The notes: a model not told the origin generated them from the sequence alone. A stretch of DNA of 43,365 nt from Wenzhouxiangella sediminis (GCF_003410055.1 NZ_QUZK01000045.1:1-43365); one strand, 5' to 3'; shown: positions 1 through 43,365, counted from the first letter of the stretch. Made by a program: numbers and translations.

Positions 1-325
1 CCGGGACCTCCCCACCGAAGGCGCCAACCGATGGAAGGCCCCGGCTCAAGGCCGGGGCGACGATGTGGTTATCTTTTCCTGAAACCTGAAACTGACCCGA
101 AGCGTCATCCCGGCCGCAGCGAAGCGTCGTCCCGGACCCCGCAATCCGACGCGAAGCGTCGTCCCGGACTCCGATCCGGGACCTTCCAACCAAAGGCACC
201 AATAGATGGAAGGCCCCGGCTCAAGGCCGGGGCGACGATGTGGTTATCTTCTCCTGAAACCTGAAACTGACGCGAAGCGTCATCCCGGACCCCGATCCGG
301 GACCTCCCAACGCCGCGCCAGCGGC
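1..325. repeat. Composite intergenic repeat, several core copies
   Basis: No gene is seen here. The stretch holds palindromic cores of two kinds: CCCCGG-n7-CCGGGG hairpins (about 39-57 and 214-232) and CCCGGA...TCCGGG hairpins (about 170-182 and 284-304). Between them are short CCTGAAACCTGAAACTGA pieces near 79-95 and 256-270. The unit GACGCGAAGCGTC links successive cores. Relative to the minus-strand sensor gene ending at 326, the heptamers read TTTCAGG, the polarity found on the 3' side of genes throughout this window. The hairpins could serve as bidirectional terminators or transcript-end stabilisers; that is inference. Confidence 0.75.
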
Positions 326-3300
326 CTACCCCCGCTCCACCGAAACCTCCTCGGCCTCGATCAACTCGGTCAGGGGCAGGTCCAGCCGCCCGGCCAGGGT
401 CACCGGCTCCACCCACGGCGTGGGCTTGATGCGGCACCAGCCGTCGCGGCCTTCCTGCTTGACGTAGAGCAGGGCCTTGTCGGCAAGCGTCACGGTCTGG
501 TGCCAGTCCAGGGCCGAGGGCGTGTCGCGGAAGGGCGGGTACTCGGCCAGGCCCATCGAGGCGGTCAGGCGCAGGATGCGGCCGCTGTCGATCACGAACT
601 CGTGAGTGCCGATGGCCTCGATGATGCGCGTGGCCACCCGAGGCACTTCCTCGGCCGGCATCGGCCGGAACACGATCAGAAACTCCTCGCCGCCCCAGCG
701 CACCACGTAGTCGCCGGTGCGCACCAGGTCCTGAAGCAGCTGCGCGAACTGCTGGAGCACTTCGTCGCCCACGTCGTGACCGTAGCGGTCGTTGAACTCC
801 TTGAACAGGTCGATATCGACGATGGCGAAGGCCATCACGGAACCGCTGAACTGCGGCTTGGAAAGCTCGCGGTGGAAGTGCGCCAGGTCGGCCGGCAGCT
901 GGGACTGGAGGTAGCGGCGATTCCACAGACGAGTCAGCGGATCGGTCATGCTCGCCGTTTCCAGGCGGGCGCTGTAATCACGCAGGTGTTCATTGGCCAC
1001 GCGCAGTTCCTCGGTGCGCTCGGCCACCGTGGCCTCCAGCTCGCGCCGGTGGCGCTGCAGTTGCCGCAGCCGGTAGTTGAAGCCCAGCCAGATCAGGAAC
1101 AGCACGATGAACAGCATCAGGGTCTGGAACCACACCGTCTCCCAGACATAGGGCTGGATGCGGAAGCTCAGCGCAGCCGGCTCCTCGATCCAGACGCCGG
1201 CGTTGTTGCTGGCGCGCACCTGCAGCGTGAACCGCCCGGCCGGCAGGTTGGTGTAGATCGCCTGGCGCTGCATCGGCTCGTCGAGCCGCTGCCATTCGTT
1301 GCGGAAACCTTCCAGGCGGTACTCGAGTTGCACGCTGGTCGGGTCCTGGTAGCTCATCACCGCAAAGCCGAAAGCCAGGTCGCGATGGTCGGCCGCCAGA
1401 TCGAAGGACTCGCCCGGCTCGATCGAGCGCCACTGGCGCATTACGCGAACCCGGTCGACGTGCACCAGCGGCGGCTCGGGATTGCGGTGGATGCGCTCGG
1501 GCACCAGGTGCACGATGCCGCCGCGGGTGGGCAGCCAGAACTCACCGTCGTGCATGAAACCCTTGGCGTTGCCCGCGCCGTTGCAGCAATAGCCCTTCTG
1601 GGCGCCCGGCACGTCACCGCGCTCGTGCAGCACCATCCGCCCCGGCAGCGCGTCGATCTCGCCGTCGATGTAGCGCTGGATCGAGTCGAGTTCCAGTTCG
1701 TAGATGCCCCGGATACCGGCCACCCAGAGCCGGCCGTCGGCTTCACCCAGCGCAAAAGGGCTGTTGACCGGCAGGCCGTCGTCTTCGTCGAACTCCTGCC
1801 ACGTCCCGTCGCGGCCCACGTAGAGCTTCTCGTCGAGCGTGCCCACCACCATGCGCCCGTCCGACATTTCCTGGATGGCCGTCACGTCGCGGCCCTCGGC
1901 CACGCCGCGCATCTGCAGGAAGCGCCCGTGGTGCCAGTACAGCAGCCCGCGCCGCGTGCCGGCCAGCAGTTCGCCGTCCCGGGTCTCGTAGAGCAGGCGC
2001 ACGTCGCGACCGCCCAGGTCGCCGCTGGGCGCCATGCGGTGCATCGCCTCGCCGTCCCATCGCCAAACGCCTTCGGTGGTGGCCAGCCAGTACTCGCCGT
2101 CGCGCGGAATGATGCCGTTGACCTGCGCGCTGTCGAGCACGCCGAAGGCCGGCGGCTTCTCGACGCGGGCCTGTTCGCGGTTCCACCAGTACAGGCCGGT
2201 TCGCGTGCCCACCCACACCCGCTCCTTTTCGGGCAGCAGGGTGTAGGCGTGCGGATGCGGCTGTTCGCTGCCGGCCACCAGTTGCTCGAAGCGTCCGTTG
2301 CGCATCACCGCCAGGCCGTCCATGGTGCCGGTCCAGACGCTGCCCTGCTCGTCGCGCGCTACCGACCACACCAGGCTGTTGTGCAGCCCCTCGGGCTTGT
2401 CGTAGCGGAACACCCAGCCGTTCCACAGCCGCGCCAGGCCGTCCCAGCGCGAGCCCAGCCAGAGATTGCCCTCGTGGTCCTCGGCGATGGCCAGTACGCT
2501 GCCGTGCGCGTAGGCCGTTTCGTCGGAGATCGACTCGACCAGCTCCCGGCCCTGAATGCGCAGCAGTTGCCCGGCCGCGCCCAGCCAGAAGTTGCCGTCG
2601 CGGTCGACGTGCAGGGTCTCGATCACCAGGTCCTCGAGACGACCGGGCACTTCGAAGCGCTGCCAGGCCTCGTCTTCGTCGAGATAGAGCAGGCCGCGCG
2701 TGGTCGCCGCCCAGATCCGGCCGTCGTAGTGGGCGAAATCGTTGACCAGCGCCGAATCGAGCGCCCCGTCCAGCGGAATCGCGCGCCACTCGCCGTCGCG
2801 CAGGACATGAATCACGCCATAGCCGCCGGCGAAAATCCTGTCGTCGTGTGTGAACACCGAGCGCAGCGGATCCCCGGGATCGCCGGCGAGCTGCTTGAAG
2901 GCATCGCCGGCCAGGCGCATCAGGCCCTGGTCGGAGGCCAGCAGGAGCTCGCCGTGCATCGTCTCGGCGAACTGGAAGACGTCGATCTCGCGCCCGAAAC
3001 CGTCGTCGACACCGTGAAAACCGCCGTCGCGAAACACCGCCGCGCCCTTGTAGGTGCCCGTCCAGATGCGGTCCTGCGAATCGACGAACAGCGCCTGGAT
3101 GAACATGCCCGGCATATCGGGCGAGGAACGCGGATCGTAGCTGGTGAAGCGCACGCCGTCGAAGCGCGCCACGCCGGCCTGCGTGCCTGCCCAGATATAG
3201 CCGTCCGGCCCCTGCACCAGGGCGGTCACCGAAATCTGCGGCAACCCCTCCTCGATGCTCCAGGTGTCACGAACGTATTGGTGAAAGGCCTTGTCGGGCG

Positions 3301-3382
3301 CCAGGGCATGTGCCGGCAGGCAACCCAAGGCCGCAACGATGCCCGCGAAAACCGCCAGCAATGACGCGAAAAACCGGACCAA
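326..3382 (-). CDS. Sensor diguanylate cyclase: periplasmic beta-propeller, Y_Y_Y, GGDEF
   Basis: Likely makes cyclic di-GMP from two GTP in response to a periplasmic signal. The protein has 1018 residues. A signal peptide (about 1-27) is followed by many two-component-regulator propeller repeats (DGxxWxGT, WxAT, LWVGT types), a Y_Y_Y-like domain near 660-735, one membrane segment (about 751-768), a short coiled coil with AERTEELR, and a GGDEF domain (about 813-985). The active site is GGEEF at 897-901. An RTGD inhibitory I-site lies five residues before it, so the enzyme should be catalytic and product-inhibited. The start is TTG, preceded at six bases by a strong GGAGGGGAG ribosome site. 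No EAL domain or histidine kinase is fused. It stands alone, bounded by composite repeats. The sensed ligand is unknown; a link to the exopolysaccharide locus is plausible but unproven. Confidence 0.9.
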   Translation of the reverse strand: MVRFFASLLAVFAGIVAALGCLPAHALAPDKAFHQYVRDTWSIEEGLPQISVTALVQGPDGYIWAGTQAGVARFDGVRFTSYDPRSSPDMPGMFIQALFVDSQDRIWTGTYKGAAVFRDGGFHGVDDGFGREIDVFQFAETMHGELLLASDQGLMRLAGDAFKQLAGDPGDPLRSVFTHDDRIFAGGYGVIHVLRDGEWRAIPLDGALDSALVNDFAHYDGRIWAATTRGLLYLDEDEAWQRFEVPGRLEDLVIETLHVDRDGNFWLGAAGQLLRIQGRELVESISDETAYAHGSVLAIAEDHEGNLWLGSRWDGLARLWNGWVFRYDKPEGLHNSLVWSVARDEQGSVWTGTMDGLAVMRNGRFEQLVAGSEQPHPHAYTLLPEKERVWVGTRTGLYWWNREQARVEKPPAFGVLDSAQVNGIIPRDGEYWLATTEGVWRWDGEAMHRMAPSGDLGGRDVRLLYETRDGELLAGTRRGLLYWHHGRFLQMRGVAEGRDVTAIQEMSDGRMVVGTLDEKLYVGRDGTWQEFDEDDGLPVNSPFALGEADGRLWVAGIRGIYELELDSIQRYIDGEIDALPGRMVLHERGDVPGAQKGYCCNGAGNAKGFMHDGEFWLPTRGGIVHLVPERIHRNPEPPLVHVDRVRVMRQWRSIEPGESFDLAADHRDLAFGFAVMSYQDPTSVQLEYRLEGFRNEWQRLDEPMQRQAIYTNLPAGRFTLQVRASNNAGVWIEEPAALSFRIQPYVWETVWFQTLMLFIVLFLIWLGFNYRLRQLQRHRRELEATVAERTEELRVANEHLRDYSARLETASMTDPLTRLWNRRYLQSQLPADLAHFHRELSKPQFSGSVMAFAIVDIDLFKEFNDRYGHDVGDEVLQQFAQLLQDLVRTGDYVVRWGGEEFLIVFRPMPAEEVPRVATRIIEAIGTHEFVIDSGRILRLTASMGLAEYPPFRDTPSALDWHQTVTLADKALLYVKQEGRDGWCRIKPTPWVEPVTLAGRLDLPLTELIEAEEVSVERG

Positions 3383-3483
3383 CCCTGGCTCCCCTCCAGA
3401 CCTGTTGACCCCCTCACCCCGGCTGCCAAGCCGATGGATTGAGCATACCCCAAGCGGGAATCCCGCGCGAGGGCGCGGGGGAG

Positions 3484-3712
3484 GTTTCAGGGTTGAGAAA
3501 GGTTTCAGGTTTCAGTGTTCAGGTTTCAGGGGCGGGCGCCGATAGGCTTGGTGGGCGGCTTCGCCGCGAAAGCTTCCCACTCCGTCGTCCCGGCCCCCGA
3601 GCCGGGACCTTCCCACCGAAGGCGTCAACCGATGGAAGGCCCCGGATCAAGTCCGGGGCGACGAAGTCGATTGTTTTTCCTGAAACCTGAAACCTGAACC
3701 CTGAAACCTAAA
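3484..3712. repeat. Composite repeat with heptamer arrays at both ends
   Basis: This is the clearest complete copy. TTTCAGG heptamers (about 3484-3530) lie on the left and CCTGAAA heptamers (about 3679-3712) on the right, so the two ends are inverted repeats. Between them are the core hairpins GTCCCGG...CCGGGAC (about 3587-3608) and CCCCGG-n7-CCGGGG (about 3640-3658), plus a GGGCGGCTTCGCCGCG hairpin near 3552. It fills the whole gap between the sensor cyclase and etfA. Each heptamer block has the polarity expected for the gene it abuts (CCTGAAA upstream of a start, TTTCAGG after a stop). Confidence 0.8.
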
Positions 3713-3720
3713 GCAAGCGA

Positions 3721-4659
3721 CTAAAGCTTGCTTTCCAACTCCGGCACCAACTCGAACAGATCCCCGACGAGCCCCAGATCCGCAACTTCAAAGATCGGCG
3801 CTTCGGGGTCCTTGTTGATGGCCACGATCGTGCCGGCGTCCTTGATGCCGGTGAGGTGCTGGATGGCGCCGGAGATGCCGATGGCGAAGTACAGGTCCGG
3901 CGCGATGATCTTGCCGGTCTGGCCCACCTGCAGTTCGTTGGGCACATAGCCGGCGTCCACCGCCGCGCGCGAGGCGCCCACGGCCGCGCCCAGCTTCTTG
4001 GCCAGCGAGTAGATGATGTCGAAACCCTCACTGGATCCCATGGCACGGCCGCCGGAGACCACGATCGGCGCGGTCGACAGGTCCGGGCCTTCGCCCTCGC
4101 CGCCTTCGACGCCGATCCAGCGCGTGTGGCCCGGGTCTTCGGCCTGGGCATCGCGCGATTCGATCTCGGCCGAGCCGCCCTCGCCCGCGGCGGCGAACGA
4201 CGCCGTGCGGATGGTGGCGACCACCGGCTGACCCTCGTCGACCTTGACGGTGACGATGGCGTTGGAGGCGTAGATCGGGCGCTTGAAGGTGCGCTCGTCG
4301 ATCACTTCCTGGATGTCGGAAACCTGGTTGACGCCGATCAGCGCTGCCGCGCGCGGCAGCACGTCCTTGCCGTAGGTGGTCGACGGCATCAGGATGTGGG
4401 AATAGTCCGCAGCCAGCGCCTTGATTTCCGGCGCCAGGCGCGCGGCCAGGAAATGCTCGAAGTCATCATGGTCGATGCTCAGCACGCGCGTCACGCCCTC
4501 GAGCTTCGCGGCCTGTTCGGCCACGCCCGACGGGTCGGCGGCAAACACCGCGATATCGATATCGGAAACACCCAGGCCCAGCGCCCCGGTCAGGGTCTTG
4601 GCCGTGGCCGGGCTCAGGTTCTCGCCGTCGTGTTCGGCAATGATCAGTACTCTGGACAT
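3721..4659 (-). CDS. etfA: Electron transfer flavoprotein subunit alpha
   Basis: FAD-carrying subunit of the soluble heterodimer that passes electrons from acyl-CoA and other dehydrogenases to ETF-ubiquinone oxidoreductase. It has 312 residues, normal for the family. The N-terminal domain begins [12 protein letters not shown]. The FAD-binding C-terminal domain shows VSGGRAMGS, the [12 protein letters not shown] segment and the ending [22 protein letters not shown] (two adjoining motifs), all typical of EtfA. The frame stays open upstream, but the start is fixed by a one-base TAATG overlap with the etfB stop and by the family N-terminus. It is co-transcribed with etfB. A composite repeat follows immediately after the stop. 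Confidence 0.97.
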
Positions 4660-5405
4660 TACAGCAGCCCCTTCGACTTGAGTTCGGACACCAGCTCGTC
4701 GACGCTCTCGACCACCTTGCCGCCGCCGCGCTGCGGGGGCGGTTCGTAGGACACGGCCTCGATGCCGCCGGCGCGTTCGACGCCCAGGTCTTCCAGCGAC
4801 AGGGTCTCGAGCGGCTTGCGCTTGGCCTTCATGATCTCGGGCAGCTTGACGAAGCGCGGCTCGTTCAGCCGCAGGTCGGAAGTCAGCACCGCCGGCAGGT
4901 CCACCTCGATGGTCTCCAGGCCGGAATCGACCTCGCGCGCCACAGTCGCCTTGCCGTCGGCCAGCTCGACCTTGGAGGCGAAAGTGGCCTGCGGCCGGTC
5001 CCACAGCGCGGCCAGCATCTGGCCGGTCTGGTTGGCGTCGTCGTCGATCGCCTGCTTGCCGAGGAACACGATGCCGGGCTCTTCCTTCTCGACCAGCTTG
5101 AGGAAGGTACGCGCGGCGGTCAGCGGCTGCACGTCGCCATCGGCCGAAACCTGGATGGCGCGATCGGCGCCCATCGCCAGGCCGGTACGCAGCTGCTGCT
5201 GCACCTCGTCGCCGCCGATCGAGGCCACGATCACCTCTTCGGCCTCGCCACGCTCCTTGATCCGCAGCGCCTCTTCCAGCGCAATCTCGTCGAACGGGTT
5301 GATCGACATCTTCACGCCGTCGGTCTCGACACCGCTACCGTCGCTCTTGACCCGCACGCGCACGTTGTAATCCACCACCCGCTTGAGGGTGACCAGAATC
5401 TTCAT
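4659..5405 (-). CDS. etfB: Electron transfer flavoprotein subunit beta
   Basis: Beta subunit of the electron transfer flavoprotein, which binds AMP structurally and docks partner dehydrogenases. It has 248 residues, the usual length. The N-terminus MKILVTLKRVVDYNVRVRVK and the segment INPFDEIALEEALRIKE are characteristic, as is the FLGKQAIDDDANQTGQ motif. The chosen ATG at 5405 has AGGAAG six bases upstream. A longer open frame adds 14 residues with no family match and is rejected. It is the first gene of the etfBA pair; its stop shares one base with the etfA start. A heptamer array sits about 60 bases upstream. Confidence 0.97.
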   Translation of the reverse strand: MKILVTLKRVVDYNVRVRVKSDGSGVETDGVKMSINPFDEIALEEALRIKERGEAEEVIVASIGGDEVQQQLRTGLAMGADRAIQVSADGDVQPLTAARTFLKLVEKEEPGIVFLGKQAIDDDANQTGQMLAALWDRPQATFASKVELADGKATVAREVDSGLETIEVDLPAVLTSDLRLNEPRFVKLPEIMKAKRKPLETLSLEDLGVERAGGIEAVSYEPPPQRGGGKVVESVDELVSELKSKGLL

Positions 5406-5464
5406 GGGCGTCTTCCTGTTTGGGCTCGAAACTTGGGAAGCGCACATTGTAACGGCTTGGCGTT

Positions 5465-5545
5465 GAAGAAGGTTTCAGGTTTCAGTGTTCAGGTTTCAGG
5501 CGGCACGTTGGGGGATGCGGGGCGGCTTCGCCGCGAGGGCTCATT
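5465..5545. repeat. TTTCAGG heptamers plus GCGGCTTCGCCGCG hairpin
   Basis: TTTCAGG units at about 5469-5501 are followed by a GGGCGGCTTCGCCGCGAG hairpin. Upstream of etfB the array has the CCTGAAA polarity in the direction of that gene. The left part overlaps the 3' end of the VapC-like gene and supplies its last codons and stop (see that gene). Confidence 0.7.
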
Positions 5546-5971
5546 GACCGCCGTCCCAAACGGATCAACCACGACGACCCCATCCACATCCTGGCCGCTC
5601 TGGAGATCTTCCGACAGTAGGTAATCGCAGCGCAGGTGGCAGGCGGCGGCGAGGATCATCGAATTCCACCACGAGAACCCGTATCGATCCTCGATGGACC
5701 AGGCTTGCTCGAGCACTTCCGCCGACACGTCTAAGGGGCGCCAGGTCAACAGGTCGCGGATGTCTGCGCGGGCGTCCTCTCGAGACAGCCCGGGATTCAG
5801 GCGCCGGGTGACGACCTGGTAATACTCCTTGAGCACCTGTGTGCTCAGCCGGCCGGTTCCAGTGGTCCAGAGGTGCTCCACCCACTCGCGCGCTCGGCTG
5901 TGTCTGGCCGGCTCACTACAGTCGCGCGCGTAGACGAAGACGTTGGTGTCAACGAAGTACGTCGCGGTCAT
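5489..5971 (-). CDS. VapC-like PIN-domain toxin with repeat-derived C-terminus
   Basis: Likely the ribonuclease toxin of a type II toxin-antitoxin pair. It has 160 residues. The PIN fold begins FVDTNVFVYARD (first acidic residue D8), with a conserved acid in TQVLKEYY and the late motif LLSEDLQSGQ. The position usually occupied by aspartate in the FWDALI-type motif reads WWNSMI here, an Asp-to-Asn change that may weaken metal binding. After VVVDPFG, where such proteins commonly stop, the frame runs about 20 residues into the neighbouring repeat and ends PPET followed by TGA from a heptamer. The start overlaps the antitoxin end by 23 bases. The fold is secure; activity is uncertain. Confidence 0.85.
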   Translation of the reverse strand: MTATYFVDTNVFVYARDCSEPARHSRAREWVEHLWTTGTGRLSTQVLKEYYQVVTRRLNPGLSREDARADIRDLLTWRPLDVSAEVLEQAWSIEDRYGFSWWNSMILAAACHLRCDYLLSEDLQSGQDVDGVVVVDPFGTAVNEPSRRSRPASPNVPPET

Positions 5972-6191
5972 AGAGACTCTCGCGCGTGGGATAAGAATCT
6001 TCTGCACGCTTCATTCGCACCGGCGCGCGCCCCAGAAACCGTCGCCCCGCCGTCTCGAAGCGCTCTTCGAGCTCACGCCGCTCGCGCAGCATCTCGCCGA
6101 CCAGCCTGGAAACACTCGTCCCCCGCCGCGCCGCCTCGATCCGCGCCCAACGGGCCGTCTCCTCATCAAGCGTAATCGTCACGTTCTTCAT
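5949..6191 (-). CDS. Ribbon-helix-helix antitoxin (VapB/CopG type)
   Basis: Likely the DNA-binding antitoxin that neutralises the PIN toxin and represses the operon. It has 80 residues. The N-terminal MKNVTITLDEETARWARIEA followed by GTSVSRLVGEML is a ribbon-helix-helix domain (about 1-38); the remainder is charged and probably wraps the toxin. The start is set by this domain; the open frame continues far upstream through repeat DNA and is not coding. The gene precedes and overlaps the toxin by 23 bases. An operator-like palindrome lies just upstream (6194-6224). Confidence 0.85.
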   Translation of the reverse strand: MKNVTITLDEETARWARIEAARRGTSVSRLVGEMLRERRELEERFETAGRRFLGRAPVRMKRAEDSYPTRESLYDRDVLR

Positions 6192-6193
6192 AC

Positions 6194-6224
6194 ACACGAA
6201 TATAGTGCAACACGAATTTCGTGT
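6194..6224 (-). promoter_or_regulatory. Operator-like repeat upstream of the vapBC pair
   Basis: A 15-base palindrome, ACACGAA-T-TTCGTGT (6210-6224), is accompanied by another copy of the half-site ACACGAA at 6194-6200, 16 bases away and only 2 bases before the antitoxin ATG. This arrangement suits cooperative ribbon-helix-helix binding and autorepression. TTGCAC and TATATT, read on the minus strand, lie in the same stretch but with poor spacing, so the promoter itself is uncertain. Confidence 0.55.
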
Positions 6225-6231
6225 CCATCGC

Positions 6232-6523
6232 CACCCAGGCCGACGCGAAGCATCATCCCGGCCCCCGCAAGCCGACGCGAAGCGTCGTCCCGGCCGCAGC
6301 GAAGCGGAGAGCCGGGACCTCCCCACCGAAGGCACCTGAACCGACGCGCAGCGTCGTCCCGGACCCCGATCCGGGACCTCCCCACCGAAGGCGCCAACCG
6401 ATGAAAGGCCCCGGATCGAGTCCGGGGCGACGGCGTAGCCATGTTTTCCTGAAACCTGAAACCTGAAACCTGAAACCTGAAACCTGAAACCTGAAACCTG
6501 AAACCCGAACCCTGAACCCTTTC
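6232..6523. repeat. Composite repeat: three cores plus eight perfect CCTGAAA units
   Basis: Successive GACGCGAAGC-linked cores run from 6240 to 6432 and include GTCCCGG...GCCGGGAC, GTCCCGGACC...ATCCGGGAC and CCCCGG-n7-CCGGGG. They are followed by eight perfect CCTGAAA units (6448-6503) and some degenerate ones. The array points CCTGAAA toward rfaH. Between 6524 and 6605 there is a weak promoter candidate (TTGAAC at 6524, TAATGT 19 bases later) and no other feature. Confidence 0.8.
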
Positions 6524-6605
6524 TTGAACCTAGCCACCCACCAACCGCTAATGTATTCTGTATGCGGCAAAAGGGTGATAACCAGGCAACACCGAGGGGC
6601 AGACC

Positions 6606-7118
6606 ATGCAATATCAACGCCTGTGGCGGGCGGTTTTCTGTCGACCCAGCCAGGAGCGGCGGGCCGAAGCACACCTGGAAAACCAGGGTTTCGAGGTTTT
6701 CCTGCCGCGCATCCGAATGCGCACCCGATCGCGCGGGGGCTCGCGCCTGCGCGTCATGCCCATGTTCCCGCGCTACCTGTTCGTGAACCTTCGCGCCTAC
6801 GCCGAGGACTGGAGCACCATTCGCTCCACGCGCGGCGCCATCGGCCTGGTGCGATTCGGCGACCGCGTTCCGACCGTGCCAAGCGAGTTCATCGACTACC
6901 TGATGGAAACCCACACCGACCTCGGCGCCGTCGACATGAGCCGCGCGATGGAAATCCGGCCCGACGACGAGGTCGAAATCACCGACGGCGCCATGGCCGG
7001 CCTGCGCGCCGTCTTCCAGGCCAAAAGCGGCCAGGACCGCGTCGTCGTCCTGCTCAAACTGCTCGAGCACGAAAGAAAAGTCGAACTACCGGCCGATACG
7101 ATTCGGAAGGTGGTTTGA
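6606..7118 (+). CDS. rfaH: RfaH-type transcription antiterminator (NusG paralogue)
   Basis: Operon-specific antiterminator that loads on RNA polymerase paused at an ops element and suppresses termination and polarity in long surface-polysaccharide operons. It has 170 residues. The N-terminal NGN domain (about 1-105) shows the FPRYLFVNL motif and STRGAIGLVRFG, which matches RfaH rather than housekeeping NusG. The C-terminal KOW-type domain (about 118-170) reads DDEVEITDGAMAGLRAVF and ends in a LLKLLEHERKV-like segment, as in RfaH. The matching ops site lies about 6.3 kb downstream at 13423, in front of the polysaccharide locus, which supports the call. It is monocistronic and bounded by heptamer arrays on both sides. 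Confidence 0.93.
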   Translation: MQYQRLWRAVFCRPSQERRAEAHLENQGFEVFLPRIRMRTRSRGGSRLRVMPMFPRYLFVNLRAYAEDWSTIRSTRGAIGLVRFGDRVPTVPSEFIDYLMETHTDLGAVDMSRAMEIRPDDEVEITDGAMAGLRAVFQAKSGQDRVVVLLKLLEHERKVELPADTIRKVV

Positions 7119-7436
7119 AGATAGGTTTCAGGTTTCAGGGTTCAGGTTTCAGGAAAACCAACGGCACACCCGATGTAGGAGCGGCTTCCAAGCCGCGATG
7201 CCAGGGGCAATGGGGCTTTGCGATCTGGAGATCGCTCCCACAACCCGGAGATCGCTCCTTCGGTTCGATACCGCTCCAAACCCAGCCCCCAGCCGCGATA
7301 CACTTCAAAAATAGACGCGTTCAGCAAGGGGCAACGATCCGGACGACCCTCTAAGCTTTCATAGTGGCACTCCGCCCCCCTGAAACCTGAACTCTGAACC
7401 CTGAAACCCAAAAATTTTTCAGGAGAAAAATCTTTC
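7119..7436. repeat. Intergenic repeats between rfaH and glmS
   Basis: No gene is seen. TTTCAGG units (about 7124-7152) follow the rfaH stop. A different REP-like stretch comes next: GTAGGAGCGGCTTCCAAGCCGCGA (two arms about 7175-7200) and two copies of GGAGATCGCTCC (about 7225 and 7246). CCTGAAA units (about 7380-7408) precede glmS. The two heptamer blocks have opposite polarity, TTTCAGG after a gene and CCTGAAA before one. The glmS ribosome site CAGGAGAAA follows directly. Confidence 0.75.
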
Positions 7437-9269
<1,833 letters not shown>

Positions 9270-9288
9270 GTGAAGACGGGGTTGGGAA

Positions 9289-9676
9289 GAAGGTTTCAGG
9301 TTTCAGGTTTCAGGAAAAACACACCAGGCGTCGCCCCGGACTTGATCCGGGGCCTTCCGTGGATTGGTGCCTTCGCTTGGGAAGTCCCGGCTATGCGCTT
9401 CGCTGCGGCCGGGACAACGGATTGGGTTTTCCGGAACCCCGAACACCCCGCCCCAAAACCCTCGCGGCGAAGCCGCCCACCACTGGTCGACGGATGCCGC
9501 CTGAAACCTGAAACCTGAAACCTGAACCCTGAAACTGACGCGAAGCGTCGTCCCGGCCTCCGAGCCGGGACCTCCCCACCGAAGGCACCAACCGATGAAA
9601 GGCCCCGGATCAAGTCCGGGGCGACGCCGTAGTTGTTTTCCTGAAACCTGAAACCTGAAACCTGAAACCTGAGACG
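9289..9676. repeat. Composite repeats in the convergent gap after glmS
   Basis: The 9270-9738 gap holds no gene. TTTCAGG units (about 9293-9314) follow glmS. Then come CCCCGG-n7-CCGGGG (about 9334-9352), an imperfect GTCCCGG...CCGGGAC hairpin, and a CGCGGCGAAGCCGCC hairpin. CCTGAAA arrays (about 9500-9535 and 9641-9672) flank a second pair of cores (about 9550-9625). Viewed from the convergent collagen-like gene the right-hand arrays read TTTCAGG, so both genes have the same polarity at their 3' ends. The hairpins are good candidates for a bidirectional terminator. Confidence 0.75.
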
Positions 9677-9738
9677 CGCAGCCGCCCACAATCGCGGACG
9701 GCTGCCAAGTCGGAAAACGCCGCCCCAGCGGCCGCAGG

Positions 9739-10923
9739 TCAGTTCCTCTGGAAAGTCGTCACCATATTCGCCGGATCGGCGATGGAATAGCCGGTTTCGG
9801 TGGCATTGTTCGGTGCATACACAGCTGCCGGGTCGTTGCCCGCCGAATTGTTGCAAGCGCCGTTCACATAGTCGAAGTACGACGCGTAGGCGAAATCAGG
9901 CGTGGCGGCCGCGTCGTCCACGTAGTACACCGTGCCGCTGGCCTGGAATATCTCGCCCGGAAGCGCGACCCCGCCAAAGCCCGCATCGGCATAGACGCGT
10001 ACCGTTCCGGTGCAATTCGCCCCCGAATACAGCAGATAGGCTTCCTTGAGCGCGCCGTCGATGATCTCGAACTGATAGTTTGTGTTCGTCAGGAAGGCCA
10101 GACCGTCGCCGGTGTAGCCGATGTAGGCCAGGTCCTGCGAGGCATCGTCGATCGAGGTGCCATTGATGAGCACGTCGAAGTTGCGCCCGGACGGTCCCGT
10201 CGGGCCGGTCGGGCCGGCTGCACCCGTCGGCCCCTGCGGACCGGTCGGGCCCTGGGCGCCGGCGGGACCGGTATCGCCCTGCACACCTTGCGGCCCGGGC
10301 GGGCCCATGGGACCGATCGGCCCCGGCGGTCCGGGCAGGCCCATGGGACCCATCGGACCCATCGGCCCGGTATCGCCCGTCATTCCCTGCGGTCCGGTCG
10401 GCCCCTGAGCGCCGGCAGGGCCGGTATCGCCCTGAATCCCCTGCGGTCCGGTCGGGCCCGTCGGACCGGCAGGACCGATTGGCCCGGTCGGGCCCTGAAC
10501 ACCCTGCGGCCCCGTCGGGCCCATGGCGCCGGTCGGCCCCATTGGGCCCGTCGGGCCCTGCGCACCGGTGGGCCCCGTCGGGCCCTGCGCACCGGTCGGC
10601 CCCGTGGGGCCCATCGGACCGGTCGGGCCCGTGGGACCAGTCGGCCCGATTGCAGCGGTGGCGGTACACGGCCCGAGCACACCGGTGCCGGCCTCGAAAC
10701 ACAGCACGGAAGTCTGCTCGGTATCACCCTCGATGCCCGGCAGGATCAGCGTGCCATCGTCGTTGACTTGCAGATAGACGGTGTTGCCCGCCGAATCCTG
10801 GATCTGCACCGTGCCGCCCGGCGGCGCCTGAACGACCACGTCGTTCTGCGCGCTGGCGTTGTGGGCGAACAGGGCGGCGGTCATGGCTGCCGCCAGCGGG
10901 GTATAGCGCAAGGCTCGTTTCAT
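9739..10923 (-). CDS. Secreted collagen-like protein
   Basis: The protein has 394 residues. A signal peptide ends near residue 25 (HNASA). A short beta-rich region (26-90) is followed by an unbroken Gly-X-Y collagen-like tract from about 93 to 246, roughly 51 triplets, dominated by GPT, GPM and GAQ. A globular C-terminal domain of about 150 residues has three cysteines and may act as a trimerisation or binding head. Threonine in the Y position is typical of bacterial collagen-like proteins. The start has AGAGGGA upstream. It follows a surface-protein gene with a 30-base gap and is probably co-transcribed. No membrane or LPXTG anchor is visible. Likely an extracellular fibre; its role is unknown. 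Confidence 0.88.
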
Positions 10924-10953
10924 GGAATCAATCCCTCTTTAAATCGATACGGG

Positions 10954-11673
10954 TCAGGCGCCGCCGCGGCGCAATAGCGCCACGCCGAAGAACGCCAGGA
11001 TCAGGAGAATCAGGCCACCCAGCGACAAGGTGGGCACGGCCAGGATGCCGATGCCGAACCAGCCGAAGGCATTGCCGGTGCCGCCCTGGTTGCTCTGCTG
11101 GGGCGCCAGGTGCTCACCCGTGGCGTGAACGTCGGAAACCCCGACGTTGGAAATGTTCTGGCTGCCGCCGCGCTCGAGCACCAGCTCGGCCGCCTGCGGT
11201 GGATTGCTGCTGCGGATCTGCACCGGCGAGCCGCTGCCCTGGATGGTCAGCGAAGAGAGCACGCGCTGAGCCTGCCCGCTTTCGAGCACGAAGGCGCCGC
11301 CGGCCGAACTGGTCATCGACAGCGCATGGAAGGTCGAACTACCGCCCACCTGCGCGGTGGAACCGGTATCGTCGAGCAACTGCACCGAACCGGTGCCGGC
11401 ATTGAAGCTGCCGTTGTTGATCCAGTCGCCCAGCACTTCGAGCGGACCGCTGCCGCCCTCGAGCGTGCCGTTGATCAGGACATTGCCGGCACCGAACACC
11501 GAGCCGCCGGCCACGTTGAACTGCCCGTCGATGGCCAGGTCGCCGCCGCCGAGATCGATTGTGCCCTGCCCCAGGGAAATGGAACCGCCACTGCCGACGG
11601 AAACACCCGCCCAGCAAGGCGCGGCAACCGACAGAGCGAGCGCGGTCGCCAGAATCAGAAATCGCTTGGTCAA
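10954..11673 (-). CDS. Secreted repetitive surface protein with VPTL/IPTL-type C-terminal signal
   Basis: It has 239 residues when started at TTG 11673, which has AAGGGG six bases upstream and gives a clean signal peptide ending PCWA. The upstream open frame is not coding. The middle is rich in Gly, Ser and short beta-strand repeats (SISLGQGTIDLGGGDLAIDG, VLINGTLEG, LEVLGDWINNGSF), suggesting a beta-helix passenger. The end carries AVPTLSLGG, a hydrophobic helix and LLRRGGA, resembling IPTL-CTERM sorting signals processed by exosortases (XrtH type); the usual Trp of the IPTLxxWG form is absent. It is followed by the collagen-like gene, so the pair may build a surface structure. The exosortase is not in this window. 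Confidence 0.75.
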   Translation of the reverse strand: MTKRFLILATALALSVAAPCWAGVSVGSGGSISLGQGTIDLGGGDLAIDGQFNVAGGSVFGAGNVLINGTLEGGSGPLEVLGDWINNGSFNAGTGSVQLLDDTGSTAQVGGSSTFHALSMTSSAGGAFVLESGQAQRVLSSLTIQGSGSPVQIRSSNPPQAAELVLERGGSQNISNVGVSDVHATGEHLAPQQSNQGGTGNAFGWFGIGILAVPTLSLGGLILLILAFFGVALLRRGGA

Positions 11674-11752
11674 GACTATCCCCTTGCGTTGAGTACCCTC
11701 TGCAATAAGACTATCCGAACCGACTCGACCAGACAAGACAACACGCAACAGC

Positions 11753-12853
11753 ATGGCGGCCGCCCGACAACCCGACATCTGCCTGGTAATGATCGTGCGA
11801 GACGAAGCGCACGTCATCGAGCGCTGCCTGAAGTCCGTGCGCCCGCTGATCACGCGCTGGTGCATCGTCGACACCGGGTCGGCCGACGACACCGCGCAGA
11901 TCATCGAGCAGGCCCTCGCCGACCTACCCGGCGAACTACACCATCGCCAGTGGGTCGACTTCGGCCACAACCGCAGCGAAGCCCTGGCGCTGGCCCGCGG
12001 TCAGGGCGACTGGCTACTGCTGATCGACGCCGACGAGGAACTGATCGTCGAAGACGACTTCGCCATCCCCGACGAGGCGCGCATCCAGGCCTGGCAGATT
12101 CGCCAGCGCCCCGGCGGCGGCAACGAGTTCTTCCTGCCGCGGCTGCTCCAATCCGGGCATCCCTGGCGCTTCGAGGGCGTGCTGCACGAACACCTGGCCA
12201 GCGACGAGCCCTTCGAACAGGCGCCCATCGAAGGCCTGGCGCAAGTGGGCCACTTCGACAGCGCGCGCAACCGCCAACCCAAGCGGCAGAAATACCTGAA
12301 GGACGCGGAAATTCTCGCCCGGGCCCTGGAGACCGAACCCGATAACGCTCGCTACCAGTTCTACCTGGCCCAGAGCCTGCGCGACGCCGGCGAAGACCAG
12401 CGCGCCCTGGCCGCCTACCGCAAACGCGCCCAAATGGGCAGCTGGGACGAAGAAGTCTATTGCGCCTTCTACGAGGCCGCCCGCGCGCTCGAACGCATCG
12501 GCGCCGCCCATGCCGAAATCGTCGAAGCCTACCTGGCCGCCTGGAACCAGCGCCCGCAACGCGCCGAACCCCTGGTTGAACTCGCCCGCATCCACCGCCA
12601 ACGCAACCAGCACGCCGCCGCCCACCTCTTCGCCCGACGCGCCGCCGCCACCCCCCGCCCCGACGACATCCTCTTCGTCGACGCCGGCGCCTACCAATGG
12701 CGAGCCCACGACGAACTTGCCGTAGCCAGCTACTGGCTTGGCGACACAGAAACCGCCCGAACCCTCGCCGAACAACTCCTGAAAAACCCCAACCTCCCAG
12801 AAACAGAACGCCCCAGAATCCAAAAGAATCTCCAGTTCTTCCAAAACCCCTGA
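11753..12853 (+). CDS. Family 2 glycosyltransferase with TPR-like C-terminus
   Basis: Probable cytoplasmic glycosyltransferase. It has 366 residues. The GT-A domain (about 1-190) has ICLVMIVRDEAHVIERCL, the nucleotide-binding VDTGSADDT and the metal-binding DAD at 92-94. The C-terminal half is a series of helix pairs (ALETEPDNARYQFYLAQSLRDAG, ALAAYRKRA) of TPR type, as in SunS-like and other TPR-fused GT2 proteins. It is divergent from the surface-protein pair, with about 80 bases between starts. The third base of its codons becomes strongly C-biased toward the 3' end. The acceptor could be a protein or a glycan; nothing in the sequence decides. A composite repeat begins directly after the stop. 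Confidence 0.85.
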   Translation: MAAARQPDICLVMIVRDEAHVIERCLKSVRPLITRWCIVDTGSADDTAQIIEQALADLPGELHHRQWVDFGHNRSEALALARGQGDWLLLIDADEELIVEDDFAIPDEARIQAWQIRQRPGGGNEFFLPRLLQSGHPWRFEGVLHEHLASDEPFEQAPIEGLAQVGHFDSARNRQPKRQKYLKDAEILARALETEPDNARYQFYLAQSLRDAGEDQRALAAYRKRAQMGSWDEEVYCAFYEAARALERIGAAHAEIVEAYLAAWNQRPQRAEPLVELARIHRQRNQHAAAHLFARRAAATPRPDDILFVDAGAYQWRAHDELAVASYWLGDTETARTLAEQLLKNPNLPETERPRIQKNLQFFQNP

Positions 12854-13073
12854 ACCGACGCAAAGCGTCGTCCCGGACTCCGATCCGGGACCTCCCCCAC
12901 CGAAGGCACCAACCGATGGAAGGCCCCGGCTCAAGGCGACGCACAGCGTCGTCCCGGACCCCGATCCGGGACCTCTCAACCGAAGACGCCAGCTTAGAGA
13001 AGGCCCCGGATCAGGTCCGGGGCGACGAAGTCAAATGTTTTCCTGAAACCTGAACCCTGAAACCTGAAACCTA
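12854..13073. repeat. Composite repeat before the polysaccharide promoter
   Basis: This is the left part of the 578-base gap 12854-13431. Cores include GTCCCGGACT...TCCGGGAC (about 12870-12890), a second copy (about 12953-12973) and CCCCGGATCAGGTCCGGGG (13004-13022). The copy at about 12922 is truncated in mid-hairpin by fusion to the next core (CCCCGGCTCAAGGCGACG). CCTGAAA units (about 13043-13071) end 10 bases before the -35 box of the polysaccharide promoter. Confidence 0.75.
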
Positions 13074-13082
13074 CCCACTCCA

Positions 13083-13111
13083 TTGACACCCCAATCCCAG
13101 CTGCCTAAACT
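13083..13111 (+). promoter_or_regulatory. Sigma70-type promoter of the polysaccharide locus
   Basis: A perfect -35 box TTGACA (13083-13088) and TAAACT (13106-13111) are separated by 17 bases, the optimal spacing. Transcription should start near 13118, giving a leader of about 310 bases before the first gene. A weaker second candidate, TTGAAC (13223-13228) and CACAAT (13246-13251), also 17 bases apart, overlaps the dyad at 13209-13234. No activator site was recognised. Confidence 0.7.
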
Positions 13112-13119
13112 GAACCCGG

Positions 13120-13159
13120 CGCTGGAAAAAACGGGGGGACTTCCGAGTCCAGCGTTTTT
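13120..13159 (+). terminator. Terminator-like hairpin in the leader
   Basis: CGCTGGA (13120-13126) pairs with TCCAGCG (13148-13154) and is followed by five T. An inner alternative stem, GGACT-TCCG-AGTCC (13137-13150), competes with it. The hairpin lies right after the predicted transcription start, so it is either an early attenuator or the terminator of transcription arriving from upstream. RfaH acts only after the ops site further downstream, so it would not relieve this hairpin. Confidence 0.5.
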
Positions 13160-13208
13160 CCTATTTCAATCAGAACATCCGCATATTCATCCCCCCGGTG
13201 TTACGCCC

Positions 13209-13234
13209 GGGTTTGTTCAACCTTGAACAAACCC
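13209..13234 (+). promoter_or_regulatory. Perfect 12-bp dyad in the leader
   Basis: GGGTTTGTTCAA (13209-13220) and TTGAACAAACCC (13223-13234) are exact inverted repeats separated by CC. A 2-base gap is too tight for an RNA loop unless some pairs open, so a dimeric protein operator is the better reading. It overlaps the -35 box of the second promoter candidate. The MarR-type regulator encoded downstream is an obvious candidate ligand, but this is inference. Confidence 0.5.
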
Positions 13235-13248
13235 CGAAAATTGCACAC

Positions 13249-13394
13249 AATGAAGCTTTGCAAAACGTAGCGAGCGGGCGGCTGACGGTGGCCGCCGGAA
13301 CGCAGGGACCGGAGTGTATGTAGAAATACATGAGGATCCCGAGTACCGCCGGACGCCGTCAGGCGCACGCGCAGTAGTTTTGCAGAGCTTCATT
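13249..13394. repeat. 146-base imperfect palindrome (MITE-like) in the leader
   Basis: Terminal arms 13249-13266 and 13377-13394 are inverted repeats matching at 17 of 18 positions. Symmetry continues inward: GCGGCTGACGG (about 13278-13288) against CCGTCAGGCGC (about 13356-13366), GGGA against TCCC, and a central ATGTA-GAAA-TACAT. The whole element could fold as one long hairpin in RNA or cruciform in DNA. No ORF is inside. Its shape suggests a non-autonomous palindromic mobile element that landed in the leader between promoter and ops. No second copy was seen in this window. Confidence 0.6.
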
Positions 13395-13401
13395 TCCGAG
13401 G

Positions 13402-13435
13402 GCCATTGGGGCCGCACCCAATGGCGGTAGCGTGC
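13402..13435 (+). promoter_or_regulatory. Hairpin plus ops element (RfaH recruitment site)
   Basis: A 9-bp perfect stem, GCCATTGGG (13402-13410) with CCCAATGGC (13417-13425) and loop GCCGCA, runs directly into GGCGGTAGCGTGC (13423-13435). That 13-base string is identical to the enterobacterial ops sequence at which RNA polymerase pauses and RfaH loads. The first three ops bases are shared with the hairpin. The GTG start of the next gene is inside the ops (13432-13434). With rfaH in the same window, this strongly implies RfaH control of the downstream locus. Confidence 0.9.
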
Positions 13436-13767
13436 CCGAAAGCCCTTCCCCCAGTCCCGAAACCCGTTTCCAGATCCTCCGCGCCCTGTCGCGCCATCCG
13501 GAAATGACCCAGCGCGAGCTCGCCGGCGAGCTCGGCATCAGCCTGGGCAAGGCCAACTACTGCCTGCGCGCCCTGGTCGACAAGGGCCTCATCAAGACCG
13601 CCAACTTCCGGCGCAGCCAGCACAAGGCCCGCTACTTCTACCAACTGACGCCACACGGCCTCAAGGAAAAAGCCGGCCTGACCAAACGCTTCCTCAAACG
13701 CAAGATCAAGGAACACCAGGCCCTAACAGAAGAAATCGCCCGCCTCCGCGAAGAAATCACCGGGTAG
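13432..13767 (+). CDS. MarR-family EPS-associated transcriptional regulator
   Basis: Small winged-helix DNA-binding protein of the type found as the first gene of exopolysaccharide loci (EPS-associated MarR family, TIGR04176-like). It has 111 residues: RFQILRALSRHPEMTQRELA and GISLGKANYCLRALVDKGLI form the winged helix (about 9-75), and a basic helical tail (KAGLTKRFLKRKIKEHQALTEE and on) probably dimerises. The start is GTG inside the ops element, and no Shine-Dalgarno sequence is present. This fits the known ability of RfaH to recruit ribosomes to leaders lacking one. No other start is possible before the conserved domain. Its target is unknown; the dyad at 13209 is a candidate. Confidence 0.88.
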   Translation: MPESPSPSPETRFQILRALSRHPEMTQRELAGELGISLGKANYCLRALVDKGLIKTANFRRSQHKARYFYQLTPHGLKEKAGLTKRFLKRKIKEHQALTEEIARLREEITG

Positions 13768-13789
13768 GCGGATGCCGCGGAGGCACGCT

Positions 13790-13807
13790 GGTTGTCGCTT
13801 GACAACC
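13790..13807 (+). promoter_or_regulatory. GGTTGTC-GCTT-GACAACC inverted repeat
   Basis: A perfect 7-bp stem with a 4-base loop sits between the MarR gene and the two-gene HicA-like/HTH unit, followed by CCCTTT. It could be an operator for the HTH protein encoded just downstream, or a weak attenuator separating the two units. Confidence 0.4.
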
Positions 13808-13815
13808 CCCTTTAA

Positions 13816-14094
13816 GTGGCCTCACTATACGGATTGAGAAAGAGCCACCCCAACAAAGAGATCGAGCACGCCATCAGGCATGCCGAGTCACAAGGATGGC
13901 GCATCGAGCTGAGCAAAGGCGGCCACTGCTGGGGCCGAATGTTCTGCCCATACAACGACCCTGAGTGTCGCTGTGGCGTTTTCTGCATTGCCAGCATCTG
14001 GTCGACGCCGAGAAACCCGGCGGGCCACGCGAAACAGATTCTTCGAGTGGTCGACAAATGCACAGGATCGGATGAAGAGGAGCCAGACTCATGA
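13816..14094 (+). CDS. HicA-like small protein, candidate toxin
   Basis: Not a named family to me. It has 92 residues from GTG 13816; TTG 13834 is an alternative start. The order is a helix (NKEIEHAIRHAESQGW), a strand with SKGGHCWGRMFCP, a second strand GVFCIASIWSTP, and a helix GHAKQILRVVDKC. This helix-strand-strand-helix order with a glycine-flanked histidine resembles HicA mRNA-interferase toxins (double-stranded-RNA-binding-like fold). Five cysteines cluster in the middle (GGHC, MFCP, PECRC, VFC), which HicA lacks, and could bind metal. Its stop overlaps the next start as ATGATG, so the two genes are translationally coupled. Function as a toxin is inference from fold and operon form. 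Confidence 0.65.
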   Translation: MASLYGLRKSHPNKEIEHAIRHAESQGWRIELSKGGHCWGRMFCPYNDPECRCGVFCIASIWSTPRNPAGHAKQILRVVDKCTGSDEEEPDS

Positions 14095-14606
14095 TGTACA
14101 ACTTCTCACTGATCTACAGGCTTCCTGAGAAGCTCACCGAAACGGATGAGTTGATCGAGACCCTGGCAGAAGCGGGCTGCGACGATGCGATGATCGGCCT
14201 TGGGCACCCGGGCCGCATCGCGCTGGAATTCGATCGCGAAGCCAACAGCGCAATGGATGCCGTGAACTCCGCCATGCGTGACGTCGAGTCCGCACTTCCA
14301 GACGCAGAGCTCATCGAGGCGACCCCTGACTTGGTCGGCCTGACTGAAATCGCCGAAATCGCAGGCATTTCGAGACAAGCGCTGCGCAAGCTCATGCAGT
14401 CAAGGCACGACTTCCCGCGCCCGGCACATTGCGGCAACCCGTCCCTCTGGCACTTGGCGCCCATGCTGGATTGGCTCGATCATGAAAGGCGGTACGAAGT
14501 CACCGAGGCACTACGCGCCATATCCCAACAGACGCTTCGCCTGAATACGCAAATTCAGAACCAGCAAGCCCAGATTTACGCACCGCAACAAACCGCAACA
14601 GCCTGA
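14091..14606 (+). CDS. HTH DNA-binding protein, candidate antitoxin/repressor
   Basis: It has 171 residues. The N-terminal region (about 1-80, YNFSLIYRLPEKLTETDELIETLAEAGCDD split over strand-helix-strand) looks like a small ferredoxin-like domain. An AlpA/MerR-like helix-turn-helix follows (LTEIAEIAGISRQALRKLM, about 84-102), then a DFPRPAHCGNPSLWHLAPMLDWL segment typical of AlpA-like readers, and a Gln-rich helical tail. It starts at ATG 14091 overlapping the upstream gene by four bases (14094 is also possible). With the small HicA-like partner it forms a compact two-gene unit with toxin-antitoxin layout (toxin first, as in hicAB). I do not recognise a described system of this exact make-up. 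Confidence 0.7.
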   Translation: MMYNFSLIYRLPEKLTETDELIETLAEAGCDDAMIGLGHPGRIALEFDREANSAMDAVNSAMRDVESALPDAELIEATPDLVGLTEIAEIAGISRQALRKLMQSRHDFPRPAHCGNPSLWHLAPMLDWLDHERRYEVTEALRAISQQTLRLNTQIQNQQAQIYAPQQTATA

Positions 14607-14689
14607 AACTCGCTGACTCAGAAGAGCTACCTGAAGGCTTCGACGAAATGGGCCGCAATCAATTCGAACCGGGGGCGCTTTGACGTCAA

Positions 14690-14830
14690 CACACTCTCCG
14701 GCAAAGCCAAAGGCGAGCCGAGCCTCATTTTCCGGAACCCCGAACCCGGAACCCCTGGTTTTTCTGAACCCTGAACCCTGAACCCTGAAACCTGAAACCT
14801 GAAACCTGAAACCTGAAACCTGAAACCTAA
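14690..14830. repeat. GCCGCAGGCGAGCCGA-type unit plus CCTGAAA array before the PAPS synthase
   Basis: CCGGCAAAGCCAAAGGCGAGCCGA (two adjoining parts from about 14699) is a variant of units also found at 16561 and 20171. It is followed by degenerate CCCGAACCC/CCCTGAACC units and then five or more CCTGAAA units up to 14828. The array ends 6 bases before the GTG start of the next gene, so the 5' leader of that gene is repeat DNA. Nothing else is seen in 14607-14834. Confidence 0.75.
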
Positions 14831-14834
14831 CCCC

Positions 14835-16523
14835 GTGCCCAACCCGCACCACCACCCAACCGGCCACCAGCGCCCAGTCGAAGCCCCCGATGTGGACCTC
14901 GACCTAAGCCCCAGCCACCTCTGCGACCTGGAGCTGCTGACCAACGGCGCCTTCACCCCGCTGACGGGCTTCCTGAACCGGGCCGACTACGAATCCGTGC
15001 TGGCCGACATGCGCCTGGAAAACGGCGCCCTGTGGCCCATGCCGGTGATGCTCGACATCCCCGAGACCACCGCCACCCGCCTGGACGCCGGCCAGACCCT
15101 GGGCCTGCGCGACCGCGAGGGCGTGCTGCTGGCCACCCTGACCGTCGGCGACATCTGGCAGCCCGACCTGAGGGCCGAAGCCGATGCCGTGTTCGGCACC
15201 ACCGACAGCAACCACCCCGGCGTGGCCCGGCTGCTCGAGCGCACGCATTCCTACTACGTCGGCGGCAGGGTCCACCTGGTCCAGCCGCCCCTGCACTACG
15301 ACTTTCCGCACCTGCGCCACACCCCGGCGGAGCTGAAAGCCCTGTTCGAAAAACGCGGCTGGGAACGCGTCATCGCCTTCCAGACGCGCAACCCCATGCA
15401 CCGCGTCCACCAGGAGCTCACCTTCCGCGCCGCGCGCGAGATCGAGGCCAACCTGCTGATTCATCCGGTGGTGGGCCTGACCCAGCCCAACGACGTCAAC
15501 CACTACACCCGGGTCAGGTGCTACGAGCACATCCTCAAGCGCTACCCCGAGCAGACCACCGCCCTGTCGCTGCTCAACCTGGCCATGCGCATGGGCGGCC
15601 CCAGGGAAGCCCTGTGGCACGCGCTGATCCGCGCCAACCACGGCTGCACGCACTTCATCGTCGGCCGCGACCACGCCGGCCCGCGCAACCCGGCCACCGG
15701 CGAGGGCTACTACGGCCCCTACGACGCCCAGGAACTGATCACCGAGCACCGCGACGAGATCGGCATCGAGATGGTGCCCTTCCGCGAAATGAAGTACCTG
15801 GAAACCCGCGCCCAGTACGTCCCCGTCGACGAGATCGGCCCCGACGACCAGGTACGCGAGATCTCCGGCACCGAAGTGCGCCGCCGCCTGAGCGAAGGCC
15901 TGGACATCCCCGAGTGGTTCAGCTATCCGGAAGTCGTCGCCGAACTGCGCCGCACCCACCCGCCGCGCGCCCAACAGGGCTTTACCGTGTTCTTCACCGG
16001 CCTGTCGGGCTCGGGCAAGTCCACCCTGGCGAATGCATTGCAGGTCAAGCTGATGGAACTGGGCGGGCGCCAGATCACCCTGCTCGACGGCGATATCGTG
16101 AGAAAGAACCTCTCGAGCGAGCTGGGCTTCTCCAAGGAACACCGCAACCTCAACATCCTGCGCATCGGCTTCGTCGCCAGCGAAATCACCAAAAACGGCG
16201 GCATCGCCCTGTGCGCCCCCATCGCGCCCTACACCGCAACGAGACGCGAAGTGCGCGAAATGATCGAACCCCACGGCGGCTTCATCGAAGTCCATGTGGC
16301 CACGCCCCTGGAAGTGTGCGAACAAAGAGACCGAAAAGGCCTCTACAAGAAGGCAAGACAAGGCATCATCAAGGAATTCACCGGCATCTCCGACCCCTAC
16401 GAGGAACCGGAAAACCCCGAAATGCAAATCGACACCACCGAAATGCACCCGGAAAAAGCCGTCCAGCAAATCCTCCTCAAACTGGAACACCTGGGCTACC
16501 TCGCTGTCGATACAAACCCATAA
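14835..16523 (+). CDS. PAPS synthase: ATP sulfurylase - APS kinase fusion
   Basis: Makes adenylyl sulfate from sulfate and ATP and phosphorylates it to PAPS, the donor used by sulfotransferases. It has 562 residues. The ATP sulfurylase domain (about 1-380) has [10 protein letters not shown], the [12 protein letters not shown] motif (QxRNxxHxxH) and [10 protein letters not shown]. The APS kinase domain (about 385-560) has the P-loop GLSGSGKST and the [10 protein letters not shown] and [10 protein letters not shown] segments. The start is GTG with no visible ribosome site, six bases after a heptamer array; GTG 14892 is a shorter alternative. No cysDN, cysH or cysI is nearby, and three sulfotransferases lie downstream, so it most likely feeds polysaccharide sulfation rather than cysteine synthesis. 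Confidence 0.95.
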
Positions 16524-16525
16524 CT

Positions 16526-16619
16526 CGTAGGATGCGTGAAGCGCAGCGCAACGCATCACCCCGGCAAAGCCGCAGGCGAGCCGAAGAGAAGTTCCTGAAA
16601 CCTGAAACCTGAAACCTTC
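16526..16619. repeat. GTAGGATGCGT...ACGCATC unit with CCTGAAA array
   Basis: GATGCGT (about 16533) and ACGCATC (about 16552) form a hairpin around GAAGCGCAGCGCA. CCCCGGCAAAGCCGCAGGCGAGC (two parts) and three CCTGAAA units follow. It sits between the PAPS synthase and the UDP-xylose synthase gene. Nearly the same arrangement recurs at 20138-20234. Confidence 0.8.
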
Positions 16620-16636
16620 GCCCACCGGCGACACCA

Positions 16637-17665
16637 ATGAACCAAAAAACCAAAACACCAAAAAACCAAAACACGCGCTCGCAACGAACGTACTCGTTGC
16701 GGAAGCAAATGGTCGTCACCGGCGGCGCCGGCTTCCTCGGCAGCCACCTCATCGACAAGCTGATCGCCCAGGGCCACGACGTGCTGTGCATCGACAACCT
16801 GTTCACCGGCACCAAGGACAACATCCGGCACCTGCACAACCACCCGCATTTCGAGTTCAAGCGCCACGACGTGACCTTTCCGCTCTACGTCGAAGGCGAC
16901 GAAATCTGGAACCTGGCCTGCCCCGCCGCGCCCGTGCACTACCAGCACGACCCGGTGCAAACCACCAAGACCTCGGTCCACGGCGCCATCAACATGCTGG
17001 GCCTGGCCAAGCGCCTGAAATGCCCGATCTTCCAGGCCTCCACCTCGGAAGTCTACGGCGACCCCACCCAGCACCCGCAAACCGAGGACTACTGGGGCAA
17101 CGTCAACCCCATCGGGCCCCGATCCACCTACGACGAAGGCAAACGCTGCGCCGAGACCCTGTTCTTCGACTACCACCGAGAACACGGCCTGGCCATCAAG
17201 GTCGCCAGAATCTTCAACACCTACGGCCCGCGCATGCACCCCAACGACGGCCGCGTGGTCTCCAACTTCATCATGCAGGCCCTCCAGGGCGAAGACATCA
17301 CCATCTACGGCGAAGGCAGCCAGACCCGCTCCTTCTGCTACGTCGACGACCTCATCGACGGCTTCATCAAGCTCATGAACAGCCCCGCGGACATCACCGG
17401 CCCCATCAACCTGGGCAACCCCAGCGAAATCACCATCCGCGAACTGGCCGAAACCGTCATCGACCTGACAGGCTCCAAGAGCAAACTCGTCCAGGCCCCA
17501 CTCCCGGCCGACGACCCCGTCCGCCGCTGCCCCGACATCACCCGGGCCAGGGAAAACCTGGACTGGCAACCCAAAACCGACCTCAAAACCGGCCTACGCC
17601 ACACCATCGAATACTTCGACAAACTCCTGGCCGACAGCCAGGCGGCGGCCGGACCGGCGGCTTGA
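16637..17665 (+). CDS. UDP-glucuronate decarboxylase (UDP-xylose synthase)
   Basis: Converts UDP-glucuronate to UDP-xylose; NAD-dependent short-chain dehydrogenase/epimerase fold. The frame has 342 residues. [12 protein letters not shown] is the NAD site. [20 protein letters not shown] (20 residues) with the following NMLGLAKR is diagnostic of UXS, and STYDEGKR holds the Tyr-x3-Lys pair. The first about 14 codons are an ACCAAAACACCAAAAA repeat. A native start could be TTG 16697 or ATG 16709, the latter with GGAAG four bases upstream, giving about 318 residues, the usual bacterial size; the start is therefore uncertain. The UDP-glucuronate-forming dehydrogenase is not in the window. Confidence 0.93.
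16641..16674. repeat. ACCAAAACACCAAAAA repeat at the start of the UXS gene
   Basis: A-rich tandem of ACCAAAA, ACACC and AAAAACC units. The same repeat occurs at 19041-19079 and 19805-19840, each time inside or at the start of an epimerase-family gene and read in frame as TKTPKNQ-like peptide. Confidence 0.8.
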
Positions 17666-17675
17666 GCGAAAACCG

Positions 17676-17713
17676 TTCCAGACAATAGAACAGTCGTGCT
17701 AGAATTTAGAACA
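17676..17713 (+). promoter_or_regulatory. Promoter and paired direct repeats before the wHTH-nucleotidyltransferase
   Basis: TTCCAG (17676-17681) and TAGAAT (17700-17705) are 18 bases apart. TAGAACA occurs at 17686-17692 and again at 17707-17713, 21 bases apart, two helical turns, flanking the -10 box. This is the layout expected if the winged-helix protein encoded next represses itself. Confidence 0.5.
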
Positions 17714-17715
17714 CT

Positions 17716-18324
17716 ATGGATCCGGCAGCATCAGTACTGTTCGGCAAGACACGACAAGCCGTGCTCTCGGCCCTGTTCGAGCGGGGCGCCGAGGGCATCT
17801 ACGTGCGCGAACTCGAGCGGCAGACCGGCATCAGCACTGGCGCTCTGCACCATGAGCTTCGCCAACTCATGCAGGCCGACCTGGTGGAAAAAAACAAGGA
17901 CGGCAATCGCGTCGTCTACCGCATCAATGACTCGCACCCGATCTACACCGAGCTGCGAGGGATCATCGAGAAGACATGCGGCGTCCCCGCACAAGTCCGA
18001 GCGGCACTCGGCGACCTGGAATCCGACATCGAGTTCGCGGCCATATTCGGTTCCACGGCCCGCGGTACAAGCCACGCCGGCAGCGATATCGACCTGCTTC
18101 TGGTGGGCGAATTGACCCAATCGAAGCTGATCGACCGCATCCAGCCCCTTGAAGAGCGGCTCCACCGAGAAATCGGCTTCCGCCTGTACACCCGGGACGA
18201 ATTCAACAAACGGCGACAATCAGACCCGTTCCTCACCCGAGTACTGTCCAGACCGCTCATCCCGATCCTCGGAACAATCGATGACGGCCAGGAAGAGGCA
18301 ATTTCAGGAGCAAGTCTCCATTGA
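17716..18324 (+). CDS. Winged-helix nucleotidyltransferase (MNT-type) protein
   Basis: It has 202 residues. The N-terminus (about 1-75) is an ArsR-like winged helix (VLSALFERGAEGIYVRELE, GISTGALHHELRQLMQADLV). The second half is a minimal nucleotidyltransferase with GSTARGTSHAGSDIDLLLVG, an exact GSx10DxD active site. Such fusions are seen with HEPN partners or as self-regulating toxin-antitoxin parts; no HEPN gene follows here. A HicB-like gene follows closely instead. The gene has its own promoter-like sequence with TAGAACA repeats, so it looks like a self-contained cargo unit within the sugar genes. Confidence 0.8.
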   Translation: MDPAASVLFGKTRQAVLSALFERGAEGIYVRELERQTGISTGALHHELRQLMQADLVEKNKDGNRVVYRINDSHPIYTELRGIIEKTCGVPAQVRAALGDLESDIEFAAIFGSTARGTSHAGSDIDLLLVGELTQSKLIDRIQPLEERLHREIGFRLYTRDEFNKRRQSDPFLTRVLSRPLIPILGTIDDGQEEAISGASLH

Positions 18325-18347
18325 AAATGGAGAGGTCGGACGTAGCC

Positions 18348-18557
18348 ATGAAATACGCGATTGTCGTTGAATCTGCACTCGGCAACTACTCCGCCTACGT
18401 CCCTGATCTCCCGGGGTGCGTCGCCACAGGAAAGACCGTGGAAGACGTTGAACAGCAAATTCGCGAAGCAATCGAGTTCCATCTGGAAGGCATGCGAGAA
18501 GACGGCGACCCCATCCCGCCTCCGAGCAGCCACGTCGAGTATGTGGACGTCGCCTGA
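18348..18557 (+). CDS. HicB-family antitoxin-like protein, no HicA partner
   Basis: It has 69 residues from ATG 18348, which gives the canonical MKYAIVVESALGNYSAYVPD followed by LPGCVATGKTVEDVEQQI. This is the partially degraded RNase H fold of HicB. TTG 18321 overlaps the upstream stop as TTGA and is a possible longer start. It lacks the C-terminal DNA-binding domain of many HicB proteins, and there is no HicA gene on either side. It may be an orphan, or the antitoxin of the preceding nucleotidyltransferase. An attC-like sequence begins at its stop. Confidence 0.8.
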   Translation: MKYAIVVESALGNYSAYVPDLPGCVATGKTVEDVEQQIREAIEFHLEGMREDGDPIPPPSSHVEYVDVA

Positions 18558-18620
18558 CAACTCGCTCAACGCGGACGCCGGCGAAGCCGGCGCCGGTTAG
18601 CTCCAGTTCAAACATTTCGA
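18548..18620 (+). other. attC-like imperfect inverted repeat
   Basis: CCTGACAACTCGCTCAACG and, after a GACGCCGGCGAAGCCGGCGCC hairpin (two arms), GGTTAGCTCCAGTTCAAAC form an imperfect dyad with extrahelical bases. This is the form of integron cassette recombination sites. The outer core sites deviate from RYYYAAC and GTTRRRY (CCTGAC, GTTCAAA), so it may be degenerate or a chance resemblance. No integrase or second attC was found. Confidence 0.35.
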
Positions 18621-18640
18621 CACCTGGGTTCAATTGGTGC

Positions 18641-19012
18641 ATGACCCCCATAACACGCTTTCAGGACATCCAGGCTTGGCAGGAAGCCCGAACACTGGTC
18701 TCCCAAATCTACAAGGCCAGCCAGTCAGGCCAGCTCGCAAGAGATTTCGGCCTCAAGGACCAGATACAACGATCGGGCGTATCCATCATGGCCAACATCG
18801 CCGAGGGATTTGGCCGTCGAGGGCGCCAGGAATTCGTTCACTTCCTCAAAATCGCGAGGGGCTCGTGCTCCGAAGTCCAGTCACACCTCTACGTTGCACT
18901 GGACAACGGTTCCATTGACGAACTGACGTTCCAGGACCTGCAAGCCCGCTCCGAAACAGTAGGCAGAAAGATCTCAGCCTTCATCGCACACCTAAAACGA
19001 ACCACCAGTTGA
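18641..19012 (+). CDS. Four-helix-bundle protein (S23/IVP family)
   Basis: It has 123 residues, all helical. The motifs FQDIQAWQEARTLVSQIYKA, LKDQIQRSGVSIMANIAEGF and ARGSCSEVQSHL are the family signature of the four-helix-bundle proteins first seen inside 23S rRNA intervening sequences (TIGR02436 type). The family is common next to nucleotide-sugar genes and as stand-alone genes, with no established function. There is no rRNA here, so it is not an intervening sequence. It lies 20 bases before the UDP-glucuronate epimerase gene. Confidence 0.88.
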   Translation: MTPITRFQDIQAWQEARTLVSQIYKASQSGQLARDFGLKDQIQRSGVSIMANIAEGFGRRGRQEFVHFLKIARGSCSEVQSHLYVALDNGSIDELTFQDLQARSETVGRKISAFIAHLKRTTS

Positions 19013-19031
19013 AGGCGACAGGCACAGACCA

Positions 19032-20111
19032 ATGAACAGCCACCCACCAAAAAACCAAAACACCAAAGCACCAAAAAACGGGCCGATCCTAGTAACGGGA
19101 TCGGCGGGCTTCATAGGCTCCCACGTAACCCGAAGACTCCTAGCCGACGGACATGCCGTGGTCGGCCTAGACAACCTAAACGAATACTACGACCCCAAAC
19201 TAAAGTCGGACCGCCTGGCCCTCTTCGCCAAGCACCAGAACTACAAACACGTCACCGGCGACCTGGCCGACCGAGACCTAATCGAAGCCGTCTTCGACAA
19301 ACACCAACCGAAGCGAGTTGTCCACCTGGCCGCCCAGGCCGGCGTGCGCTACGCCGCCGAAAACCCGCACGTCTACGTCAGCTCGAATGTCACCGGCACT
19401 CTCCACATCCTGGAAGGCTGCCGCCAAACCGGCGTGGAACACCTGGTCTTCGCCTCGACCAGCTCCGTCTACGGCGCCAACACCAAAATGCCGTTTTCCG
19501 AGCACGACAGCACCGAACACCCGCTAACCCTGTACGCGGCCACCAAGAAAGCCAACGAGATGATGGCCCACTCCTACGCCCATCTCTACAACATCCCCAG
19601 CACGGGCCTGAGATTCTTCACCGTCTACGGCCCCTGGGGCAGACCCGACATGGCCCTGTTCCTGTTCACCAAGGCCATCCTGGCCGGCGAACCGATCAAG
19701 GTCTTCAACCACGGCAAACACAGAAGAAGCTTCACTTATGTGGATGACATCGTAGAAGGCATAGTCAGAATCCTCAAAAAACCGCCAAAGCCGACCGAAG
19801 ACTCAACCAAAACACCAAAAAACCAAAGCACCAAAACACCCGACCCTGCGTCGAGCCGGGTCGCCCCCTACCGCATCTACAACATCGGCAACGAAGAGTC
19901 TGTAGAGCTAATGCGCTACATCGAGGTGCTGGAAAAGGAGCTGGGCAAAAAGGCAAAAATGGAAATGCTCCCCCTACAACCCGGCGACGTCCCCGACACC
20001 GAATCGGACGTCACCAACCTGACCGAGGCCATCAACTACAGCCCCCAGGTCAACGTAGAAGAAGGCGTAGCCAACTTCGTCAAGTGGTACCGCGACTACT
20101 ACAAGGCTTAA
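19032..20111 (+). CDS. UDP-glucuronate 4-epimerase-type NAD-dependent epimerase with repeat inserts
   Basis: Likely interconverts UDP-glucuronate and UDP-galacturonate. It has 359 residues. GSAGFIGSH (about 24-32) is the NAD site, SSVYGANTKMPFSE and YAATKKANE the catalytic region (Tyr-x3-Lys), and RFFTVYGPWGRPDMALFLF the family hallmark. The protein is longer than usual because an ACCAAAACACC-type repeat encodes the N-terminal PPKNQNTKAPKN (about 5-16) and a loop with STKTPKNQSTKTP (about 258-270), just before the conserved PDPASS-APYRIYNIGN stretch. No internal start exists that would avoid the N-terminal copy. Both insertions keep the frame and fall outside the catalytic core. Confidence 0.92.
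   Translation: MNSHPPKNQNTKAPKNGPILVTGSAGFIGSHVTRRLLADGHAVVGLDNLNEYYDPKLKSDRLALFAKHQNYKHVTGDLADRDLIEAVFDKHQPKRVVHLAAQAGVRYAAENPHVYVSSNVTGTLHILEGCRQTGVEHLVFASTSSVYGANTKMPFSEHDSTEHPLTLYAATKKANEMMAHSYAHLYNIPSTGLRFFTVYGPWGRPDMALFLFTKAILAGEPIKVFNHGKHRRSFTYVDDIVEGIVRILKKPPKPTEDSTKTPKNQSTKTPDPASSRVAPYRIYNIGNEESVELMRYIEVLEKELGKKAKMEMLPLQPGDVPDTESDVTNLTEAINYSPQVNVEEGVANFVKWYRDYYKA
19041..19079. repeat. ACCAAAACACCAAAGCACC repeat coding the epimerase N-terminus
   Basis: Second copy of the A-rich repeat, read as PPKNQNTKAPKN. Confidence 0.75.
19805..19840. repeat. Same A-rich repeat inserted in frame inside the epimerase
   Basis: Third copy, ACCAAAACACCAAAAAACC followed by AAAGCACCAAAACACC, read as TKTPKNQSTKTP in a loop that is variable among homologues. 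Confidence 0.8.
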
Positions 20112-20137
20112 AGACCGAAAAAGCTCCGCAGCCCCGT

Positions 20138-20234
20138 AGGATGCGTGGAGCAAAGCGCAACGCATCACCCCGGCAACGCCGCAGGCGAGCCGAACTTTGT
20201 TTTCCTGAAACCTGAAACCTGAACCCTGCAACCT
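20138..20234. repeat. GTAGGATGCGT...ACGCATC unit with CCTGAAA array
   Basis: Near copy of the arrangement at 16526-16619: hairpin GATGCGT/ACGCATC, CCCCGGCAACGCCGCAGGCGAGC (two parts), then CCTGAAA units ending about 10 bases before the gmd start. Confidence 0.8.
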
Positions 20235-20244
20235 TGTAAATTTA

Positions 20245-21354
20245 ATGAAAAAAGCACTACTCACAGGAGTCACCGGCCAGGACGGCGCCTACCTAACCGA
20301 ACTGTTGCTGGAAAAGGGCTACCAGGTCCACGGCATCAAGCGGCGAGCCTCGCAGTTCAACACCCACCGCATCGACCACCTCTACCAGGATCCGCACGAG
20401 CCCGATCCGCGGCTGGTGCTGCACTACGGCGACCTGACCGACTCCACCAACCTGATCCGCGTCGTCCAGGAAGTCCAGCCCGACGAAATCTACAACCTGG
20501 GCGCCCAGAGTCACGTGGCGGTGTCCTTCGAAAGCCCCGAATACACCGCCAACAGCGACGCCATGGGCACGCTGCGGCTGCTCGAGGCCATCCGCATCCT
20601 GGGGCTGGAAGACGAGGTGCGCTTTTACCAGGCCTCCACCTCGGAGATGTTCGGCAAGGTGCAGGAAACGCCTCAGCGCGAGACCACGCCCTTCTACCCG
20701 CGCTCGCCCTACGGCGCGGCCAAGCTCTATGGGCACTGGATCACCGTCAACTACCGCGAGTCCTACGGCCTGTACGCCTGCAGCGGCATCCTGTTCAACC
20801 ACGAATCGCCCCGGCGCGGCGAGACCTTCGTCACTCGCAAGATCACCCGCGCCCTGGCGCGCATCTACTTGGGGCTCGACGACTGCCTGTACCTGGGCAA
20901 CCTCGACGCCCTGCGCGACTGGGGCCACGCCCGCGACTACGTGGAAGCCCAGTGGCTGATGCTGCAGCAAGACCAGCCCGAGGACTTCGTGATCGCCACG
21001 GGCGAGCAGCATTCGGTGCGCGATTTCGTCAACGCCGCCGCCGCCCGGCTGGAGATTCAGATCGACTGGCGCGGCAGCGGCCCGGAAGAGCACGGCGTGC
21101 TCGCCAGCGCGCCCGAGGACTGCGCCACCAAGCCGGGCACCCGCATCGTCGCTGTGGACCCGCGCTACTTCCGCCCCGCCGAGGTCGACACCCTGCTCGG
21201 CGACCCGAGCAAGGCAAAGGAAAAGCTGGGCTGGCAACCGAAGACCACATTCGACGAACTGGTCTCGGAAATGGTGGAAAAGGACCTCGAACGCGCCCGG
21301 CGCGATGCATTGATCGAAAGCGAAGGCTACCGCGCTTACCGCTTCAAGGAATGA
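20245..21354 (+). CDS. gmd: GDP-mannose 4,6-dehydratase
   Basis: Converts GDP-mannose to GDP-4-keto-6-deoxymannose, the first step to GDP-L-fucose. It has 369 residues, the standard length. [10 protein letters not shown] is the NADP site; [16 protein letters not shown] and [12 protein letters not shown] carry the catalytic Thr/Ser, Glu and Tyr-x3-Lys; [15 protein letters not shown] is the Gmd signature. It is followed directly by fcl (stop 3 bases before the fcl start). It needs GDP-mannose; manA is at 37221 but no manB/manC is in the window. Confidence 0.97.
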
Positions 21355-21356
21355 CC

Positions 21357-22298
21357 ATGGACCAAAACAGCCGCATCTTCGTCGCCGGCGGCCGCGGCAT
21401 GGTCGGCAGCGCCATCTGCCGCGCCCTGGCCGCCAAGGGCTTCGACAACGTTCTCGCGCCCACGCGCGACGAGCTGGACCTGGGCAATCAGGCCGCCGTG
21501 GCCGAGTGGTTTGCCCAAAACCGGCCCGAATACGTCTTCCTGGCCGCCGCCAAGGTCGGTGGCATCCACGCCAACGACACATACCCGGCCGAGTTCATCC
21601 ATGACAACCTGGTCATCGAGACCAACGTGATCCACTCGGCCTGGCAGAACGACACGAAAAAGCTGTGCTTTCTCGGCTCCTCGTGCATCTACCCCAAACA
21701 CGCCCAGCAACCGATGAACGAAGATCAGCTGCTCACCGGCCCGCTGGAACCGACCAACGAGTTGTACGCCATCGCCAAGATCGCTGGCATCAAGCTGTGC
21801 CAGGCGTACCGGCGCCAGTACGGCTTCGACGCCATTAGCCTGATGCCCACCAACCTATACGGCCCCGGCGACAACTTCCACCCGGAAAACTCCCACGTGA
21901 TCCCCGGCCTGATCCGGCGGTTTCACGAGGCCAAACAAGAAGGCCGCGAAAAAGTCGTCATTTGGGGCACCGGCACGCCGAAAAGAGAATTCCTCCACGT
22001 CGACGACCTGGCCGATGCCTGCGTTTACCTCACGCAGAATTACTCCGACGAACAGTTCGTCAACATCGGCGTCGGCGAGGACACCTCCATACTGGAGCTC
22101 GCCAAACTGATCGCCAAGGTCGTCGGCTACGAGGGCAAAATCGAAACTGACCCGAGCAAGCCGGACGGTACGCCGCGCAAGTTAATGGATGTATCAAGAG
22201 CGCACGAGCTGGGTTGGCGCGCAGCGACCGGTCTAGAGGAGGGCCTTAAAGAAACCTACGAGTGGTTCCTGGAAAATCAGAAGGCAGCGCGGCTTTAG
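21357..22298 (+). CDS. fcl: GDP-L-fucose synthase
   Basis: Epimerase-reductase that turns the Gmd product into GDP-L-fucose with NADPH. It has 313 residues. GGRGMVGSA is the NADP site, [15 protein letters not shown] and [10 protein letters not shown] (Tyr-x3-Lys) the active site, and [19 protein letters not shown] a strong family match. ATG 21357 has AAGGA six bases upstream; ATG 21351 overlaps the gmd stop but would have no spacing to a ribosome site. The large open frame upstream is a shadow of gmd. The IS481-type element starts about 25 bases after the stop. Confidence 0.96.
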
Positions 22299-22323
22299 GA
22301 GTTACGGAAGGTTCATCCCCAAA

Positions 22324-23560
22324 ATGAAGTAGTTGCGTATTTATCCGACAGTCGCCCCTGCTGAGAGCTAGTCAGGGGCGACCACCGGGGTCTCCGGTAG
22401 ACTCTATTGTATCCCGACAACGCATAGACAAGGAGAACACCCGATGACCATCGTTTCACAGAGCACCAAGAGGAAGCTTTCTTTGCTTCAACTGGCCCAG
22501 GAACTCGGCAACGGCTCGAAAGCCTGCCAGTCACGGACTACCACCGAGACACCTTCGACGAGGTCCAAAAGGCCTTCAAGGTTGGCGGTGTCGCCGCCCT
22601 GGTCGAGCAGCGCCGCGGACCCAGGAATCCGCACCCAAACCGGGTGCCGGAAGCGACCGAGAAGCGCATTCTTGAGTTCTGCCTGGCCAAGCCGACCTAC
22701 GGCGCCCAGCGGGTTGCCAACGACCTGCGGCTGGAGGGCGTGGACGTCAGCCCTTCCGGCGTGCGCGGCGTCTGGCTGCGTCACGATCTGGAGACTCGAT
22801 ACAAGCGCCTGCTGAGGCTGGAAGCCGAGGCCCAGGAGCAGACCTTCGTCCTGTCCGACGAGCAGATCCGGCTGCTGGAACGCCATTCTCCGGAGTTCCG
22901 GATGCGCCACGTCGAAACCACAGCGCCCGGCGAGCTACTCAACCAGGACACGTTCTACTGGGGCCAGCTTAAGGGCGTGGGCAAGATCTACGTCCAAGTC
23001 GTGATCGATGCCTTCTGTTCCCTCGCCTTCGCCAAGGTTTACACATCGAAGATGCCGATCACCGCGGCCGATTTGATCTACGACCGCGTGCTGCCGTTCT
23101 ACGATGCACTCGGTGTCACCATCCAGGCCGTCCTGACCGACAACGGCCGGGAGTTCTGCGGGAAGCCCGAGGGCCATCCCCACGAGCTGCTGCTGGCCCT
23201 GCACGACATCGAGCACCGCACCACCAAAGTCAGGTCGCCGCGAACCAATGGTTTTGTAGAGAGGATGAACCGCACGCTGCTTGACGAGCACTTCCGCATC
23301 AAAGGCCGAGAAAACTGGTACGAATCAGCCGACCAAATCCAGGCCGATCTCGACGAGTTCCTGGCCTTCTACAACCTCAAGCGCACCCACCAGGGCTATC
23401 GATTGAAGGGCCGAACACCGGCTCAGGCACTGCGCGATGCGTTGGGCCGAAAGAAGTTGCCGCCGATCGTTCCCAAGGAACCTACAACCGAGGTTGCTGA
23501 GGCGGCATAATCGGAGCTATCGCAGACCCCGAGTGTCGGGTAATTACTCAACTTGTACAG
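22324..23560. mobile_element. IS481-type insertion sequence with terminal repeats and target duplication
   Basis: Imperfect terminal inverted repeats of 26 bases, 22325-22350 and 23534-23559, match at 20 positions; their inner ends both read CCGACA when oriented. The element is about 1.24 kb, usual for IS481. The direct repeat CCCCAAA (22317-22323 and 23561-23567; the next base is also A on both sides) flanks it as a target duplication. Removing it restores a short fcl-to-wzx spacer, so it landed inside the operon. It carries one transposase frame, frameshifted near 22530. Confidence 0.85.
22444..23510 (+). pseudogene. IS481-family transposase, frameshifted
   Basis: The start MTIVSQSTKRKLSLLQLAQE with GGAGAA upstream is the usual N-terminus of this family. 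After SKAC the frame is lost near 22526-22532: a single missing base in TGCCAGTCACGGAC explains it, since the +1 frame continues as DYHRDTFDEVQKAF, GGVAALVEQRRGP. From 22644 the rest is intact: helix-turn-helix-like region, then the DDE integrase core with VVIDAFCSLAF, LTDNGREFCG and a late Glu in NGFVERMNRTLLDEHF. Family members are normally a single frame, so this is most simply a broken copy; programmed frameshifting is less likely because no slippery run is seen. Confidence 0.85.
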
Positions 23561-23574
23561 CCCCAAAACCCCGA

Positions 23575-24942
23575 ATGAACCACTCAATCAAAGCCGACAC
23601 GCTAATTCAGTTGCCTGGTAAAGATAGATTCCTTGCACGCAAATTCATTCAGGCCCTCGGCCTGCGCATTTGTGTCCTCTTGGTTGGCTTCGCGACATCC
23701 GTGCTCCTAGCACGAATCCTGGGCCCAACTGAATTTGGCTACTATCTCTTTGCTTTTTCCTTGATGACACTGATTGCTATTCCTGTTCAAGCCGGAATGC
23801 CAATGCTTATCACCAAGAAGCTCCCCCAATATGATCATGGAGAGCAACACCCGCTGATAAAAGGTCTCTTGATACAGTGCGCCTTCCTGATCGTTATCTT
23901 TTCCGCCATCGCCATTGCTGGGATAAACACCTTCAACCTTTGGTGGTTCAGAACTTCAGGCGGCTATGAAGGCATGGAAGTCGTAGTCTGGGGTTCACTG
24001 CTTATACCGTTAATTGCTTTTGCGACGCTCTCAGGCGCCGCGATCCGCTCGCTACAAAGGCATTTCGTAGGACAGGCAGTAGAGACGGCTCTCCGCCAAG
24101 CCCTTCTGTTAGCCTTGATCGGCAGCCTTAGCATAATATTTAACAGCGCATTCTCGCTTGACGCCACGCAAGCAATGATTCTCCACATACTTGCAGGCTT
24201 GGCAACAGCGCTAATTGGCTGGCTCGCCCTTGCCCACACTTTCACCTTTGACTGGCACAAAGTATCAGTCCATTTCAAAACCCGACAATGGCTCAAAAAC
24301 CTGGCCCCACTTGCAGTCATCGCGGGTATGACAGTGATACTCGGAAAGACCGATATCATTATGCTCCGCATTTTAGCAGGAGCGGACGAGGTAGCCCACT
24401 ATTACGTTGCGGCTCAATTTGGAATGCTCGTTTTTATTTCCGCCCAAGGCGTACGTCTGGTTAATGGACCACTCCTTGCCCGCGAAGCGAAAACTGGCAA
24501 CCGCCCCTATATGCAACGGATATACAGCCAAGGAGCGCTGTTCGTATTTCTGACGACGATTCCAACGGCAATGATCCTCATTCTATTCGGACGCCCTATC
24601 ATCGAACTTATATTCGGCGCCCCATTCATTGCTGCCTATGCAGCAGTCATCGTTTTTTCAGTGGGATACATGCTGCAGGCCTTGTTTGGAACAACGGAAA
24701 TCATTCTCAAAATAATGGACCACGAGGCGACCATAGTGCGTGCGTTTGCGGTTGCGATTGTTGCCAACATACTCATCAACGCTATATTAATCCCACCCCT
24801 TGGGATATTCGGCGCGGCGCTCGCATCAATGACCGTCACCATCGCCTCGAAACTATATCTGTCACTGCAGATCTATAGAAAGATTGGTATCAGAGCATTC
24901 GCAATCATTCCGAGGGCGTCGCTTAGTGGGCCAGGCCAATGA
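23575..24942 (+). CDS. wzx: Wzx-type oligosaccharide flippase
   Basis: Would flip the undecaprenyl-linked repeat unit across the inner membrane. It has 455 residues with about 12-14 hydrophobic segments; the start FIQALGLRICVLLVGFATS followed by VLLARILGPTEFGYYLFAFS is typical of the polysaccharide-transporter (MATE-like) family. ATG 23575 begins the family-like N-terminus; the longer frame upstream runs through the IS. It opens the AT-richer block of the locus. Wzx proteins diverge strongly, so the sugar specificity cannot be read. It ends in ATGA overlap with the next gene. The symbol is given by role. Confidence 0.85.
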   Translation: MNHSIKADTLIQLPGKDRFLARKFIQALGLRICVLLVGFATSVLLARILGPTEFGYYLFAFSLMTLIAIPVQAGMPMLITKKLPQYDHGEQHPLIKGLLIQCAFLIVIFSAIAIAGINTFNLWWFRTSGGYEGMEVVVWGSLLIPLIAFATLSGAAIRSLQRHFVGQAVETALRQALLLALIGSLSIIFNSAFSLDATQAMILHILAGLATALIGWLALAHTFTFDWHKVSVHFKTRQWLKNLAPLAVIAGMTVILGKTDIIMLRILAGADEVAHYYVAAQFGMLVFISAQGVRLVNGPLLAREAKTGNRPYMQRIYSQGALFVFLTTIPTAMILILFGRPIIELIFGAPFIAAYAAVIVFSVGYMLQALFGTTEIILKIMDHEATIVRAFAVAIVANILINAILIPPLGIFGAALASMTVTIASKLYLSLQIYRKIGIRAFAIIPRASLSGPGQ

Positions 24943-26516
24943 CTATAGCATTCCATCAGCAAAGCCCAAATCCCCAACTGCCTACTTCAAAGGCCATTAA
25001 GGGTCAGAAATACCTTACAAACGCCGCGTTATCGACGTCATTAGTAGCGATTGTAACGGCATTTATTTGGCTTAGTGCAATAGAGAGCTCCTCGGCACTG
25101 GTGAACACGATGAATGCTTTAGTGCCACTATATTTCCTGCTATTCTTCTCTATTTTTGGCTATCACATTCTACGCACCGACGCGACGTTAATCTGGACTC
25201 CCATTTTCCTATTTCTCGCCTATACCGCGTTGTTCAAAGGGCTCGGCCCGCTTGTTTATGTCTTTGGTGATTCAGAAACAACAGCCGCCATTGAACATGG
25301 ATTGTGGGCTCGTACCGATGCTGAACAACTCCAAACCAATTTATTGAACTCTGTTGCAACCGCAGTCATTCTTTCAGTGATGGCGTTACTGCTGCGAACG
25401 CAATGGGCTCGGCGCATAGCCCTCGGGGAACCACGCAAACATATTTCGGACCGCAGCGTACCAATTGCAACTGTAGCTATCGTCTTCCTCTTGCTTGGCG
25501 CAATTATCCGCTACATATTTATTTTGCCGTATTCGTTTGGCATGACAGACTCTGTCCCGCCTGGATTAGCTATGACCTTTGGAAACCTGATTGATCTCGG
25601 GTTCGCGCTAATCGCTTACCTGGCAGCCACGCGTCGCGGTCGCTGGATGATCTTGTTCTGGATTCTTTTCCCACTACATGCAAGCACTCTCTTCCTCGAG
25701 TTCCGCAAATCTACCGTTGTTCTGGCTCTCCTACTTCCGGCCTTCACAGCCTTCCTTGCTCATGGAGACCGGAAGCGTCTTTCTGCCTGGTTAATTGCCA
25801 CGTTGATGATCTATTCTGCAATGACACCGATCGCCAATTACGGTCGCGCGGAGATCGTTGAGAGGGGTGGAAACAATGTGTATAGCGCTACGTTCGTTGA
25901 ACGTCTGGAGATCCTCCATCATGCGCTAACTCGAGACCGGGAAAGTATAATTAAAAACCGCGGGGGCGGGGAGCAGGCTAGCTGGCTGCGGCTTGACTAC
26001 TCTGGCCCGATGGCCTTTGCAATGAACTCTTATGATCGTAGCTATACTAACCCAACCATCAAGGATGGGCTATGGCGCCTTGTCCCACGCGCCGTGTGGC
26101 CGGACAAGCCCACGATATCTGGGCCGGGCCGGGACTTCTATCAACTTGTATCTGGTACGGATCGACAAGCGCGCGTCGGAATCACGTACTACGCAGATGC
26201 ATATTGGAACGGGGGATGGCCTATGGTAGTCGTAGTTTCGTGCCTGATTGGATTATTCTTTGCCATAGCAAGTGCGTACGCTTTGCGCTGGATTCGTACC
26301 AAGAACTTCGTGATGTTCCCCGCGATTCTCTTAGTCGCAGATTTCGCACTGCGCGGCCTCAATGGTTGGGTCCAGAATGGCTTTGCTCTAATCCCTTACC
26401 TGCTGGCCTATGCCCTTTTTATCCAAACGCTCCGTCTTTTCTATATTCACAAAGTCAAAAGAAACCTTGCTGCTGATAGGTTAAGCGTAGAACCGCATGC
26501 TAATCCCAGACCTTGA
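24939..26516 (+). CDS. Wzy-like integral membrane protein, putative polysaccharide polymerase
   Basis: It has 525 residues with about 11-12 membrane segments (for example AALSTSLVAIVTAFIWLSAI, YFLLFFSIFGYHIL, IPYLLAYALFIQTL). A large soluble loop around 300-420 contains Arg, Tyr and Trp residues (LWRLVPRAVWPDKPT, RQARVGITYYADAYWNGGWP). The last motif, with Y, D and W before a membrane helix, is seen in several O-antigen polymerase-type proteins. Sequence identity in this class is too low for a firm call; position after wzx and topology support polymerase. It is coupled to wzx by a four-base ATGA overlap and overlaps the next gene by 20 bases. Confidence 0.7.
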   Translation: MTIAFHQQSPNPQLPTSKAIKGQKYLTNAALSTSLVAIVTAFIWLSAIESSSALVNTMNALVPLYFLLFFSIFGYHILRTDATLIWTPIFLFLAYTALFKGLGPLVYVFGDSETTAAIEHGLWARTDAEQLQTNLLNSVATAVILSVMALLLRTQWARRIALGEPRKHISDRSVPIATVAIVFLLLGAIIRYIFILPYSFGMTDSVPPGLAMTFGNLIDLGFALIAYLAATRRGRWMILFWILFPLHASTLFLEFRKSTVVLALLLPAFTAFLAHGDRKRLSAWLIATLMIYSAMTPIANYGRAEIVERGGNNVYSATFVERLEILHHALTRDRESIIKNRGGGEQASWLRLDYSGPMAFAMNSYDRSYTNPTIKDGLWRLVPRAVWPDKPTISGPGRDFYQLVSGTDRQARVGITYYADAYWNGGWPMVVVVSCLIGLFFAIASAYALRWIRTKNFVMFPAILLVADFALRGLNGWVQNGFALIPYLLAYALFIQTLRLFYIHKVKRNLAADRLSVEPHANPRP

Positions 26517-27216
26517 ATGCGTCTTCGTGCATGTGCCAAAGACCGCTGGACAGAGTATCGAATCGGCTTTCCTGGAGTTTCTTGGCGAAACATGGTTGCA
26601 CCGCGAGCCTTACCTTCTATTCGAAAACACCAATCCAGAGATTGGCCCGCCTCGGATGGCTCACCTTACGTCACTCGAATATACGACCCTCGGCCATGTC
26701 GGCGCAAATGAGTGGGAGCGCTTTTTTAAGTTTGGCTTTGTACGCAACCCGTGGACAAGGCTAGTGTCTGAGTACCGTTTCCGCGCATCAAGAATTCGCT
26801 CGCCGTTCCGGGAGTGGGTACTAGAGCATTTTCCTCAACCAGGTTGGAGTGACATGTGGCGACATGTGATGCCACAAAGTGACTATCTCTTTGATAGTCG
26901 CGGTCGCCAAATGGTAGATTTCATTGGTCGCTTTGAGAATCTCTTAGAAGACTACGGGCTTTTACAGGAGCATTTGGGTGTCGCCCTTCCAAAATTAAGG
27001 AAAGTTAACGCCACCAACGAAATTGGCTTCATGGAGCGCGCGCGAACTCAAGGCTTGGCGCACGGAATTCGGGGTGCATTGTCCCGACGTTTGGCCAAAT
27101 CCCGCGTGAGGAGGCCAGCTGATTGGCGTACTTATTATGATAATGACACAAACGCGTTTGTTGAGCGCTTTTATGCTGAGGATATCGAACGGTTTGGGTA
27201 TTCGTTCGATAGCTGA
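26497..27216 (+). CDS. Carbohydrate sulfotransferase (sulfotransferase family 2 type)
   Basis: Likely transfers sulfate from PAPS to a sugar hydroxyl. It has 239 residues. The 5'-phosphosulfate loop is VHVPKTAGQSIES (about 11-23), with Lys15; the 3'-phosphate site is FVRNPWTRLVSEYRF (about 81-95), with Arg83 and Ser91. These are the two PAPS-binding motifs of the carbohydrate (HNK/chondroitin-like) sulfotransferases. The start ATG is within the end of the Wzy-like gene, 20 bases overlapping. It belongs to a different subfamily from the two further downstream. PAPS would come from the synthase at 14835. Confidence 0.9.
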   Translation: MLIPDLECVFVHVPKTAGQSIESAFLEFLGETWLHREPYLLFENTNPEIGPPRMAHLTSLEYTTLGHVGANEWERFFKFGFVRNPWTRLVSEYRFRASRIRSPFREWVLEHFPQPGWSDMWRHVMPQSDYLFDSRGRQMVDFIGRFENLLEDYGLLQEHLGVALPKLRKVNATNEIGFMERARTQGLAHGIRGALSRRLAKSRVRRPADWRTYYDNDTNAFVERFYAEDIERFGYSFDS

Positions 27217-27608
27217 CTAAATGGCAACGTAACTTTTCTCTCGGACACAGGTCATTATTGCCGTCTAGAACACAGCATAAATAGCAATGGGGTATAGCAT
27301 GTGGGATTATGTGATGCCGCGTATTCCTCCGAACCTGCGCACATTCCTATCCGGCGATAGATAACTCACGCTAAAAAATCGAAGGCACTGTTATTATTCG
27401 CAGAGGCTCCTATTAGAGATTGCTTGAAAAAGTGCTAGACCAACTTAGCATCAGGATAGACGCCCCTCGAAAGGTCAAGGTCACCTGTTTGGAGAACTAC
27501 TGCCTATACATTGTCCGAGGCAAATCTTGGGATTCAATGCCGGAAACTTGTCAGACGCAAAGCTGCTATGCCTTTCGTACACGTTTGTAGCCAACGACAA
27601 TCAGTAAA
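27217..27608. other. AT-richer spacer, no clear gene
   Basis: These 392 bases carry no supported gene. A 56-codon frame (27420-27590, TTG start, no ribosome site) reads LLEKVLDQLSIRIDAP... and is Cys-rich near its end; it may be chance or a decayed gene. TTGAAA (27424-27429) and TAGCAT (27446-27451), 16 bases apart, are a weak promoter candidate for the following sulfotransferases. It is the longest gap in this otherwise overlapping gene block and holds no composite repeat, unlike the flanks. Confidence 0.5.
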
Positions 27609-28544
27609 ATGACAGGGGATCCCGATGAAATGACAGAACCCGTCGACAGGCAACTCCCAAATTTTTTCCTAGTGGGCGCACCTAAATGTGGAACAACGTC
27701 GCTGGCGAGCTGGTTGAATGAGCACTCTGCCGTTTTTATGTGCAAGCCCAAGGAGCCGTTTTTCTTCAGCCGCGACATCCAGTCACCACGTGCTGCAGAA
27801 AGCTGGAGCGACTACAGGCGCCTTTTTAAAGGAGCGCAACCTGGCCACCTTGCAATCGGTGAGGCGTCGACTACATATCTTCGAAGCCAGGTAGCAGTGC
27901 CAGCCATTCTGGAGCGTGTGCCTTCTGCGCGATTTGTTGTTTGCGTACGAAACCCCGTGGAAATGGTATCTTCCGTTCACGGACAACTGATTCGAAGCGG
28001 GCGGGAGGATGTCTATGATCTACGCAAGGCTTGGAACCTACAAGGTGCCCGCCGTGCCGGCCAGGCCCTTCCCCCACTCACCACTGAGGTTGGGGATCTA
28101 CTCTACGGCGAGGTATGTGCTCTAGGTACACAGTTGAAGCGACTCTTAAAATATGTTGATCGTGCTCAAGTGCTGGTGCTTTTTCTCGATGATCTCCGGC
28201 AAAAGCCGGATCGAGTCTGGAGTACATTAACTTCATTTCTCGGTATCCCTCATGACGGACGTCAGACATTCTCGAAGAAGAATGAACGCAGGATTCCAAG
28301 GTCGATGAGGCTCACTCGGTTCGTTGCACTGGCCCACCGGACTAAGAACTGGCTAATGCCTAGACGCACCTTGGGAATTGGACCATGGCTGAGAGAAGCA
28401 CTCGTCCGCGCACCGAGTGAAAGTGAATTTTGTATTCCAGACGACCTTCGCCGCGAGTTGAGATTATTCTTCGAACCGGAAATCACAATGCTTGAGGATC
28501 TTACTGACAAGAATCTGTCGAGTTGGCGTCGAAACGACAAATGA
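27609..28544 (+). CDS. PAPS-dependent sulfotransferase
   Basis: It has 311 residues from ATG 27609; ATG 27630 (MTEPVDRQLPNFF) is an alternative, and neither has a strong ribosome site. The 5'-phosphosulfate loop is LVGAPKCGTTSLASWL (PKCGTTS at 25-31). The 3'-phosphate site is VVCVRNPVEMVSSVH (Arg114, Ser121). GEASTTYL and a KPKEPFFFSRD segment are typical of bacterial heparan-type sulfotransferases. It is clearly paralogous to the next gene (shared PKCGTTS, GEA-T-YL, VAVP-IL, RRIPRS), so the two arose by tandem duplication and then diverged. The acceptor is unknown. Confidence 0.9.
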   Translation: MTGDPDEMTEPVDRQLPNFFLVGAPKCGTTSLASWLNEHSAVFMCKPKEPFFFSRDIQSPRAAESWSDYRRLFKGAQPGHLAIGEASTTYLRSQVAVPAILERVPSARFVVCVRNPVEMVSSVHGQLIRSGREDVYDLRKAWNLQGARRAGQALPPLTTEVGDLLYGEVCALGTQLKRLLKYVDRAQVLVLFLDDLRQKPDRVWSTLTSFLGIPHDGRQTFSKKNERRIPRSMRLTRFVALAHRTKNWLMPRRTLGIGPWLREALVRAPSESEFCIPDDLRRELRLFFEPEITMLEDLTDKNLSSWRRNDK

Positions 28545-29455
28545 CCAAACCGAATTTCTTTATCCTCGGCGCACCGAAATGCGGAACGACTTCCGTGGCT
28601 ACATGGTTGTCGCAACACCCTGAAGCTTTTGTATCAAACCCAAAGGAGCCACGCTACTTTAATTCGGACTGGAAGCTGCCCTTCCGGATCTCGGATGAAG
28701 CCTCCTACGAACGACTTTTTGAAAGTGCAGCGGGGTACTCTGCCATCGGAGAAGCGACAACCGGATACCTCGTATCGGACGTCGCAGTGCCTCACATTTT
28801 GAAGTATCGTCCAGATGCCCACTTTGTAGTCTGCTTACGGAATCCGGTTGATCTCTTTTTTTCTCTCCACGCGCAACGTCTCAAAGAAGGAATGGAGTCG
28901 TTGGCTGATCCCAAATCCGCCTGGGATGCTCAGACTGAGCGCATTCAAGGCAAGGCCATCCCCGTCGGTTGTCCAGAGCCGAAGTTGCTCCATTACGACC
29001 GCTATTGTCGATTGGGGACGCAGATGGAGCGACTGCTCGAGCAGATTGAGCGCCCCCGCCTCCACGTTCTGTTTATCGAGGATCTAAATGATAACGCAAA
29101 CAGGGCTTATAGGCGGCTATGCACTTTTCTAGGCTTACAGCCCTATTCCCTACCCGAGTACAGACCGAGAAATCGCCGCAGCATTCCGAGATCTTTGCTA
29201 TTAGCGCAGCTATTGCGTGTATCTGGGGTTCTCAAAAGGCGAGTTGGACTTCCACCACTGGGCATAGGAGAGCGCATCCGAAATTTGAATCAAAGAGATT
29301 CAAGAATTGCAGTCGAGCCACGGTTCCGCAGTCTACTGGTTGAACACTTCTCCGACGAAGTTACACGCTTGGAACGGCTATTGTCGCGAGATCTTTCGCA
29401 TTGGCGCGAAGTCAGATCAGGTCCAGCTCTTCCTTATACTTCTCCTGATGAATGA
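28541..29455 (+). CDS. PAPS-dependent sulfotransferase, paralogue of the preceding gene
   Basis: It has 304 residues from ATG 28541, which overlaps the upstream stop as ATGA; the longer frame is rejected. FFILGAPKCGTTSVATWL (PKCGTTS at 12-18) binds the 5'-phosphosulfate, and VVCLRNPVDLFFSLH (Arg100, Ser108) the 3'-phosphate. The NPKEPRYFNSD and GEATTGYL segments parallel those of the preceding enzyme. Divergence after the PAPS-binding half suggests a different acceptor position. Tight coupling implies joint expression. Confidence 0.9.
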   Translation: MTKPNFFILGAPKCGTTSVATWLSQHPEAFVSNPKEPRYFNSDWKLPFRISDEASYERLFESAAGYSAIGEATTGYLVSDVAVPHILKYRPDAHFVVCLRNPVDLFFSLHAQRLKEGMESLADPKSAWDAQTERIQGKAIPVGCPEPKLLHYDRYCRLGTQMERLLEQIERPRLHVLFIEDLNDNANRAYRRLCTFLGLQPYSLPEYRPRNRRSIPRSLLLAQLLRVSGVLKRRVGLPPLGIGERIRNLNQRDSRIAVEPRFRSLLVEHFSDEVTRLERLLSRDLSHWREVRSGPALPYTSPDE

Positions 29456-30479
29456 TCGGCTAGATGGGCCCGCCATGAACGACCTGCGGGTAACACAGTT
29501 TTCTCGGCGAAAAAGCTCCAGCACCTTCAGCATTGAGCGCGTATTTTCTGACGTCCGAAACGCAATGCCTGCGCATGTGATCGTGCGCGACGTGCGCAAT
29601 GCTAATTTTTCCAAAGGCGCCATCCCTCGCCTTCGAGACGCCTGGGCCGCCCGTCGGCACGCTGGACATGTAAACCATATCACTGGAGACGTACATTATC
29701 TCAGCTATTTTTTGCCCAAACGGCACACGATCCTCACCGTGCACGATACGCTATTTGTTGAGCGAGCTCGAGGGATAAAGCGGCTCTTGTTATGGTTTTT
29801 TTGGCTATGGCTTCCAATTAGACGCTGTCAGCTTGTAACCGCAATATCTGAAGAAAGCAAACGGCGAGTCCTTCAACTCGTCAGGACTGAACCTGAACGC
29901 ATTAAGGTTATACCTGATCCCGTCTCGCCCACCTTCAATCCTTGTGAGCCAAATAGACTCACAGGAGCATTCCGTTTGCTGCACGTCGGAACAAAGCCAA
30001 ACAAGAACCTGGAGCGAATTATTTCGGCGCTCGAGGGGCTTGATATAGAGTTAACAATAATTGGGCGGTTGAATGATGTTCAACGACAGCTACTGGTGAA
30101 GCACCGCGTTTCGCATCGGCCATTGGCAAACTTGGACGAAGAACGATTGCACAGCGAGTACTGCCGATCAGACGCTCTTATTTTTGTCTCGCTTGACGAA
30201 GGGTTTGGTTTGCCCATCCTTGAAGCGCAGGCGACCGGCAGGCCAGTCATTACCAGCGGAAAGCCTCCCATGGATGAGGTTGCTGGGGACGGCGCTTTGT
30301 TTGTTAACCCAAAGAATGTTGCTGAAATACGAGCGGGCGTTGAACAACTGATGCACAATGCCGAACTGCGCTCAACCTTGGTAACCTCCGGATACAAGAA
30401 CGTGGAAAAATACAAGGCAGAGAGTATTGCTGCTGCTTATGCAAGTCTCTATCAAAGTGTCTGGATTCAAGCCCAGTGA
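29448..30479 (+). CDS. GT4-type glycosyltransferase
   Basis: Retaining GT-B enzyme, probably adding a sugar to the lipid-linked unit at the cytoplasmic face. It has 343 residues from ATG 29448, overlapping the sulfotransferase end by 8 bases; ATG 29475 (MNDLRVTQFSRRK) is an alternative that looks more native. ITGDVHYLSYFLP and TVHDTLFVERARG are N-terminal-domain motifs. LLHVGTKPNKNLERII begins the second domain, and SLDEGFGLPILEAQATGRPV is the Ex7E nucleotide-sugar site. The donor sugar cannot be read from sequence. Confidence 0.9.
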   Translation: MNDRLDGPAMNDLRVTQFSRRKSSSTFSIERVFSDVRNAMPAHVIVRDVRNANFSKGAIPRLRDAWAARRHAGHVNHITGDVHYLSYFLPKRHTILTVHDTLFVERARGIKRLLLWFFWLWLPIRRCQLVTAISEESKRRVLQLVRTEPERIKVIPDPVSPTFNPCEPNRLTGAFRLLHVGTKPNKNLERIISALEGLDIELTIIGRLNDVQRQLLVKHRVSHRPLANLDEERLHSEYCRSDALIFVSLDEGFGLPILEAQATGRPVITSGKPPMDEVAGDGALFVNPKNVAEIRAGVEQLMHNAELRSTLVTSGYKNVEKYKAESIAAAYASLYQSVWIQAQ

Positions 30480-31642
30480 ATGTTTTGCACATAGTAGCAG
30501 GACTACATCCCGAGAGTGGCGGCCCATCGCGGACAGTTGTTCAACTTTCTGACACTTTGGCAGAAATGCCCGGGTTGGCAGTCCAATTGGTTAGCCAGGG
30601 CCGGCCGGGCGATCCCCAAGTAGTTTCTGCACAGGCGGGGGTGTCCCGGCACATCGGCTTGGGAAGCCGACGAATTTCCGCAGGGCTTGCATTGCCCGGC
30701 CGAAGAGCGCTACATGATGCGATTGCGACCAATCCCCCACACCTGATGCACAATCATGGGATCTGGAGTCCGTTGAACCACTGGGCTGCGCGTGTTGCCA
30801 AGGATAAAGACATTCCGTTGCTGGTTCAGCCTCGAGGCATGCTGGAACCTTGGGCACTAGCCTGGCGCAGCTGGAAGAAAAAGCTCGCCCTGTGGGCATA
30901 CCAGCGGCGCGACCTCGAAAGTGCCAGCGTTCTCGTCGCGACCGCAGAGCAGGAAGCGGAGGGTCTCCGATGGCTCGGTCTTCGGCAACCGATTGCCGTG
31001 ATACCCAATGGCGTTGAGTTTGATTTCGCTTCGGCGCCTAGACAGCAGCACGAGAGGACAGGTTTAACAACGCCACGCAGGGCCCTGTTCCTGAGTCGCA
31101 TTCACCCAAAAAAAGGGTTGTTGAACTTACTCGAAGCCTGGGCCTCCCTCGATTCGCCAGACTGGGTCCTTCAGCTCGCCGGACCGGACGAAGGTGGTCA
31201 CTTGGCTGAAGTGCAACAAAGCATATCAGCCCTTGGTCTACAGAACCGAGTTCAATACCTAGGATCTATTGACGATAAGAACAAATCGACAGTTTATGAG
31301 GCGGCGGATCTCTTCATTTTACCGAGCTTCAGCGAGAACTTCGGAGTTGTGGTAGCTGAGGCGCTCTCTCACGGCTTGCCGGTAATCGCGACACATGGCA
31401 CCCCTTGGCAGGGCCTAGAACTGCATCGATGTGGTTGGTGGGTAGAGCCCACAGTGAACGAGTTGGCTTCAGCACTGCGAGATGCATTCTCGAAGGATCC
31501 CGGGGAACTGTATGAGATGGGAGCTCGTGGGCGCGAGTATGCACTCGAGTTCGAGTGGGACAGCATTGCGCGCCAGACCGCAGATGTCTATCGCTGGATT
31601 CTTGGGGAGATGGGGCGTCCGGGGTGCGTGCATCTTGACTAA
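30476..31642 (+). CDS. GT4-type glycosyltransferase
   Basis: GT-B glycosyltransferase of 388 residues. It starts at GTG 30476, overlapping the upstream stop as GTGA. VLHIVAGLHPESGGPSRTV is the N-terminal glycine-rich loop; HNHGIWSPLNHWA and LVQPRGMLEPWAL resemble WcaI/EpsF-like enzymes that act in colanic-acid-type pathways. The donor-binding part includes FLSRIHPKKGLLNLL and PSFSENFGVVVAEALSHGLPV (two overlapping pieces; E and E of Ex7E). It is followed by a WcaF-like acetyltransferase with a 15-base gap. Confidence 0.92.
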   Translation: MNVLHIVAGLHPESGGPSRTVVQLSDTLAEMPGLAVQLVSQGRPGDPQVVSAQAGVSRHIGLGSRRISAGLALPGRRALHDAIATNPPHLMHNHGIWSPLNHWAARVAKDKDIPLLVQPRGMLEPWALAWRSWKKKLALWAYQRRDLESASVLVATAEQEAEGLRWLGLRQPIAVIPNGVEFDFASAPRQQHERTGLTTPRRALFLSRIHPKKGLLNLLEAWASLDSPDWVLQLAGPDEGGHLAEVQQSISALGLQNRVQYLGSIDDKNKSTVYEAADLFILPSFSENFGVVVAEALSHGLPVIATHGTPWQGLELHRCGWWVEPTVNELASALRDAFSKDPGELYEMGARGREYALEFEWDSIARQTADVYRWILGEMGRPGCVHLD

Positions 31643-31657
31643 CAGCCATAGGAGACC

Positions 31658-32245
31658 ATGAGCAGGGTCCGCCTCAAACACCATCATATTTCCACGCGCA
31701 ATAGAGCCGCACGCGTTGTTTGGCAGCTCGTTTGGTTGCTACTCTTTCGCCCAACACCCCGGGTGATGCACAAGTGGCGTCAATTCCTGCTCCGACTGTT
31801 TGGCGCACGAATCGCCGGGCCGTCCTATGTTTACCCGTCTGCGCGTATTTGGGCGCCTTGGAATCTAGAGCTTGGAGAGCATGCCACCATAGGTGAGAAT
31901 GTGGACTGTTACTCGGTTGCAAAGATACGCATAGGCGCCTATTCCACCGTCAGTCAATACAGCTTCCTGTGCTCTGCCAGCCATGATTTCCGCGACCCTG
32001 CTATTCTCCGGGGCCCTGAAATGCCACTGGTAGCGGCACCAATAACGATCGGCGAACGGGCTTGGGTTACCGCCGATGTTTTTGTGGCACCGGGCGTCAC
32101 AATTGGTGACGGCGCGGTCATACTAGCGCGATCTACAGTAGTCGAAGACGTTCCCGCATGGACGGTGATGGGGGGGAATCCGGCAGCACCGCAGGGCCCG
32201 CGCAAGCTCCGTTCTTCTACCCGCAGAGAGGATCTTCCAGAGTGA
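31658..32245 (+). CDS. WcaF-like hexapeptide acetyltransferase
   Basis: Likely O-acetylates a sugar of the repeat unit using acetyl-CoA. It has 195 residues. After a basic and hydrophobic N-terminus comes a left-handed beta-helix of hexapeptide repeats (LELGEHATIGENVDCYSVAK, IRIGAYSTVSQ, ITIGERAWV, VTIGDGAVILA). CSASHDFRDP contains the catalytic His of this family. It closely resembles colanic-acid acetyltransferases of the WcaF type in length and motif order. Its stop overlaps the GTG start of the next gene as GTGA. Confidence 0.9.
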   Translation: MSRVRLKHHHISTRNRAARVVWQLVWLLLFRPTPRVMHKWRQFLLRLFGARIAGPSYVYPSARIWAPWNLELGEHATIGENVDCYSVAKIRIGAYSTVSQYSFLCSASHDFRDPAILRGPEMPLVAAPITIGERAWVTADVFVAPGVTIGDGAVILARSTVVEDVPAWTVMGGNPAAPQGPRKLRSSTRREDLPE

Positions 32246-32943
32246 ACTTTTCATCGCCATTTTTTGTGAAACTTCGAGCCGTAACCCGACGCCTTGGCCT
32301 GAACCGGCTTGCAGCGAGTGTGCTGTTTCGCGGAGACTACGAAGATCGCTTTGGCCCACGGCTGCTCGATGAGATTAGAGCATCTGATACGGTTTGGGAT
32401 GTGGGGGCGAACGTAGGGCTCTACACATCACAGTTTGCGCAGCGTGCTGGGGACGATGGACGGGTCGTGGCGTTCGAACCGGTACCAGCGTGCTTCTCAG
32501 CTCTGGAGAAGGTAGCGATTGAGAGAAGAATAATCCATCCGGTGAATGCTGCCTTAGGCGCGGAAGATGGCTATTTGACAATGGCGCTGGAACCAGACGC
32601 GCTGGCGGCCACCCATAGAGTGGTAGAGGAGACGGGTGAGCGCGGCGATGGCGCGTTCGCCCAAGTACCTGTCCGTTCCGGCGAAGGCTATGCGGCACAG
32701 CACCCGGATTTCTTTCCCAATGTCATAAAGATTGACGTCGAGGGATTCGAAGGCGAGGTTTTCCAAGGCCTGAGAGCACTTCTCGACGACAAAAGGCTTC
32801 GTTGCATCGGAATTGAAATGCATTTTGGATTGTTGCAGCAGCGAGGAGAGTCGGACACACCCAGGAAACTTGAAGATGAGTTGAAAGAGCATGGCTTTCG
32901 GCTCGAGTGGACGGACCCCTCACATTTGCTCGCGCTTCGCTAG
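32242..32943 (+). CDS. FkbM-family methyltransferase
   Basis: SAM-dependent O-methyltransferase, likely acting on a sugar hydroxyl. It has 233 residues from GTG 32242 (GTGA overlap); the longer frame from 32158 overlaps the acetyltransferase by almost 90 bases and is not needed. VWDVGANVGLYTSQFA is SAM motif I, VVAFEPVPACFSALE motif II, and NVIKIDVEGFEGEVFQGL is the FkbM hallmark. It lies in a decoration block with an acetyltransferase and sulfotransferases. Confidence 0.9.
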   Translation: MNFSSPFFVKLRAVTRRLGLNRLAASVLFRGDYEDRFGPRLLDEIRASDTVWDVGANVGLYTSQFAQRAGDDGRVVAFEPVPACFSALEKVAIERRIIHPVNAALGAEDGYLTMALEPDALAATHRVVEETGERGDGAFAQVPVRSGEGYAAQHPDFFPNVIKIDVEGFEGEVFQGLRALLDDKRLRCIGIEMHFGLLQQRGESDTPRKLEDELKEHGFRLEWTDPSHLLALR

Positions 32944-32951
32944 ACGAAGAA

Positions 32952-33770
32952 ATGCAACGAATCTCCCTCGCAGGCACTTCACTTGACGTTTCCCGTCTGG
33001 GCTTCGGCACGGCCTCATTGCACCATCTATTGCGGAGGAAGGATCGTGAAGCGTTGCTGGGTGCGGCGTTGGACAGCGGGTTTACACACTTCGATACCGC
33101 ACGCATGTACGGGGAAGGCACGGCGGAGCGGACCCTTGGCCAATATTTGGGATCCAGGCGCCAACAGCTAACTTTGGCAACCAAGTTCGGAATCCCTGCA
33201 GATCCTTTCTTGGAGAAGGCGCCGATCCTCATTTATCCAAAGCGGGCGCTCGGGAGGGTGACTCGAAGAATTTCGCGACAGCGCGATCATAAATCTGTCC
33301 GCTGTCTCACGCGGCGATGCCTCGACGAAAGCCTCCGCTTATCGCTGCGTGCCCTGCAAACCGATTGGATCGACATCCTGTTTGTTCACGAGCCACGCCC
33401 AGAAGATCGCGAATCGCTGCTCGCTCTTGCTGAACACTTGGACCGCGTTCGAAAGTCCGGAATGGTACGTTACCTGGGACTTGCAGGGAAGGCGACTGAC
33501 TGCGTGGAGATCGCGAATAGTGTGGAGGGGTTGTTTGATGTACTTCAGGTCGAAGATACGCTGGAGAATCATGAGGCGGACACACTTGGCCAGGCCGGCA
33601 AGCCCTTGCAGATCACTTACGGCTATTTGCGCAGAGCCGAGCACGTTCCCCGTTACGTCGGAGCTGGTGACTTGGTCAAGCGGGCACTTGCTAGAAACGC
33701 TCATGGATGTGTGCTGGTATCTAGCCGCAATCCCGAACGTGTGCGCGCGCTTGCCAGGTGCGCAGCATAG
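32952..33770 (+). CDS. Aldo/keto reductase
   Basis: NAD(P)H-dependent oxidoreductase with TIM-barrel fold. It has 272 residues from ATG 32952 (GAAGAA upstream). The catalytic tetrad is visible: Asp48 and Tyr53 in HFDTARMYG, Lys78 in LATKFG, and His in DILFVHEP. The cofactor region near the end has VLVSSRNPERV. It lies 8 bases after the methyltransferase and 18 bases before a GMC oxidoreductase; the pair could oxidise and reduce a sugar intermediate in sequence, but the substrate is unknown. Confidence 0.88.
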   Translation: MQRISLAGTSLDVSRLGFGTASLHHLLRRKDREALLGAALDSGFTHFDTARMYGEGTAERTLGQYLGSRRQQLTLATKFGIPADPFLEKAPILIYPKRALGRVTRRISRQRDHKSVRCLTRRCLDESLRLSLRALQTDWIDILFVHEPRPEDRESLLALAEHLDRVRKSGMVRYLGLAGKATDCVEIANSVEGLFDVLQVEDTLENHEADTLGQAGKPLQITYGYLRRAEHVPRYVGAGDLVKRALARNAHGCVLVSSRNPERVRALARCAA

Positions 33771-33788
33771 GTTTGGAGGCAGGAATCG

Positions 33789-35384
33789 ATGCTTCATGAC
33801 TTGGTAAAACTGACCGAAGCAGCGCCTGTCCAAAGAAAGGCCCAAATATGCATTATCGGGGCCGGAACAGCAGGCTTGTTCCTGGCGCAGCGTCTTCGTC
33901 AGCGAGGGATCCGGGTAGTACTGCTAGAAGCGGGAGGCCAGAAATCGAGCCCTCCCGAGGCTGTGGGTCAACAATGTGTGCAGCGTGGGCTCAAGTATCG
34001 TGGCGCGCAATCTGGCAGGGCTTTCGGCTTGGGCGGCACATCGGCGCTCTGGGGCGGCCAGTTCATCCCCTTGACACCCCAAGATTTCGGACCGCGGAAG
34101 GCCGTTGGTTTCGAACCCTGGCCTCTTTGTTACGACGATCTGGTGCCGTTTTTCAGCGAGGTGCGTGAAGTTCTTGGACTCTTAACACCAGGCCCGGCGC
34201 AGAAAGACGACCGCATCGAAAAACGGTTTCGACAGCTCTCGAAGCTGGATCCAGATCTTTTGTTGCGGGTGTCTGAATGGCTTCCTTTCGCCAAGCGAAA
34301 CTTCGCCCAGCTGTTCGCGCAGAAGCTTAAGGACGACCCGGAATTGGAAGTGTGGCTGAATGCCACAGTCACCGTATTGGAGGTTGAAGCCGGAGATGCT
34401 GAATCCCGCTTGCGCGAGGTTCGCGCGAAAGGACCCCACGGACAGAGCCTTCGGATTTGCGCGCAACACGTGGTGGTGAGCGCGGGCGCGCTGGAAAGCA
34501 CGCGCCTGATTCTGGAAATGAACGAAAGCGTGGCGGCGGGCGGCATGGACGAATCGTCACCACTCGGACGCCATTTTTCGGATCATTTGTCGGTAACTGC
34601 TGGCAAGTTCCGATGCGTTGATTCGCGCGGCTTCAATCATGCCATCGGGCCAGTGTTTCAGCGGGGCATCATGCGCACACCTCGGCTTGAGATCTCCCCC
34701 GCCGCACAGGCCCGGGAGGCGTTGACCAGCGCTTTCGCCCATTTCACGTTCGAGACCGATGGAACTTCAGGATTTGACCTCGTTAGGAGCTGGCTGCGCA
34801 AACGTCAGGGAGAAGCTTTAAATGAAGAGCTGACCCCGGCCAATTTAGCGAAGGCGAGCCGTGATATGGCAAAGCTTGGATTCTGGAAGACGGTCCACCG
34901 GAGACTGTGGATTCCGAATGAAGCCAATTTGTTGCTTCAAGTTGATATAGAACAAATCCCTAATTGGGAAAGCCGGCTGACCCTGGCCGATGAGCGTGAT
35001 GCCTATGGTCGCAAGCGTCTTTCGATCGATTGGCGCATCCATCCGGAAGATATGGGGGCTATTCGACAAGTAGCACACAAAGTGTCACACGCTTGGCAGA
35101 ACAGCTCTCTCTCACAAGTAGCTAATCTGGAGTTGGAGCCCCTCGACCAGATCGATGGCTTTGACTCTCTCTACGATGTCTATCACCCGACCGGAACACT
35201 GCGCATGGGCGTCAGCCCAAGAGACTCCGTAGTGGATAAGAACCTGCGCTTGTGGGGCTTTCAGAACTGCTATATCTCAAGCACTGCAGTATTTCCTTCT
35301 GCCGGTAGCGCAAACCCTGGATTTACACATCTTGCACTTACAGCACGTTTGGCAAAGCACCTTGCAGAGCGTCTCGACGCATGA
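33789..35384 (+). CDS. GMC-type flavin oxidoreductase
   Basis: FAD-dependent alcohol or sugar oxidase/dehydrogenase. It has 531 residues. CIIGAGTAGLFLAQRLRQRG (about 21-40) is the FAD dinucleotide site; GGTSALWGGQFIPL and VVSAGALESTRLIL are further GMC motifs. The C-terminus has YHPTGTLRMG with the conserved active-site His, then SAGSANPGFTHLALTARLA. No signal peptide is seen, so it acts in the cytoplasm. Within a polysaccharide locus it probably acts on a nucleotide sugar or lipid-linked sugar. It overlaps a tiny downstream ORF by four bases (ATGA). Confidence 0.88.
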   Translation: MLHDLVKLTEAAPVQRKAQICIIGAGTAGLFLAQRLRQRGIRVVLLEAGGQKSSPPEAVGQQCVQRGLKYRGAQSGRAFGLGGTSALWGGQFIPLTPQDFGPRKAVGFEPWPLCYDDLVPFFSEVREVLGLLTPGPAQKDDRIEKRFRQLSKLDPDLLLRVSEWLPFAKRNFAQLFAQKLKDDPELEVWLNATVTVLEVEAGDAESRLREVRAKGPHGQSLRICAQHVVVSAGALESTRLILEMNESVAAGGMDESSPLGRHFSDHLSVTAGKFRCVDSRGFNHAIGPVFQRGIMRTPRLEISPAAQAREALTSAFAHFTFETDGTSGFDLVRSWLRKRQGEALNEELTPANLAKASRDMAKLGFWKTVHRRLWIPNEANLLLQVDIEQIPNWESRLTLADERDAYGRKRLSIDWRIHPEDMGAIRQVAHKVSHAWQNSSLSQVANLELEPLDQIDGFDSLYDVYHPTGTLRMGVSPRDSVVDKNLRLWGFQNCYISSTAVFPSAGSANPGFTHLALTARLAKHLAERLDA

Positions 35385-35509
35385 GGGAGAAGAATGCCAA
35401 TTGGCCGCTGGCTCTTACGGATAAACTTTTCCCTGCAAATGAAGGCTCTATCGGGGATTTTCTGAAAGTCTATGACTCCCGAGCCATTGAAGCATTTGCG
35501 ACGCCGTGA
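35381..35509 (+). CDS. 42-residue ORF coupled on both sides
   Basis: Unrecognised. It starts at ATG 35381, overlapping the GMC stop as ATGA, and ends at TGA 35507-35509, overlapping the GTG start of the next glycosyltransferase as GTGA. The product begins MREKNANWPLALTDKLFP and ends RAIEAFATP, with no membrane segment or cysteine. The two-sided four-base overlaps match the style of true genes in this block and make chance less likely. Alternatives are a remnant of a larger gene or a translational relay. Confidence 0.6.
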   Translation: MREKNANWPLALTDKLFPANEGSIGDFLKVYDSRAIEAFATP

Positions 35510-36423
35510 ACCTGACTGCCATCATCCTCACGCTAAATGAAGAACAGCACCTGCCGCGCTGCCTGGAAAGCCTGCGCGACGTTACAGATAGCGTGCTGGT
35601 AGCAGACAGCTTTTCTTCGGACAGGACCGTGGCGATCGCCGAGGCTCAAGGGGCGCGGGTGGTTCAGCATCCTTTCGTGAACCACGCCCAACAGTTCAAC
35701 TGGGCCCTGGCGCAGCTGGATCCATGTACGGATTGGGTGCTGCGCATCGACGCGGACGAATATCTCACTCCCGAATTGGCGGTGGAGATTCGAGAGCGGC
35801 TGGAGGGCCTCAGGTCTGAGATAGACGGGGTGCTCCTCGAAAGGCGCATGACCTTTCAGGGTCGCATGATCCGATTCGGGGGAGTGTTCCCCGTGCAGGT
35901 GCTACGCCTGTTTCGTTACGGCCGTGGCGAGTGCGAGAATCGCTGGATGGATGAGCACATTAGAGTTTCAGGGGAAACAATCAGATTCGTTAGCGAATTA
36001 ATTGACGATAACCTCAACTCACTCACTTGGTGGATTGACAAGCACAATCGGTATGCCAATCGAGAAGCAGTGGAAATGCTAAATCTGGAGTACGGTTTCA
36101 TGCCAAGTGGCTCTGCCACTAACCTTCGGAGTGGCACGCAGGCCGGCCTCAAGCGCTGGCTTAAGGAGCGAGTGTACGCGAACTTGCCCGGCGGGGCTCG
36201 GGCGACATTTTATTTTCTCTACCGTTACATTCTCCGAGCGGGCTTTCTGGATGGACGGGCAGGCTTTGCTTTTCATTTCCTACAAGGTTTCTGGTACCGC
36301 TATCTGGTCGATGCGAAAGTGGCGGAGGTTCGGCGCCACATGGCAAACACGGGATCACCTATCCAGAAATCAATACTGGCTGTTTTAGAAATTGATGTTG
36401 GCCATCGGCCCAAGTCAGAATGA
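35506..36423 (+). CDS. GT2 glycosyltransferase (WaaE/KdtX-like)
   Basis: Inverting GT-A glycosyltransferase with 305 residues. It starts at GTG 35506. LTAIILTLNEEQHLPRCLES is the N-terminal motif, ADSFSSDRT the nucleotide site, and DAD at 82-84 the metal site. HPFVNHAQQFNWAL and GFLDGRAGFAFHFLQGFWY match the WaaE/KdtX-like group, which acts in lipopolysaccharide core or capsule assembly. A C-terminal amphipathic region may bind the membrane. It overlaps the next gene as ATGA. Confidence 0.9.
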   Translation: MNLTAIILTLNEEQHLPRCLESLRDVTDSVLVADSFSSDRTVAIAEAQGARVVQHPFVNHAQQFNWALAQLDPCTDWVLRIDADEYLTPELAVEIRERLEGLRSEIDGVLLERRMTFQGRMIRFGGVFPVQVLRLFRYGRGECENRWMDEHIRVSGETIRFVSELIDDNLNSLTWWIDKHNRYANREAVEMLNLEYGFMPSGSATNLRSGTQAGLKRWLKERVYANLPGGARATFYFLYRYILRAGFLDGRAGFAFHFLQGFWYRYLVDAKVAEVRRHMANTGSPIQKSILAVLEIDVGHRPKSE

Positions 36424-37187
36424 AGATTTCCGTTATCACAGCCACCTATAACTCGGCTGCAACCATCGACGAGTGTCTTGGCTCCATTGCTGCCCAGGAT
36501 TGGCAGGATGTCGAGCATATCGTGATCGACGGCGGTAGCACCGATGGCACGCTCGAAGTGCTGGAGCGCACCGGCAGCCGGATTGCACAACTGGTCAGCG
36601 AGCCTGATGACGGCATTTATGACGCGCTGAACAAGGGCATCGGGCTGGCAAGCGGTGATGTTGTAGGGTTTCTCCATGCCGACGACGTTCTCGCGTCAGA
36701 CGATGTGCTCTCGCGCATTGCTCGTGACTTTGAGGGTGGGAACTTCGGCGGGGTCTACGGGGACCTGCAGTATGTACGGAACGACGATTCCGGTGCCATT
36801 GTTCGTCACTGGGAGGCTGGCAGTTTCAGCTCAAGCCGGCTTCGGTGGGGCTGGATGCCGCCGCATCCTGCGCTCTACGTCCGGCGCGAATGGTACGAGC
36901 GGCTGGGCGCATTCAATACCCGCTTTCGAATCGCCGCCGACTACCTCTGTATGCTCAAACTTTTCTCCCACCCTGAGTTTCAGGCTGCCTACCTGCCAGA
37001 TGTGCTTGTCCGCATGCGAGTCGGGGGCGCAAGCAATCGCTCGCTGAAGAACATCATCCGCAAGTCCAGAGAGGATCTGGAGGCGTTGAGAGCGACGGGA
37101 GTGGGGGCCTGGGGTGGATACGGTGCCCTGGCCTGGAAGAATCTTTCGAAGATTAAGCAGTTTTCTCGGGCTAGGAAGTTTCGATAG
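36420..37187 (+). CDS. GT2 glycosyltransferase (WcaA-like)
   Basis: GT-A glycosyltransferase with 255 residues. MKISVITATYNSAATIDECL, VIDGGSTDGT (about 35-44) and HADD (87-90) are the donor and metal sites; GWMPPHPALYVRREWYERLG is the acceptor-side motif of WcaA-like and PglI-like enzymes. It is the last gene of the overlapping chain. TTTCAGG heptamers follow the stop within 10 bases. The manA gene converges on it. Confidence 0.92.
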   Translation: MKISVITATYNSAATIDECLGSIAAQDWQDVEHIVIDGGSTDGTLEVLERTGSRIAQLVSEPDDGIYDALNKGIGLASGDVVGFLHADDVLASDDVLSRIARDFEGGNFGGVYGDLQYVRNDDSGAIVRHWEAGSFSSSRLRWGWMPPHPALYVRREWYERLGAFNTRFRIAADYLCMLKLFSHPEFQAAYLPDVLVRMRVGGASNRSLKNIIRKSREDLEALRATGVGAWGGYGALAWKNLSKIKQFSRARKFR

Positions 37188-37189
37188 AC

Positions 37190-37220
37190 AAGGTTTCAGG
37201 TTTCAGTAAGATTCTAGGGT
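37190..37220. repeat. Short TTTCAGG pair after the polysaccharide operon
   Basis: AAGGTTTCAGGTTTCAG (37191-37207) in the 33-base convergent gap between the last glycosyltransferase and manA. Only two units and no palindromic core, followed by TTCTAGGGTCTAGG. Confidence 0.6.
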
Positions 37221-38162
37221 CTAGGTGAATTTTTCTGTCACCAGCAGTGTGCTCGCTTTACGAGCCTCGAAACTTGGGCTTGCTTCGTAGGGGATCAAGA
37301 CATTTTCGGCGGCTGATACTTGGGCGCCTTTTTCTGAATCGAGCGCGCCGGAGGCCAAGCTGAGTATTCTGGGTTGTTCATTACCTTCGAATGCCAGCGT
37401 TTCGCCTTCTTGGAGATTGATTTGGCGTAGTCGGAAATCTTTGCAATCGGCAATGACGCGCTCGCCGGATTCGGTAAACGGCTGCAACGGATCGGGCTCG
37501 ATGTCTTCGAAGTCGGTGGATTGCAGGCTTTCTTTGACGTGGAGCTGGCGTGGCTTGCCGTCCAGGCCCTTACGGCCCCAGTCGTAGACGCGGTAGGTGG
37601 TGTCGGAATTCTGCTGGATTTCCAGGATCAGGTTGCCGGCGTCGATGGCGTGCAGGCGGCCGGATTCGAGGAGCATGGCCTGCCCTGGTTGAACATTGAA
37701 TCGATGCAGCAGTGGTTCCAGGGCTTGCTCATCGATGGCTGCTTCGAAGGCTGTTCGGGTAACGCCCCTCTTGAGGCCGACGATCAGCGCCGCGTCGTCG
37801 CGGGCATGGGCGATGTACCAGCATTCGGTTTTCGCCTCGCCGCCGAGGCGGCGCGCGACTTCCTCCGGCGGGTGAACCTGTAGGCTCAGGCGCTGGCTGC
37901 AGTCCAGCCACTTGACCAGGATGGGGAATGGTTTAGAGGAATCGTAGCCAGGCCCCATGATGGCTTCACCGTCGCGCTCGAGCAGCTCGCGAAGCGTCAG
38001 GCCGGTTCTTTCGTCGACGGACTGGGCTTCGGGCCGGTCAACGATCTCCCAGGATTCGCCATATGGCTGGTGGTCCGGGAGGGTTCGGCCGAGCTTCTCC
38101 TCGAGGGCGCGCCCGCCCCATACCCGCTTTTGATAGACAGGTTTGAACTTGATGATATTCAT
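37221..38162 (-). CDS. manA: Class I mannose-6-phosphate isomerase
   Basis: Interconverts fructose-6-phosphate and mannose-6-phosphate, the entry to GDP-mannose and so to GDP-fucose made by Gmd/Fcl. It has 313 residues, like the short Bacillus-type ManA. KRVWGGRALEEKLG, LQVHPPEE (metal His) and TECWYI are family motifs, and SGRLHAIDAGNLILEIQQNS is the second metal/substrate region. ATG 38162 begins MNIIKFKPVYQKRVWGG; the longer frame upstream has no family match. It is divergent from the WecA-like gene with about 150 bases between starts and converges on the polysaccharide operon. Confidence 0.93.
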   Translation of the reverse strand: MNIIKFKPVYQKRVWGGRALEEKLGRTLPDHQPYGESWEIVDRPEAQSVDERTGLTLRELLERDGEAIMGPGYDSSKPFPILVKWLDCSQRLSLQVHPPEEVARRLGGEAKTECWYIAHARDDAALIVGLKRGVTRTAFEAAIDEQALEPLLHRFNVQPGQAMLLESGRLHAIDAGNLILEIQQNSDTTYRVYDWGRKGLDGKPRQLHVKESLQSTDFEDIEPDPLQPFTESGERVIADCKDFRLRQINLQEGETLAFEGNEQPRILSLASGALDSEKGAQVSAAENVLIPYEASPSFEARKASTLLVTEKFT

Positions 38163-38309
38163 GGTTTCTTGCCGTATACGCCACCTGTCATCGTAAACCA
38201 TTCGACATGCGGTTTCGAGCCTTGTGGGTGCGGGGTTGCAACGGCCCGTGCTTCGGGGATATTGTTTTGTTGGCAGTAGTACTTTCCACATGGCAAAGGG
38301 GAAAGGTAG

Positions 38310-39371
38310 ATGGGGATTAGTCTAAGCGCAGCTTTCGCTGCTGCGGTCGTATCAAGTGGGGTCATCGCGCTGTTTCGAAGAGTGGCGCACAGCACCGGGC
38401 TGGTGGATGACCCATGCGAGCGCAGGCGGCACAAACAGTCCACGCCGGTTGTCGGCGGGATCGGCATTGTGCTCGGCTACCTGGTGGCCGCTGCCCTGCT
38501 CGATCTGCCGCTTGCCAGTGGCTGGGGCACCTTCCTGGCCGGCGTGATCCTTCTGGGCACCGTGGGCGTTGTCGACGATGCCTTCGAGGTCAGCTCGCGG
38601 TTTCGGCTTCTGACCCAGTTCGGCGTCGTGGCCGCCGTGCTCTGGATTGGCGACCTTCAGATTAACCAGCTGGGCAATCTCACCGGCTTCGGGCCGATCG
38701 GGCTTTGGATCTTCGCGCCGGTGTTCACCCTGCTTTGCATGATGCTGATGATCAACGCCGTGAACATGCTCGACGGCGTGGATGGATTGGCCGGCGGCAC
38801 CAGCCTGGTGACGCTGGCGGGGTTTGCCGCCCTGCTCTGGCTGGACGGTGCATCGGGCTGGCAGGCGCCCTTGCTGTTCTCGATGGCCGTTGTGGGGTTT
38901 CTTGCCTACAACCTGCGGGGGCCCTGGCGGAAGAGTGCCTCGGTGTTCATGGGGGATGCGGGGTCGACGGTGCTTGGATTTGTTCTGGCCTGGTTGGCGG
39001 TGTATGCCACGCAGGCCGAGGGGGCAACGGTTTATCCGGTGGCGGTGGCCTGGATGCTGGTGTTGCCGGCTGCCGACGCGCTCAGCCTGTTTTTCCGGCG
39101 CCTTGCGAAGGGGCGCAATCCGCTTTCGGCCGATCGCTGCCATTTGCATCATGTGCTGGTGCGGTCGGGGCTTTCGATGACGACTACGGTTTACCTGCTG
39201 ATACTGGGGCAGACGGTGTTTGTCGGGATTGGCATTGTCGGGTGGCATTACCGGGTGTCGGAGTGGGTGATGTTTTGGCCGTTGGCCGTGATGTTCGCGG
39301 CGTACCAACTGGTGATGTGGCGGGCGGATTTGGTTTTGCGGGGGCTTCGGCGGAAGTTGAGGGGTAGCTGA
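38310..39371 (+). CDS. WecA-like undecaprenyl-phosphate sugar-1-phosphate transferase
   Basis: Likely starts the repeat unit by moving a HexNAc-1-phosphate (commonly GlcNAc-1-P) to undecaprenyl phosphate. It has 353 residues with about 11 membrane segments. Motifs of the MraY/WecA family appear in order: RRRHKQSTPVVGGIGI, GVVDDAFEVSSRFRL (DD pair), INAVNMLDGVDGLAGG, FMGDAGSTVLGF and CHLHHVLVRSG (HxHH loop that reads the donor). AAAGG lies close before the ATG. It lies outside the ops-controlled chain on its own promoter side, divergent from manA. A long repeat follows the stop. Confidence 0.93.
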   Translation: MGISLSAAFAAAVVSSGVIALFRRVAHSTGLVDDPCERRRHKQSTPVVGGIGIVLGYLVAAALLDLPLASGWGTFLAGVILLGTVGVVDDAFEVSSRFRLLTQFGVVAAVLWIGDLQINQLGNLTGFGPIGLWIFAPVFTLLCMMLMINAVNMLDGVDGLAGGTSLVTLAGFAALLWLDGASGWQAPLLFSMAVVGFLAYNLRGPWRKSASVFMGDAGSTVLGFVLAWLAVYATQAEGATVYPVAVAWMLVLPAADALSLFFRRLAKGRNPLSADRCHLHHVLVRSGLSMTTTVYLLILGQTVFVGIGIVGWHYRVSEWVMFWPLAVMFAAYQLVMWRADLVLRGLRRKLRGS

Positions 39372-39604
39372 GGTTTCAGGTTTCAGGGTTTCAGGTTTCA
39401 GGTTTCAGGTTTCAGGTTTCAGGTTTCAGGAAAACAAGCGACTTCGTCGCCCCGGGCTTGAGCCGGGGTCTTTCATCGGTGGGTGCCTTCGGTTGGGAGG
39501 TCCCGGATCGGAGTCCGGGACGACGCTTTGCGTCGGTTTGGTGGGCGGCTTCGCCGCGTTGGAGTTGGAGGCGCGGGTGTTTTGATTGATGCGTTTTACG
39601 CATC
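39372..39604. repeat. Composite repeat after the wecA-like gene
   Basis: About eight TTTCAGG units (39372-39430) begin one base after the stop. CCCCGG-n7-CCGGGG (about 39453-39471), GTCCCGGATCGGAGTCCGGGAC (two arms about 39500-39521), GACGCTTTGCGTC and GGGCGGCTTCGCCGCG follow, then a GATGCGTTTTACGCATCCTACG hairpin (two arms about 39588-39609). This is one full element in the orientation opposite to the copies left of the polysaccharide locus. The rest of the gap to 39675 contains only CCCCGGGAGGAGTCCGGGG (39636-39654), a further hairpin. Confidence 0.8.
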
Positions 39605-39675
39605 CTACGGTTGATACTTGCGGCTAAGGAAGGCCCCGGGAGGAGTCCGGGGCCTTCTTTGGCTTTGGCCGGTGG

Positions 39676-40107
39676 TTACGGCTCTGGGTTGTCATCATCG
39701 CCGTCGCCAGGACCGCCCGGTCCCGGGTTACCACCGCCACCGGATCCTCCGGAGCCGGCCTGGGCGGCGCAGGTGTCGGCAGGGTCGATGTTGCCGCATG
39801 AGAGGTTCATGCAGGCGTAGCCCGAGCCGCCGTTGCCGTCGCTGACATTCAGCATGAGGGCGCCGCCCTGGTTGGCCCAGCATTGGGCGCTGACGACCGG
39901 GCCGGAAGCCATGGTCAGGATCAGACCGCCCGTGGTGGACCAGGTGTAGTTGTGACTGGTGTCGAGCGGGTCGGCATTGCACAGGTAGTAGCCGCTTTGC
40001 GGCTCGCACTGGATGCTGACGTTGATGGATTGGGCCGAAGCCGTCCCCGAGAACAGCCCGAGGGCCATGAGGCCCGCTACCACGGGCAATAGACATGATT
40101 TACGCAT
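39676..40107 (-). CDS. Small secreted Cys-rich protein with Gly/Pro/Asp-rich tail
   Basis: Unrecognised family. It has 143 residues from ATG 40107 with AAGGAG upstream. A signal peptide ends near SGTASA. The mature domain has spaced cysteines (IQCEPQSGYYLCNAD, SAQCWANQGG, YACMNLSCGN) and a YTWSTTGG strand like an Ig/PKD domain. It ends in a low-complexity tail (GSGGSGGGGNPGPGGPGDGD and acidic residues). It is a paralogue of the protein at 41123, sharing C-x-x-x-x-GY-x-LC, LASGP/MASGP and the final C-x-x-x-x-C-G pattern. Probably exported; disulfides are likely. Role unknown. Confidence 0.75.
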   Translation of the reverse strand: MRKSCLLPVVAGLMALGLFSGTASAQSINVSIQCEPQSGYYLCNADPLDTSHNYTWSTTGGLILTMASGPVVSAQCWANQGGALMLNVSDGNGGSGYACMNLSCGNIDPADTCAAQAGSGGSGGGGNPGPGGPGDGDDDNPEP

Positions 40108-40495
40108 TTGCAAACTCCTTTTGTTTATGCGTTTTTCCTGTCCCCTTCCCATGGACTTCTTGTAAGTTTTGCGTTGCGCAAAACGTGCAGCGGGTCACAG
40201 TTTTGTTTTTGTAGCTATCTGATTAGGCTGCGGTTTTTACCCTAGCGGGAGGGGATTCGGGAGTCAAGGTTTGGAGGGAGGTTTCAGGTTTCAGGGGTTC
40301 AGGTTTCAGGAAAACAGTTTGTTGCCCCGGGCTTGATCCGGGGCCGTTCATGACGCTGGCGCCTTCGGTTGGGAGGTCCCGGATCGGGGTCCGGGACGAC
40401 GTTGCGCGTCGGTTCAGGTGGCTTCGGTTGGGAGGTTGTCCCGGCTCATGGGCCGGGACAATGGTTTGTGGGGCGGGATTGCGCCGGGTGACGCT
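40108..40495. repeat. Upstream region of the small secreted protein, with composite repeat
   Basis: No gene is seen. About 40108-40260 is unique sequence with AT-rich parts and should hold the promoter of the secreted-protein gene, though no clear boxes were chosen. TTTCAGG units (about 40281-40312), CCCCGG-n7-CCGGGG (about 40325-40343), GTCCCGGATCGGGGTCCGGGAC (two arms about 40377-40398) and GTCCCGGCTCATGGGCCGGGAC (two arms about 40439-40460) follow. Confidence 0.7.
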
Positions 40496-40732
40496 TCAGA
40501 GTTTGTCGTATGGCTCTGGCTGCTTATCGGCGACGCGGGATAGGGCTTCTTCGAACTTCGCTCGGCTACCCGCGCTGGCGCGCTGCGCCAGGTAGTCCTC
40601 GGTGGACAGCGCAGAGATCTTTTCTGCGACAGCCGTCGTGATCAGGTGGTTGATGGACGTGCCCTCTTTTTTCGCCAACTCTCTGAGATGCTGGTGGAGG
40701 GATTCCGGAATTCGCAGGCTGATTGTGCTCAT
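40496..40732 (-). CDS. Orphan antitoxin, ribbon-helix-helix (HicB/CopG-like family)
   Basis: It has 78 residues. SISLRIPESLHQHLRELAKKEGTSINHLITTAV is the ribbon-helix-helix domain (read in two parts, about 4-36); AEKISALSTEDYLAQRA is the conserved tail of the antitoxin normally encoded just downstream of a PIN-family toxin. Its start overlaps the stop of the toxin stump as ATGA. With the toxin truncated it is probably an orphan, or a leftover that still regulates or protects against related toxins elsewhere. Confidence 0.85.
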   Translation of the reverse strand: MSTISLRIPESLHQHLRELAKKEGTSINHLITTAVAEKISALSTEDYLAQRASAGSRAKFEEALSRVADKQPEPYDKL

Positions 40733-40818
40733 GGTAGCTCTCCGATGGCTTTCAGGAACTCTCGTGCTGTGACGATCGAAATACCGAAGCGCTCCGCGCC
40801 CCTGAAATCATTTCTGAT
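40729..40818 (-). pseudogene. C-terminal stump of a PIN-family toxin
   Basis: The last about 30 codons of a PIN toxin remain: GIIRNDFRGAERFGISIVTA followed by REFLKAIGELP and stop. This is the usual ending of the toxin that precedes this antitoxin type. In-frame stop TGA and heptamer sequence (TCAGGTTTCAGG, 40833-40844) lie immediately upstream on the gene's strand, so everything before was removed at the repeat boundary. The stop overlaps the antitoxin ATG by four bases, as in an intact operon. Confidence 0.75.
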
Positions 40819-40829
40819 TATGCCGCGGT

Positions 40830-41122
40830 ATCAGTCAGGTTTCAGGTAAAGAAGGGGTTCCGGGTTCAGGGTTCGGGGTTCCGGAAATCACTCGTCGCCC
40901 CGGGCTTGATCCGGGGGCTTCTCTGACGTTGGCGCCTTCGGTGGGGAATAGGTTTCAGGTTTCAGGTTTCAGGTTTCAGGGTTCAGGTTTCAGGAAAGAC
41001 GGCTACCCCGTCGCCCCGGACTTGATCCGGGGCCTTCTCTGACGTTGGCGTCTTCGGTTGGGAGGTCCCGGATCTGGGTCCGGGACGACGCTGCGGTTCG
41101 CTTTGCGTCGGTTCAGGTCTGC
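40830..41122. repeat. Composite repeats between the toxin stump and the secreted protein
   Basis: Holds no further gene. TCAGGTTTCAGG (40833-40844), degenerate GGGTTCCGGG units, CCCCGGGCTTGATCCGGGGG (about 40899), TTTCAGG units (about 40952-40993), CCCCGGACTTGATCCGGGG (about 41014-41032) and GTCCCGGATCTGGGTCCGGGAC (two arms about 41066-41087) are present. Confidence 0.75.
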
Positions 41123-41464
41123 TTAGCCTTTGCAGGTTGGAGTGGGGTCGGTGCCGCAGTTGATTTGTACGCAGGCGCTTGCCTGGCCTTCGGGGGTTTT
41201 GGTTTGTAGCCACAGGGCGCCGGTTTGGCCTTCTTTGCAGCGGATGCTGGCCATGGGGCCGGAGGCCAGGTTGAGGGCCAGGTCGCCGGTGACGGACCAT
41301 TCGTGCTCTACGGCTTCGCCCTGGGATCTTGCCTCGCAGAGGTGGTAGCCCGGGCGGGCTTCGCATTCGATGGTGGGTTGGGTGGTTTCCGTGGCGGCCA
41401 GGTTGGTGGTGGCGGCTGCCAGGAGGATGGCCGGGATGGCGGCCAGTTGCCGGTTTGTGCGCAT
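41123..41464 (-). CDS. Small secreted Cys-containing protein, paralogue of 39676 gene
   Basis: Unrecognised family. It has 113 residues from ATG 41464 with AAGGAG upstream; the longer frame has no signal peptide. The signal peptide is about 1-25 (AAIPAILLAAATTNLAA). The mature part has IECEARPGYHLCEAR, HEWSVTGDL, LASGPMASIRC and ACVQINCG, aligning with the neighbouring paralogue through its cysteines. It lacks the Gly/Pro-rich tail. Its promoter region contains a TTCG-type tandem repeat. Confidence 0.72.
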   Translation of the reverse strand: MRTNRQLAAIPAILLAAATTNLAATETTQPTIECEARPGYHLCEARSQGEAVEHEWSVTGDLALNLASGPMASIRCKEGQTGALWLQTKTPEGQASACVQINCGTDPTPTCKG

Positions 41465-41505
41465 GGTGGGCTCCTTGGTTGCGCAGTCCACCCCTTTTAA
41501 AACAA

Positions 41506-41545
41506 CGTTCGTTCGTTAATTCGTTCTTTCGTTCTTTCGTTCGTC
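41506..41545. repeat. Tetranucleotide-like GTTC/TTTC repeat between divergent genes
   Basis: Consecutive GTTC, GTTC, GTTA, ATTC, GTTC, TTTC, GTTC, TTTC, GTTC units in the 164-base gap between the secreted-protein start and the VanZ-like start. Length change by slippage could alter promoter spacing; this is inference. Confidence 0.6.
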
Positions 41546-41628
41546 GCGGCTTGGTGGGCGCGACGGCTGAACGACCATAGCTTAACGGGCCGAAGGCCGG
41601 TGGTGATTGTGGAAACAAGGTTGATTGC

Positions 41629-42099
41629 GTGACGCATTTCTCATTATTGATGATTGGGCTCGCGGCGGCCGGCATTTTCGGGCTGGGATGGTGGCTGGCG
41701 GCGCCGGTGGCGTTTTGGGGACGTTGGGTGATTCGGGGTGTGTTGGCGGGGGTGCTGGCGGCGCTTCTGGTGCCGGCTTCTGCTATTCAGGTGCTCGAGG
41801 ACTGGGTGAAGGCCTGGTTGCCGGTGGCGGCTTCGGCTTCTTCGGCGGCGGGGGCGGATTGGGTGGTGCATTTCTTTTCGTTTGCGGGCTTGGGTGCCCT
41901 GCTCTTTTACTTTCGGCGGGATGTTCCTGCGGCGGCGATCGGGGCCGGCTTGATTGGATTGGGCGGGTTGACTGAGGTTTTGCAGTATTTTGTTGAAGGG
42001 CGGTCCGCGGCTGTTGGGGATTTGGTGGCTGACGGGATTGGGGTTGGTGTTGGGTATCTGGTTGCCTGGGGGATGGCGGTGCGGCTGGAGCCGCGTTGA
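41629..42099 (+). CDS. VanZ-like membrane protein
   Basis: It has 156 residues with about five membrane helices (LLMIGLAAAGIFGLGWWLAA, WVIRGVLAGVLAALLVPASA, VVHFFSFAGLGALLFYF, AAIGAGLIGLGGLTEVLQYF, LVADGIGVGVGYLVAWGM). The DWVVHFFSFAGLGALL and EVLQYFVEGRSAAVGDLVAD stretches match the VanZ-like family, small membrane proteins of uncertain function that are frequent near polysaccharide genes. The start is GTG. The DNA is strongly G-biased on the coding strand. Confidence 0.8.
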   Translation: MTHFSLLMIGLAAAGIFGLGWWLAAPVAFWGRWVIRGVLAGVLAALLVPASAIQVLEDWVKAWLPVAASASSAAGADWVVHFFSFAGLGALLFYFRRDVPAAAIGAGLIGLGGLTEVLQYFVEGRSAAVGDLVADGIGVGVGYLVAWGMAVRLEPR

Positions 42100-42104
42100 A
42101 TAGG

Positions 42105-42335
42105 TTTCAGGTTTCAGGTTTCAGGTTTCAGGTTTCAGGTTTCAGGAAAGGCAATTGACCTCGTCGCCCCGGGCCTGATCCGGGGCCTTCTTTGACGCTA
42201 GCGCCTTCGGGTGGGAGGTCCCGGCTCGGGGGCCGGGACGACGCTTTGCGTCGGTTGGCGCCTTCGGTTGGGAGGTCCCGGCTCGGGGGCCGGGACGACG
42301 CTGCGCGTCGGTTCGGGGTTCCGGGAAAGACTTCT
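42105..42335. repeat. Composite repeat after the VanZ-like gene
   Basis: Five TTTCAGG units (about 42103-42148), CCCCGGGCCTGATCCGGGG (about 42167-42185), then two tandem copies of GTCCCGGCTCGGGGGCCGGGAC (two arms each, about 42218-42239 and 42272-42293), each followed by GACGCTTTGCGTC or GACGCTGCGCGTC. The gap 42100-42353 contains no gene. Confidence 0.75.
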
Positions 42336-42353
42336 GGGTCGGGAGCGAAGGAT

Positions 42354-42824
42354 TCAGCCAAGTTGCCTGGCTTGGTCGGCGACATGCTCCCAAAACTGAA
42401 GGAGGTCGGCTGCGCTTCGCACGAACTGATTTAGCGCAGCGGCCTTGAGCTCGGGAGCATCGGGATACTCGTGGGCGATTGTATTGCGCGCGATTCGGAG
42501 CTCGCGCCATTGTTCGGCCGACGGAATGATGCCGATGCGCTCCAGACGTTGGAGCTTTTGTGCAAACGGCGCGTCCAAGGCGAGTGGTTCTTCGGCCAGG
42601 TCAAGCAGCATGGGCAGTACCTGCTCCCCCAGGGTGGCCTGCAATTTCGTGAAGCGGTAGGCCATCTGGTCCAGCAGACGCAGCCGGGGCCTGGTCAGTG
42701 CCTCGATACTTGCCGCCGAATATGCGGGTTCACCGTGCTCGTCAAGATCTTCAGCGAGAATTTCCGCGTGCAGCCCGCATTCCCTGAGCGCGGATTCGAG
42801 CTTGCTCCGGGAGGACCCGCTCAC
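42354..42824 (-). CDS. HEPN-domain protein, HepT-like candidate toxin
   Basis: All-helical protein of 156 residues. ARNTIAHEYPD holds an exact Rx4HxY motif (Arg, four residues, His, Glu, Tyr), the ribonuclease and modification site of HepT toxins. FAQKLQRLERIGIIPSAEQW is typical of the family. GTG 42824 overlaps the stop of the nucleotidyltransferase gene as GTGA, so it is translated second. It is longer than most HepT proteins, with extra N-terminal helices. Confidence 0.78.
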   Translation of the reverse strand: MSGSSRSKLESALRECGLHAEILAEDLDEHGEPAYSAASIEALTRPRLRLLDQMAYRFTKLQATLGEQVLPMLLDLAEEPLALDAPFAQKLQRLERIGIIPSAEQWRELRIARNTIAHEYPDAPELKAAALNQFVRSAADLLQFWEHVADQARQLG

Positions 42825-43132
42825 AGCCGAACACCTTCACTTCTTGCGATCTGATCGATGGCCCGCGGTTCGCGGTGCAGCGGCGTGGAAAGCACGACGT
42901 CCACTTTTTCGCCTGCCAGAGCCGTGCTCCTGTCCAATTCGCAAAGAAATCTCAGCTTCGCACGGGTGAGCCAATCGGCGTCGTCGGAATCGCACTCAAC
43001 GTACAGATCAAAATCGCCGCCCTTACGCTGGTCGTTCGTACGCGAGCCGAACAGCCGGACCGTCACGTTAGGCCCGAAGGCACGACGCGCAGCAGAGAGG
43101 ATGGCCTGATGTTGCTGTTCGGTGATGCGCAT
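42821..43132 (-). CDS. MntA-like minimal nucleotidyltransferase, candidate antitoxin
   Basis: It has 103 residues. VRLFGSRTNDQRKGGDFDLYVE carries the nucleotidyltransferase active site (GS, nine residues, DxD; split about 26-47). In HepT/MntA systems the enzyme adds AMP groups to the Tyr of the HEPN Rx4HxY motif and silences it. It precedes the HEPN gene with a GTGA overlap. The spacing between GS and DxD is one residue shorter than the usual GSx10DxD. CCTGAAA-polarity heptamers lie upstream. Confidence 0.82.
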   Translation of the reverse strand: MRITEQQHQAILSAARRAFGPNVTVRLFGSRTNDQRKGGDFDLYVECDSDDADWLTRAKLRFLCELDRSTALAGEKVDVVLSTPLHREPRAIDQIARSEGVRL

Positions 43133-43154
43133 GGGGCGATTATAGCGAACTGGA

Positions 43155-43365
43155 AAGACGGGTTCGGGGTTCGGGGTTCCGGGGCGGCAGACGAGAGGGT
43201 TGGTGGGCGGCTTTGCCGCGATAGGGGTTGGGTTTCAGGTTTCAGGTTTCAGGTTTCAGGAAAAGCAATTGACCTCGTTGCCCCGGACCTGATCCGGGCC
43301 TCCCATCGGTTGGCGCCTTCGGTGGGGAGGTCCCGGCTCGGGGGCCGGGACGACGCTTTGCGTCG
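43155..43365. repeat. Composite repeat at the window end
   Basis: GTTCGGGGTTCGGGGTTCC units, a GGGCGGCTTTGCCGCG hairpin (about 43205-43220), four TTTCAGG units (about 43231-43261), CCCCGGACCTGATCCGGG and GTCCCGGCTCGGGGGCCGGGAC (two arms about 43331-43352). No gene is seen; the element probably continues past the window. Confidence 0.7.

Follow-up and report, generated by a model that had tools for sequence, protein, structure and literature searches.

Apparent sulfate activation and surface-polysaccharide sulfation by one locus, headed by a fused PAPS synthase, in Wenzhouxiangella sediminis

Structures have been solved for the sulfated capsules of Vibrio sp. KMM 8419 (PMC11641403) and Cobetia marina KMM 1449 (PMC11766843), whose capsule loci both hold PAPS genes and sulfotransferase genes; here and below, comparisons refer to the available portions of the cited papers. 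The Vibrio locus contains second copies of cysC, cysN and cysD, uses Kps-type ABC-transporter export and is mentioned to carry a JUMPstart element upstream of wzx. In Cobetia, the PAPS genes comprise cysN/cysC, cysD, cysQ and a sulfate permease, accompanied by an ABC transporter, and the polymer is of the rhamnose/mannose type. The synechan (xss) cluster of the cyanobacterium Synechocystis 6803 (PMC8205485) directs an extracellular polysaccharide and encodes two sulfotransferases of distinct subfamilies; its main text does not use the terms PAPS, adenylyl or phosphosulfate and names no PAPS genes under those words. The Wzx/Wzy locus wps-1 of the actinomycete Actinoplanes missouriensis (PMC13390465) has two sulfotransferases of different families and a putative sulfated product. 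Adjacent to it lies AMIS_7390, of the sulfate adenylyltransferase/APS kinase family, which is under different transcriptional control and whose deletion causes a severe sporangium defect. Lastly, putative PAPS biosynthesis genes adjoin a sulfotransferase in Bacteroides BT_0411-0416 (PMC9417993), where the acceptor is cholesterol and the available text describes no polysaccharide genes.

We analysed a 43,365-nucleotide stretch of W. sediminis (the window) in which a same-strand sugar locus of ~24 kb (~13.4-37.2 kb) extends past the interval 14835-29455 singled out by a first-pass annotation. Pfam and NCBIfam scores, intact motifs and gene order confirmed that annotation's view of a single locus, which combines a PAPS synthase and three sulfotransferases with Wzx, Gmd, Fcl, a UDP-xylose synthase, a uronate-type epimerase and four glycosyltransferases (Table 1). 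As in Vibrio, PAPS genes, sulfotransferases, nucleotide-sugar genes and glycosyltransferases share one locus, and as in Cobetia, PAPS and sulfotransferase genes occur inside a polysaccharide region. However, the window has one fused enzyme in place of a cysC, cysN and cysD or CysNC and CysD set, and it is of the Wzx type with a predicted product, whereas the two capsules are exported by ABC transporters and have established structures (by NMR in Vibrio). Two sulfotransferase families within a polysaccharide locus recall synechan and wps-1, the latter also resembling the window in its nearby gene of the sulfate adenylyltransferase/APS kinase family, and PAPS genes near a sulfotransferase recall Bacteroides. 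The assertion that such polysaccharides with a dedicated PAPS supply are little described therefore stands only in part, given the two published capsules; new here are the fused enzyme, the Wzx-type locus, an RfaH-ops head and sulfate activation apparently uncoupled from reduction.

Table 1 Features of the window, with positions counted from its first nucleotide
Feature	Position	Strand	Evidence
RfaH-type transcription antiterminator	6606-7118	+	TIGR01955 RfaH 139.4 bits, just under cut-off 144.5
GlmS (glucosamine-6-phosphate synthase), flank	7437-9269	+	SIS 190 bits, GATase domains
GT2 glycosyltransferase with TPRs, flank	11753-12853	+	PF00535 42 bits
Promoter-like site, weak evidence	13083-13111	+	TTGACA-17-TAAACT
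ops element GGCGGTAGCGTG	13423-13434	+	Exact match
EPS-associated MarR-family regulator	13432-13767	+	TIGR04176 MarR_EPS 148.9 bits, cut-off 88
Uncharacterised ORF	14091-14606	+	No match in Pfam, NCBIfam
PAPS synthase, fused ATP sulfurylase-APS kinase	14835-16523	+	Pfam, NCBIfam, motifs, structure matches
UDP-glucuronate decarboxylase (UDP-xylose synthase)	16697-17665	+	397 bits to UDP-glucuronate decarboxylase 1, 2b69/4gll
HTH-nucleotidyltransferase protein, accessory	17716-18324	+	PF01909 34.5 bits
HicB-like antitoxin-type protein, accessory	18321-18557	+	PF15919 51 bits
23S rRNA-intervening-sequence-type protein, accessory	18641-19012	+	PF05635 121 bits
NDP-sugar SDR epimerase, uronate-type, perhaps UDP-GlcA/GalA 4-epimerase	19032-20111	+	427 bits to 5u4q, then 6zl6/6zla
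Gmd	20245-21354	+	TIGR01472 587 bits, cut-off 415
Fcl, GDP-L-fucose synthase	21351-22298	+	NF047922 528 bits, cut-off 500
IS3-type insertion, orfA/orfB	22444-23510	+	rve_3 44 bits; sequence inspected
Wzx-type flippase	23575-24942	+	PF01943 43 bits, cut-off 28
Multi-helix membrane protein, candidate Wzy polymerase	24939-26516	+	Position between wzx and sulfotransferases; predicted helices
Sulfotransferase 1, PF03567	26497-27216	+	60.1 bits, cut-off 22
Sulfotransferase 2, PF13469/PF00685	27609-28544	+	PF13469 39.7 bits
Sulfotransferase 3, PF13469/PF00685	28541-29455 (ORF 28523-29455, ATG at 28541)	+	PF13469 46.5 bits
GT4 glycosyltransferase	29448-30479	+	PF00534 66 bits; likely start ATG at 29448
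GT4 glycosyltransferase	30476-31642	+	PF00534 100 bits
WcaF-type O-acetyltransferase	31658-32245	+	NF007797 171 bits (below cut-off 192); Hexapep 34 bits (cut-off 27)
FkbM-type methyltransferase	32158-32943	+	TIGR01444 91 bits, cut-off 37.7
Aldo/keto reductase	32907-33770	+	PF00248 94 bits; best stretch positions 1-151 of 291 only
GMC-type oxidoreductase	33789-35384	+	PF05199 79 bits
GT2 glycosyltransferase	35506-36423	+	PF00535 48 bits
GT2 glycosyltransferase, final gene of the run	36420-37187	+	PF00535 89 bits
ManA, mannose-6-phosphate isomerase	37221-38291	-	TIGR00218 129 bits, cut-off 116
WecA-like initiating sugar-phosphate transferase	38310-39371	+	PF00953 117 bits; TIGR02380 251 bits (below cut-off 326)

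The gene at 14835 is predicted to encode a PAPS-making fused ATP sulfurylase-APS kinase (Sat-APSK), as first proposed. Both domains lie in one frame, Sat then APSK (PF14306, 145 bits; PF01747, 282; PF01583, 210), and the NCBIfam model NF004040, 'bifunctional sulfate adenylyltransferase/adenylylsulfate kinase', scores 917 bits against a cut-off of 669. The sulfurylase motif QxRNPxHxxH and the kinase P-loop GLSGSGKST are intact, with most motif residues invariant across 20 aligned sequences. By score, the best solved matches are 1i2d (635 bits) and 1m8p (632 bits), deposited as ATP sulfurylase; both come from fungi, where the kinase-like domain has a regulatory function and is without a kinase P-loop. 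The intact P-loop argues against a regulatory-only kinase domain in the window's enzyme. The bacterial bifunctional Sat/APS kinases 2gks and 3cr8 (567 and 533 bits) likewise carry both activities on one chain; presumably these are sulfur-metabolism enzymes of Aquifex and Thiobacillus, not known as polysaccharide-locus genes.

All three sulfotransferases exceed a curated Pfam cut-off and fall into two Pfam families; no NCBIfam model matched them. Sulfotransferases 2 and 3 share 41% identity. Among 30 homologues of the PF13469 type, position K26 is lysine in 24 and arginine in 6, R114 is invariant and S122 is kept in 29, and residues K15, S20, R83 and S91 of the PF03567 type are present in 18 of 18 homologues. 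We take these positions to be the 5'-PSB basic residue and the 3'-PB arginine and serine. Scores and conserved residues thus bear out three enzymes with PAPS-binding motifs from two subfamilies. With 8 PF13469 genes (11 places) in 3.5 Mb, the chance of at least two in an arbitrary 28 kb is low (Poisson P ~0.002). Sulfotransferase 2 matches 3rnl (109 bits) and then, weakly, heparan sulfate 3-O-sulfotransferase 5 (E 1.3e-5); sulfotransferase 3 is its paralogue, and no solved relative of sulfotransferase 1 was found. Known acceptors of PF03567 enzymes are carbohydrates. This background, the weak heparan-type resemblance and the position of all three genes, with the candidate wzy on one side and glycosyltransferase genes on the other, would fit a putative carbohydrate acceptor for each. 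They argue against action on a lipid, small molecule or protein, or on an O-antigen instead of a secreted polymer, a reading we consider unlikely even though the Bacteroides cholesterol cluster is a precedent, PF13469 is a broad family and sequence does not reveal the acceptor. An O-antigen would, moreover, itself be a sulfated surface polysaccharide.

The sugar genes named at first pass held up for Wzx, Gmd, Fcl and UDP-xylose synthase. The 'Wzy-like' protein is a candidate by position and predicted helices: it had no Pfam or NCBIfam family match, and its long helices come from a low-confidence structure model. The epimerase may produce UDP-galacturonate; its top match, 5u4q, is deposited as dTDP-glucose 4,6-dehydratase, and among the matches listed no NCBIfam model reached cut-off. 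All NCBIfam models reached by the UDP-glucuronate decarboxylase fell below cut-off, and Wzx/HfsF models fell far below it for the flippase. No PCP/OPX export gene was found among the window proteins scanned.

From 23575 to 37187, 10 of 12 gene junctions are overlaps or gaps of no more than 18 bp; the other two measure 121 and 392 bp. GC content is 65.5% and flank-like in the PAPS synthase and 50-52% in the cassette core. This drop, the 392-bp gap (ahead of sulfotransferase 2), the IS3 orfs between fcl and wzx, toxin-antitoxin-like accessory genes within the run (17716-19012) and an aldo/keto reductase whose best stretch covers only half of its profile could all mark a decaying or inactive acquisition. 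We think this very unlikely, as the pathway ORFs are open, the insertion is intergenic, and the PAPS synthase catalytic motifs and sulfotransferase PAPS-binding residues are intact.

Upstream, the exact ops element is the sole match at up to one mismatch within the window (0.31 expected), and we assume it to be an RfaH recruitment site. Promoter-like sites were not significant (3 found, 2.1 in shuffles). Exact ops copies also lie between RfaH and Sat-APSK in two relatives, G034 and G041, which share with the window the order RfaH, ops, MarR_EPS, Sat-APSK. Their RfaH counterparts pass the TIGR01955 cut-off (145.8 and 159.5 bits), as does that of a third relative, G010 (146.1 bits), and their MarR_EPS counterparts score 156.1 and 155.1 bits. 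Downstream of this front end, G034 and G041 carry different sugar cassettes and different sulfotransferases, each above a Pfam cut-off: three in G034 (PF00685/PF13469, PF03567 and PF00685) and one in G041, ~15 kb away. A quick tree united the window's Sat-APSK and its five closest counterparts, those of G010, G011, G027, G034 and G041, in one clade (SH-aLRT 100). G010 keeps Sat-APSK at the same site, with GlmS between RfaH and Sat-APSK, no ops element better than chance and no sulfotransferase in the 60 kb inspected. Within ~20 kb, G027 combines Sat-APSK with CysD, CysNC, a WecA-like gene and glycosyltransferase-like genes (assigned by visual inspection and weak BLAST matches), with no ops near its Sat-APSK copy; the G011 contig is too short to judge its surroundings. 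Farther afield, two sulfotransferases accompany a Wzx (103 bits) in a Planctomycetota Sat-APSK locus.

PF01507 and PF01077 were without match on the window's contig, in line with the first-pass observation of no cysDN/cysH/cysI nearby. The genome, a draft of 54 contigs with 99.8% estimated completeness, contains a second sulfate-activation set, CysD plus CysNC on contig C42, which adjoins a UDP-glucose-dehydrogenase-type gene; the PAPS synthase is thus not the sole sulfate-activating enzyme. SulP-type genes and CysQ (314 bits, cut-off 229; adjoining GalU, 352 bits) are also present. Genome-wide, PF01507 matched only CysD and a TilS-like gene, yielding no PAPS/APS reductase (CysH), and PF01077 (positive in 11 of 14 controls) gave no sulfite reductase. 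Judged by these two enzymes, assimilatory sulfate reduction was not found in the draft, in whose gaps either gene could sit. The CysD-CysNC set therefore does not resemble a cysteine pathway, and PAPS from both sources would probably be used for sulfation only. Within the family, 29 of 43 genomes lack a PF01077 sulfite reductase, and CysD is kept in 22 of these 29. Around nine relatives' CysDNC loci that we selected, GalU was adjacent or near in three, CysQ in one, a WecA-like gene in four and none of these in one. In G010 a PAPS reductase occurs without sulfite reductase, which may give PAPS an additional role in that genome.

Sat-APSK could instead be a general PAPS/APS source for ordinary sulfur assimilation that heads the operon by chance, with the sulfotransferases drawing on a common pool. 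By our models, 75 of 80 named Sat-APSK loci (24 of the 80 stretches ended early at contig ends) and 24 of 28 relatives' loci have no sulfotransferase within ~11 kb; a fused enzyme by itself is thus no indicator of sulfation. The family's other Sat-APSK type, outside the window's clade, occurs in genomes with sulfite reductase (G031, G032, G033 and G036); a copy similar to it by identity is in G037, an 88% complete genome in which no sulfite reductase was seen. Two of the six members of the window's own clade, G027 and G041, also carry sulfite reductase, so uncoupling from reduction is not tied to this Sat-APSK as such. Even so, we hold a general role to be improbable: with no match for PAPS/APS reductase or sulfite reductase in the draft genome, assimilation by that route can hardly be the enzyme's task, a second activation set is present, and the front end from RfaH to Sat-APSK is common to two relatives.

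Gene content, gene order and the relatives' loci together support with good confidence the originally predicted sulfated fucose-, xylose- and uronate-type surface polysaccharide, fed by a dedicated source of PAPS. The transcript would begin upstream of 13423 and carry ops, where RfaH may bind polymerase and permit read-through of the long operon. Its first metabolic gene would convert sulfate and ATP to PAPS; Gmd and Fcl would supply GDP-fucose, the UDP-xylose synthase UDP-xylose and the epimerase perhaps a uronate donor, with UDP-glucuronate for these enzymes coming from the dehydrogenase-type gene beside CysD-CysNC. The WecA-like enzyme would initiate a lipid-linked repeat, to be lengthened by the glycosyltransferases and decorated by the three sulfotransferases, the acetyltransferase and the methyltransferase; we infer polymer sulfation, and any pairing of sulfotransferase with sugar, from this context. 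Wzx would flip the repeat, the adjoining membrane protein may polymerise it, and CysQ would remove the by-product PAP.

A broader reading, which we offer tentatively and rate somewhat short of even, is that this bacterium, along with much of its family, has fully uncoupled sulfate activation from reduction. Sulfate would then enter only for surface-glycan sulfate esters, via CysDNC and, in some members, also via a Sat-APSK that moves laterally. That Sat-APSK would, in the lineage of the window, be a fixed donor gene heading an RfaH-controlled slot for exchangeable polysaccharide cassettes that bring their own sulfotransferases.

An earlier first-pass annotation read a fused PAPS synthase and three sulfotransferases in one sugar locus as a pathway for a sulfated surface polysaccharide containing fucose, xylose and uronate. 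We confirmed that these genes share one locus, and their gene content supports the pathway reading. The fused ATP sulfurylase-APS kinase (Sat-APSK) was unambiguous, with HxxH and P-loop motifs both intact. Against solved structures it matched 1i2d (635 bits) and 1m8p (632 bits) best, both deposited as ATP sulfurylase, followed by the bifunctional enzymes 2gks (567 bits) and 3cr8 (533 bits). 1i2d and 1m8p are fungal enzymes in which the kinase-like domain is regulatory. Because the P-loop is intact, the sequence favours a bifunctional enzyme over one of the fungal regulatory type.

The three sulfotransferases of two subfamilies were likewise borne out, each exceeding its Pfam cut-off. The two adjacent PF13469 proteins share 41% identity; for the first of them, 3rnl (109 bits) is the nearest solved structure, and heparan sulfate 3-O-sulfotransferase 5 (E 1.3e-5) comes next. 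Across 30 homologues of this type, R114 is present in all, E49 in 29, and position 26 is lysine in 24 and arginine in 6. In the PF03567 protein, K15, S20, H56, R83 and S91 are each found in 18/18 homologues, and a search of solved structures returned no detectable relative. Single-sequence structure predictions of this protein and of the Wzy candidate (mean pLDDT 36.6 and 46.6) were too poor for use.

Features of the window, with position and the evidence for each assignment
Feature	Position	Evidence
Two-component-propeller/Y_Y_Y protein with GGDEF domain	326-3382, minus strand	
RfaH-type gene	6606-7118	NCBIfam, 139.4 bits, slightly under cut-off 144.5
Collagen-like triple-helix repeat protein	9739-10923, minus strand	87 bits; GC-rich tandem repeats
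GT2-TPR gene, additional	11753, upstream of operon	Pfam
ops element (RfaH-recruiting DNA)	13423-13434	exact 12 bases; sole window match at <=1 mismatch
MarR_EPS gene (EPS-associated MarR-family regulator)	begins on ops element	148.9 bits, cut-off 88
Sat-APSK	14835-16523	NCBIfam equivalog, 917 bits; three Pfam domains
UDP-glucuronate decarboxylase	between Sat-APSK and sulfotransferases	397 bits to 2b69
HTH-nucleotidyltransferase, HicB-like and 23S-IVP-type small genes	17716-19012, separating two UDP-sugar genes	
Uronate-type epimerase	same sugar locus as Sat-APSK	structure-database match
Gmd, Fcl	same sugar locus	NCBIfam
IS3-type element	between fcl and wzx	Pfam match and sequence reading
Wzx	same sugar locus	Pfam
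Sulfotransferase 1	26497, downstream of Sat-APSK	PF03567
Sulfotransferase 2	27609, downstream of Sat-APSK	PF13469
Sulfotransferase 3	28541, downstream of Sat-APSK	PF13469
Membrane protein, Wzy candidate	same sugar locus	position alone
Two GT4 and two GT2 glycosyltransferases	same sugar locus	Pfam
WcaF-type acetyltransferase, FkbM methyltransferase	same sugar locus	Pfam/NCBIfam
Aldo/keto reductase and GMC oxidoreductase	32907-35384, within sugar operon	
ManA, WecA-like transferase	right end of sugar locus	Pfam/NCBIfam

The sugar genes, counted from MarR_EPS up to the WecA-like transferase, share one strand, ManA excepted, and 10 of the 12 gene junctions between 23575 and 37187 overlap or leave a gap of at most 18 bp. 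Scans for promoters and terminators gave nothing that stood out from shuffled sequence. The protein previously called Wzy-like is a membrane protein and, by its position, a candidate Wzy. The weakest points of the reading are the putative sulfated polymer, the presumed sulfotransferase acceptors, the candidate Wzy and the presumed export genes. The two oxidoreductases within the operon may yield an unusual oxidised sugar. IVP-like genes also occur elsewhere among relatives: near Sat-APSK in genome G034, next to CysNC in G010 and, in G018, in the gap that separates CysD from CysNC.

One of the two strongest new points is that the head of the operon, running from RfaH through ops and MarR_EPS to Sat-APSK, is common to two relatives. 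In G034 and G041 the RfaH gene (145.8 and 159.5 bits) is followed by ops, MarR_EPS (156.1 and 155.1 bits) and Sat-APSK. Exact ops elements among 231 loci were those of the window, one G034 locus (two copies) and two G041 loci, L072 and L073; the L073 copy lies further down, upstream of a UDP-glucose-dehydrogenase-like gene. The cassettes downstream encode different sulfotransferases, of which three were found in G034 and one in G041, every one above a Pfam cut-off. The order in G010 is RfaH-GlmS-SatAPSK-epimerase, with no sulfotransferase found in a 60-kb stretch and ops matches no better than chance. The Sat-APSK of G027 belongs to a different locus, where it is accompanied by CysD, CysNC and a WecA-like transferase, and no ops was found within the searched stretch around it. 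The Y_Y_Y/GGDEF gene of the window is a possible c-di-GMP input, and a gene 79% identical to it adjoins the G010 locus too.

Base composition separates the two parts of the operon: GC is 65.5% in Sat-APSK and 65.0% in the left flank, but 50-52% from Wzx through the first GT4. Tandem (CCTGAAA)n heptamer arrays, intergenic and on either strand, occur 11 times across the window (3679, 6448, 7123, 9500, 9640, 13042, 14764, 39371, 40950, 42102 and 43231) and never within 14829-39370; different short arrays (~8 bp) are present at 16.6-19.8 kb. Uniform placement would leave such a block free with P ~1e-4, but this null is weak, since the arrays lie between genes and the polysaccharide block is gene-dense. 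Short tandem heptamers are known from cyanobacteria, and these arrays are reminiscent of them. Together, the GC contrast and the array-free block suggest a foreign sugar cassette behind a resident head.

The other of the two strongest new points is an apparent absence of sulfate reduction. The genome does hold another cysD/cysN/cysC set, as CysD and CysNC (CysDNC) at the end of contig C42, where the CysNC provides a second APS kinase and a nucleotide-sugar dehydrogenase follows (best model UDP-glucose 6-dehydrogenase TuaD, 481 bits against a cut-off of 700; a broader family passes). CysQ is encoded next to GalU. Genes of this type are customarily annotated for cysteine synthesis. The draft genome measures 3.5 Mb in 54 contigs (estimated completeness 99.8%), and the window is the whole of contig C22. 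In this genome a PF01077 search for sulfite reductase (SiR) gave no match; the PF01507 search for CysH returned, besides CysD, only a TilS-like gene (named by eye). The same PF01077 search was positive in 11/14 control genomes and 64/121 genomes of the relatives' set. Because neither CysH nor SiR was matched, we rejected CysDNC as a supply for cysteine synthesis in W. sediminis.

Within the family, PF01077 is found in 14 of 43 genomes. Among the remaining 29, CysD occurs in 22, told from CysH by match span (~680 versus 516 nt, with a BLAST check in some loci only) and with weak PF01507 matches (for example G029:C77, 47 bits) left outside both classes; at least one of the 29 (G010) has a PAPS reductase, within a polysaccharide locus. 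Of the 43, 25 reach 90% completeness with no more than 5% contamination (rounded values), and 16 of these 25 lack PF01077; 15 of the 16 have CysD and all 16 a PF13469 match. In nine hand-picked CysDNC loci of relatives, GalU was adjacent or near in three, CysQ in one and a WecA-like gene in four, with none of these in G026. Three genomes with both SiR and CysH (G018, G027 and G028) have these two as neighbours, with CysDNC far away or on another contig. From these contexts and the SiR and CysH distribution, CysDNC in this family appears to behave like a sulfation gene set.

A sugar locus of G010 (G010:C22, 89-16700) holds CysNC, CysD and another CysD-like frame that is shorter, together with WecA-like and glycosyltransferase-like genes and the PAPS reductase (238 bits, cut-off 154); the PF01077 search of G010 was negative. 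At G074:C27, 1-3820, consecutive genes encode a UDP-sulfoquinovose-synthase-like protein (260 bits, cut-off 575; the gene leaves the stretch), a PAPS reductase scoring 260 bits against a cut-off of 154, a sulfotransferase and a protein resembling Wzx (22% identity). This reductase may be a sulfite source for a sulfonated sugar of the polysaccharide locus.

A quick tree of 109 Sat-APSKs placed the six closest, those of the window, G010, G011, G027, G034 and G041, in one group (SH-aLRT 100), the other copies being 79-87% identical to the window's; those of G031, G032, G033 and G036, from the same family, fall outside. Four of the six lie amid sugar or sulfotransferase genes, the G010 copy is next to one epimerase and the G011 contig is too short to show the surroundings of its copy. 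PF01077 was found in G027 and G041 and in none of the other four.

Linkage of Sat-APSK to sulfotransferases is recurrent, yet confined to a minority of loci. The named loci compared were the 80 best among 586 confirmed stretches, and contig ends shorten 24 of the 80. A sulfotransferase lies within ~11 kb in 5 of these 80 and in 4 of 28 relatives' loci, and we rejected the idea that Sat-APSK usually accompanies sulfotransferases. By window-based models, two or more polysaccharide genes are near Sat-APSK in 4 of the 80; most of the 80 have alphaproteobacterial names and no such link. The window-based sulfotransferase models miss distant members, such as the G027-locus gene (19.6 bits in Pfam, under cut-off). 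Pfam checks of four of the five linked named loci (L089, L095, L121 and L154) all exceeded a cut-off. In L095, from Planctomycetota, two sulfotransferases accompany a Wzx (103 bits) and a UXS-like SDR that shares 26% identity with that of the window. Elsewhere among linked loci, L052 and L055 involve ~1000-residue proteins and the L135 gene sits at the extreme edge of its stretch.

Sulfated bacterial polysaccharides are still called scarce beyond cyanobacteria and some marine bacteria (PMC8205485, PMC13125312). Vibrio sp. KMM 8419 (PMC11641403) and Cobetia marina (PMC11766843) have capsule loci with PAPS genes and sulfotransferases, the sulfated polymer of each strain has been solved, and the two already establish the kind to which the window locus belongs. 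Next to Actinoplanes wps-1 lies a member of the sulfate adenylyltransferase/APS kinase family that is required for normal sporangia (PMC13390465). The literature consulted also took in PMC7356697, PMC9417993 and PMC7691419. Within the open-licence literature, which most subscription journals lie outside, we found nothing on a fused Sat-APSK within a Wzx-type operon or on sulfate activation without reduction in this family, the second negative holding for the family name assumed in the search.

W. sediminis keeps cysD/cysN/cysC and a fused PAPS synthase beside sugar genes, with no recognised reductive step. Activation genes without reduction would alter how cysD/cysN/cysC-type genes are annotated and, combined with sulfotransferases, would offer a simple genomic marker for new sulfated polymers. 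The operon is also a ready-made source of bacterial sulfotransferases of two families. The genome has a second sugar locus (C42:82000-88900), where a gene of Wzx type occurs together with WecG, an initiating sugar transferase and two sulfotransferases, and W. sediminis may thus produce sulfated glycans of more than one kind. Sulfotransferase domains also occur in longer proteins at C7:114686 and C33:43638 (518- and 680-aa frames, judged TPR-like by eye), and long frames of this kind are common in the relatives' list.
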